The position numbers and the translations under genes were made by a program. The notes below the pieces were generated by a model. It was not told the DNA's origin and ran no database searches. It saw only the letters and a list, made by a program, of their open reading frames with translations. 64,000 nt of DNA, taken from NCBI RefSeq assembly GCF_963675165.1, contig NC_087378.1, positions 2,039,525-2,103,524 of the forward strand, given 5' to 3'. Origin of the DNA: Halichondria panicea. Lineage: Eukaryota > Porifera > Demospongiae > Suberitida > Halichondriidae. The first letter of the stretch is position 1; every line of letters starts with the position of its first letter. Positions 1 to 64,000 of this stretch are shown one piece after another.

Positions 1-75
1 AAGCAGAAGTCTAGTAGCTGCCAGCCCAATGCCTTGAGCAGCCCCAGTGATAAGAGCAACTTTACTAGCCAACAT
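1..75 (-). CDS. Short-chain dehydrogenase, first exon only (partial)
   Basis: The minus strand from 75 downwards encodes MLASKVALITGAAQGIG and then a leucine-rich helix, the N-terminal Rossmann beta-alpha unit of a classical short-chain dehydrogenase/reductase. The nucleotide-binding TGxxxGIG glycine motif is visible. The rest of the gene lies outside the window. It is the same strand and family as the complete neighbour at 333-2719, so this is a tandem pair. The likely reaction is NAD(P)-dependent oxidation of a hydroxyl group; the substrate cannot be told from one exon. Confidence 0.75.
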   Translation of the reverse strand, partial: MLASKVALITGAAQGIGLAATRLLL

Positions 76-332
76 ACTGACTCTTTGTTAATAGGTAAAG
101 ATCATTACCAAAACACTTTGCATATAGAGGTTATGCAGATCCGCCCACTTCCGGCCAAAACTCCCTAATAATAATTAATAATAATTATGTAGGTAAAGAT
201 CATTAAGTGTATTTATGAATTCAGCTTTAGGGAGTTTGTATTATCAAGAGTTCATTAGGACTCTTGGTATGGTGCATAACATTATCCTGAGTGTATAAAA
301 TCATGATTGGTGAATGCGACAATTTAAAAGGT

Positions 333-2719
333 TCATTGAGGCATTGATGGCAGTTCTGGAAAGGTGGCTCCATACTCAGAGGTAAGGGCCATGATGGCTC
401 CAGCCTTGCTTGTGTCCAGGATCAACTTGAGCACTCCAACAGCCACTTGGTCAGCACTGGAGGGAGGGGAGGCCGGAATGATACACTTACAGAAGCACCA
501 TTCCCTTTACAAAGTACTAGATATCTACTTACACCTGCTACATTTCACACATACTATAGCACACTAAACATTAATACTAAAGTACACCATCCACCCACAT
601 GGCTCACCTGAGCATGGTAGCCTTGACGTACTCTTGCACCTCTTTGGAGAGAGGGGACTGGTCAGTGAACATGTCCTTGACCATGGCCGTGTTGACCATC
701 CCGGGGCAGATGCAGTTCACACGAATACCATCACTCTTCGCAAGGTCCTGCAAACACACACATTTTTGAGTATTCAAGTCTTGTTAGGATTAACAGTCTA
801 GAGTTACACACTAGTATCACACTACATTTTTGTGTGAAATTCGATGCTGTGTCTAAACGTGGCATACCAATAGCATACCCATCTCACATTGTATTGATTA
901 CAGTCATTCCTTACAAGTGCCAACTCATCAGGTGCAGTATAACTTATACAGGTAGTAAGAGATTATTAAGTTGGGACTTACCTTTTTGCAGCGAGTGTAG
1001 CCAACAATGGCATGCTTGGTGGCACAGTAGGTGGGTGCGTACGGGTTGGGCACATATCCTAGAGACACAGAGAGTTATGTGGGTGGGAATGCATTCTTGG
1101 AAACATAATAATGACCACTGGTAGTGCATTATTGTAAACAAATATCCCCCTCACTAAAAGAGTTGGCATGGTAATTCTATAGAATCCAATCAGTCAAAAT
1201 GTTGCTAAGTACCAGTGAAATCATTGCCCCACACCCTTGGGACTAGGAGGCTAACTATGAGCCTGTAATTCCTCACACCTCGTTCTCAGTATCATTTACT
1301 CCCACATCCTAATACATAACCTTATATAAACTCTAGGAATTACTTGTGTATATAATAGAGTCAGTAGTCACCTGCGACAGAGGCTGTGTTGATGACCACT
1401 CCGCCTTGTCCCCCGTTGCGTGTGGACATGTGATGGATGGCCAAGTGGACTCCTTCTATCATGGCCATCTGTGTGTGTGTATGTGGGGAGGGGATAGATG
1501 ATAACTCCGCGTATCAGCCAAAGAATGAGTGAGAGAGTGCAACTAGTCAACTGTATTTTGGTGTTTGTTTTGGTACATCAATTAGTGAGCTAAAAAGGCC
1601 ACAATTATTATAAAACCATGGCAACGTGGTTTGTTTTGGCTGAGAGAGGTACACCACATTCAATACCAGACAACACCTTTGTATCAACATGTACTGAGAA
1701 GTATGAACTACTACACAATACTGCTGTACGGAATGTTATACTGCAGCTGTCTACTTGCAAATTGACAGAGTTAAATAGTCTAAGGCTTCCGTGAGATATT
1801 CAAATTCTCACCATATTTGTCTCCACCAATTTTCTCCAGTCTACTTCATTAGCCACACCGGCATTGTTGCACACTATGTCCAGACCATTGAACCACTCCT
1901 TGGTCTTGGTAAACGCTTTTACCTGATGTGTGAGATATACCGGGGTACAGAGTATAGTGGTTGTGATGCACTAGGGCAGTCAAAGCATTAGTAACTCTAG
2001 GCTAGTACATGTGAAGCATGTGATGTGCAGGAGAGAGAGAGGGAGAGAGACTAGTACAACAGAATGTATTACCAGTTGCTCTTTGACTGTCACATCCACC
2101 ACCATGAAGACGACATTCTCTTTATGTTTCTTCTGAAAGTGTTTGAGAGCCCTCTCCCCGGCCTCCTTGTTAATGTCCAGCATGCTCACCTACGCACATG
2201 CAGGTTACTGTGATCAGGTGGCACATTGTAGTGGGACGGAGACAATGCAGACTAAACAATGACTAACACACAAGTGGATGGTGCTAGCCAAATATAATGA
2301 AGAATAGTAGACATCTAGGCCTATTCTCTTGGGTTATCAAGTAACAGCCTATAGACTAGGCTGTTACTTACATAACCAGATATTGGGCTGGGTTTGCTGA
2401 CAAAGAACACTTACTAATTAATTAATGTAACCTGTGACAGCGAAGTTACTAAATCTACCTTGGTCCTAGTATTAAATACATCTCTCTAGCTATGATTGGT
2501 AGGAATCTTGCTTATTCAAGCTAAACCTAGCTATAATATTATAGCAAGCTTTTATATTATTAACATAGATTCTAGCTATTAAATCTTCAGTGGACATTTT
2601 ACCTTGGCTCCTTTCTTCAGTAGGCATCTTGTGATAGAGAAGCCTATCCCAGAGGCTGCCCCAGTCACTAGGGCTACCTTGCCCTGCACCTCAAACTCTT
2701 CTGGGCTTGGTGTAGCCAT
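333..2719 (-). CDS. 15-hydroxyprostaglandin dehydrogenase-like short-chain dehydrogenase
   Basis: Seven exons on the minus strand (2719-2603, 2189-2073, 1922-1812, 1468-1372, 1058-982, 747-608, 456-333) splice in frame to 260 residues with GT/AG borders, close to the length of HPGD-type enzymes. Seen: the cofactor motif TGAASGIG near residue 20, an acidic residue after beta-2 (LDINKEAG) that usually means NAD preference, the NNAG motif, a serine in INTASVAG, and the catalytic pair Tyr-x-x-x-Lys in YCATK, followed by the CPGMVNT stretch. These make a complete catalytic set for a cytosolic NAD-dependent alcohol dehydrogenase. HPGD-type is the best match by memory of the family; the true substrate is unknown. 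The start is the first ATG ahead of the Rossmann strand. The stop is TGA at 335-333. Confidence 0.85.
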
Positions 2720-2928
2720 TTCCACGCATTTCTCAGCTCACAGTACAGTAGAGAGAGCTAGAGAGAGAGAGGGGGGGCAAAAACCACAGGAATGTAATGA
2801 AGACTGCCAGATTGAGTAAAGATCGTTAACTACACAAATAGATATTGACATGCACCCTGTAAATTTTACTGTGTGGTCCTTATATAAAACACTTGCAGTA
2901 AAATGTTTTAGTTCTTCATAGAATAGGA

Positions 2929-4160
2929 ATGAACATGCTCTGTGTGTATGGAGTTATTTTGGTAAGACTACAGGAATATTAATTTTATGTTGTAAATACT
3001 AATCAGTATAGGTCACTGCACTTGTGCAAGGACAACCACAGTATGAGGTGCAAGTACAGTTGCCTGTCACATTTACCTACAGAGAGGGAGCATCAACTAG
3101 GGGTGTTTCGTATAATAACACACTAGCTGATGACAGTTGTTGCACGCCTACTCCTGGAGGTACCTCTTGTCCCATTTGTGATAATCGTATCACCCTCTGT
3201 TTCCGAGAGGCTCAGCATCCAGTGGATGACACCAACACCGCCATCTGTCCTCTAGGAGATATGGTTTTCACCCCATCTGTACTGGGCACAGATATCATTA
3301 CATTTGATTCTACAGTGTCAACAACTACCACTACATATCCGGTGAGTTCGATTAAGGTGATTGAGTTAATCTTCTATACGTTTTCTTAGGGAAGTTTCCA
3401 ACTCTACTATTGAATATTTACACTACCAAGTGGACAAGAGGTTGAGAGTGGACAACGAACACTGACCCGGCCAAAACAAGACAGAACATCTACTCTGACT
3501 GGTAGCAGTCAAGTTGGTGGTGTGAGGACTAAACTATTTCTTGGAGGACTACGAGTAGTGTGCAAGGAAGGCTACTTTGGTCCTGACTGTGGTATACTTT
3601 GTACCTCAAGAAACGACTCCACTGGACACTTCACCTGTGACACTAATGGTATCAAGGTGTGTCTCCCCGGTTACCAGAATCCGGAGACCATCTGTGTGGA
3701 AGAAGAAGAAAATACAGTTACGCCCAAACCTTCCAGTACTAACATTGTGATAGAGTTGACTAGTAACAGTGACGTCTCTCCATCAGCTGCTGGTGCGGAC
3801 ATTGTACCCATTGTGGCTGGAGGAGTTGCTGCGGGGTTGGTGGTGTTAGTGTTGATCTTAATTGTCAACATTGTGTTGGTGGTTGCTTACGCGAAAGTCA
3901 AGTTTATGAAAGACACTTCAAATAAACAAGGTATGCTGTGATATCCGCACTGGAAAAACAACTAATTCATTATCATTCAAATCCCTTCTGTATGAATACA
4001 ACATAATTCAGTACTACTTAGTTGCTTGTTTTACCACCATCATGCAGGGTCTGCAGCGGAGGAGCAAATCGGTATGGAGGTGAACCCAATGTATGGGAAG
4101 GGGGACAACCATGACTATGAGAGAGTACAGGACTCTGTGCAGGCGTATTCTGTACAGTAG
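2929..4160 (+). pseudogene. Delta-like (DSL) membrane protein A1, one in-frame stop
   Basis: Four exons (2929-2961, 3012-3341, 3390-3930, 4048-4160) have correct GT/AG sites and a total length divisible by three. Exon 1 plus the start of exon 2 give a signal peptide (MNMLCVYGVIL|VTALVQ). Exon 2 carries the MNNL-like cysteine module (CC, C, C, LCFREAQH, CPLG). Exon 3 carries the DSL domain (EGYFGPDCG, CTSRNDSTGHFTC, VCLPGYQNPET) and a 23-residue membrane helix. Exon 4 encodes a tail with NPMY and DYERV. Exon 3, however, begins GSFQLYY then TGA where intact paralogues have CGA (Arg). This single C-to-T change truncates the protein before the DSL domain. Everything downstream is open, so the lesion is recent or polymorphic. 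Confidence 0.8.
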
Positions 4161-4425
4161 CTTTAGATCTATAGAAAGAGTAGCTTACACTTTCCATTGA
4201 ACATGAATCACACTGAGTACATGACTCTGTATTGAAGCACACGTATTCTCTGTACAGTAGCTTTAGATCTATAGAAAGAGTAGCTTACACTTCCATTGAA
4301 CATGAATCACACTGAGTACATGACTCCGTATTGAAGCACACGTACACTGCACTACAGTCACCGTACTGCACAGTAGCTTTAGATGGGTAGCTTACACTTC
4401 TATTGAACATGAATCACACAATTTC
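4146..4425 (+). repeat. Tandem duplication of the A1 3' end, unit about 100 bp
   Basis: The block beginning TAGCTTTAGATCTATAGAAA at the A1 stop codon is repeated at 4258 and, in shortened form, at 4373. The copies differ at only a few bases. It covers the stop codon and 3' untranslated sequence. Confidence 0.8.
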
Positions 4426-4559
4426 ATTATCAAAGTTTATCCATGAGAATGTGCATACTGATACTAACGAGATTACCGTACCGTAGTCATAATGACAAAA
4501 ATAATGGGCTAGTCAAACAGCGTTATGTGACAGGAGCAAAACATGTTATTAGTTTCTTA

Positions 4560-6130
4560 GGTACAAGCCTTGTACCAGCACCTTGTACTGTGATTGTCCT
4601 TGTAACAAGGACAATCACAGTACGAGGTGCAAGTTGAGTTGCCTGGCGGTTACCTACAGACAAGGAATATCGCTTATGCATGGGTGTTCTAAATCCATAT
4701 GAGAACAGGCTGGATATTTCTCACTTGCTTGCAGAAGGGGGGACCTCTTGTGATAATCGGATCCTCTATTTCAGAGAGACTTGGGATCCAGTGGATAACA
4801 ACACAGCCACCTGTCCTCTGGGAGCATTGACCTTCGCTCCATCTGCGATGGGTGCAAACATCATTACTACATTATCAACATAATTATACCACTACATATG
4901 CATGCAGTGAGTTTGATGATCTTTTTTGGGGCAATCTTTATATTTTTCTCAGGAAAGCCCTTGAGATTGAAATAAAAATAGTGTTCAGAGAAGGTTATAC
5001 TTTAATAGGTTGATCCTGACTGTATAGTTGCAGCTCACAGAACGACTCCACATGCAGGACACTTCACCTGTGACACTATATTGGTACCAAGGCATATCTC
5101 CCTGGTTACCAGAACCCCGAACCACACTGAACACCTGTAGAACACTCTCACCAAGTGTTTGCTTGCGCTGAGGTGTAGTTTGAAGATGTTCAGAGGGTTC
5201 AAACCACACCGAACACCTGTACAAAACCCTCTCCAGGTGTTTGCTTGTCTGGAGGTTCGTGCTTGCTGCAAGGCTCCTTTAGCTCAAGAATCATGGTCGT
5301 CACTATCATAGTCATAATCTTCCCAGGAATGGTATAATTAAAGTGTACGCTGAGGTGTAGTTCTAAGTTAGTCTCGCGAGCAGCCGTCGAAGGGGGAAGG
5401 ACCCTTCGACGGCTGCTCGCGAGACTAGTTCTAAGTACCATGTCAAGGAGATAATTTATCACTTAAGGCCTAATAACTGACTTTTACTTCCAAATTCTGC
5501 CTATTATTCTTACAATTGTTATAAAGGTGCTCATTATGTTAGCATAATTCTCACCTGTATAAGACCAACTGCACAGAAGAGGAAGGAAATACAGTTACGC
5601 CCAAACCTTCCAGTACTACGAGTAGTGTGATCCATGGTGAGTCTACTCCTGAGACAACGTTTACCACACAAGAGTTGATGACATTGATCAGCTGCTGGTG
5701 CAGATATGGTACCCATTGTGGCTGGAGGAATTACTGTGGGATTGGTGGTGTTAGTGTTGATCTTAATTGTCAACATTGTGTTGGTTGATTACGTGACAGT
5801 TTTTATGAAACAATAAACAAGGAAGATACGCTGTGACGTCCGCACTGAAAATAAAAATAATACATTATCATTTTGTATATTACAATACATACAGCATACT
5901 ACTTACCTGTTGCTTGTTTTACCACCATCTGGGTCAGCAACAGAAGAGAAAATCGGTATAGGTGAATCCAGTGTACGAGATGGGGGGAGGTGGACACAGC
6001 GGAATTAAGGACAAGAATGTTGAACACAGAATGGTATAATGATTGTTAACTTTACACAGCGGAGATATTTCCGTTTTCCATTTCCGTTTCCGTTGAATGA
6101 GAGAGTACGATGATTCTGAGTTGAACCAAT
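4560..6130 (+). pseudogene. Delta-like relic A2
   Basis: This is a heavily decayed copy. A stretch near 4615-4660 matches the start of the MNNL exon (QYEVQVELP), and 4740-4880 still encodes CPLGALTFAPS-like sequence, but frameshifts and stops break it. DSL-exon remnants lie at 5025-5115 (HFTCDT-like, then a degraded GYQNP). A stalk and membrane-helix remnant lies at 5565-5812, and a last-exon remnant follows at 5927-6115. A hairpin transposon at 5369-5427 is inserted in the middle. The 3' half recurs almost unchanged at 25850-26430. Confidence 0.75.
5369..5427. mobile_element. 59-bp foldback element with 9-bp target duplication
   Basis: A near-perfect palindrome runs TAGTCTCGCGAGCAGCCGTC inward, with a 26-bp arm and a loop of about 7 bp. 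It is flanked on both sides by the direct repeat GTTCTAAGT (5360-5368 and 5428-5436). This fits a non-autonomous DNA transposon that makes 9-bp target duplications. Confidence 0.85.
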
Positions 6131-6299
6131 CGTACTCTGTGCAGTAGCTTAGAAGAGCCGCTCAATGCTTATATATACTTGTGTGTTATCTGTTTACGTC
6201 ACTGAGCATTTATCATCTCATTTCATGGCTCAAAGTTATTATATTGATATTGATGTGACATTTGAATAATGGATACATAGTCACTCTGATTGACAATAA

Positions 6300-8405
6300 T
6301 TATGGGTTGTTGCTTGTACTGGTGCAAGGACAGCCACAGTACGAGTTGCAAGTAGAGTTGCCTGTCACATTTACCTACATAGAGAGGGGCTATCGCCTAT
6401 GAGTGCTCCATATGAGAACACGCTAGTTGATGTGTTGCTCACATGCTAAAAGAGGTACATTTACCTATTGTCCCACTGCGTGTGAGAATCGTATATCATC
6501 CTCTGTTTCAGCATCCAGTAAATGATAACAAAAAGCCATTTGTCCTCTGGAAGGAAGAATGACCTTAACTTTGATAGATAAGGCATCATAGTTATGCCTC
6601 GGTGCGCATGCGCAAGCGAGGTATACGGTAGTGTGTTTGTGTGTCTGTGTGTCTGTGTGTAGACTGCTACAGCTGCTCAAGGATGAATCAAGTGCAAGTA
6701 AGAGTTTCTATAGGCTTCTAGTCATGTTTACTTGGATTTTAATTCGTGGATTTGCAAAATAATGCTTTGTTCTCGAGTTATGCCTAGTTTTGCTTACTTG
6801 GAATGCCATTGCAGCCTTTTCAGAAGAGCACGTAGCCAAACTTGTTTACTGAGTGTTGCTACTCTACTTAGTACTTAGCTCTGCACTAGAACGCTAGCTA
6901 TTGGTAGCTGCAAGAGTGAGAAGAGAGCTGAAAGGCTCTGCTAATGCAGCCATTAATTTTAGACTTGAACTTTTGGCATCGATCGTTTTTAACAACAATC
7001 ATGGTGGATCATTACCCAATCTCTGAGTTTTTGCATGCAGCAAAATTAAATTGTTTATCATGTGCATTAGTAGCTTTATGTTATGTAGCCTCTACACAGG
7101 CTCTCCTTTTTCTGTTCTTTATCACAATCGTTCAATAAGATAAAATACTGTATTAATCGTTCAATGAGATAAAATACGGTATTAATTGGAGGAATAAAGA
7201 AAGAAATAGACGTAGAGTTAGGAAAAAGGAGAGCCTGTATCGGGAAGTCGCGTGAGGGTAGAAGGGTGGTAGAAGGGTGAAAATGAGCGTGGGCATGCTG
7301 AGCTAGAGATGTTGGACTGCCCACGTAGAGATCTATGACTAATAAAACTTTGCCTGCAGCAAGCTGGACATGGACTTGGAACTGGAAGTTTGCAAGCACT
7401 ATAGCTAGCTAAACCTTAGGCTTAGCTAGATGATCTACTAGTTATATGTTCAGATTCTATCAGACTATCCACCTTTTCTTGTGTCTTTCTATAGTCTACT
7501 GATAGTATAGATCAAGAATAGTTTAGTCATCATTATCATATAGCAGGTAGCTACTGCCACCAGAGCTGGCCACGCTGGTTCTCTGATCTGACTTGCAGCA
7601 CAGCTTGGTGGTTGTCTCAGTACAGTACAGTCTTATTAATTAATTAACTCTGAATGCGTGGGAGAATATCTTACGTCACGATTGTGGGCTACATATCGCC
7701 CATGTTCATAAAAATCCTTGTGGATCACGAGATTTCCCGAACCAGGCCTTACTTTTTCTTAACTGTACGCCCATTTCTTTCTTTGCTGCCTCACTATGTC
7801 TTTCTTATGATGTATGGATGAACAGTGACAACAGCAAGAAAAAGTGTAAGGCCTGGGATTGAGGCTATATGTTATGTAGCTTTGGCATCTCCACCGAGGC
7901 ATCAGCACCTGTGGTGCTTTCATTATTACAAGCAACTAGATCTACCACTAAATGTCCAGTGGTAACGGTATTTCCAATCAGTTTCTCAGCGAAGCTTCCA
8001 ACTTTACTATCGAAGTATTACAAGGGGAAACGAGGTTGAGAGTGGACAACAAAGACCCAGCTAATACAAGACTGTATTGGTGACAATCGACTCGCTGGTG
8101 TAAGGACTATATACTACGAGATGGAGGACTACGAGTTGTGTGCAAAGAAATGCTTAAATGTGGTTGCAGCTCACGAAACAACTCCAATGGACACTTAACC
8201 TGTGAACTACAAGTAATCGTATCAAGGCATGCATTCCCTAGTTATACCCAAACCTTCCAGTACTATAGTATTGTGATAGTGAGTATACTGCTATTGAGAC
8301 ACGTTTAATAAGAGTCTACTATAGTAACAGTAACGTCTCTTCATCAGCTGTTGGTACGAAAGTCAAGCTTATGAAGCACTATTCAAATAAAAAGGAACAA
8401 TGCTG
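6300..8405 (+). pseudogene. Delta-like relic A3, split by a 1.3-kb insertion
   Basis: 6320-6595 resembles the MNNL exon (QYELQVELPVTFTY, then frameshifts and lost cysteines). 7945-8275 resembles the GSF-exon and part of the DSL domain (KEMLKCGCSSRNNSNGHLTC). A fragment of the stalk and post-membrane KLMKHYSNK-like sequence ends at about 8405. Between the two halves, 6597-7925 is foreign: the duplicate copy at 26.6-27.2 kb joins the flanks directly. No reading frame survives. Confidence 0.75.
6597..7925. mobile_element. Insertion of about 1.3 kb bounded by inverted repeats
   Basis: The block starts ATGCCTCGGTGCGCATGCG and ends with CACCGAGGCAT, the inverse of its start. The copy at 26885 lacks the whole block, which defines an empty site. 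A GT-rich stretch follows the left end. Smaller inverted repeats lie inside (7094-7113 with 7220-7240; 7745-7855), suggesting nested elements. No transposase reading frame is recognisable. Related left-end sequence also occurs at 23628 and 45071 inside introns of the type D genes. Confidence 0.6.
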
Positions 8406-8424
8406 TGATCTGAAAATAATACTA

Positions 8425-8588
8425 CAGTGGAACCCCTCTATAACGGACACCTTTGGGAAACAATGATTTGGCCTTTATACAGAGGTGGACTTTGTTGAGA
8501 GGTTGTTTTGTACACAAACTGTTCATTTGGGACCTAGGCATAGCAACTGGCCTTTATTCGGACGTGGTTGTTAACAGAGGTTCCACTG
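8425..8588. mobile_element. 164-bp pogo/Tigger-like miniature element
   Basis: Terminal inverted repeats CAGTGGAACCCCTCT and AGAGGTTCCACTG lie between TA dinucleotides, the target duplication of the Tc1/mariner-pogo group. There is no coding capacity. A duplicate sits at 30989-31152 as part of the segmental duplication. Confidence 0.75.
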
Positions 8589-8754
8589 TAACACCATTAG
8601 ATACGTTAGTAAGCCTAATAAAAACTAGTAATTGCACTTTTACTTTCTTCAGTTACTATTGCATTCACATCAGAGGAGGAGAATCCAAGCGAACACACTA
8701 CATTTTTAAACAGGAAATTCCCATCTACCTATCACATACCTCCAGGCTAGCAGC

Positions 8755-8763
8755 TATAAATAG
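8755..8763 (+). promoter_or_regulatory. TATA box of Delta-like B1
   Basis: TATAAATAG lies 57 bp before the start codon at 8820. The same motif in the same context (CTAGCAGC before it, TGTCAGTT after it) is kept upstream of C1, B2, B3 and D2. Confidence 0.6.
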
Positions 8764-8819
8764 TGTGTCAGTTAGTTAGAATCAGCATACCTACCAAGCA
8801 AAAGCACAACTTAGTGAAG

Positions 8820-9962
8820 ATGAGCTGGGCAAGTGGAATATTTTTGATTGTGGTAGGTTACTGATTGTTATCGTAGAATCAACTCAATACAATCATAGTT
8901 GCTACTTGTATTCAGGTCGTTGCATTGGTGCAAGCAACACCACAGTATGAGGTGCAAGTGCAATCACCTGTCTTATTATCATACACTCCTGGAAATCAAA
9001 ACCAACTATTTGATGGCACTTGCTGTTCACCTAATGAAAGCTGCTTGTCTGTGGAAACCAACTGCTGCTTTACTGCATGCAATGAAACTCAAATCACCCT
9101 CTGCTTCAGAGGCCCAACATTCAACAAATGACTCAGACTCTACCAACTGTCCTCTAGGAATGGCAACAGTCCTTTCTGATACAGTGGCTAATATCACATA
9201 TAATTCTACAGCAAACCTAACCACCACCACCACGTATACAGTAAGTTGCTTAACATTCTTTTACTGATAAAGATATCTAGTTACACACATTTTTCATAAC
9301 ACAGGGGAGTTTTCAACTTTTCTACAAAGTGGTATCTTTGCAGCCAGTAAGAGAAATTTACCATGGAGTAAGCACTCTCAATTATACAATACAATTGTGC
9401 GTCCAATAGTAAACAGTGGAGAACGAGCATTTCTATTGATTCGGGGCATTAGAGTGGTGTGCAGAGAAGGCTACTTTGGTCCTGACTGTGGTTGCAGCAC
9501 ACGAAACGACTCCACTGGACACTTTACCTGTGATACTAATAGTACCAAGGTGTGTTTCCCTGGTTACCAGAACCCTGAGACAAACTGTGTAGAAGAGGAA
9601 GGAAGTACACAAGAGCCTGCAATAACCATGAGCAGCAGTTCGGCTACTACCACTATATCATCTAGATCTGCTATTGCGGATATTATACCCATCATAGGCG
9701 GAGGTGTTGCCGGGGGGTTGTTGGTGTTGCTATTGATGCTGACTGTTAACGTTGTATTGGTGGTTGCTGCTATCAAGTTCAAGTTTACTGCACAACATTC
9801 AAGAGCTCAAGGTATATGCATGCTTAATATTCAACTTGTCACTTTCTTACTACATGTAATTCTCAATCCATAGTTGATGAGCACATTACCATGGGAGCCA
9901 ATCCAGTTTATGATATGAAACAAAGAGATGAAAGCGACACTTATTATGAAACTCTAAAATAA
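8820..9962 (+). pseudogene. Delta-like B1, short-tail type, two frameshifts
   Basis: Exon 1 (8820-8852) gives MSWASGIFLIV. Exon 2 (8916-9240) is the MNNL-like module, exon 3 (from 9305) holds DSL and the membrane helix, and the last exon ends at 9962. Compared with C1 and B3, exon 2 lacks two bases after LCFR, so it runs into a stop; exon 3 lacks seven bases near 9393, which again shifts the frame. Downstream sequence is well kept: VVCREGYFGPDCGC, HFTCDTNSTKVCFPGYQNPETNC, helix ADIIPIIGGGVAGGLLVLLL. The last exon codes NPVYDMK and TYYETLK. The type B pattern is TATA promoter, MSWASG leader and short tail. Confidence 0.8.
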
Positions 9963-10235
9963 TAATTGTTGTTACGATAATTATAGTGACAGAAGGCCTC
10001 TATTATTATACACATCATGGTTTCATATACATGCAGCATAGATATGAACAGTGAACAATTGAATAGGAACTCTGTAAATCCTGTCTTCTGGGAATAAAAA
10101 ATACCTCTTATTGGTGTATATATAGATACTCTACACGATTATAATTCTGTGTCAAAGCTATATAAACTTAACCACAACCACATTAGCTATCCAGTTAGTT
10201 AACACTTTCAAGATAATAACTTTATAACATAACAC

Positions 10236-10935
10236 AGGGGAGCTTCCGGTTCTTTTGCAGCCAGTAACAGAGATCGACCATGCATATACCTGCACCATCA
10301 CTCTCAACTTTACAATACATCACTTTTGTGCACCAATAGTAGTATAAGAGTTGTGTGCAGAGAAATTACTGTGGTTGCAGCCCACGAAACAAAGCTTGTG
10401 ATATTAAAGGCTCTACTGAAGCACCCATTTTTACGCCATACCAATAGTCCAGCGTCCCTGCCCATTCTCCCGATATCAGTGGGTGGGGCGGACTAGTTTT
10501 GTAGTATAGTGTGTGTCTGCAAGTCCAATAGCAAAAGGAATCACACACCACAAGATACGTTTGTAAGCCTAACAAATGCATGTCTGTACTGTCATGTACG
10601 TACAGTCTTGTACTTACTTCTGTACATGCATGTATAAAACACCTAAGGCACTTAGCATAAATATAATTATAAGCTAGTCAACACTGAAATTGAAACATGG
10701 ACATGCACTTTACTGTATGCACTGACTCAGAATTGCATTCACACATCACAGGAGAAACCAAGCAACACAGAGGATGATACCTTTTCATTGTATTTAAAAG
10801 TCAACAAGGAGAATAGTAAGTAGCTTTGAAGTCAGTTTCAAGAGGCTTCTTAATATTCAACTTAGCACTTTCTTGATGATGCATGGAGCACCTTACCATG
10901 GGGACCAATCCAATCTATGAAGATATAAAAATGAC
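10236..10935 (+). pseudogene. Delta-like relic R1 (type C remains)
   Basis: Order is preserved but no frame is. It holds a GSF-exon start (10236-10335), VVC and DSL scraps (10345-10395), a type C membrane-exon remnant containing CPFSRYQWVGRTS-like sequence (10437-10550), the SEENPSNTEDD exon (10736-10815) and a tail remnant with TMGTNPIYEDIK (10880-10935). Close copies lie at 32811-33545 and 36397-37435. Confidence 0.65.
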
Positions 10936-10946
10936 AACAGGAGTAT

Positions 10947-11815
10947 CACAGATTTCTGCAACAAGCTCGCACCCACTGACGCTCCTTTTTTCCATATTGA
11001 TAATCTAACCCAGATACACCCAGAACCCTCGTCAAACCCCTCCCTTTCGCAAATAAATGGTCGGAACGTTGAGAATCCTCGATGGTTTTCGACAGCGGCT
11101 CAAAGTACTTGTGGAACTGCAGCGCATGACGACAACTATATCAGAAAATGATGAGGTTCGTACCAAACAACTGTAGTGTATACCCCTCAGCTACTTGCCA
11201 AATGACACCTCGGGGTACTGAAACCTTAAAGTGCCAGTACAAGGTTCTAACCTTCCTATACGTTTCGGCAGGCGGGGGAGAGGGGGCGCGCCAAAACACG
11301 GGCGAAAAATTACGTTTTAGTACATACGTCGATTAAAGCAATTTTGTGCGCTGTCTGTGACCTTTCTGATGGACGCAGTGCAGTGCTGGGCACGCATTTA
11401 TGACTCAAATCGAGTCAATGGCAGGTATACATATATAAAGGGTTAAAGCTAGCCTCGTTTCCAGCCGAGTTGTCTCTAACAAATAATGCTAGGTCGCCGT
11501 ATTTTCCACTTCGTTTTAATAAAGAAAAATCAGCCTGGGACCGAGGCTACCTTAAAGCATGCAGCTCCAAGTCATGTATGCATGCATGGCTTCACTATAA
11601 GATGATGGTTTCAACTGATCCTGTATTATGACGAGCAGGAACTTTTCAACCCTTTGGGTGCACACAGGAAAAAGCACAAATAGTAAGTAACCTTACAGTC
11701 TGAACGTTGAGATATTGGTAATACACGTGCATGTATATTAATTGTGCAGGTACTTTTTATGACAACAATGTAAATGAGTGCAAAAAACTTATACACCTGT
11801 AAGGATACTCAGAAT
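10947..11815. repeat. Array-specific upstream cassette, copy 1
   Basis: This non-coding block of about 0.85 kb begins near CAGATTTCTGCAACAAGCTC and includes GCGCTGTCTGTGACC and a stretch with CACTTCGTTTTAATAAAG. It recurs at 33660-34870, 37560-38440 and 41897-42980, each time upstream of a family member. I see no coding potential. It may hold upstream promoter sequence of the B/C lineage. Confidence 0.65.
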
Positions 11816-11952
11816 TAGTATGGTCCGGACACTATACTCGTGGATATACCGCTACCTACCTAGTTGTGAATGAACTCGGCATAACAATTACAAAGGTATT
11901 TGCCAGGAAATCCCCATTTACCTATATAATGACATACCTCCAGGCTAGCAGC

Positions 11953-11961
11953 TATAAATAG
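11953..11961 (+). promoter_or_regulatory. TATA box of Delta-like C1
   Basis: TATAAATAG lies 72 bp before the start codon at 12033, in the conserved promoter context shared with B1, B2, B3 and D2. Confidence 0.6.
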
Positions 11962-12032
11962 TGTGTCAGTTGGTTATAATCAATACAGACCTTGTTTGTA
12001 GAGATTCCAAGCAAAAGCACAACTTGGTGAAG

Positions 12033-14338
12033 ATGAGCTGGGCAAGTGGAATATTTTTGATTGTGGTAGGTTACTGACTGTTATCGTAGAAACAATCATA
12101 TAGTTGCTACTTAATTGTATTCAGGTCGTTGCATTGGTGCAAACAAAACCACAGTATGAGGTGCAAGTGCAATCACCTGTCTCATTTTCATACGCTCCTG
12201 GAAATCAAAACCAACTATTTGATGACACTTGCTGTTCACCTAATGAAACGAACAATTGCTCGTCTACTGAAACCAACTGCTGCTTTACTGCATGTAACGA
12301 AACTCAAATCACCCTCTGCTTCAGAGAGGCTCAGCATTCAACAAATGACTCAGACTCTACCAACTGTCCTCTAGGATTGGCAACAGTCCTTTCTGATACA
12401 GTGGCTAATATCACATATAATTCTACAGCAAACCTAACCACCACCACCACCACCACGTATACAGTAAGTTGCTTAACATTCTTTTACTGATAAAGATGTC
12501 TACGCACATTATTTTCATAACATAGGGGAGTTTCCAACTTTTCTACAAAGTGGTAGCTTTGCAGCCAGTAAGAGAGATCGACCATGGAGTAAGCACTCTC
12601 AACTATACAATACAAGATATTTTTGTGCGTCCAATAGTATACAGTGGAGAACGAGCATTTCTATTGATTCGGGGCATTAGAGTGGTGTGCAGAGAAGGCT
12701 ACTTTGGTCCTGACTGTGGTTGCAGCACACGAAACGACTCCACTACCCTTGAACCACCCTCCTGGTCCAATGCCAATAATCTAGCATTCCTGTCCATTCT
12801 CCCGACAGCAGTGGGCGGGGCAGTGGGTGGACTAGTTTTTATGGTATTATTCCTTGTTTTTGTTATTGTGGTAGTGTGTGTCTGCAAGTGCAAGAGCAAA
12901 AGGAATCAAGCTACAAGAGGTGTTGGTATGGCTAAGATTAATCTGCATGCATGCACTTCTACATACATGTTACTAGTATAGTCTTGTTGCATGTACATGT
13001 ATAGAACCCTAAGGTACTTCGCGTTAGCTAGTATACTAAATACTGATATTGCAATCTTTGAATACAGTTACTATTGCATTCACGTCAGAGGAGAATCCAA
13101 GCAACACAGAAGATGATGCCCTCTCATTGTATACACAAGTCAACAAGGAGAATAGTAAGTAAACGTTAGCTTTGAAGTCAGTCTATGAAAGAGGCACATT
13201 AAAATTCAGAATGCAAGGTTTTAAAAATAACATTATCGATTGCATTGTTTTTGTATCAGATACCCAACAAGAGGAGGCCCCTCCAATTAACCCTTATCAG
13301 GAAAGCATCTACGCGGAGGTGAAGAAGACGAGATCGTTTACTAAGAACGGGCACGTTGACAAGGAGCCACACTACAGTACCCCTAGCAATGCCTCTACAC
13401 CACAGTACAGTGTACCTAGCACTGTTCTCATGGATACACCACAATACAGTACTCCACTTTCAAAGGACGCTAGCGATAACCTTAAGGAGCCACAGTACAG
13501 CACTCCTATTTCTAGGGGGGCTACCCTTACCTGTAAGCCCCAATACAGTACGCCTGTTAGCACACTACCCAGGGATTACCCTAAGGAGACACTGTACAGC
13601 ACACCTGTTTCCAAGGGGACTACATCACCACACACTAAGAAACCACAGGTATGCCTCTTTATAGCTAGTATAACGTAATTTTTGTGGGGTAAAAAAACGC
13701 GGTGATTTTCATGAGTAATTGACTTCGTTGCCTGTACTGCATGCATGCGTTCCGGTAAACCACGCCTGTACGCTCGAGCATTACTCAACCGAGAGCATTA
13801 TTGTATCATCTGAGTATAATATTGCTCTCGGTTGAGTATACTGCTCATGGTTTTTGTGATTTTTGTGGAGGTCAGCTTTCCCATAAAAAATAACGAATTT
13901 TTACAAAAATTATCCGCTACATGGTATGTGTTTGTACGGGATCACACTTGTACGTACTATTCCTACAGGTTGTGTATGGTGACATCTCGAGCATTACTCA
14001 ACCGAGAGCATTATTGCATCATCCGAGTATAATATTGCTCTCGGTTGAGTATACTGCTCATGGTTTTTGTGACTTTTGTGGAGGTCAGCTTTCCCATAAA
14101 AATAACGAATTTTTACAAAAATTATCCGCTACATGGTATGTGTTTGTACAGGATCACACTTGTACGCACTATTCCTACAGGTTGTGTATGCTGACATAAA
14201 GGTTTCCAGAACCACAGGGGATGAATCTACAAAGTCAAATAAAGTAGGTCACATAATAATTATCAGCATTAATTCGCTATGCAATCGTCTCCACAGAATG
14301 ACAAGATTGAAGTACAGTACTCGGAAATTCAAGCATAA
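12033..14338 (+). CDS. Delta-like C1: half DSL domain, tail with YSxP repeats and four ITIM-type sites
   Basis: Seven exons (12033-12065, 12125-12463, 12526-12919, 13068-13154, 13260-13648, 14181-14243, 14297-14338) splice to an intact 448-residue protein. Residues 1-20 are a signal peptide. About 25-124 form the MNNL-like module with repeated NxS/T sites. The DSL domain starts near 178 (VVCREGYFGPDCGCSTRNDS) but stops there: the HFTC...NC half with three cysteines is absent and the chain goes straight to a short linker and a helix near 214-240 followed by CVCKCKSKR. The tail holds SLYTQV, SIYAEV, VVYADI and VQYSEI, all fitting the (S/I/V/L)xYxx(I/V/L) ITIM pattern, and six YSxP repeats (HYSTP, QYSVP, QYSTP x3, LYSTP). 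Known of such motifs: SH2 docking after phosphorylation. Ligand and partners are unknown. Confidence 0.8.
13768..14190. repeat. Tandem duplication (about 212 bp) carrying a hairpin, inside C1 intron 5
   Basis: The block with ACTCAACCGAGAGCA and its inverse TGCTCTCGGTTGAGT appears at 13775-13835 and again at 13990-14055, followed each time by the same splice-acceptor tract and GTTGTGTATG. The first copy therefore contains a truncated decoy of exon 6 (GTTGTGTATGGTGACATC at 13970). Locus C2 has one copy only (39728-39925). Confidence 0.75.
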
Positions 14339-15285
14339 GCATAAGCGTTATTAGTGGCTGAAATTGCAGGGAAAACATTAGGTAATTATTACTGACTGAC
14401 TGTATATACACACATTGTTTTTATAGTGCTGTACAGTACTACAGCGGCCTGCAATGGGTTCAACATGCTTGGCCAAACAATATAATTAAATGTACTATAA
14501 TTATATATACAGTAATGTAGGTATGAAAGGTCATAATAAATTATTGTTTACAGAACAAAAGGTATAATAATCTTATGGTTTCTTTTTATGACTTCATAAC
14601 CTGTCTTACCTACCTTTAAAGTAGCTAATATCGTATTTAGATCAACTACACGGTAGTTCACAGTTATAAAAGAGTAGCTAAGCACCAACTGCACGGAAGA
14701 AGTATCAATCACACCTGACCCTAAACAGAATCTGTCCCTGACTCCTACTCATGCAGACTCTTACTTATTATATCAGAGTCCTACTTAATATATCGGAGTC
14801 CTACTTAATATATCGGAGTGGTACTTCATTAAAAAAAGAGGAACACAAATTGAAATGGCTTTTTGTCCTATTTGGCCCCTCATATAGGGCACGTATCTTC
14901 ATAATTAATTTGCTATGCAATCTTTCCTCTCCACAGAATGACAAATAATAGTACTCAGAAATTCAACTAAAACAGACTGTATTATTAGTGTCTTGGAGCT
15001 AGCATTTAGACGATCATGTAAACAACCCTACTGTTTAATCTGAAAGTGTTGCGTCAATGAACAGTGTTTTAAATTAGAAATTATAGGTCCAACATGCTTG
15101 GACAAGCATTCTTACTTCATGGTGGTTGACATGTATATATACCGGCAGTACACAGTAATGCAAACATTAACGGTTGTAATGATTGTGTACAGAAAGGCAT
15201 ATATAAACAATCTTATGGCTTCTTCCTGTATGACTTCACAACATTAGATAAACTAGTTCACCAGCAACTAAGCACAGCTACAAAG
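14339..15285. other. Intergenic spacer with tail and stalk relics
   Basis: No gene is supported. 14686-14745 matches the first residues after the DSL domain in type D (CTEEVSITPD-like). 14925-14975 matches the last ITIM exon (AGAATGACAA...CTCAGAAATTCAA) without an open frame. Three near-copies of a short TATATCGGAGTCCTACTTAA-type unit lie at 14755-14825. TATATAAA at about 15200 may be the A4 promoter. The spacer recurs at 40082-41030. Confidence 0.55.
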
Positions 15286-17088
15286 ATGATCTTACACTGG
15301 ATACCTGAATTAATCTTGATGGTAAGCAGTTACATAATTATAATGTACTCGTAGGACAAACTATGCAAACAGGTCACAGTACTGGTGCAAGGACAACCAC
15401 AGTACGAGGTGCAAGTTGGACTGCCTGTCACGTTTACCTACAGACAGGGACTATTGGATAGGAATGTTTCATATGAGAACAGGCTAGCTGATGGCAGGTG
15501 TTGCTCATCTAATGAAGGAGGTACCTTTTGTCCCACTGCTTGTGAGAATCGTATCCTTCTCTGTTTCCGAGAGGCTCAGCATTTAGTGAATGACGCCAAC
15601 CTAGCCATCTGTCCTCTGGGAGGAATGACCTTCACTCCATCTGTAATGGATACAGGCATCATTACATTCAATTCTACAATTTCAGCAACTACCACTACAT
15701 ATCCAGTGAGTTGATATTTTCCAATCACTAATCAATTTAATTCTAATCCTCAGGGAAGCTTCCAACTCTATTAACTATCAAATTATTGCACTATCAAGGG
15801 GGTCACAAGAGGTTGAGAGTGGACAACGAACACTGACCCAGCCAATACAAGACAGAACATCTACTCTAACTAGCAGTCAATTTGGTGGTGTGAGGACTAG
15901 ACTATTTCTAAACAGAGGACTACGAGTTGTGTGCAAGGAAGGCTACTTTGATCCTGACTGTGATATCCCTTGTACCTCAAGAAATGACTCCACTGGACAC
16001 TTCACCTGTGACACTAATGGTACCAAGGTGTGTCTCCCTGGTTACCAGAGCCCTGAGACCAACTGTGTGGAAGGAACTGTCCCCCGCACTGCTAGCACTC
16101 CAGTCACTCAAACAACTACTCGTATTTTAACCATGGAAACATCATCACAAAGCAGCGATATGCCAACACGACAGACTATTACACCCACACCTCTTAGCAT
16201 TGTGGTGAGTACCGCTCCCGAGACAACATTTGTCATACAAGAGTTGACTACTAACAGTGACATATCTCCATCAGCTGTTAGTGCGGACATTGTACCCATT
16301 GTGGCTGGAGGAGTTGCCGCGGGGTTGGTGGTGTTAGTGTTGATCTTAATTGTCAACATTGTGTTGGTGGTTGGTGTTCTCAAAGTCAAGTTTATGAAAC
16401 ACTATTCAAATAAACAAGGTATGCTGTGATCATTGATGTTTTAAAGCATCTGTATTACAAAATAAACACATTAACCATTGAAGTTTGCATGTGAATCCCC
16501 TCTGTATTACATGAAACAGTGCGTGATTGTATCCCCTAAATAGATTGTCGTTACTAGATAAGCCTGAATTACCGCCACAATTATTCTAAACTTACAACTA
16601 TAAGCCCGTTTACCATCATAACTATACTAAAAGCAAATCGATAATAAAAAATAAAAGTCTGGCAGATAATTATATTTGCTGTTAATTGAACCCCTAATAA
16701 AAATTTAATGGCCCGAATCATAATTCCTTGTCTCAATAAGAACAAGAACTGCGGCTAACACTAAAGGCACACCCACTAGCTGGCATTAGGATACTTGAAC
16801 ATAAACCCCGATACTTGACATAGACATCCCAAATGTCATTACTAAATAATTTTGTGCAGTTTGTGTGAACACAAAAAAAGCTTACATGGCGATAATAATG
16901 TAATGTACGTACTAAACACAAAATAAAGAGTTATAATCACTCACTTTAACTGTTGCTTGTTTTCTTACCACCATGCAGGGTCTGCAACGGAGGAGAACAT
17001 CACTATGGGGGCGAATCCAGTGTACGAGATGGGGGGAGGTAGACACAACAGATCTGAGGACAATGTTGACTATGAGATAGTACGATGA
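15286..17088 (+). pseudogene. Delta-like A4, short-tail type, 4-bp insertion
   Basis: Exons are 15286-15321 (MILHWIPELILM), 15373-15705 (intact MNNL-like module), 15754-16418 (DSL plus membrane helix) and 16979-17088 (tail with NPVYEM and DYEIVR). The DSL domain reads EGYFDPDCD, CTSRNDSTGHFTC, VCLPGYQSPETNC, and the stalk of about 70 residues is Thr/Ser-rich. Near the start of exon 3 four extra bases (TTAA within CTCTATTAACTATC) shift the frame and create an immediate stop after GSFQLY. All other splice sites and frames are good, so this is either a young pseudogene or a segregating null allele. Confidence 0.75.
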
Positions 17089-17254
17089 CTACCCAAATAT
17101 ACTCTGTGCAGTAGTTTTAGATCTATAGAAAGAGTAGCTTACACTTGTAATCTGTTTACATCACTGAAAATGGACCATCTGTCCTTCATAGATCAAAGTT
17201 ATTATTGATGTAACAGTTGTAAATCAGCCAAAACTAAAACTCACTGTATATGCC

Positions 17255-18090
17255 TAGCTAAGATGGATACCAACGAGATTACTGTAATCATCTTGACAGT
17301 ATGGGTGAGTCAAACAGCATCTTATAACAAGGTGTTATTGGTTTCTTAGTCTGTATACTGGTACAATTAAGCACAGCCACAGTATGAGGTGCAAGTTGAA
17401 TTGCCTGTTGTCAGATTTACCTACAGAGAGGGGCTATATATCACCAATGTGTGTTCCATACGAGAACAGACTATCTAATGGATTGTGTTGCTCGATTGTT
17501 TGTCCTATGCACTGCTTGTAAGAATCGGATCCACCTGTGTTTCCGAGAGGCTCAGCATTCATTGAATGGCACCAACCCAGCTGTCTGTCCTCCGGGAGCA
17601 CAATGACCTTCACTCCGTCTGTGATGGGTACAGACATCATTACACAATGCATTACAGTATACTCCTATTTATCTAGGGGGGTTACCCTTACCTACAAGCC
17701 CCAATACCCATGCAGGGATTATACCCTAAGGAGACACAGTAGGGCACACCTGTTTCTAGGGGGGCTACCCTTACCTACAAGCCCCAATAATTATAGTACG
17801 CCTGTTAGCACACTACCCAGGGATTACCCTAAGGAGACACTGTACAGTACATCTGTTTCCGAGGAGACTACATACATGACCAGTCACATGCAGGTATACT
17901 CCTGAGCTTGTACGGGATGAGTACTATTCTTAGGTTGTGTATAATTATGCTGACACATTAAGACTCCTACGATACCCAGAAATACGGGAAATGAATATAC
18001 AAAGTCAAATAAAGTAGGGCACATATCTTCATAATCAAAAATGTATGCCTCCACAGAATAACAAGTATAGTACTCAGAATTTCAACTATA
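17255..18090 (+). pseudogene. Delta-like relic P1: MNNL exon joined to a YSTP tail exon
   Basis: 17270-17312 holds a leader-like ATG (MDTNEITVIILTV). 17385-17640 is a decayed MNNL exon (RIHLCFREAQHSLN, CPPG). At about 17645 it runs directly into remains of the YSTP-repeat tail exon (QYSTP-like units to 17880), then remnants of the last two tail exons (to 18090). The DSL, stalk and membrane exons are missing. Relic P2 at 20466-21290 has the same junction, so the deletion predates the local duplication. Confidence 0.7.
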
Positions 18091-18396
18091 AACAGACTGT
18101 ATTAGTGTCTTGGAGCTAGCATTTAGACGATCATGTAAACAATCCTAGTTACAAGCTGTGAAAGTGTTGTGTCAATAAAAAGTGTTTTAAATTAGGTCCA
18201 ACATGCTTGGACAAGCGTTCTTACTTCATGGTGGTTGACATGTGTATATACCGGTAGTACACAGTATAATGCAAACATTACGGTCGTAATGATTGTGTAC
18301 AGAAAGGCATATACAAACAATCTTATGGCTTCTTCCTGTATGACTTCATAACGTTTTAAGAAAACTAGCTCACAAGCAACAAGTACAGCTACAAAG

Positions 18397-20266
18397 ATGA
18401 TCTTACAGTACTGGATACCTGGATTAATCTTAATGGTACGCAGTTACATAATTAGTGTACTCATAGGACAAACTATAATGCAAACAGGTCACAGCACTGG
18501 TGCAAGGACAATCACAGTACGAGGTGCAAGTTGGACCACCTGTCACATTTACCTACAGAGAGGGACTATCGGATAGGAATGTTTCATATGAGAACACACT
18601 AGCTGATGGCAGCTGTTGCTCACGTAGTGAAGGAAATACATCTTGTTCCACTGCTTGTGAGAATCGTATCTTTCTCTGTTTCCGAGAGGCTCAACATTTA
18701 GTGAATGACACCAACATAGCTGTCTGTCCTCTGGGAGATATGACCTTCACTCCTTCTGTAATGGATACAGGCATCATTACATTCAATTCTACAATTTCAG
18801 CAACTACCACTACATATCCAGTGAGTTGATATTTTCCAATCACTAATCAATTTAATTCTAATCCTCAGGGAAGCTTCCAACTCTACTATCGAATTATTGC
18901 ACTATCAAGGGGGGCACAAGAGGTTGAGAGTGGACGACGAACACTGACCCAGCCAATACAAGACAGAACATCTACTCTGACTGGTAGCAGTCAAATTGGT
19001 ATTGGTGTTGTCAGGACACAACTATTTATAAACGGAGGACTACGAGTGGTGTGCAGAGAAGGTTACTTTGGTCCTGACTGTGGTTGCAGCCCACAAAACG
19101 ACTCCACCGGACACTTCACCTGTCACATTAATGGTACCAAGGTGTGTCTCCCTGGTTACCAGAACCCTGAGATCAACTGCACGGAAGAAGCACTAATTAC
19201 ACCTGAAACTTCCCAGCCGACACCACACACTATACAGCACACTACTTTTATAACAGAGGCAATGACTACTACAGGCATAACAAATACTTTACCCACAATC
19301 ATGACAACTACGACTATTGATGAACCAACAGCTACAATACCGCCTAACATAATGCAGACGAGCTCTACAAATGAGCCTGCAAACGCAATAAGCTCACTAC
19401 AGCCGAGTTCAACTAGTGCTACAACAAACGCAGGTACTACTACGGATGTTTTGCCGATAGCAATAGGCGGGGCAGTGGGTGGCCTGGTTGTGGTGGTGAT
19501 AATCATATTAATCACAATTTTGCTGGTCCTCAAAACTAAGAGAAAGAAAAAGAGCGAAGAAGATGGTGAGTCAATCAGTGCATGAAACATATTCAAATAA
19601 ACAAGGTATGCTGTGATCATTGATGTTCTAAAGCATCTGTATTGCAAAATAAACACATTTACCATTGAAGTTTGGATGTGAATCCCCTCTGTATTACATG
19701 AAACAGTGCGTGATTGTATCCCTAAATAGATTGTCGTTACTAGATAAGCCTGAATTACCGCCACAATTATTCTAAACTGAAAACTATAAGCCCGTTTACC
19801 ATCATAATTATACTAAAAGCAAATCGATAATAAACAATAAAAGTCCGGCAGATAATTATATTCGCTGTTAATCGAACCCCTAATAAAAATTTAATGGCCC
19901 GAATCATAATTCCTTGTCTCAATAAGAACAAGAACTGCGGCTAACACTAAAGGCACACCCACTAGCTGGCATTAGGATACTTTAACATAAACTTGACATA
20001 GACATCCCAAATGTCGTTACTAAATAATTTTGTGCAGTTTGTGTGAACACAAAAAAAGCTTACATGGCGATAATAATGTAATGTACGTACTAATCACAAA
20101 ATAAAGAGTTATAATCACTCACTTTAACTGTTGCTTGTTTTCTTACCACCATGCAGGGTCTGCAACGGAGGAGCACATCACTATGGGGGCAAATCCCGTG
20201 TACGAGATGGGGGGAGGTGGACACAGCGGACCTGAGAACAATATTGACTATGAGATAGTACGATGA
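18397..20266 (+). CDS. Delta-like A5: mosaic of a type D ectodomain and a short type A tail
   Basis: Exons 18397-18435, 18488-18820, 18869-19565 and 20157-20266 give an intact 392-residue protein. Order: signal peptide (MILQYWIPGLILM|VTALVQ), MNNL-like module, GSFQLYYRII segment, full six-cysteine DSL domain (REGYFGPDCGC, HFTCHINGTKVC, GYQNPEINC), a long Thr/Ser/Pro stalk of about 100 residues that is probably O-glycosylated, the helix VLPIAIGGAVGGLVVVVIII and KTKRKKK. Exon 3 is type D. At 19565-19600 the DNA switches to type A sequence, so the next available exon is the type A tail. The phase-1 donor after EEDG fits that exon in frame, giving NPVYEM and IDYEIVR. The splice is inferred from phase and consensus and needs transcript proof. 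Confidence 0.7.
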
Positions 20267-20465
20267 CTACCCAAACATACTCTGTGCAATAGCTTTAGAT
20301 CTATAGAAAAAGTAGCTTACACTACTTGCTTGTGATCTGTTTACTGAAATGAACCATCTGTATGTATATACTTCATGGATAAATTAAGTAAGTTATTATT
20401 GATGTGACAGTTGTAAGAATTAGAAAACTAAAGAAACTAACACTCACTGTATGCCTATAGCTAAG

Positions 20466-21290
20466 ATGGATATCAACAAGATTACTGTAGTCATCTTGAC
20501 AATATAGGTGAGTCAAACAGCATCTTATAACAAGATGTTATTGGTTTCTTAGGCTGTACTGATTACAAGCACAGCCACAGTATGAGGTGCAAGTTGAATT
20601 GCCTGTCAGATACCTACAGAAAGGGGCTATATATCACCTATGTGTGTTCCATATGAGAACAGACTATCTTATGGATTGTGTTGCTCAATCATTTTGTCTC
20701 AGTGCTTATGAGAATCGGATCCACCTGTGTTTCCGAGAGGCTCAGCATTCAGTGAATGATACCAACCTAGCTGTCTGTCCTCCGGGAGCACATGCAATGA
20801 CCTTCACTCCGTCTGTGATGGGTATACAGACATCATTACACAATGCATTACATGCAGTACTCCTATTTATCTAGGGGGGGGGGGGCTACCCTTACCTACA
20901 AGCCCCAATATATACCCATGCAGGGATTACCCTAAGGAGACACAGTACAGCACACCTGTTTCTAGGGGGCTACCCTTACCTACAAGCCCCAATACAGTAC
21001 ACTTGTTAGCACACTACCCAGGGATTACCCTAAGGAGACACTGTACAGTACACCTGTTTCCAAGGAGACTACATACATGACCAGTCACATGCAGGTACTC
21101 CTTAGCTTGTACGGGATGAGTACTATTCCTAGGTTGTGTATAATTATACTGACACATTAAGACTCCCACGATACCCAGAATTACGAGGAATGAATATACA
21201 AAGTCAAATAAAGTAGGGCACATATCTTCATAATCAAAAATGTATGCCTCCACAGAATAACAAGTATAGTACTCAGAATTTCAACTATAA
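20466..21290 (+). pseudogene. Delta-like relic P2, duplicate of P1
   Basis: It has the same structure as P1: a leader ATG at 20466 that reaches a TAG, a decayed MNNL exon (20580-20850, RIHLCFREAQHSVND), direct passage into YSTP-exon remains (20855-21080), then tail-exon remains. A run of G (20874-20883) has expanded. It separates A5 from D1 exactly as P1 separates A4 from A5, marking a local repeat period of about 3.2 kb. Confidence 0.7.
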
Positions 21291-21594
21291 ACAGACTGTA
21301 TTAGTGTCTTGGAGCTAGCATTTAGACGATCATGTAAACAATCCTAGTTACAAGCTGTGAAAGTGTTGCGTCAATAAAAAGTGTTTTAAATTAGGTCCAA
21401 CATGCTTGGACAAGCGTTCTTACTTCATGGTGGTTGACATGTGTATATACCGGTAGTACACAGTATAATGCAAACATTACGGTCGTAATGATTGTGTACA
21501 GAAAGGCATATACAAACAATCTTATGGCTTCTTCCTGTATGACTTCACAACGTTTTAGAAAACTAGCTCACAAGCAACAAGTACAGCTACAAAG

Positions 21595-24473
21595 ATGATC
21601 TTACACTGGATACCTGGATTAATCTTAATGGTACGCAGTTACATAATTAGTGTACTCATAGGACAAACTATAATGCAAACAGGTCACTGCACTGGTGCAA
21701 GGACAACCACAGTACGAGGTGCAAGTTGGACTGCCTGTCACATTTACCTACAGAGAGGGACTATCGGATAGGAATGTTTCATATGAGAACACACTAGCTA
21801 ATGGCAGCTGTTGCTCACGTAGTGAAGGAAATACATCTTGTTCCACTGCTTGTGAGAATCGTATCCTTCTCTGTTTCCGAGAGGCTCAACATTTAGTGAA
21901 TGACACCAACATAGCTGTCTGTCCTCTGGGAGATATGACCTTCACTCCTTCTGTAATGGATACAGGCATCATTACATTCAATTCTACAATTTCAGCAACT
22001 ACCACTACATATCCAGTGAGTTGATATTTTCCAATCACTAATCAATTTAATTCTAATCCTCAGGGAAGCTTCCAACTCTACTATCGAATTATTGCACTAT
22101 CAAGGGGGTCACAAGAGGTTGAGAGTGAACGACGAACACTGACCCAGCCAATACAAGACAGAACATCTACTCTGAATGGTAGCAGTCAAATTGGTATTGG
22201 TGGTGTCAGGACACAACTATTTATAAACGGAGGACTACGAGTGGTGTGCAGAGAAGGTTACTTTGGTCCTGACTGTGGTTGCAGCCCACAAAACGACTCC
22301 ACCGGACACTTCACCTGTCACATTAATGGTACCAAGGTATGTCTCCCTGGTTATCAAAACCCTGAGACCAACTGCATGGAAGTAGTACAAATCACATCCG
22401 AACTTACAACAGAATCTGTCCAGCCTACGCCACACACTATACAGCAGAGCACCACTACTTTTATAACAGAGGCAATGACTACTATAGGCATAACAAATAC
22501 TTTACCCACAATCATGACAACTACGACTATTGATGAACCAACAGCTACAATACCGCCTAACATAATGCAGACGAGCTCTACAAATGAACCTGCAAACGCA
22601 ATAAGCTCACTACAGCCGAGTTCAACTAGTGCTACAACAAACGCAGGTACTACTACGGATGTTTTGCCGATAGCAATAGGCGGGGCAGTGGGTGGCCTGG
22701 TTGTGGTGGTGATAATCATATTAATCACAATTTTGCTGGTCCTCAAAACTAAGAGAAAAAAAAAGAGCGAAGAAGATGGTGAGTTAAAAGAATTACACAT
22801 GCAGGTGCATACGAAAACTAACAAACACTACATTTACTTCAAATGCTTCTCCTTTGATGAGCTCAAACACACACAACACACTTGTACGCAAACAAATTCT
22901 GTTTTCTTTACTCACACATGTCCTATAGCTACCACAATCATGAATTTAGAGGAGCTTCCAAATAGTAAGAACAACACTGATGGTATTGACGCTTTGAACT
23001 TGTATGCTAGTGTCAACAAAGATGCAAGTGAGTAATAGTGCAGGAAAGCACCTACCACCACTTCAAACACTGTAGTGCTTGCAACACCCATTGCTAACCA
23101 TTCACCTTACAACAACTAGAGTACCCATATCAACATGGCTTTAAATTAATTTACAATCGTTTAGAAAGCACCCAGTACTGTACGCATGACATAAATTTTT
23201 TGTGTAGACAAATGTGCAGAAACACCACAAGAGGAAGCCCCTGCAGTTATCCCTTATCAAGGACAGATCTACTCGGAGGTGGAGAAGACGGGACTGTTTG
23301 GTAAGCAGGAGAGTGATTCAACTAGTGAGGAGCCTCAGTACAGCATGGCAACAGCTGGTACCTCTAAACTGGAGAGTGTCGATGACAACGAAGAGCCAAG
23401 ATACAGCACAACTCAATTCCTAGCTATTGATAAGGAGCCACAGTACAGTTCTCCCAATGCTGCGAGTGCATCGACTCAGGCACTCAATGAAGAGCCTCGA
23501 TATGACATCACTTTTAGAGGTGCCTCTACGGCAACTGGAACCAACGAAGAACCACATTACAGCACTGCCATTAGAAATGTGCCCTCAAACACAGCTACAC
23601 AGGTGATTACCACATTAATTTTGTTTGTTATGCCTCGGGGCGTAGCCGCACGAGGGATACGGTAAAGTTAACTTTGTGTGTGTGTGTGTGTGTGTGTGTT
23701 CCAGCTGTAACTGCTCAACGGTTGCAATGCGACGAAAACTAACAGCTTCTATAGGCCTCTAGCCACATCTTCTTGTTTATACACGTACCTTTGTTATTGT
23801 TACAGATGCAGATAAATGAGGCTGGCTACAGTATTCTAAAGGGTGACCCTAAACGCTTCGAAAATGTGAATATTGGACCGGAATACTCCAAGCTGGAGGG
23901 CACCACACAAGTGACACAACATCAGGTATTTATTGTAGCACTTAAAAAATCTATCGACATACTGTACAGGTACAGGACGAGAGTCAGTATTCGGAACTTG
24001 AGACTACCAAGAAGCCTGATGTTCAGGTATTCCTTTAGTGTTAGAACGTCCTTATAAGTCTTCGAAAACCTTTTACCAAAAAGAATGCTAGTGCTACATA
24101 GCTATACAGCTTCTTCCAACAGATCTATGTGGCTGGCTACAGTGCACTTGAAGAATCTCGATACTCTGAAATTGAAAGTGAAACTAAGCAACCACAGGTA
24201 TTCAAATTAAAATATGCTACAAATAGTATAAGGAATTTCAATATTACTATCAACTTGTGATACTCGTAAACAATTAATCCGCAGATTGTGTATGCTGATT
24301 TAGAGATTGCAGATAGCCAGAGTGCTGACAAAGCAACTACACAAACGGTACGGTACAGCACAAGACGTGATTACGTGTCTGATAATGACCACACAATTAC
24401 CCCCCTACAGTCTGACAACATGAACACAACAGAAGTACAGTACTCGCACATTAAGAACGGACAGTCAGTTTAG
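21595..24473 (+). CDS. Delta-like D1: DSL membrane protein with a long multi-tyrosine ITIM tail
   Basis: Nine exons (21595-21630, 21683-22015, 22064-22778, 22929-23027, 23208-23602, 23806-23925, 23970-24026, 24123-24197, 24285-24473) splice to 672 residues with no lesion. Signal peptide 1-20; MNNL-like module about 25-123; full DSL domain about 183-225; Thr/Ser stalk to about 320; membrane helix about 323-350, then KTKRKKK. The tail of about 310 residues has about 16 tyrosine sites: IYSEV, five EPxY sites (PQYSM, PRYST, PQYSSP, PRYDI, PHYST), GYSIL, EYSKL, QYSEL, GYSAL, RYSEI, VYADL, RYSTR, VQYSHI and others. SQYSEL, SRYSEI, IVYADL and VQYSHI match the ITIM consensus. Tail exons 6-9 are symmetrical (phase 0-0) and each carries one or two YxxL/I sites, so the tail could be lengthened exon by exon. 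No EGF repeat follows the DSL domain. Function is inferred: tyrosine-phosphorylated surface receptor or ligand. Confidence 0.85.
23628..23705 (+). repeat. Repeat with GT tract in D1 intron 5
   Basis: It starts TTATGCCTCGGGGCGTAGCC, runs to GGATACGGTAAA and is followed by (GT)n. It matches the left end of the 6.6-kb insertion and is also present in the same intron of D2 (45071-45160). Confidence 0.6.
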
Positions 24474-25840
24474 TCATCCCCTGTCAAGACATAACAATAA
24501 CCCCATTATAATTTATTATGCATGCTCAGATACACTTCTATATTTTCTGCACTCGATCGATACCTTTAGTAGTATAGTACCGTAGCGGGTAGTTTTTGTT
24601 GTTGCAAATTTTAGTATAAATACTAAATATTTCGTACACTAAATATTCGTACATTTCAGGAGGGTGACCTACAACCTATTGCGTAACGATTTCTCAGTTT
24701 TAATTTTTGGATGATGCTCTCGAAAAATGCGAACATTTCCATCATACGAAAATAATTACCCGTTATACGTTACGTACGGTATTCATTTTCGCACTCACTC
24801 AGATCTCGTTGGTGGGCCAATGTAGGAAGAAATCAATATCCAGGGATTTCATTCAGATAGTACGTGGCTAGCTTATAGTTCCTGCATGTAATGGAGGGTG
24901 GAGGGGGGCATGTAATAGGGTGATTTGTCGGTGATGTATACCTGCACTTAGTTTTCAGTAATGCTAAGATAGCTTCCGCCCTGACATGCTGTACTCATGC
25001 GTCTGCCTTCCTGTTCCCTATGGCAACCTACAGTGACCACACAGGTATTGCATGCATTAGGAAGTAAACAATTCTACTTGCCAGCATTAGTTAAAGTATA
25101 AGCTAACAACACATGCAAAGCTGCGAACAATACATGTAAAGCTTCCCATATAGCTATGAACAGAGGAGTAGGAAGATGTTTTTGTAAGGGGGTGCTTTAC
25201 AAATCTGGGGATGCCCCCGGAACATTTTGGCATTCTACATTCCCGCAGATTAATTTTGAGCAAATTTGATATTTATAAAATTATCAGTATCAAAATTTAA
25301 ATTGGATTAATTGTTCTGCTATTATTATACTTTAAATCTGTTAAGTGGGTATGAATATACAATAAAAAAAAGATTGCATTGTGTCATTGTACTTCGGAGG
25401 AATGTTTCAATCTTTGCAGTGAAGAAAACGAACGTTTGGCAGTTAGACAGCATGCCTATTAATTTTTAGGATCCAATTACACTTGATCTATAATAGTCTA
25501 GCTACCCTCTTTTAGTAGCTGTTCATGGAGACTTACCATTGATGTCAAAAATGAGAGGAGACTTGCTTGTTGCAGATTCGCAATGTGCTTGCTCTTTAAC
25601 TTTATAAGAGATATATTATACAATGTGGTTCATCTAGCTGACCTTTGTACTGTGTATGTAACTATGCTAGTGTAGCTAGCTTCAGAGCTAGCTTAGTAAC
25701 TAATAGCTAGCTGTTCTGAACTTCATGGAGGCAAGTAGGTAAGGTAGCTTGAGATAAGGGGGTGCTCCAGCACCCTGAGCACCCGTGCTTCCTACGCCAC
25801 TGATGAACGGAGTCAAATCAAATTTATTTATGGGATAATA
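24474..25840. other. Spacer after D1 with transposon remains
   Basis: No gene is supported. 24575-24785 has inverted ends (TACCGTAGCGGGTAG and CCCGTTATACGTTACGTACGGTA), a miniature element. 24838-24900 is a single copy of the 58-bp unit expanded at 46299. 25161-25802 is a hAT-like insertion (own entry). The sequence otherwise matches 45937-46880. Confidence 0.55.
25161..25802. mobile_element. hAT-like element, 642 bp, no transposase
   Basis: The left end CAGAGGAGTAGGAAG and right end CTTCCTACGCCACTG are inverted repeats of the CAGTGGCGTAGG type common in hAT elements. The paralogous site near 46860 lacks the insert. ATGAA directly precedes and follows it, which may be the remains of an 8-bp target duplication. 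No long reading frame is present. Confidence 0.6.
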
Positions 25841-25844
25841 TATA

Positions 25845-26430
25845 CACCTATAAGACCAACTGCACATGCACAGAAGAGGAAGGAAATACAGTTACGCCCA
25901 AACCTTCCAGTACTACGAGTAGTGTGATCCATGGTGAGTTATATACTCCTGAGACAACGTTTACCACACAAGAGTTGATGACATTGATCAGCTGCTGGTG
26001 CAGATATGGTACCCATTGTGGCTGGAGGAATTACTGTGGGATTGGTGGTGTTAGTGTTGATCTTAATTGTCAACATTGTGTTGGTTGATTACGTGACAGT
26101 TTTTATGAAACAATAAACAAGGAAGATACGCTGTGACATCCGCACTGAAAATAAAAATAATACATTATCATTTTGTATATTATAATACATACAGCATACT
26201 ACTTACTTGTTGCTTGTTTTACCACCATCTGGGTCTGCAACAGAAGAGAAAATCGGTATAGGTGAATCCAGTGTAGGAGATGGGGGGGACACAGCGGAAT
26301 TAAGGACAAGAATGTTGAACACAGAATGGTAATGGTCGTTAACTTTACACAGCGGAGATATTTCCGTTTTCCATTTCCGTTTCCGTTGAATGAGAGAGTA
26401 CGATGATTCTGAGTTGAACCAATCGTACTC
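25845..26430 (+). pseudogene. Delta-like relic A2', duplicate of the A2 3' half
   Basis: From 25848 on the sequence matches 5557-6135 almost base for base (degenerate stalk, helix remnant with GGITVGLVVLVLILIVNIVL, last-exon scraps). The junction from D1 downstream sequence into A2 sequence at about 25845 marks the border of the large tandem duplication. Confidence 0.75.
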
Positions 26431-28369
26431 TGTGCAGTAGCTTAGAAGAGCCGCTCAATGCTTATATATACTTGTGTGTTATCTGTTTACGTCACTGAGC
26501 ATTTATCATCTCATTTCATGGCTCAAAGTTATTATATTGATATTGATGTGACATTTGAATAATGGATACATAGTCACTCTGATTGACAATAATTATGGGT
26601 TGTTGCTTGTACTGGTGCAAGGACAGCCACAGTACGAGTTGCAAGTAGAGTTGCCTGTCACATTTACCTACACAGAGAGGGGCTATCGCCTATGAGTGCT
26701 CCATATGAGAACACGCTAGTTGATGTGTTGCTCACATGCTAAAAGAGGTACATTTACCTATTGTCCCACTGCGTGTGAGAATCGTATATCATCCTCTGTT
26801 TCAGCATCCAGTAAATGATAACAAAAAGCCATTTGTCCTCTGGAAGGAAGAATGACCTTAACTTTGATAGATAAGGCATCATAGTTATTACAAGCAACTA
26901 GATCTACCACTAAATGTCCAGTGGTAACGGTATTTCCAATCAGTTTCTCAGCGAAGCTTCCAACTTTACTATCGAAGTATTACAAGGGGAAACGAGGTTG
27001 AGAGTGGACAACGAAGACCCAGCTAATACAAGACTGTATTGGTGACAATCGACTCGCTGGTGTAAGGACTATATACTACGAGATGGAGGACTACGAGTTG
27101 TGTGCAAAGAAATGCTTAAATGTGGTTGCAGCTCACGAAACAACTCCAATGGACACTTAACCTGTGAACTACAAGTAATCGTATCAAGGCATGCATTCCC
27201 TAGTTATACCCAAACCTTCCAGTACTATACACTGTTAAAAATGTGGTGCTATTGTAACACCCAAAAGTGGGGTAAAACCATTGTACCAAATATGGCACTC
27301 ATATATGGAGTTATTACAGCACCAGATTTTAGTGTTATTAAAACACTCATTTTGGAGTTGTAACAGCATGAAAATGTGCTGTACTTGCACTTTCTTGGAG
27401 TTACTGCAACTCCAAACTGTGTGTAACTTTTACAACTACACCTACAATGGTGTTATTAAAGCACTGGGGATGGGTGCTGCTGTTACTATGTTACTACAGG
27501 TACAGTTGTCATTGCTATACTCTTCATGCAAAGCATAAAATATTGCATGCATGCTTATTGCACTTCTCGATAAGCTCATGCACTTGACTTAAATGACGTA
27601 ACATAATTATAGCATGTGTATAATGATATGCATCACGATAGCATATACAATAAAAGTATAAAGATATGTATACCTATATAACCTCATAAAGTGTTTAATA
27701 ACTACGACCACAATACACTTAGGCAGTTCGGGACCTTAAAAATAAAAAATAAAAGGGTGCCATGCTGACATGCACGTGGGTACTAAAATGTCAAAAACAT
27801 AGTTACTTGTACAAGAGTTTCATAGAATGAATCTACTTCATACACTTCTTTCTCTACGATGACGAAGTAGTTCATTGATCCAGATTCAATAGCACTTTTT
27901 CTACCTTGAACGAACGTTGCATGTCATCCACCTGCATGTATATAATTATGATGGGATAAGGATGGGGCTCACAAAAACAGTAGGCAGTGATATAAGTGAT
28001 TAGGAGACAATTATTCAAATAAGCCGAAAGCCTAACACTTTAACATATCACCTTTTATTCTATCAAATATCCAGTGTGCATGCATTACTGTGTATCATTA
28101 TATATGTATGATGACAGGGTTATTCTCGTTATAATAAGCATATACCCCCCCACACAGGATGAATTCAAGGGCAACAGAAGAATCTGTTCTCAAGTATCAA
28201 GTATTTGTAACAGTATATCAATTTAGCTGTTTATGCATTACATACGTGGAGCAGCAGCTTGACAAATATCATTTGTACTGCATCCTTCTTCTTACAGTAT
28301 CATCTTCAGAACTGAATAAAAAAAAATGTATGTTTGAAGATATGGGTTTCTATTTACCATTAGATTGTG

Positions 28370-28757
28370 ACTGCACCAGTGACTGCATAGTCTTCGACCA
28401 GCTCCTGTAGCTTAACATTGTTCTCCTTTGTTTGAATTCTTTCCTCAAAAGTAAATCTATAGGTAAAAAATTCTATTACTACTGCGAACATTTACAGCTA
28501 TATGCTTGAACACAATAATGATTAATAGTGGACTTACATAGACATAATCGGTCAGTGGTGGATAGAAGGTAAGTATATACGCACATCTGTTACTGCTGGT
28601 CGATCATAATTATCACTCCTGATATAGCACCTTTGTTACGCTTTGTTTTTGGACTATTCCTTTTAAAGAGCAGTGGTTTATCTTTGGACAGATGTTGAAT
28701 CTCAATTTGCGACGCATATTCTTTAACCTTGTTTAAAATAGCTCGACTCCATGAACC
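28370..28757 (-). CDS. Possible exons of an unknown gene inside the 3.6-kb element
   Basis: On the minus strand, 28757 downwards follows an AG acceptor and stays open for about 57 codons, with lysine-rich, coding-like content (GSWSRAILNKVKEYASQIEI, then KDKPLLFKRN). A second stretch, about 28445-28370, encodes EERIQTKENNVKLQELVEDY and then a stop. I could not join them into one convincing model. They could be a captured host fragment or a degraded element gene. No family is recognised. Confidence 0.25.
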
Positions 28758-28959
28758 CTGCATGAAAAGAGTACCTATAGCTCTTACGATGCGATAATTT
28801 TGTAAGAAACAACCATTATATATCTTGTATTGTCATTGGAAATTAGTTTAACAATAATTGGAAGACAAAAATTATAATTATGATGATTTGTATGCAAATG
28901 TAGATACGTGCGAAAAACCAGTCTGACAGGAAAGTGTTCCTAACGCTCAACATACATCT

Positions 28960-29507
28960 AACTGACGGACACGTGCCCACAAAGCCCAACATATCAGACT
29001 GACGGACAAGTGCCCACAAAGCCCAACATATCAGACTGACGGACAGCTGCCCACAAAGCCCAACATATCAGACTGACGGTCAAGTGCCCACAAAGCCCAA
29101 CATATCAGACTGACGGACAAGTGCCCACAAAGTCCAACATATCAGACTGACAGACAGCTGCCCACAAAGCCCAACATATCAGACTGACGGACAGCTGCCC
29201 ACAAAGCCCGACATATCAGACTGACAGACAAGTGCCCACAAAGCCCAGCATATCAGACTGACGGACAGCTGCCCACAAAGCCCAGCATATCAGACTGACG
29301 GACAGCTGCCCACAAAGCCCAACATATCAGACTGACGGACAGCTGCCCACAAAGCCCAGCATATCAGACTGACGGACAGCTGCCCACAAAGCCCAACATA
29401 TCAGACTGACGGACAGCTGCCCACAAAGCCCAACATATCAGACTGACGGACAGCTGCCCACAAAGCCCAACATATCAGACTGACGGACAGCTGCCCACAA
29501 AGCCCAA
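28960..29507. repeat. 37-bp tandem repeat, about 15 units
   Basis: The unit CAGACTGACGGACAGCTGCC followed by CACAAAGCCCAACATAT is repeated head to tail with few changes (AAGTG or CAGCTG variants, AGCATAT or AACATAT). There are no spacers. It lies within the 3.6-kb element. Confidence 0.9.
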
Positions 29508-30988
29508 CCAGAATTATTATATAGTTACAATTATAGTAGTGAGTAGTAGACTTGCAGTCTGTCTATGTCAAGCTTTTTAGCACAACAATGGTTTTGCAGC
29601 AACTTACTCTATAGTTCCGAGTCAAAGCAGTGTGCCATCTTGCAGTGTAGTACATCTAGCAACTTAGTCCATGTAGTACCAGAGCAGCTAGAGTAGGCCC
29701 GGCGCCTTCGTACAGTTAAGGTGCACACAGCTGTGTGCAGAGACTCTCATGCAGGCAGCTATCTATCTCAAGGTTCACGTGAGATCAGTGCTGCACGTAT
29801 TAGATCTACCACCCACGATTTTGTTTTGTTTATGTAGTCTTGGCTACCCACCACGCATTTGAGTCTGTGCTCATCAATTAATTATGATCATAATTATCAT
29901 CAGTGTATGCCCTTGCATGGAAGAGGGGGGGTGGGAGCAGAGTAAGAGTTAAGTTTGCAGGGCAACTGTATGAGTAGAAAGAACACACTATAAGCCAGCT
30001 ACTTAGCTAAATACAGGATGTATGATTTTTCAGACAATTGAATTGTTAATAATTATTGTTGAGCATTAATAATTAATTGTCCGTTAGCGTGACATGCACA
30101 TAGTCTAGTCCTCAATAGATGTTGCAACTTCAAACACATAGTTACAGTAACTAATAATGATAACTGATTCATCCGGCACATAAGTTATAAATACTGAATA
30201 GCTAAAATATTGCCGGTACACTTGAAAAGTGCACTAATTTTTTCTTGGAAAGTTCCTCACAGGCCGGGCCGATTGTTCCGTCATCAGTACAAGCTAGTGT
30301 GCTGCTTCACCCCTGTATACATAATTACGCATGTGATTAGAATTTATAATAAGTATAATAAATAAGGTGACTATAATTATAATCTGCTCCTGCATGCATG
30401 CTTGAATACAAAGGTATAATAATTATACCAGATTCAACTATTTTAATGGAACGGGTTTGTTACTATATAAGCAACTATTTATTTACACATGCAACTACAT
30501 GAATCATTATAGACTGGCCTTGATTTGCATGCAGGTGATTTATAGAGGTGCTTACATTGCACCATGTATAGTGCTGCAATCACACAATTCTTATTTGAGT
30601 AACACCATCTGGTGTATAGTTAGAGTAATATGATTTTAACAACTAGGTAAGTGCATGCACAACACTGTTTAAAGTGTTCCACAAGCACTTATAAGTGTAT
30701 AATAGCACCCTTTATTGTTCTAGTAACACGTAGCAGTTACGACTGCACTCCTAGTGTTGTGATAGCACCATTAGGTGAGTGTTGGCATAGCACTTTGGGT
30801 GCTATTGTAACTACCCATTTTTAACAGTGTAGTATTGTGATAGTGAGTATACTGCTATTGAGACACGTTTAATAAGAGTCTACTATAGTAACAGTAACGT
30901 CTCTTCATCAGCTGTTGGTACGAAAGTCAAGCTTATGAAGCACTATTCAAATAAAAAGGAACAATGCTGTGATCTGAAAATAATACTA

Positions 30989-31152
30989 CAGTGGAACCCC
31001 TCTATAACGAACACCTTTGGGAAACAATGATTTGGCCTTTATACAGAGGTAGGCTTTGTTGAGAGGTTGTTTTGTACACAAACTGTTCATTTGGGACCTG
31101 GGTATAGCAACTGGCCTTTATTCGGAGGTGGTTGTTAACAGAGGTTCCACTG
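30989..31152. mobile_element. pogo/Tigger-like miniature element, duplicate
   Basis: Same element and position as 8425-8588: CAGTGGAACC ends and TA flanks. It was copied with the segmental duplication. Confidence 0.7.
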
Positions 31153-31383
31153 TAACACCGTTAGATACGTTAGTAAGCCTAATAAAAACTAGTAATTGCA
31201 CTTTTACTTTCTTCAGTTACTATTGCATTCACATCAGAGGAGGAGAATCCAAGCAAACACACTACATTTTTAAACAGGAAATTCCCATCTACCTATCACA
31301 TACCTCCAGGCTAGCAGCTATAAATAGTGTGTCAGTTGGTTAGAATCAGCATACCTACCAAGCAAAAGTACAACTTAGTGAAG

Positions 31384-32548
31384 ATGAGCTGGGCAAGTGG
31401 AATAATTATTTTGATTGTGGTAGGTTACTGATTGTTATCGTAGAATCGACTCAATACAATCATATATAGTTGCTACTTGTATTCAGGTCGTTGCATTGGT
31501 GCAAGCAACACCACAGTATGAGGTGCAAGTGCAATCACCTGTCTTATTTTCATACACTCCTGGAAATCAAACCAACTATTTGATGGCACTTGCTGTTCAC
31601 CTAATGAAAGCTGCTTGTCTGTGGAAACCAACTGCTGCTTTACTGCATGCAATGAAACTCAAATCACCCTCTGCTTCAGAGGCTCAGCATTCAACAAATG
31701 ACTCAGACTCTACCAACTGTTCTCTAGGAATGGCAACATTCCTTTTTTGATACAGTGGCTAATATCACATACTGCATGGTATAATTCTACAGCAAACCTA
31801 ACCACCACCACCACCACATATACATGTAAGTTACTTAACATTCTTTTACTGATAAAGATGTCTACGCACATTATTTTCATAACATAGGGGAGTTTCCAAC
31901 TTTTCTACAAAGTGGTAGCTTTGCAGCCAGTAAGAGAGATCAACCATGGAGTAAGCACTCTCAACTATACAATACAAGATATTTTTATGTGTCCAATAGT
32001 AAACAGTGGAGAACGAGCATTTCTATTGATTCGGGGCATTAGAGTGGTGTGCAGAGAAGGCTACTTTGGTCCTGACTGTGGTTGCAGCACACGAAACGAC
32101 TCCACTGGACACTTTACCTGTGATACTAATAGTACCAAGGTGTGTTTCCCTGGTTACCAGAACCCTGAGACAAACTGTGTAGAAGAGGAAGGAAGTACAC
32201 AAGAGCCTGCAATAGCCATGAGCAGCAGTTTGGCTACTATACCACTATATCATCTGCTATTGCGGATATTATACCCATCGTAGGCGGAGGTGTTGCCGGG
32301 GGGTTGTTGGTGTTGCTATTGATGCTGACTGTTAACGTTGTATTGGTGGTTGCTGCTATCAAGTTCAAGTTTACTGCACAACATTCAAGAGCTCAAGGTA
32401 TATGCATGCTTAATATTCAATTTGTCACTTTCTTACTACATGTAATTCTCAATCCATAGTTGATGAGCACATTACCATGGGAGCCAATCCAGTTTATGAT
32501 ATGAAACAAAGAGATGAAAGCGACACTTATTATGAAACTCTAAAATAA
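31384..32548 (+). pseudogene. Delta-like B2, duplicate of B1, frameshifted
   Basis: TATAAATAG at 31319 and the leader at 31384-31419 (MSWASGIIILIV) are intact. The MNNL exon (31482-31830) shares the two-base loss of B1 and has lost one more base before NYL. The DSL domain at 32040-32185 is well kept (VVCREGYFGPDCGC to PETNC), but the stalk has small deletions that break the frame before the membrane helix. The last exon at 32460-32548 keeps NPVYDM and TYYETLK. The shared lesion shows B1 was already dead before the duplication. Confidence 0.8.
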
Positions 32549-32810
32549 TAATTGTTGTTACGATAATTATAGTGACAGAAGGCCTCTATTATTATACACA
32601 TCATGGTTTCATATACATGCAGCATAGATATGAACAGTGAACAATTGAATAGGAACTCTGTAAATCCTGTCTTCTGGGAATAAAAAATACTTCTTCTTGG
32701 TGTATAGATACTCTACACGATTATAATTCTGTGTCAAAGCTATATAAACAACCACAATAGCTATCCAGTTAGTTAACACTTTCAAGATAATAACTTTATA
32801 ACATAACATA

Positions 32811-33545
32811 GGGGAGCTTCCTTGGTTCCTTTGCAGCCAGTAACAGAGATCGACCATACATATACCATGCACCATGCATCACTCTCAACTTTACAATACA
32901 TCACTTTTGTGCACCAATAGTAAACAGTAGTATAAGAGTTGTGTGCAGAGAAATTACTGTGGTTGCAGCCCACGAAACAAAGCTTGTGATATTAAAGGCT
33001 CTACTGAAGCACCCATTTTTACACCATACCAATAGTCCAGCGTCCCTGCCCATTCTCTCGATATCAGTGGGTGGGGCGGACTAGTTTTGTAGTATAGTGT
33101 GTGTCTGCAAGTCCAATGAATCACACCACAAGATACGTTTGTAAGCCTAACAAATGCATGTCTGTACTGTCATGTACGTACAGTCTTGTACTTACTTCTG
33201 TACATGCATGTATAAAACACCTAAGGCACTTTGCATAAATATTACAGTAATTAATTATAAGCTAGTCAACACTGAAATTGAAACATGAACACTTGACTGC
33301 ATGCACTTACTCAGAATTGCATTCACACATCAGAGAAGAAACCAATTATTAAGCAACACAGAGGATGATACCTTTTCATTGTATGAAAGTCAACAAGGAC
33401 AATAGTAAGTAGCTTTGAAGTCAGTTTCAAGAGGCTTCTTAATATTCAACTTGGCACTTTCTTACTGTATAGATGATGCATGAGCACCTTACCATGGGGG
33501 CCAATCCAATCTATGAAGATATGAAAGCGACACTTACTATACATC
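32811..33545 (+). pseudogene. Delta-like relic R2
   Basis: Duplicate of R1: GSF-exon start, DSL scraps, type C membrane-exon remnant (33040-33115), SEENPSNTEDD-exon remnant (33318-33400) and a short tail remnant with NPIYEDMK near 33500. No open frame. Confidence 0.65.
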
Positions 33546-33881
33546 CTTGTCATCAGGGAAGTACAGTATGAAAATGTTTTTGGATGGCCTTAACCATTTA
33601 CCTGCCGAGTTATTCTCGCACACATGTAAATCTCTGCTACCTCGCCCGATTCACATGCAGATTTCTGCAACAAGCTCGCACCCACTGACGCCCCTTTTTT
33701 CATATTGGTAACCTAACCCAGACACACCCAGAACTCTCGTCAAAGCCCTCCCTTTCGCAAATAAATGGTCGGAATGTTGAGAATCCTCGATGGTTTTCGA
33801 CAGCCTCAAAGTACTCGTGGAACTGCATGACGACAACTATATCAGAAAATGATGAGGTCGGTACCAAACTACTGTAGTGTA

Positions 33882-34329
33882 CAGTAGACTCTCGCTATTC
33901 GGCCACCTCGATATACCGGCCATTTGGCTTGGCACGGAATGCTAGCTATATGTTTACTGCACAAAACTCACCCTGAAGTACGGCCACTCGCTATACCAGC
34001 CAGTGTTGGCTGTCCCAACTAGTTGGGCGGAGTCCAACCAACTGCGTGGTTGGTTGAACTCCGCCCAACTAGTCCCAAACAAGGTTTTCAATACGTGTAT
34101 TATGGCCAGATACGACGTTTTGGGTGTGGTTTAGCAAATAAAATTGAATTACACTTAAATAGAGAACATAATGATTCATTATCCTTCATTATCCTCGAGA
34201 CAAGAACCGCAAAGTGAGTCATTAAATTTGAGGTTTTTAAGCCGCGGCTATTTTCAGAAATACAGCCACCTCGCTATTCCGGCCAAGCTGCATGGTCCCA
34301 AGGGTGACCGGATTAACCAGAGTCTACTG
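33882..34329. mobile_element. pogo/Tigger-like element, 448 bp
   Basis: Ends CAGTAGACTCT and AGAGTCTACTG are inverted repeats, with TA on both sides. The cassette copies at about 11175 and 37785 are empty (GTGTACACCCTCAG or similar). The CTCGCTATTCCGGCC arms are repeated inside. There is no transposase. A second copy lies at 41944-42364. Confidence 0.75.
34020..34071. mobile_element. 52-bp foldback element nested in the pogo-like element
   Basis: TAGTTGGGCGGAGT at the left is inverted at the right (ACTCCGCCCAACTA). It is flanked by GTCCCAAC on the left and GTCCCAAAC on the right. The sister element near 42100 has the uninterrupted GTCCCAAAC, an empty site that supports a 9-bp target duplication. 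Confidence 0.8.
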
Positions 34330-35038
34330 TACACCCTCAGCTACACGTTTCGGTGGGGGGGGGGTGTGCGCACCAAAACAGGGCGAAGAATTTCGTTTTA
34401 GTACATACGTCGATTAAAGCAATTTTGTGCGCTGTCTGTGACCTTTCTGATGGACGCAGTGCTGGGCACGCATTTATGACTCAAAATCGAGTCAATGGCA
34501 GGTATATAAAGGGTTAAAGCTAGCCTTGTTTGCCCAGCCGAGTTGTCTCTAACAAATAATGCTAGGTCGCCGTATTTTCCACTTCGTTCTAATACAGAAA
34601 AATCAGCCTGGGACCGAGGCCTTAAAGCATGCAGCTCCAAGTCATGCATGCATGCATGGCTTCACTATAAGATGATGGTTTCAACTGATCCTATATTATG
34701 ACGAGCAGGAACTTTTCAACCCTTTGGGTGCACACAAGAAAAAGCACAAAATAAGTAACCTTACAGTCTGAATGCGAGAAATTGGTAATACAAGTGTATA
34801 TTAATTGTGCAGGTACTTTTTATGACAACAAGAGTGCAAAAAACTTATACACCTGTAAGGATACTCAGAGTTAGTATGGTCCTGACACTATACTCATGGA
34901 TATACCGCTACCTACCTAGTTGTGAATGAACTCGGCATAATAAGTTAGTATATTATACGTAAACTACATTTTATAACTAAGGTATTTGTACAGGAAATCC
35001 CATGCATCTACCTAATCACATACCTCCAGGCTAGCAGC

Positions 35039-35047
35039 TATAAATAG
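35039..35047 (+). promoter_or_regulatory. TATA box of Delta-like B3
   Basis: TATAAATAG lies 80 bp before the start codon at 35127, in the shared promoter context. Confidence 0.6.
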
Positions 35048-35126
35048 TGCCGTGTCAGTTTGTTAGAATCGATACAGACCTTGTGTGTAGATCAGAGATT
35101 CCAAGCAAAAGCACAACTTGGTGAAG

Positions 35127-36240
35127 ATGAGCTGGGCAAGTGGAATATTTTTGATTGTGGTAGGTTACTGATTGTTATCGTACTCAATACAATCATAGTT
35201 GCTACTTGTATTCAGGTCGTTGCATTGGTGCAAGCAAAACCACAGTATGAGGTGCAAGTGCAATCACCTGTCTCATTTTCATACACTCCTGGAAATCAAA
35301 ACCAACTATTTGATGGCACTTGCTGTTCACCTAATGAAACGAACAGCTGCTCGTCTAATGAAACCAACTACTGCTTTACTGCATGCAATGAAACTCAAAT
35401 CATCCTCTGCTTCAGAGAGGCTCAGCATTCAACAAATGACTCAGACTCTACCAACTGTCCTCTAGGAATGGCAACATTCCTTTTTGATACAGTGGCTAAT
35501 ATCACATACAGTTCTACAGCAAACCTAACCACTACCACCACGTATACAGTAAGTAGCTTAACGTTTTTTTTACTGATAAAGTTGTCTACGCACAATATTT
35601 TCATAACACAGGGGAGTTTCCAACTTTTCTACAAAGTGGTAGCTTTGCAGCCAGTAAAAGAGATCGACCATGGAGCCGTAATCACTCTCAACTATACAGT
35701 ACAAGATACTTTTATGCGTCCAATAGTAAACAGTGGAGAACAAACATTTCTATTGATTCGGGGCATAAGAGTGGTGTGCAGAGAAGGCTACTTTGGTCCT
35801 GACTGTGGTTGTAGCACACGAAACGACTCCACTGGACACTTTACCTGTGATACTAATAGTACCAAGGTGTGTTTCCCTGGTTACCAGAACCCTGAGACAA
35901 ACTGTGTAGAAGAGGAACGAAGTACACAAGAGCCTGCAATAACCATGAGCAGCAGTTTGGCTACTACCACTATATCATCTAGATCTGCTATTGCGGATAT
36001 TATACCCATTATAGGCGGAGGTGTTGCCGGGGGGTTGTTGGTGTTGCTATTGATGCTGACTGTTAACGTTGTGTTGGTGGTTGCTGCTATCAAATTCAAG
36101 TTTACTGCGCAACATTCAAGAGCTCAAGGTATATGCATGCTTAATATTCAATTTGTCACTTTCTTACTGCATGTAATCCTCAATCCATAGTTGATGAGCA
36201 CATTACCATGGGAGCCAATCCAGTTTATGATATGAAATAA
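35127..36240 (+). CDS. Delta-like B3: DSL membrane protein with very short tail
   Basis: Exons 35127-35159, 35216-35548, 35612-36128 and 36191-36240 give 310 residues without a lesion. Signal peptide MSWASGIFLIV|VVALVQA; MNNL-like module with CC, FTACNETQIILCFREAQH and CPLG; GSFQLFYKVVALQP segment; complete six-cysteine DSL domain (VVCREGYFGPDCGC, HFTCDTNSTKVC, GYQNPETNC); short Ser/Thr stalk; helix ADIIPIIGGGVAGGLLVLLL; tail ending NPVYDMK. Compared with B1 and B2 the tail has CAA changed to TAA, losing the last 14 residues with the TYYETL site. Intron 2 is only 63 bp and stop-free, so it could be retained in frame. Probably a ligand- or receptor-type surface protein with little own signalling. 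Confidence 0.8.
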
Positions 36241-36514
36241 AGACTGAGATGAAAGCGACACTTATTATGAACTCTATCCTAACTCATTGTCATTACGGTA
36301 CATAGTGACAATACAAAATGAAGGCCTCTATATTATTATACACATCATGGTTTCATACATGCAGTATAGATAATACGAAAATTACTTTATAACACAGGGG
36401 AGCTTCCTTGGTTGTTTTGCAGCCAGTAACAGAGATCGACCATGCATATACCATGCACCATCTCTCTCAACTTTACAATTTTTGTGCATCCAATAGTAAA
36501 CAGTGGTATAAGAG

Positions 36515-36754
36515 TTACCGTATAGCGTGAAACTTTCGAGGCACTTATATTTCGTGGATTGGCTTCTAAAAGCCATTTCGTTGCACAATATTTGCGGAAT
36601 GACTGCTTACCAGAAGCTACGCCTTTAAATATTTCATGATAGCAGGTAATTCTAATTAAAGAACAATTTTCGTGGACTTAATTTTCGTGTAGAATTCTAA
36701 CCCACGAAATCCGCGAAAATTAAACCCCTCGAAAATTTCGCGCTATTACGGTAT
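36515..36754. mobile_element. 240-bp miniature inverted-repeat element
   Basis: Ends TACCGTATAGCG and CGCTATTACGGTA are imperfect inverted repeats with GAAA/TTTCG arms; R1 and R2 lack the block. A related but decayed element lies at 54030-54250 in a kinesin intron. Confidence 0.6.
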
Positions 36755-37316
36755 GTGCAGAGAAACACGAAACAAAGCTTGTGATATTAAAGAAGCACCC
36801 ATTTTTATGCCATACCAATAGTCCAGCGTCCCTGCCCATTTTCCCGACAGCAGTGGGTGGGGCAGTGGGTGAACTAGTTTTGTACTAGTGTGTGTTTACA
36901 AGTCCATGCAATAACAAAAGGAATCACACCACAAGATACGTTTGTAAGCCAAACACATGCATGTCTGTACTGTCATGTACGTACAAACCTACCAGTCTTG
37001 TACTTACTTCTGCACGTATAAAAACCTAAGGCACTTTGCATAAATATTACAAAAATTATAAGCTAGTCAACACTGAAATTGAAACATGAACACTTGACTG
37101 CATGCATTTACTCAGAATTGCATTCACACATCAGAGGAGAAACCAAGCAACACAGAGGATGATACCTTTTCATTGTATATAAAAGTCAACAAGGAGAATA
37201 GTAAATGGCTTTGAAGTCAGTTTCAAGAGGCTTCTTAAAAGTCAACTTGGCACTTTCTTACTGTATATAGATGATGCATGAGCACCTTACAAATACATAC
37301 CATGCATGGGGCCAAT

Positions 37317-37368
37317 TAGCCTCGACTCAAGGTCGATTAATATTTTAATCGGCCTTGAATCGAGGCTA
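37317..37368. mobile_element. 52-bp foldback element with 9-bp duplication
   Basis: TAGCCTCGACTCAAGG is inverted at the right end (CCTTGAATCGAGGCTA). Flanks GGGGCCAAT and AGGGCCAAT are a 9-bp duplication with one mismatch. The equivalent place in R2 (about 33498) is empty. Confidence 0.75.
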
Positions 37369-37559
37369 AGGGCCAATCTGAAATGAAAAGCAATGAACAC
37401 AGATATATATGAAAGCGACACTTACTATAAATCCTTGTCACCAGGGGAGGACAGTATATTATTATAGTGGAAAAATGAAAATGTTTTTGGATGGCCCGAA
37501 CCATTTACTTGCCGAGTTTTTCTCGCACACATTTAAATCTCTACTATCTCGCCCAATTC

Positions 37560-38440
37560 ACATGCAGATTTATGCAACAAGCTCGCACCCACTGACGCCC
37601 CTTTTTTCCACATTGGTAACCCAACCCAGACACACCTAGAACCCTCGTCAAACCCCTCCCTTTTGCAAATAATGGTTGGAACGTTGAGAATCATCGATGG
37701 TTTTCGACAGCCACGAAGCACTCGTGGAACTGCATGACGACAACTATATCAGAAAATGATGAGGTTGGTACCAAACTACTGTAGTGTACACCCTCAGCTA
37801 CTCGCTAAATGACGTCTCGGGGTACTGAAACCTTATAAGTTCCGGTACAAGGTTCTAACCCCGATTAATCTCCCTACACGTTTCGGCGGGCGGGGGAGGG
37901 GGGGCGCGCCAAAACACGGGCGAAAAATTACGTTTTAGTACATGCGTCGATTAAAGGAATTTTGTGCGCTGTCTGTGACCTTTCTGATGGACGTAGTGCT
38001 GGGCAGGCATTTATGACTCAAATCGAGTCAATGGCAGGTATATATATAAAGGGTTAAAGCTAGCCTCGTTGTCTCTACAAATAATGCTAGGTCACCGTAT
38101 TTTCCACTTCGTTCTAATAAAGAAAAATCAGCCTGGGACCGAGGCTACCTTAAAGCATGCAGCTCCAAGATGCATCTATGCATGGCTTCACTATAAGATG
38201 ATGGTTTCAACTGAGCCTGTAATTATGACGAGAAGGAACTTTTCAATCCTTTGGGTGCACACAGGAAAAAGCATAAATAAGTAACCTTACAGTCTGAACG
38301 TTGAGAAATTGGTGTATATTAATTGTGCAGATGCTTTTTATGACAACAATGTAAATGAGTGCAAAAAACTTATACACCTGTGTATAAGGATACTCAGAGA
38401 GAGTATGGTCCTGACACTATAATTATACTCGTGGATATAC
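37560..38440. repeat. Array-specific upstream cassette, copy 3
   Basis: Same block as 10947-11815, uninterrupted. It runs up to the truncated locus C2. Confidence 0.6.
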
Positions 38441-38548
38441 CGCTATACTTACCTAGTTGTGAATGAACTCGGCATAATAAGTTAGTATAATATACAACAA
38501 TTATTTGCCAGGAAATCCCCATTTACTTATATAATGACATACCTCCAG

Positions 38549-40081
38549 TGGAGTAAGCACTCTCAACTATACAATACAAGATATTTTTGTGCGTCCAATA
38601 GTAAACAGTGGAGAACGAGCATTTCTATTGATTCGGGGGATTAGAGTGGTGTGCAGAGAAGGCTACTTTGGTCCTGACTGTGGTTGCAGCATACGAAACG
38701 ACTCCACTACCCTTGAACCACCCTCCTGGTCCAATACCAATAATCTAGCATTCCTGTCCATTCTCCCGACAGCAGTGGGCGGGGCAGTGGGTGGACTAGT
38801 TTTTATGGTATTATTCCTTGTTTTTGTTATTGTGGTAGTGTGTGTCTGCAAGTGCAAGAGCAAAAGGAATCAAGCTACAAGAGGTGTTGGTATGGCTAAG
38901 ATTAATCTGCATGCATGCACTTCTACATACATGTTACTAGTATAGTCTTGTTGCATGTACATGTATAGAACCCTAAGGCACCTCGCGTTAGCTAGTATAC
39001 TAAATACTGATATTGCAATCTTTGAATACAGTTACTATTGCATTCACAGAGGAGAATCCAAGCAACACAGAAGATGATGCCCTCTCATTGTATACACAAG
39101 TCAACAAGGAGAATAGTAAGTAAACGTTAGCTTTGAAGTCAGTCTATGAAAGAGGCACATTAAAATTCAGAATGCAAGGTTTTAAAAATAACATTATCGA
39201 TTGCATTGTTTTTGTATCAGATACCCAACAAGAGGAGGCCCCTCCAATTAACCCTTATCAGGAAAGCATCTACGCGGAGGTAAAGAAGACGAGACTGTTT
39301 ACTAAGAACGGGCATGTTGACAAGGAGCCACACTACAGCACCCCTAGCAATGCCTCTACACCACAGTACAGTGTACCTAGCACTGTTCTCATGGATACAC
39401 CACAATACAGTACCCCACTTTCAAAGGACGCTAGCGATAACCTTAAGGAGCCACAGTACAGCACTCCTATTTCTAGGGGGGCTACCCTTACCCGTAAGCC
39501 CCAATACAGTACGCCTGTTAGCACACTACCCAGGGATTACCCTAAGGAGACACAGTACAGCACACCTGTTTCCAAGGAGACTACATCACCACCCACTAAG
39601 AAACCACAGGTATGCCTTAGCTAGATAACGTAATTTTTGTGAGGTAAAAAACGCGGTGATTTTCATGAGTAATTGACTTCATTGCCTTCACTGCATGCGT
39701 TCCGGTAAACCACGCCTGTACGCTCGAGCATTACTCAACCGAGAGCATTATTGTATCATCCGAGTGTAATAATGCTCTCGGTTGAGTACTGCTCAGGGTT
39801 TTTGTGATTTTTGTGGAGGTCAGCTTTCCCACAAAAATAACGAATTTACAAAAATGATCTGCTACATGGTATAATTATGTTTGTACGGGGGTTACACTTG
39901 TACATACTATTCCTAAAGGTTATGTATGCTGACATAAAGGTTTCCACGTTATCCAGAACCACGGGGGATGAATCTACAAAGTCAAATAAAGTAGGTCACA
40001 TAATTATCAGCATTAATTCGCTATGCAATCGTCTCCACAGAATGACAAGATTGAAGTACAGTACTCGGAAATTCAAGCATA
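38549..40081 (+). pseudogene. Delta-like C2, lacking promoter, leader and MNNL exons
   Basis: At 38548 the upstream sequence (ACATACCTCCAG) jumps straight into the middle of the GSF exon (GGAGTAAGCACTCTCAAC), so TATA box, exon 1, exon 2 and the start of exon 3 are deleted. The rest matches C1 closely: truncated DSL, helix, SLYTQV exon (39029-39113), YSxP exon (39219-39609, all five QY/HYSTP units plus QYSVP open), VMYADI exon (39920-39990) and VQYSEI exon (40041-40082). The coding frame of the tail is intact, so a transcript from a cryptic promoter could still encode a helix and tail without ectodomain. More likely dead. Confidence 0.75.
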
Positions 40082-41030
40082 AGCTTAAGCATTATAAGAA
40101 TTGCAAGGAAAACATTAGAATCACTATTATTGACTGACTGTATAGGCACATATTGTTTTTATAGTGCTGTGCAGTACTACAGCGGCCTGCAATGGGTTCA
40201 ACATGCTTGGCCAAACAGTATAATTAAATGCATAGCACTATAATTATATATACAGTAATGTAGGTGTGAAAGGTCATAATAAATTATTGTTTACAGAACA
40301 AAAGGTATAATCTTATGGTTTCTTTTTATGACTTCATAACCTGTCTTACCTACCTTTAAAGTAGCTAATATCGTATTTAGATCAACTACACGGTAGTTCA
40401 CAGTTATAAAAGAGTAGCTAAGCACCAACTGCACGGAAGAAGTATCAATCACACCTGACCCTAAACAGAATCTGTCCCTGACTCCTACTCATGCAGACTC
40501 TTACTTATTATATCAGAGTCCTACTTAATATATCGGAGTCCTACTTAATATATCGGAGTGGTACTTCATTAAAAAAAGAGGAACACAAATTGAAATGGCT
40601 TTTTGTCCTATTTGGCCCCTCATATAGGGCACATATCTTCATAATTAATTTGCTATGCAATCTTTCCTCTCCACAGAATGACAAACATAGTACTCAGAAA
40701 TTCAACTAAAACAGACTGTATCAGTGTCTTATTAGTGTCTTGGAGCTAGACGATCATGTAAACAACCCTACTGTTTAATCTGAAAGTGTTGCGTCAATGA
40801 ACAGTGTTTTAAATTAGAAATTATAGGTACAACATGCTTGGACAAGCGTTCTTACTTCATGGTGGTTGACATGTACATACTAGCTGGTAGTAGAGTATAA
40901 TGCAAACATTAACGGTTGTAATGATTGTGTACAGAAAGGCATATATATAAACAATCTTATGGCTTCTTCCTATATGACTTCACAACGTTAGATAAACTAG
41001 TTCACAAGCAACTAAGCACAGCTACAAAGA

Positions 41031-41895
41031 TGATCTTACACTGGATACCTTAATGGTAAGCAGTTACATATTATTAATGTACTCATAGGACACTCTATAA
41101 TGCAAACAGGAAGGACAATTACCACAGTACGAGGTACAAGTTGGACTGCCTGTCACATTTATCTACAGAGAGGGACTATCGGATAGGAATGTTTCATATA
41201 ATAACACACTAGCTGATGGCAGGTGTTGCAAACATAATGAAGGAAATACCTCTTGTCCCACTGCTTGTGATAATCGTATCCTTCTCTGTTTCCGAGAGGC
41301 TCAGCATCCAGTGAATGACACCGACCGAGCTGTCTGTCCTCTGGGAACAATGACCTTCACTCCATCTGTAATGGATACAGGTATCATTACATTCAATTCT
41401 ACAATGCAAGCAACTACCACTATACATATCCAGTGAGTATGACTAAACTATAAGTTGCTGTGAGCTAATCTTCTATTTTCTCAGGGAAGCTTCCAACTTT
41501 ACTCGAATTAGTACAGTATCAAGGGGAGAAGAGGTTGATAGTGTACAACAAACACTGACTGAGCCAATACAAGACAGAACATCTACTCTGACTGGTAGCA
41601 GTAACGTTGTTGATGTGAGGACTAGACTATTAAATGGAGGACTACGAGTGGTGTGCAGAGAAGGCTACTTTGGTCCTGACTGTGGTTGCAGCACACGAAA
41701 TGACTCCACTGGACACTTTACCTGTGATACCAAGGTGTGTTTCCCTGGTTACCAGAATCCTGAGACAAACTGTGTAGAAGAGGAAGGAAGTACACAAGAG
41801 CCTGCAATAACCATGAGCAGCAGTTCGGCTACTACCACTATATCATCTAGATCTGCTATTGCAGATATTATACCCATCATAGGCGGAGGTGTTGC
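41031..41895 (+). pseudogene. Delta-like B4/A mosaic pseudogene, truncated in the membrane exon
   Basis: The leader is type A (MILHWIP then TAA, ten bases deleted). The MNNL exon (41120-41432) is type A with an open core (QVGLPVTFIYREG, RILLCFREAQHPVND, CPLG) but loses its start and gains two bases at the end. The next exon has stops before DSL. The DSL region itself (41650-41775) is type B. At 41896, just after IIPIIGGGVA, it breaks into the repeat cassette. At least three lesions plus truncation make it non-functional. Confidence 0.75.
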
Positions 41896-41896
41896 C

Positions 41897-42980
41897 GACT
41901 ATATCAGAAAATGATGAGGTCGGTACCAAACTACTGTAGTGTGCAGTAGACTCTCGCTATTCCGGCTCTCTGAAGTACGGCCACCTCGATATACCGGCCA
42001 TTTGGCTTGGCACAGAATGCTAGCTATATGTTTACTGCACAAAACTCACCCTGAAGTACGGCCACTCGCTATTCCGTATACGAGCCAGTGCTGGCTGTCC
42101 CAAACAAGGTTTTCAATGTAATTTTATACGTGTATTACGGCCGGATATGATGTTTTAGGTGTGGTTTAGCAAATAAAATTGAATTAAATAGAGAACAGAA
42201 TGATTCATTATCCTTCATTATCCTCGAGACAAGAACCGCAAAATGAGTCATTAAATTCGAGGTAAGGTCGTTTTTAAGCCGCGGCTATTTTGAAATACAG
42301 CCACCTCGCTATTCCGGCCAAGCTGCATGGTCCCAAGGGTGACCGGATTAACAAGAGTCTACTGTACACTCTCAGCTACTTGCCAAATGACGCCTCGGGG
42401 TACTGAAACCTTATAAGTGCCGGTACAAGGTTCTAACCCCGATTAATCTCCCTACACGTTTCGGCGGGGGGGAGGGGGTGCACCAAAACACGGGCGAAAA
42501 ATTTCGTTTTAGTACATATGTCGATTAAAGCAATTTTGTGCGCTGTCTGTGACCTTTCTGATGGACGTAGTGCTGGGCAGGTATTTATGACTCAAATCGA
42601 GCCAATGGCAGGTAAGGGTTAATTAAAGCTAGCCTCGTTGTCTCTAACAAATAGTGCTAGGTCACCGTATTTTCCACTTCGTTCTAATAAAGAAAAATCA
42701 GCCTGGGACCGAGGCTACCTTAAAGCATGCAGCTCCAAGATGCATCTATGCATGGCTTCACTATAAGATGATGGTTTCAACTGAGCCTGTAATTATGACG
42801 AGAAGGAACTTTTCAACCCTTTGGGTGCACACAGGAAAAAGCACAAATAAGTAACCTTACAGTCTGAACGTTGAGAATTGGTGTATATTAATTGTGCAGG
42901 TACTTTTTATGACAACAATGTAAATGAGTGCAAAAAACTTATACACCTGTGTATAAGGATACTCAGAGTTAGTATGGTCC
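41897..42980. repeat. Array-specific upstream cassette, copy 4 (interrupted)
   Basis: Same block as 10947-11815, starting ACTATATCAGAAAATGATGA and split by the pogo-like element at 41944-42364. It precedes D2. Confidence 0.6.
41944..42364. mobile_element. pogo/Tigger-like element, second copy
   Basis: CAGTAGACTCT and AGAGTCTACTG ends as at 33882-34329. The left TA has changed to TG. This copy lacks the nested foldback, giving its empty site. Confidence 0.7.
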
Positions 42981-43134
42981 TGACACTATAATTATACTCG
43001 TGGATATACCGCTATACTTATACCTAGTTGTGAATGAGCTCGGCATAATAAGTTAGTATAATATAGACAACAATTATTTGCCAGGAAATCCCCATTTACT
43101 TATAATTATAATGACATACCTCCAGGCTAGCAGC

Positions 43135-43143
43135 TATAAATAG
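43135..43143 (+). promoter_or_regulatory. TATA box of Delta-like D2
   Basis: TATAAATAG lies 72 bp before the start codon at 43215. This is the type B promoter, now driving a type D tail gene. Confidence 0.6.
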
Positions 43144-43214
43144 TGTGTCAGTTGGTTAGAATCAATACAGACCTTGTTTGTAGAGATTCCAAGCAAAAGA
43201 ACAACTTGGTGAAG

Positions 43215-45123
43215 ATGAGCTGGGCAAGTGGAATATTTTTGATTGTGGTAGGTTACTGACTGTTATCGTAGAATCAACTCATAGTTGCTACTTGTATTCA
43301 GGTCGTTGCATTGGTGCAAGCAAAACCACAATATGAGGTGCAAGTGCAATCACCTGTCTCATTTTCATACGCTCCTGGAAATCAAAACCAACTATTTGAT
43401 GGCACTTGCTGTTCACCTAATGAAAGCTGCTTGTCTGAGGAAACCAACTGCTGCTTTACTGCATGTAACGAAACTCAAATCACCCTCTGCTTCAGAGAGG
43501 CTCAGCATTCAACAAATGACTCAGACTCTACCAACTGTCCTCTAGGAATGGCAACAGTCCTTTCTGATACAGTGGCATATAATTCTACAGCAAACCTAAC
43601 CACCACCACCACCACGTATACAGTAAGTTACTTAACGTTCTTTTACTGATAAAGATGTCTATGCACATTATTTTCATAACATAGGGGAGTTTCCAACTTT
43701 TCTACAAAGTGGTAGCTTTGCAGCCAGTAAGAGAGATCGACCATGGAGTAAGCACTCTCAACTATACAATACAAGATATTTTTGTGCGTCCAATAGTAAA
43801 CAGTGGAGAACGATCATTTCTATTGATTCGGGGCATTAGAGTGGTGTGCAGAGAAGGCTACTTTGGTCCTGACTGTGGTTGCAGAGATAATTCCACTGGA
43901 CACTTCACCTGTGACGCTAATGGTACCAAGGTGTGTCTCCCTGGTTACCAGAACCCTGAGACCAACTGCACGGAAGAAGCACTAATTACACCTGAACCTA
44001 CAACAGAAACTGTCCCCACTGCTAATCCAGCCTCTCAGACAACAGAAACTTCCCAGCCGACACCACAGACTATACAGCAGAACATTACTACCTTTATAAC
44101 AGAGGCACTGACTACTATAGGCATAACAAACGCAGGTACTACTATGGATGTTTTGCCGATAGCAGTAGGCGGGGCAGTGGGTGGCCTGGTTGTGGTGGTG
44201 ATAATCATATTAATCACAATTTTGCTGGTCCTCAAAACTAAGAGAAAGAAAAAGAGCGAAGAAGATGGTGAGTTAAAAGATTACACATGCAGGTGCATAC
44301 GAAAACTAACAAACACTACATTAATTTACTTCAAATGCTTCTTCCTTTGTTTCTCTTTACCCACACTCACGTCGTATAGCTACCACAATCATGAATTTAG
44401 AGGAGCTTCAGAACAACACTGATGGTATTGACGCTTTGAACTTGTATGCTAGTGTCAACAAAGATGCAAGTGAGTAATAGTGCAGGAAAGCACCTACCAC
44501 CACTTCAAACACTGTAGTGCTTGCAACACCCATTGCTAACCATTCACTTTACAACAACTAGAGTATCCATATCAACATAGCTTCAAATTAATTTACAGTC
44601 ACGTTTAGAAAGCACCCAGTACTGTACGCATGACATAAATTTTTTGTGTAGATAAATGTGCAGAAACACCACAAGAGGAAGCCCCTGCAGTGATCCCTTA
44701 TCAAGGACAGATCTACTCGGAGGTGGAGAAGACGGGACTGTTTGGTAAGCAGGAGAGTGATTCAACTAGTGAGGAGCCTCAGTACAGCACGGCAACAGCT
44801 GGTACTTCTAAACTGGAGAGTGTCGATGAGAACGAAGAGCCAAGGTACAGCACAACTCAATTCCTAGCTATTGATAAGGAGCCACAGTACAGTTCTCCCA
44901 ATGCTGCGAGTGCATCGACTCAGGCACTCAATGAAGAGCCTCGATATGACACCACTTTTAGAGGTGCCTCTACGGCAACTGGAACCAACGAAGAACCACA
45001 TTACAGCACTGCCATTAGAAACGTGCCCTCAAACACAGCTACACAGGTGATTACCACATTAATTTTGTTCGTTATGCCTCGAGGCGTAGCCGCACGAGGG
45101 ATACGGTAAAGCTAACTTTGTGT

Positions 45124-45160
<37 letters not shown>

Positions 45161-45936
45161 CCAGCTGTAACTGCTCAACGGTTGCAATGCGACGAAAACT
45201 AACAGCTTCTATAGGCTTCTAGCCACATCTTCTTGTTTATACACGTACCTTTGTTATTGTTACAGATGCAGATAAATGAGGCTGGCTACAGTATTCTAAA
45301 CGGTGACCCTAAACGCTTCGAAAATGTGAATATTGGACCGGAATACTCCAAGCTGGAGGGCACCACACAAGTGACACAACATCAGGTATTTATTGTAGCA
45401 CTCAAAAAATCTATCGACATACTGTACAGGTACAGGACGAGAGTCAGTATTCGGAACTTGAGACTACCAAGAAGCCTGAGGTCCAGGTATTCCTTTAGTG
45501 TTAGTACGTCCTTATAAGTCTTCGAAAACCTTTTACCTAAAAGAATACTAGTGCTACATAGCTATACAGCTTCTTCCAACAGATCTATGTGGCTGGCTAC
45601 AGTGCACTTGAAGAACCTCGATACTCTGAAATTGAAAGTGAAACTAAGCAACCACAGGTATTCAAATTAAAATATGCTACACATTTTAGTATAAGGAATT
45701 TCAATATTACTATCAACTTGTGATACTCGTAAACAACTAATCCGCAGATTGTGTATGCTGATTTAGAGATTGCGGATACACAGAGTGCTGACAAAGCAAC
45801 TACACAAACGGTACGGTACAGCACAAGACGTGATTACGTGTCTGATAATGACCACACAATTACCCCCCTGCAGTCTGACAACATGAACACAACAGAAGTA
45901 CAGTACTCGCACATTAAGAACGGACAGTCAGTTTAG
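43215..45936 (+). CDS. Delta-like D2: type B ectodomain with the long type D ITIM tail
   Basis: Nine exons (43215-43247, 43302-43622, 43685-44267, 44380-44469, 44652-45046, 45266-45385, 45430-45486, 45583-45657, 45748-45936) give an intact 620-residue protein. Leader and MNNL module are type B (MSWASGIFLIV, CFTACNETQITLCFREAQH). Within exon 3, near GYFGPDCGC, the sequence changes to type D (RDNSTGHFTCDANGTKVC, CTEEALITPE), with a shorter stalk than D1. Helix near residues 272-298, then KTKRKKK. The tail is almost identical to D1: IYSEV, five EPxY sites, GYSIL, EYSKL, QYSEL, GYSAL, RYSEI, VYADL, VQYSHI. The last five exons match D1 in size exactly. It is a natural chimera of two array lineages under the TATA promoter of one and the signalling tail of the other. 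Confidence 0.85.
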
Positions 45937-47266
45937 TCACCCCCTGTCAAGACATAACAATAACCCCATTATAATTTATTATGCATGCTCAGATACACTT
46001 TTATATTTTCTGCACTCGATCGATACCTTTAGTAGTACAGTATCGTAGCGGGTAGTTTTCGTTGTTGCAAATTTTAGTATAAAATACACTTCTCGTACAC
46101 TAAATATTCAAACATTTCAGGAGAGTGACCTACAACCTATTGCGTAACGATTTCTCAGTTTTAATTTTTGGATGATGCTCTCAAAAAATACGAACATTTC
46201 CATCATACAAAAATAACCCGTTATACGTTACGTACGGTATTCGTTTTTGCACTCACTCAGATCTCGTTGGTGGGTCAATGGTAGGAAGAAATCAATATCC
46301 AGGGATTTCATTCAGAGAGTACGTGGCTAGCTTATAGTTCCTGCATGTAATGGAGGCCAGGGATTTCATTCAGAGAGTACGTGGCTAGCTTATAGTTCCT
46401 GCATGTAATGGAGGCCAGGGATTTCATTCAGAGAGTACGTGGCTAGCTTATAGTTCCTGCATGTAATGGAGGCCAGGGATTTCATTCAGAGAGTACGTGG
46501 CTAGTTTATAGTTCCTGCATGTAATGGAGGCCAGGGATTTCATTCAGAGAGTACGTGGCTAGCTTATAGTTCCTGCATGTAATGGAGGGTGGAGGGGGGC
46601 ATGTAATAGGGTGATTTAATTGTAGGTGATGTATACCTGCACTTAGTTTTCGCAATACAAAAAATTAATAGCTTCCGCCCTGACATGCTGTACTCATGCC
46701 TCTGCCTTCCTGTTCCCTATGGCAACCTACAGTGACCACACAGGTATTGCATGCATGAGGAAGTAAACAATTCTACTTGCCAGCATTAGTTAAAGTATAA
46801 GCTAACAACACATGCAAAGCTTTAAGCGAATAATACATGTAAAGCTTCCCATATAGCTATGAGCGGAGTCAAATCAAATTTATTTATGGGATAATATATA
46901 CACCTAATGGTGTACATGTACCATGCACATTTAAAATAGCATACATGCAACTCAATTTCACTACAGGTCAACAAAATAAGCAATTTATCATCAAAATTAC
47001 TTGTTGGTGGATTATTGCAAACAAAAGAGTAACCAGGCCAACAAGTAATATAATTATGACAGTATAACAATACAAACGAGCTCTGTGACACACAACAAAT
47101 TATACACAGCCCAGCATAACGTATGGCACAAGTGGAACGTCTATACTGGCTACATGCATACAATGTACACAAACTCAATTTTGGCTGAACTAGCTAAAAA
47201 GCACAAAAACTAGGTTCTCTGAAACAAACAAAGAAATTAGAAGCAGCTGCCTGAGCTGAAGACAGT
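45937..47266. other. Spacer between the array and the SAM-PH-SH2 gene
   Basis: Up to about 46880 it matches the sequence downstream of D1; after the TTTATTTATGGGATAATATA point it is unique. Apart from the 58-bp repeat nothing is recognisable. The 3' untranslated region of the minus-strand adaptor gene probably lies at its right edge. Confidence 0.5.
46299..46588. repeat. 58-bp tandem repeat, five units
   Basis: The unit starts CCAGGGATTTCATTCAGAGA and ends GCATGTAATGGAGG, repeated five times with one or two changes. The duplicate locus at 24838 has one unit, so the expansion came after the segmental duplication. Confidence 0.9.
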
Positions 47267-51742
<4,476 letters not shown>

Positions 51743-52647
51743 GATTGGAACCAATCAGAAGCAAGGGGTTTTTGTAAAGCCACTCCAATTCCTGACGAAA
51801 AGGAAGGAAAATGCATATTAGGAAGATTGTTGTATAGTCTTTAGGGAAATACCTCGTTTAAATACATGTATACAGTACACACATAGGTGCTGAATCATAC
51901 ACACTTTCATAAGGTACAAGCTCCACCCACCATACACAGAGACACGTACACTCAACCACCACTGATATTTTATGCTCAATCTGTGTACATTTATAGTTTT
52001 TACAAGCGAAACAAGATCTGGTAGGCCACTAAAGGTCAACTATAAACCGAAGCACTTGTACGTACGAAGAGCCTGAGGGTAATCCATAAAACTGATCAAC
52101 CGTGACTATTTACACCTAAGACCATGCTCTGTATGATGTATGTGGTACTACAGCCAGTTTAAAAGTGGACTATACAAACATAATTATTCATCAAAATATA
52201 AATGGGCTGATTGAATGTAGTATTGTGTGAAAGGACATACCCTCTCAGGCTCAGATAAAGTTAGATCCCACACTTACCTACTAAAATGTTTAGTGATCTA
52301 AGGTAAGGTCCAGAGCGCTGTACGCTGTAGAGTGCTAGTGCTAACCAACTAGCTTGTACATGTACACTTGTTCACTACCTTAACCCCCTTTGATGTCGGC
52401 TGAGCTTGTTTGCAGAGCAATACGTCATAATCACAACAATTTTAGCCGGTTAGCCGCGAACATTATACAAATTTTTCTACAAATAAATGCCACACCCCTT
52501 CAAATAATATACAGCTACAGGGCATGCGCACACACTAAAATTCAAATTCTCAAAAAATTTAATCAACTCTCTTTAGCTTTGTGCTGTACTGATCTGCTTT
52601 TGATCTTATACTCCTATCACTGTAAAGAACCTACCACAAGAGAAGAC
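51743..52647. promoter_or_regulatory. Head-to-head spacer of the adaptor and kinesin-5 genes
   Basis: About 0.9 kb separates the two divergent start codons. It must hold both promoters and probably non-coding 5' exons. GTACATGT-type palindromes are frequent. I cannot mark individual sites. Confidence 0.45.
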
Positions 52648-58285
<5,638 letters not shown>

Positions 58286-58432
58286 CTTGTAGCTAATTGT
58301 GAACATTACATACTCATAATTATACTCATAATTATTATGGTTTGTATCCTTTCGTTTTTGCTTTGTTTTTGAACATAAATGACTTAACTATACATTAATT
58401 ACATACTAAGTCTTATGATGGTAGTATAATAG

Positions 58433-58499
58433 TAGTTGGGCGGAGCCCGACCATCCCTGACAGTCGGGCTCTGTTGGGGTGCCGGGCTCCGCCCAGCTA
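58433..58499. mobile_element. 67-bp foldback element with perfect 9-bp duplication
   Basis: TAGTTGGGCGGAGCCCGAC is inverted at the right end (CCGGGCTCCGCCCAGCTA), and GTATAATAG directly flanks both sides (58424-58432, 58500-58508). The ends match the nested element at 34020-34071, so they belong to one family. It lies between the convergent 3' ends of kinesin-5 and the ciliary gene. Confidence 0.85.
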
Positions 58500-58590
58500 G
58501 TATAATAGTTCTTAATAATAAGAATGATGTGAAGATAGGAAATTAAAAAGTTTACATGATGTAATGTACGTGTTATAATTACATAATTAG

Positions 58591-60743
58591 CTAAGTCAAT
58601 TTATTTTCTAGTTTGGAGAGTCTTGTTAGCATGACTTCTTCTTTTCTCTTCAGTTTCTGTGACATCTCCTCCTGCATGAAAACATACAAAGTCAATATTA
58701 TAGGTTCATAGTTCAGATAAGTAGCCAATTAACTTCACCTTGTAGCTAGTGAGTTTCATCTTAGCAATATCCTCCATGACAAGCTTCAACTCCTCAGCAG
58801 ACACTTTCATCTGCCTAACACCTAATACAGTGTGTACCTTAGTAACCACGCAAATTAACAAAACTTAAAACACACCTTCACTAACTTCTGGCACTTCAGA
58901 ATTGTCAGTTACATCTTCCTGCAATACACATTCAGTACACATTGAGATGGGAGTAAACTTAGGCTCAACTCAAGCACTGACCTCGTCTGCTTGCTCTTCA
59001 GGAGGTGGTGGTGGTGGTGGTGAGATACAACGCTGATATAGGTCAAGGGTCACTGCCTCCTCCAGAGGGGGTGGGCACAGAGTTGTCGGGTCAGGGGGGA
59101 CATTAACAATGAGCTGAGAGTGTGCGTAATGGGAGGGAGTTAGGTTAGCATGTAATAACTGCAATAATGGAACCTCTCTTAACGGAAACCCATGAAATAA
59201 GCTTAAAGGCCACCCCTGTATAAACTATAAACGTTCCCCAAAGGTGTCTGTCATGCAGTGGTTCAACTGTAAATCTAATAGGGGTATTGCTACCAAGCTA
59301 GCTCACATTCTGTATGATAATCTCTTCCTCCTGCTCCTCTGACAACAGGTAGTGGAAGAGTGAGTAGTGTTGGAACAGTGATGACTTGAGGTAACGTAGT
59401 GTAAACAGGCCCGTTTCCATAGTGAAGCACTTAAGGGGGTTTGGGACAACAGGGGAGGGGGGGTTCCCTACTGCAGCCACCATTTCCTTGAAGGCCAGGA
59501 TGTTTTCTTCTAGAGAAAGCTGCTTACCTAAGAGAAAAGTTTGAAGTGTGTGTGTGTGTGATAAAAAGCACTTACTTTTCAAGTTGTCAAGGAGAGTGTG
59601 CAGGATGGTGATAAACGCTGAGACCTGTACATCACTTAATCCCTCCTCTCTGGCTGCAAACGTTTTAATAGTCAAGGATGAATTATTAAGCTGTGTGATA
59701 CCAAGGGCGTATACAGAGAAGAGGGCATGCAACTCACTATGTACCCTACGTACTCATCCGACTTCGTATCAGAGACCGGATATGCTAAAAATAGAATCCA
59801 GTATACGGACGTGAACAAGTGGGCGGTGTTGTTTACGGAGTTATAATTATGGGCGTGTACATCAGAGCTGCCTTTGCTAGCTAGCTAACAGTGCAGTATT
59901 ATTTTAGAGAAGTGTCATGACCAGTCCTAGTCCAGCCAGGTCCAAGACAACCCCTTCGAGCATGAAGTTGAGTGCTGGGCGCATTGTTAAGAAGTACCAG
60001 AGACTCAGGAAGACAGGTTATTGTACCTAGGTTTCATCTTCTTGGAGTTGCAACTGTTGGATGGTTTGCCTTTGCCTTTGACACTGCTAGTACGAGCCAT
60101 ACTGCTGCTGAGAACTTTTTACTATGCTGCAATCGAGCTAGCTAGCTAGCACAGATATAAAAATTTGATTTACCTTGTGCGGTCAAAGGTTACGCGTGGG
60201 CGTTTTTGTGGGCAGTTCTAAAAATAGCTCAATACGAAGTCGAATGATTCTGAGAATAGGGCGAGTTGCATGCCTTCTTCTCTGTATACGCCCTTGGTGA
60301 TACAAAGACTACTAGATATTAAATGGGGAGGATATCAATATCCACTGACAAAGTAGTCTAGTAGAGCAGCCTCCCGCAGATCCTCCTCAGGACGGGACAT
60401 GGACAGAACTCTTGCCAGTTTACTGGGGGATCAAAGCTGAAATGTGTTGCTAGAATAAAGAGTGATGCTCACTTAGAAACTTCTTCCACCTCCAGTTCGG
60501 CCAGTTCTTTGGTGGCTTCTTCAGATAGGATCATCCACTCTAGTTGAGGCACCGTGATCTCTGCTGGACCTTCATCCTCCTGGAGTGTGTGCATGCAAAC
60601 ATAGACTATAATTATACACAGTTATCACTAGCTGGTTGCTATGGTAACTGGATCTTCCAACTCACTTCTGGCTCATTGTTTTTGCTTCCTTTGCCTTTCT
60701 TCTTACTGGAACCTAGTTTAGTTCTAGATCCAGACCGAGACAT
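58591..60743 (-). CDS. Probable ciliary coiled-coil protein (CABCOCO1/CFAP119-like)
   Basis: Nine minus-strand exons (60743-60666, 60579-60473, 60422-60350, 59690-59576, 59527-59307, 59113-58982, 58918-58876, 58821-58739, 58671-58591) give 310 residues. The basic N-terminus (SKKKGKGSKN) is followed by an acidic helix (SEEATKELAELEVEE), a helical core REAALLDYF, ARREE-type GLSDVQVSAFITILHTLLDN, LSLEENILAFKEMV, KSSLFQHYSLFHYLLSEEQE, a proline run (SPPPPPPPEEQ) and a C-terminal coiled coil (VSAEELKLVMEDIAK, EEMSQKLKRKEE). The core recalls small axoneme-associated proteins such as CABCOCO1 or CFAP119. The assignment rests on memory of the family and is tentative; the gene model itself is strong because all phases agree. 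Confidence 0.6.
59168..59275. mobile_element. Decayed pogo/Tigger-like miniature element
   Basis: TGGAACCTCTCTTAACGGAA at the left and GTGGTTCAACTGTA at the right resemble the inverted ends of the element at 8425-8588. The middle also has GTTCCCCAAAGGTGTC, the inverse of that element's left arm. It lies in an intron of the ciliary gene. Confidence 0.5.
59701..60297. mobile_element. 597-bp inverted-repeat element beside a splice acceptor
   Basis: Ends CCAAGGGCGTATACAGAGAAG and its inverse at 60265-60297 form terminal repeats of about 33 bp, with TGATA on both sides. It sits in intron 3 of the ciliary gene, about 10 bp from the acceptor at 59691. Inside, short lysine-rich frames occur on both strands (MTSPSPARSKTTPSS on plus near 59917; MARTSSVKGKGK on minus near 60100) but no transposase. 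Confidence 0.7.
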
Positions 60744-60950
60744 GATTCTGATAAGGGCATACAGCTTTCGGTACGGTATAATTATATGGGTCTAGTCGAT
60801 AGTCTGGTCTTCTATGTGCAAAAATATTCGGGAAAATCCCTTTTCTTTACAAATTTTATATGGATAATCTACAAAAATTTCCCATAACTAACCGCGGCGA
60901 GAATTAGAGTTCGTCACCCCATAAAAACTAATTATTGTTCCCCACTAAAA

Positions 60951-61847
60951 TCAATTTTCTTTAGCTTCAGGTGCAAGAACTCCTTTCTTGAGAATGATAT
61001 TCCCGTACAGAGCTCCTTCACTGCATAGGATTATTCATGCACTCCTGAATAATAATAATACGCTTACCCAGTAGCAACCACAGCAAATGCATTCTTTGCT
61101 CGCTCATAGAATGCGAATCTTTCCAGGAGTTCAATTTCAATCTGCAAATAACATATTCAGGTTAGATTTACTAATCATAGCAACACTGACAATTTTTCCT
61201 TCAGCTTGGTTGATGATCTTCTTATACTCGTCCCACACAGGTGTCTTTAGAGCTTTCATCTTGTCACTAGGTACTAGATCCATCAACAAAACCTGCAATT
61301 TCAATTAATATATATATAGACAGCATTAGCCTCGATCCAGGTGGCCCTTTAGTGAAAAGAGTCTTTCTCCTTCAAGAGCGGCCTGGAATCGAGGCTAAGC
61401 CGGACAGCATGAAACCATCAATTGCAATTAATAGTGCAATACATATTTATGAAGCTCGGATACTGTGAACTTACTGGTGCTGCTGTGTAAGTGTCCAGTG
61501 GGAGCAGTTGCATTACTCCCTTCAGTAGAGAAGGTATCCCGTGACCTATACAAAAAATTCCAGCCTACTCACAAAATTATGCGCCTAAAGCCTTATTTTC
61601 TTACGAAAGTATCTGTGAAGACACATGTTGACATACCATCTGCTCGGATGAGCTCCGGCCCACACTTAGACACAGACGCACTCGGGAAGTTTGCATCGGC
61701 AAGGACTACAGAGAATAGCTAATCATTTTCTGCACTGCACATAATAATTAGGGGAAGCTTACCAATTTCATCTCCATGGCCCATTCTGGCAAGTACTGTC
61801 AGCAGTTCAGGAGAGAGGATACGGGGGATTGTCTTCAGTACCACCAT
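60951..61847 (-). CDS. FUOM: L-fucose mutarotase
   Basis: Six minus-strand exons (61847-61763, 61705-61637, 61545-61475, 61292-61191, 61141-61068, 61020-60951) give 156 residues, the usual size. It starts MVVLKTIPRILSPELL, then shows the family motifs GHGDEIVLADANFP, CGPELIRADGHGIPSLL, LLPLDTYTAAPV, MDLVPSDK, ERFAFYERAKNAFAVVATG and ALYGNIILKKGVL. The RbsD/FucU family, to which it belongs, interconverts the alpha and beta anomers of fucose for the salvage pathway to GDP-fucose. The histidine in GHGDE and the FYERAK and YGN residues line the known active site. It is a neat housekeeping gene, divergent from EXOC2. An intron holds a small foldback (61327-61397). Confidence 0.92.
61327..61397. 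mobile_element. 71-bp foldback in a fucose mutarotase intron
   Basis: TAGCCTCGATCCAGG and CCTGGAATCGAGGCTA are inverted arms matching the element at 37317-37368. AGACAGCAT precedes it, and GGACAGCAT follows four bases after the right end, so the 9-bp duplication is imperfect. Confidence 0.65.
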
Positions 61848-61965
61848 CTTTTCTAGCAGACTTGCATGGGACTTAATTTACAGTCCAGATTGAACGATCT
61901 TTACCTAAAAAGCTGAGAGTATCATCAAGGTGTGTACTTGTGTGTGTTGTCCTAGCTACACAGCA
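61848..61965. promoter_or_regulatory. Bidirectional promoter of FUOM and EXOC2
   Basis: Only 118 bp separate the two divergent start codons, so both genes must share or overlap their promoters here. No TATA box is evident. Confidence 0.6.
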
Positions 61966-64000
61966 ATGGCCGATGATATTGATTACTGCCTACCAGAAGT
62001 GAGCGGTATTTCTCCCAATGAGGGACCTCCTGGCACCAAGATTACCATCCGAGGAGAGAACTTGGGAGAGAATAAAGATGATGTGATAGGTAAACACTAT
62101 AAAATGAACGATAATTTAAACAAAATGTAATAGCGCAACTATCTTAGGGGTGCATTTCAATACTTCTCTGTATCTCTCTCTCCAGCACTGACTCTCAACG
62201 ATAAAAGTTGTCTGGAGTCCCTCGAGTACTTTTCCTCAAAGAAGCTGGTGTGTTTGTCGCCGGACATAGTTGGCAGGAGTCATATCATTGTCACCACTAG
62301 ATCCGGTGGAGAGGGCACTTGTCTGGTTTATTTTACTGGTCTGGTGGTCGAACCGAAGCCACAGCTAGGTATAATAGTCTGCGAGAAAAACTAGAGCACC
62401 ATATAAGCTTACTGGTCACCCTCTAGTTACTCAACTAGCAGTGAATGACATAATTGTTAAACTGTTCACGGGTTTATAAAATAACAGACATCATCTCATG
62501 TATCTGCCACTCCCAGATACCCTGATGGAGTCGGATGTGTGGATAGATGAGGCATACAACCCCCTCACCCCTGGACTGTCCACTGCTGTGCCCGAGCGTC
62601 CTGCCTATATGCAGCTGTCTGTCGAGCCTCTGGGCGTGCCCGGTGCTTTCAGGAAGGGCCCAAAGTTAAACCCCTCTCAAGCTAACCTGGAGAAACTGTT
62701 CCCAGACTGTGAGCTCTTAATGATTTTAATGTTGTGTGAGAACTGCTTCTACTGTCGATGCCTGTAGTTATACTGTTGTTTTGAGGGTACCATAAGTTCT
62801 CGTTGGTCCGGGTCATGGTTTTGCTTCCTTGATAGCAACACTATTAGTTAGGTACATTTCACAATTACCCTTTGACCTAAAGGACTAGTTTGTTAATTAG
62901 CCATTATACATTTCTGGCTGCAGGTAGTGGTAATCTTTTGTCGCCCAAATTCAACCCCAAGTGGTTCCTAGTAGAGAGGCATCGCTCCACCTCATTCAGT
63001 GACCTAAAGAGAGGGCTTGTACAACTGCGTCACGAGCTGAACAGGAGTGAGGAGGCCCCTGTCCTCTTCATGAGGGACAACCTGCTCACCTTCTTGCAGT
63101 CCTACGACACCCTCTCTGGTATCCTAAACTGTTGCTGAAGCATGAATATAAATATCCTTGTATCAATCGGTCGTGAATTGTCTTGATTTGTATTTCTTGT
63201 CACTGCTCAGATGTGAATGAGCTGTTGATTCGCAATGAGAGTGAGACAGTTGGAGGGTCCCTCACTGACAAAGTGGAGGAGTTGCTCAAAGGTATGCATG
63301 GTTGTGATAGCCCTACCACACACGCCTATTCTGGGTGTGCTCTATACTACAGTTAAGGGGTCACCCCCTCCCCCAGTTAGAATGTCATAATTTGTAATTA
63401 AGTCCCCCTCTATACTACAGTTAGGGAGTTATATCAAGCTACTCCCTCCCTCCTTCCCCACACACACACCTTCCCCACACACACACACAGATGCAGCCAC
63501 TCACGCTGAGGAGGTATTTGAAGGGATCATTAAGTGCAAGATGCGGGCAGACACGACAAGAAATGGTCTCACTGTCCTACAGAGGTACCGTTTCCTCTTC
63601 AACCTACCTCGCAGCATTGAGAAAAACATCACCAATGTAAGATCAAGTCCATTGTTTTGATAGGCTCATATGATACATGTATGAGGTGCTAGAGTGGTTA
63701 AAATGTGTTTGCCTGACCTTTTACCGTATTACCAAGTTTCAAACAGTACTCTTTCCATCCAAGTTTTCGCATAGGTCACCAGCAAAAGACTCGCAAAGGA
63801 GAGAGCATGCAATTCATAATAGTTAGAAACACAATCAGGCTTGTAAAGTGTCATTCACAATTGATTAACTACAGATTTGAAATAATTATGGTATAGAGTA
63901 CTCTCTAAATTGTGCAGCATATGTTATGATTGTAAGACATGTACGTACATGTATGCTGTACACTCACACACAGGGTGAGTATGATCTGGTGACTACAGAC
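61966..64000 (+). CDS. EXOC2: Exocyst complex component 2 (Sec5), N-terminal part
   Basis: Exons 61966-62089, 62186-62368, 62516-62708, 62924-63118, 63211-63291, 63491-63636 and 63974 onward splice in frame. The start [20 protein letters not shown] is followed by [22 protein letters not shown] and [10 protein letters not shown]: the TIG/Ig-like domain that in Sec5 binds the small GTPase Ral. Next come the VWIDEAYNP segment, LEKLFPDC, the [10 protein letters not shown] helix region, FLQSYDTLS, and the start of the vesicle-tethering helical bundle ([36 protein letters not shown]). Known role: subunit of the octameric exocyst that tethers secretory vesicles at the plasma membrane. The gene continues beyond the window. 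Confidence 0.93.

Follow-up and report, generated by a model that had tools for sequence, protein, structure and literature searches.

Among the closest described systems are the Delta proteins of the sponge Amphimedon queenslandica, which are type I proteins with MNNL and DSL domains. One of them, AmqDelta4, has no EGF repeat (PMC3482393), and Gazave 2009 counts 0 EGF repeats in an Amphimedon Delta (PMC2770060). An EGF-less Delta in sponges is already published and hence not new. Docking motifs for SH2 and PTB domains were also predicted with ELM in Amphimedon Delta tails, a prediction to which the authors added a caveat; in the portions of the two papers available to us, no tandem array, paired long and short tails or ITIM analysis is described for these proteins (PMC3482393, PMC2770060). 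The DSL domain also occurs outside the canonical EGF architecture in the DSL-only genes of Nematostella, which carry DSL repeats and in one case an MNNL; the portion of the source at hand mentions neither a transmembrane (TM) helix nor a phosphotyrosine tail for them (PMC2770060).

Tails with ITIM or related tyrosine motifs are known from candidate allorecognition receptors, namely FcoR of Botryllus and Alr of Hydractinia, and matching signalling proteins are present in these systems. According to the part of the source available to us, the FcoR ectodomains consist of Ig and sushi domains, and the FcoR and Alr loci have been studied for fusion and rejection (PMC12065747). By comparison, the array that we describe here, from the sponge Halichondria panicea, has MNNL-DSL heads and is known from its sequence. 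Alr ectodomains are Ig-type, as are the heads of the vertebrate paired receptors (KIR, SIRP, LILR and Siglec), which form birth-and-death arrays and place near-identical ectodomains on long ITIM-bearing tails or on short tails. The activating members of the vertebrate pairs carry a charged TM residue.

Five intact genes among broken copies

The window, the whole stretch of DNA that was analysed, comprises 64,000 nt of NC_087378.1 (contig C2, positions 2,039,525..2,103,524, forward strand; assembly GCF_963675165.1), and all coordinates given here are window-based. It holds a tandem array on the + strand, in which five intact genes at 12.0, 18.4, 21.6, 35.1 and 43.2 kb are interspersed with broken copies, so that related receptor genes are linked inside 43 kb (Table 1). 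The sequence-only reading had called intact loci at these five positions, each with one membrane helix. Both claims held for all five spliced gene models (L12, L18, L21, L35 and L43): the introns are GT-AG throughout, the frames are open from start to stop, and each protein has a signal peptide, an MNNL-like module and, by reading, one membrane helix.

Table 1. Genes, broken copies and fragments of the array (window coordinates)
Feature	Position	Strand	Description
L03 broken copy, short-tail type (NPMY)	2929..4160	+	exons present; early stop in exon 3
Degenerate family exon fragments	4578..8245	+	at 4.6-5.1, 6.0, 6.3-6.6 and 8.0-8.2 kb
A-type broken copy	8895..9920	+	exons 2 and 3 with frame changes; short-tail exon 9876-9920
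Degenerate fragments	10249..10921	+	C1-type exons 3 and 4, short-tail exon
C1 (L12), intact	12033..14338	+	7 exons, 450 aa; signal peptide, MNNL-like module, half DSL, TM, long tail
L15 broken copy, short-tail type	15286..17085	+	exon 3 from usual acceptor has stop at seventh codon; short-tail exon 16981-17085
Fragment	17369..17872	+	exon 2 and part of C1-type tail exon
D1 (L18), intact	18397..20266	+	4 exons, 392 aa; MNNL-like, DSL, TM, short tail; RefSeq P0003 identical
Fragment	20563..21121	+	exon 2 and C1-type tail repeats
D2 (L21), intact	21595..24473	+	10 exons, 649 aa; MNNL-like, DSL, TM, long tail
Degenerate exon 2 and exon 3 fragments	26603..27207	+	
A-type broken copy	31478..32506	+	frame changes; short-tail exon 32462-32506
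Exon 4 and short-tail exon fragments	33316..33526	+	
A5 (L35), intact	35127..36240	+	4 exons, 310 aa; MNNL-like, DSL, TM containing Asn, short NPVYDMK tail
Degenerate exon 3 and exon 4 fragments	36405..37199	+	
Second C1-type copy	38538..39990	+	no exon 2 found; exons 3-6 83-96% identical to C1
L41 copy, D-type N-terminus	41030..41914	+	Pfam MNNL 25.9 bits; exon 3 reading interrupted
B3 (L43), intact	43215..45936	+	10 exons, 597 aa; recombinant gene, long tail

RefSeq P0001 is the D2 protein, with 2 extra residues at the exon 7 acceptor as the sole difference, and P0002 corresponds to B3, with 105 residues more in front and 16 fewer within exon 5. Both join tail exons to DSL exons, which bears out the proposed splicing at the level of annotation. 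We ruled out that the tail exons form a separate gene, because RefSeq proteins join head and tail and the intron phases fit. Alternative splicing of one gene as the source of long and short tails was likewise rejected, since no short-tail exon was found inside D2, B3 or C1 (search E up to 0.01).

The array may be locally misassembled. P0008 and P0018, which are listed on a contig of 1,368,633 bases, are exactly what the window encodes and so do not support it independently. Three further proteins, P0004, P0005 and P0019, belong to other contigs (4,948, 7,784 and 1,019 bases), so they support the existence there of the gene types and of a mosaic, though not the gene order. Relatives of the short-tail and D types are also present, by similarity, on other contigs, and the type of S1, a diverged paralogue 580 kb from the array, groups with proteins from other contigs (support 96/98). 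None of the pattern matches in prokaryote and viral contigs (22 and 5, respectively) was a relative.

Recombination has mixed the copies. B3 has a C1/A5-type N-terminus up to ~43.9 kb and a D2-type stalk, TM and long tail from ~44.1 kb, and D1 and D2 have nearly the same head (96%, 93% and 98% identical in exon 2, MNNL-b and DSL). P0019 is also a recombinant, with a head 55/60 identical to L41, stalk and TM 129/129 identical to B3 and exon 4 33/33 identical to D2. Its combination of head and tail is absent from the window, which in an analysis of one genome is at most a hint of polymorphism between individuals.

The window has more broken copies and fragments than intact genes, as would be expected of a decaying duplicate cluster with little function. 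We nonetheless regard such decay as very improbable. The five genes are fully open with intact splice sites, and the S1, short-tail and D types have relatives on other contigs. Selection estimates point the same way: dN/dS is 0.33 between the D2 and B3 tails (7.5 synonymous and 8.5 non-synonymous changes, which are small numbers) and 0.09-0.47 in 15 DSL pairs. MNNL-b has a high dN, but its dS is near or past saturation. Positive selection in the head was considered and set aside, as the non-synonymous to synonymous counts in recent MNNL-b pairs (8:1, 7:1, 4:0 and 2:0) are too few and not independent.

Delta-type heads

Seven proteins were scanned against Pfam (P0001, P0002, P0003, P0005 and the models of the 12.0-kb, 35.1-kb and S1 genes). 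The DSL domain, which had been proposed for all five intact genes, exceeds its cut-off in four of them (18.4, 21.6, 35.1 and 43.2 kb; E 4.6e-8 to 7.2e-6), and the best PDB match of exon 3 of the 18.4-kb gene is Delta-like protein 1 (5.8e-8). The 12.0-kb gene departs from the proposal: it has lost the second half of the domain and has no Pfam DSL match. Support for the MNNL-like module is marginal. Single exons at 3.0, 15.4, 18.5 and 41.1 kb pass the cut-off of 22.5 bits (23.1-25.9 bits), full-length P0001 and P0003 fall just under it (22.2 and 21.6 bits), S1 reaches 14.8-18.8 bits, and the scan lists no MNNL for the 12.0-, 35.1- and 43.2-kb proteins. The cysteine pattern of the module and an exon junction placed as in an EGF-bearing Delta (L029, open frames) support the assignment; a profile of the module matched 0 PDB chains up to E 10. 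The predicted lack of EGF repeats stood, as the scan of the seven proteins listed no EGF family with an E-value of 0.1 or less. Pfam matches to RIFIN, DAP10, ECSCR and EphA2_TM were all under their cut-offs and were dismissed. Elsewhere in the genome, contig C4 has exons with three DSL matches.

With such clear DSL homology, the proteins might be Delta-family ligands that modulate sponge Notch in cis or trans, the loss of EGF repeats making them weak or blocking ligands and the tails serving endocytosis and back-signalling. NPxY and YxxPhi are endocytic signals, and the sites of this kind in the tails could double as such. The genome has a gene of Notch type (L035), in which EGF-like and LNR repeats occur; further LNR matches on contig C17 were rejected as Notch, as by reading they resemble a protein that we take to be of GNPTAB type. 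In Amphimedon, the ligand set that includes the EGF-less AmqDelta4 is differentially expressed in embryogenesis, as reported in the part of the study available to us (PMC3482393). We consider the array to be unlikely, though plausible, as a set of Notch ligands. One intact gene has lost half of its DSL, and the many broken copies and head swaps are unlike what we would infer for a dosage-sensitive developmental ligand. The residue before GHF in the DSL loop is Phe in Delta-like 1, where it presumably contacts Notch, and Thr in the five loop-keeping array genes and S1 (one position compared), though Thr is also found in one of six EGF-bearing Deltas. With Thr at this position, Notch-ligand recognition by the array heads is a candidate property, unproven.

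Long and short tails

Long tails are found in three of the five intact genes (12.0, 21.6 and 43.2 kb), with 12, 16 and 16 tyrosines, while the 18.4- and 35.1-kb genes have short NPxY tails with two and one. Tails with up to about sixteen tyrosines and several ITIMs had been proposed from the sequence; the description fits the long tails, but two genes are short-tailed and strict ITIMs are a minority of long-tail tyrosines. We defined strict ITIMs as (S/I/V/L)xYxx(I/V/L) and took the expectation from shuffled tails. D2 has 4 (SQYSEL, SRYSEI, IVYADL and VQYSHI; shuffle mean 0.60, P 0.0022), B3 has 3 (mean 0.57, P 0.0169), C1 has 4 (SLYTQV, SIYAEV, VVYADI and VQYSEI; mean 0.51, P 0.0010) and S1 has 3 (mean 0.46, P 0.0089). 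Because D2 and B3 share one tail, in which PRYSEI of B3 corresponds to SRYSEI of D2, their excess counts as one observation. Given a Yxx(I/L/V) core, the preference for an ITIM residue at -2 is significant in C1 only (four of four cores, P 0.005; D2, four of nine, P 0.153; B3, P 0.348; S1, P 0.154), and the cores could be endocytic YxxPhi signals.

D2, C1 and S1 share two strict sites in equivalent exons (IVYADL/VVYADI/VVYADL and VQYSHI/VQYSEI/IQYSRV). These terminal sites retain I/V at -2 and I/L/V at +3 despite tails that are only 38-40% identical, and a third site (NLYASV/SLYTQV/VMYTKV) is strict in two of the three proteins. For the enzymes that such sites would recruit, the genome has an SHP-2-like gene (tandem SH2 and PTP; C3, 8404-8406 kb) and a SHIP-like gene (SH2 and 5-phosphatase; C9, 5687-5693 kb).

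The tyrosines may instead be docking sites of activating or adhesive rather than inhibitory surface receptors, binding Crk through YxxP, other SH2 adaptors, or AP-2 through YxxPhi. YxxP, a Crk site, accounts for six of the 12 C1 tyrosines (shuffle mean 1.25, P 0.0002), five of the nine D2 cores lack the ITIM residue at -2, and contigs C2 and C4 encode SH2-only proteins, of which three of the four read end in a CAAX-like box. We find this rather unlikely in view of the complete set of -2 residues in C1 and the conservation of the two terminal sites.

Like the vertebrate paired receptors, the H. panicea array combines near-identical heads with either a long ITIM tail or a short tail. The short tails differ in carrying NPxY, and D1 has no charged TM residue, the feature that vertebrate short-tail partners use. 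Besides NPVY, the D1 tail has one strict ITIM match (IDYEIV), which blurs the contrast between long and short. The EGF-bearing Delta cluster on contig C15 likewise has two tyrosine-rich open frames with ITIM matches (unspliced), so tails of this kind may extend beyond the EGF-less group.

A possible recognition receptor family

Our preferred reading, held with moderate confidence, takes the array as a family of paired, recombining type I surface receptors that is specific to the lineage and evolves by birth and death. An EGF-less Delta-type MNNL-DSL head is combined either with a short NPxY tail or with a long, modular and tyrosine-rich one. A partner on a neighbouring cell or other surface would, by binding, cluster the long-tail receptors, whose tails a tyrosine kinase would phosphorylate. 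ITIM-type sites would then recruit the SHP-2-like and SHIP-like phosphatases, and other sites, such as the YxxP repeats of C1, would dock adaptors, for example Crk. Short-tail members with nearly the same head, as D1 has relative to D2, would compete with a different output, as vertebrate paired receptors do, and recombination among copies would swap heads on a shared tail. The merger of a Notch-ligand head with phosphotyrosine signalling, as first proposed, agrees with the DSL homology, the lack of EGF repeats, the ITIM-type tails and the phosphatase genes; its novelty is reduced by the EGF-less Delta and docking motifs of Amphimedon. What is confirmed is architecture and motifs, and function is outside the reach of that confirmation.

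A role in self/non-self recognition is a guess. In its fullest form, which is speculative and of low probability, the array would be a poriferan recognition locus, whose paired MNNL-DSL receptors with ITIM long and NPxY short tails, their heads reshuffled between haplotypes, set tissue compatibility or cell-type adhesion through the SHP-2-like and SHIP-like phosphatases. If so, Notch-ligand heads would be a further, unrelated ectodomain class on the ITIM pathway, in a lineage that branches earlier than those of the cnidarian and tunicate Ig-type receptors. Sponge allorecognition has long been observed, and to our knowledge its receptor genes are not settled. The array is a compact, chromosome-placed and testable candidate for a cell-recognition system in an animal lineage that ranks among the oldest: its five genes have defined heads and tails, and candidate downstream phosphatases are encoded in that genome as well. 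Should the tails act as ITIMs, a sponge protein with a Notch-ligand head would exert phosphatase-coupled inhibitory signalling, a long way from the Ig-type receptors known for it. Even if the ITIM reading fails, the Delta head would seem to serve sponges as a modular recognition unit: MNNL-DSL occurs here without EGF, MNNL-EGF occurs without DSL in other arrays (in the stretches read), and the EGF-bearing Deltas have MNNL-DSL and EGF together.

Gene models and outer domains

The window occupies C2:2039525-2103524 of a genome that spans 131 Mb in 39 contigs, and gene models were built for six loci of the window. The sequence-only reading had proposed five intact loci, and the same five came out open with GT-AG introns (5 of 6 models). 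Exon fragments and broken copies are interspersed with these genes and flank them. The spliced L21 protein matches RefSeq LOC135330905 isoform X1 of Halichondria panicea with 100% identity along its entire length, and LOC135330925 and LOC135330900 match two further array genes. Compared with this independent annotation, the L18 model equals its RefSeq protein (P0003) exactly. The RefSeq protein of L21 (P0001) has two additional residues at the exon 7 acceptor, and that of L43 (P0002) has the same two plus 105 residues in front. The RefSeq "isoform" labels suggest that transcript evidence may lie behind these models. P0002 also lacks 16 residues (two tyrosines) inside L43 exon 5 (44639-45109); by eye, the DNA of the missing stretch has GT...AG at its ends, and the difference is possibly a splice variant, in which an intron within exon 5 would adjust how many tyrosines the tail carries.

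Coordinates of the array genes and of related loci elsewhere in the genome
Feature	Position	Length	Description
L12	12033-14338	450 aa	start-to-stop open frame, GT-AG at all introns
L18	18397-20266	392 aa	start-to-stop open frame, GT-AG at all introns
L21	21595-24473	649 aa	start-to-stop open frame, GT-AG at all introns
L35	35127-36240	310 aa	start-to-stop open frame, GT-AG at all introns
L43	43215-45936	597 aa	start-to-stop open frame, GT-AG at all introns
L03	2929-4160		early stop within exon 3
S1	L020:4222-6119	407 aa	single paralogue, ~580 kb off on the contig of the window; 7 exons
L044, L045, L046	C12:1820500-1827000, C14:5676500-5683000, C9:6574500-6580500		MNNL start, EGF repeats, membrane helix and NPxY-bearing frames
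Triple-DSL frames (in L031, L032)	C4:5457205-5457588, C4:5594023-5594406		three DSL matches in a single open frame, present in two copies that lie 137 kb from each other
SH2-only proteins	L041:4692-5273 (-), L042:9398-9901 (-), L043:3160-3822 (+)		small proteins

By eye, L12 contains a repeated stretch with the look of an inverted repeat (13760-14190), in which the exon 6 acceptor and the beginning of that exon occur twice (VVYGDI, VVYADI). The downstream neighbours (51227-57093) look ordinary, and from their translations we take them to be a SAM-domain-like protein (minus strand) and a kinesin-motor-like gene (plus strand).

The architecture of the array is real. Four of the five intact genes encode proteins in which DSL exceeds the Pfam cut-off, and the best PDB match was Delta-like protein 1 (5.8e-8). 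In L12 the DSL stops once the third cysteine is reached, and Pfam gives no match; the protein most similar to L12, P0005 on another contig, likewise lacks a Pfam match. No EGF family was listed in a Pfam search of seven proteins. MNNL scores straddle the Pfam cut-off of 22.5 bits, with 23.1-25.9 bits in exons at 3.0, 15.4, 18.5 and 41.1 kb, 22.2 and 21.6 bits in full-length P0001 and P0003, and 14.8-18.8 bits in the diverged paralogue S1. At E up to 1, MNNL was matched in three of seven N-terminal modules, and a profile of the module matched no PDB chain. With Pfam scores near the cut-off, we accept the module as probably homologous to MNNL because the array shares a cysteine pattern and an exon junction (WP or YP, with the next exon beginning G-x-x-Q) with an EGF-bearing Delta of the same genome, L029, judging from the open frames of that gene. 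The phenylalanine of the Delta-like 1 DSL loop is threonine in S1 and in the five array genes keeping the loop; at this position the residues of six further DSL genes in the genome, which have EGF patterns nearby, are G, L, T, F, L and L.

The proposed EGF-less, Notch-ligand type held for DSL and the lack of EGF, and membership of the Notch-ligand family is partial. Because DSL was found, EGF was not and MNNL scored on either side of the cut-off, we class these proteins as EGF-less Delta-like receptors, not as strictly defined Notch ligands.

Tyrosine-rich tails and mosaic genes

Tails with up to about 16 tyrosines and several ITIMs had been claimed for types C and D. This description fits L21, L43 and L12 (16, 16 and 12 tyrosines); L18 and L35 instead have short NPVY tails with two and one tyrosines. 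The L18 tail has one strict ITIM match, (S/I/V/L)xYxx(I/V/L), at IDYEIV, and broken copy L03 has NPMY. No short-tail exon was found inside the long-tail genes, so the tail type is a property of the locus.

Against 20,000 shuffles, strict ITIMs numbered four in L21 (shuffle mean 0.60, P 0.0022), three in L43 (0.57, P 0.0169) and four in L12 (0.51, P 0.0010); the L21 and L43 tails are 97% identical and therefore count as one observation. L12 also has YxxP at 6 of 12 tyrosines (shuffle mean 1.25, P 0.0002). Given a Yxx(I/L/V) core, S/I/V/L at position -2 was significant relative to composition only in L12 (4/4, P 0.005). The values for L21 (4/9, P 0.153), L43 (3/9, P 0.348) and S1 (3/5, P 0.154) count against the ITIM reading.

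S1 is 53-57% identical to the six window models in exon 2, 32-41% in MNNL-b (part of the MNNL-like module) and 39-40% to the three long tails. In the tree it clusters with P0011 and P0016 of other contigs (support 96/98), and at 45-49% identity to these two its lineage is old. Six tyrosine columns are common to the L21, L12 and S1 tails. At two of these, every one of the three tails has a strict ITIM (IVYADL/VVYADI/VVYADL and VQYSHI/VQYSEI/IQYSRV, in the order L21/L12/S1), and at a third, two of the three do (NLYASV/SLYTQV/VMYTKV). Around the shared tyrosines (positions -2 to +3), 10 of 27 columns are identical, versus 15 of 82 elsewhere. It is plausible that the tails work as in ITIM receptors.

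An asparagine in the membrane helix is present in L03, L35/P0004, P0009, P0010, P0012, P0013 and P0017, and absent from L12, L18, L21, L43, S1 and the remaining relatives. Among carriers only L03, L35 and P0013 have readable tails, all three with NPxY; L18 has a short tail without the asparagine. The asparagine may identify a helix that binds a partner.

Compared in 100-base bins, L43 resembles L12 (93-99%) and L35 (90-98%) at 43.1-43.9 kb, and L21 (91-100%) at 44.1-46.1 kb (at least 95% in 19 of 20 bins). P0019, from a 1,019-base contig, matches broken copy L41 in its head (55/60 identical), L43 in its stalk and membrane part (129/129) and L21 in exon 4 (33/33). From these mosaics we conclude that heads move between tails, and that a combination not in the window occurs elsewhere. 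DSL dN is 0.05-0.12 in all pairs except the recent L18/L21 (0.01), with dN/dS of 0.09-0.47. For MNNL-b, most comparisons between types give a dN of 0.54-0.82, those of L03 with the two D genes (L18, L21) 0.10-0.11 and those within types 0.02-0.07; dS between types is near or beyond saturation, and the values therefore indicate divergence rather than positive selection.

Candidate signalling partners and Delta-type genes across the genome

C3 has SH2 matches at 8406162 and 8405372 and, further along that strand, a PTP exon at 8404573; the exon completing the first SH2 best matches PTPN11 (SHP-2; 9.9e-34). On C9, four inositol 5-phosphatase matches (5687115-5689504) have an SH2 match (5692896) upstream of them on their strand, which is an order like that of SHIP. 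C10 has a Notch-type gene (L035; LNR 52.7 bits, EGF-like repeats). CAAX-like ends (CVFM, CVVL, CTIL) occur in three of four SH2-only frames read; such proteins would be lipid-anchored, unusual if so. C2 also has similar SH2 matches, one of them ~49 kb past the window, as does C4 at 5.18-5.50 Mb. PTP exons show a very large, clustered expansion on C4, mainly at 0.04-2.6 Mb; the whole genome has at least 176 matches, with 150 of 361 candidates scored.

Eight of the 26 DSL places of the genome fall inside the window. On C16, C15, C14, C17 and C2 there are DSL genes whose neighbouring open frames show EGF patterns. In an EGF-bearing Delta cluster (L025, L026; C15:2173000-2190000), open frames rich in tyrosine carry NPxY and ITIM-like sites; two tyrosine-rich frames of the cluster have three and two strict ITIMs (P 0.02 and 0.19). 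Phosphotyrosine tails may therefore be general among the Deltas of H. panicea. The triple-DSL frames of C4 recall DSL-only cnidarian genes.

MNNL scored above cut-off in the MNNL-EGF stretches of C12 and C14, and in a six-frame search also on C9; no DSL was listed for the six frames scanned. Further MNNL matches lie at C6:3.98-4.03 Mb. The MNNL-EGF arrays look like a second expanding Delta-head family, a mirror image of the window array. As they lack a listed DSL and the window array, conversely, lacks EGF, the Delta head looks modular in H. panicea.

In the sections of the literature drawn on here, Amphimedon has five Deltas, AmqDelta4 being without EGF, and ELM predicts SH2 and PTB sites in their tails, to which the authors attach no significance (Richards and Degnan 2012, PMC3482393). 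Gazave 2009 (PMC2770060) likewise lists one Amphimedon Delta with 0 EGF, and DSL-only genes in cnidarians. ITIM and hemITAM tails are described on Botryllus FcoRs and Hydractinia candidates (2025 review, PMC12065747), and the part of PMC11999971 seen concerns Ig-type proteins. Our search, with most subscription papers and all bioRxiv preprints outside its scope, showed among the hits listed no paper linking DSL proteins and ITIMs in sponges. As a hypothesis, the array may have a role in allorecognition, which its genomic anatomy would fit.
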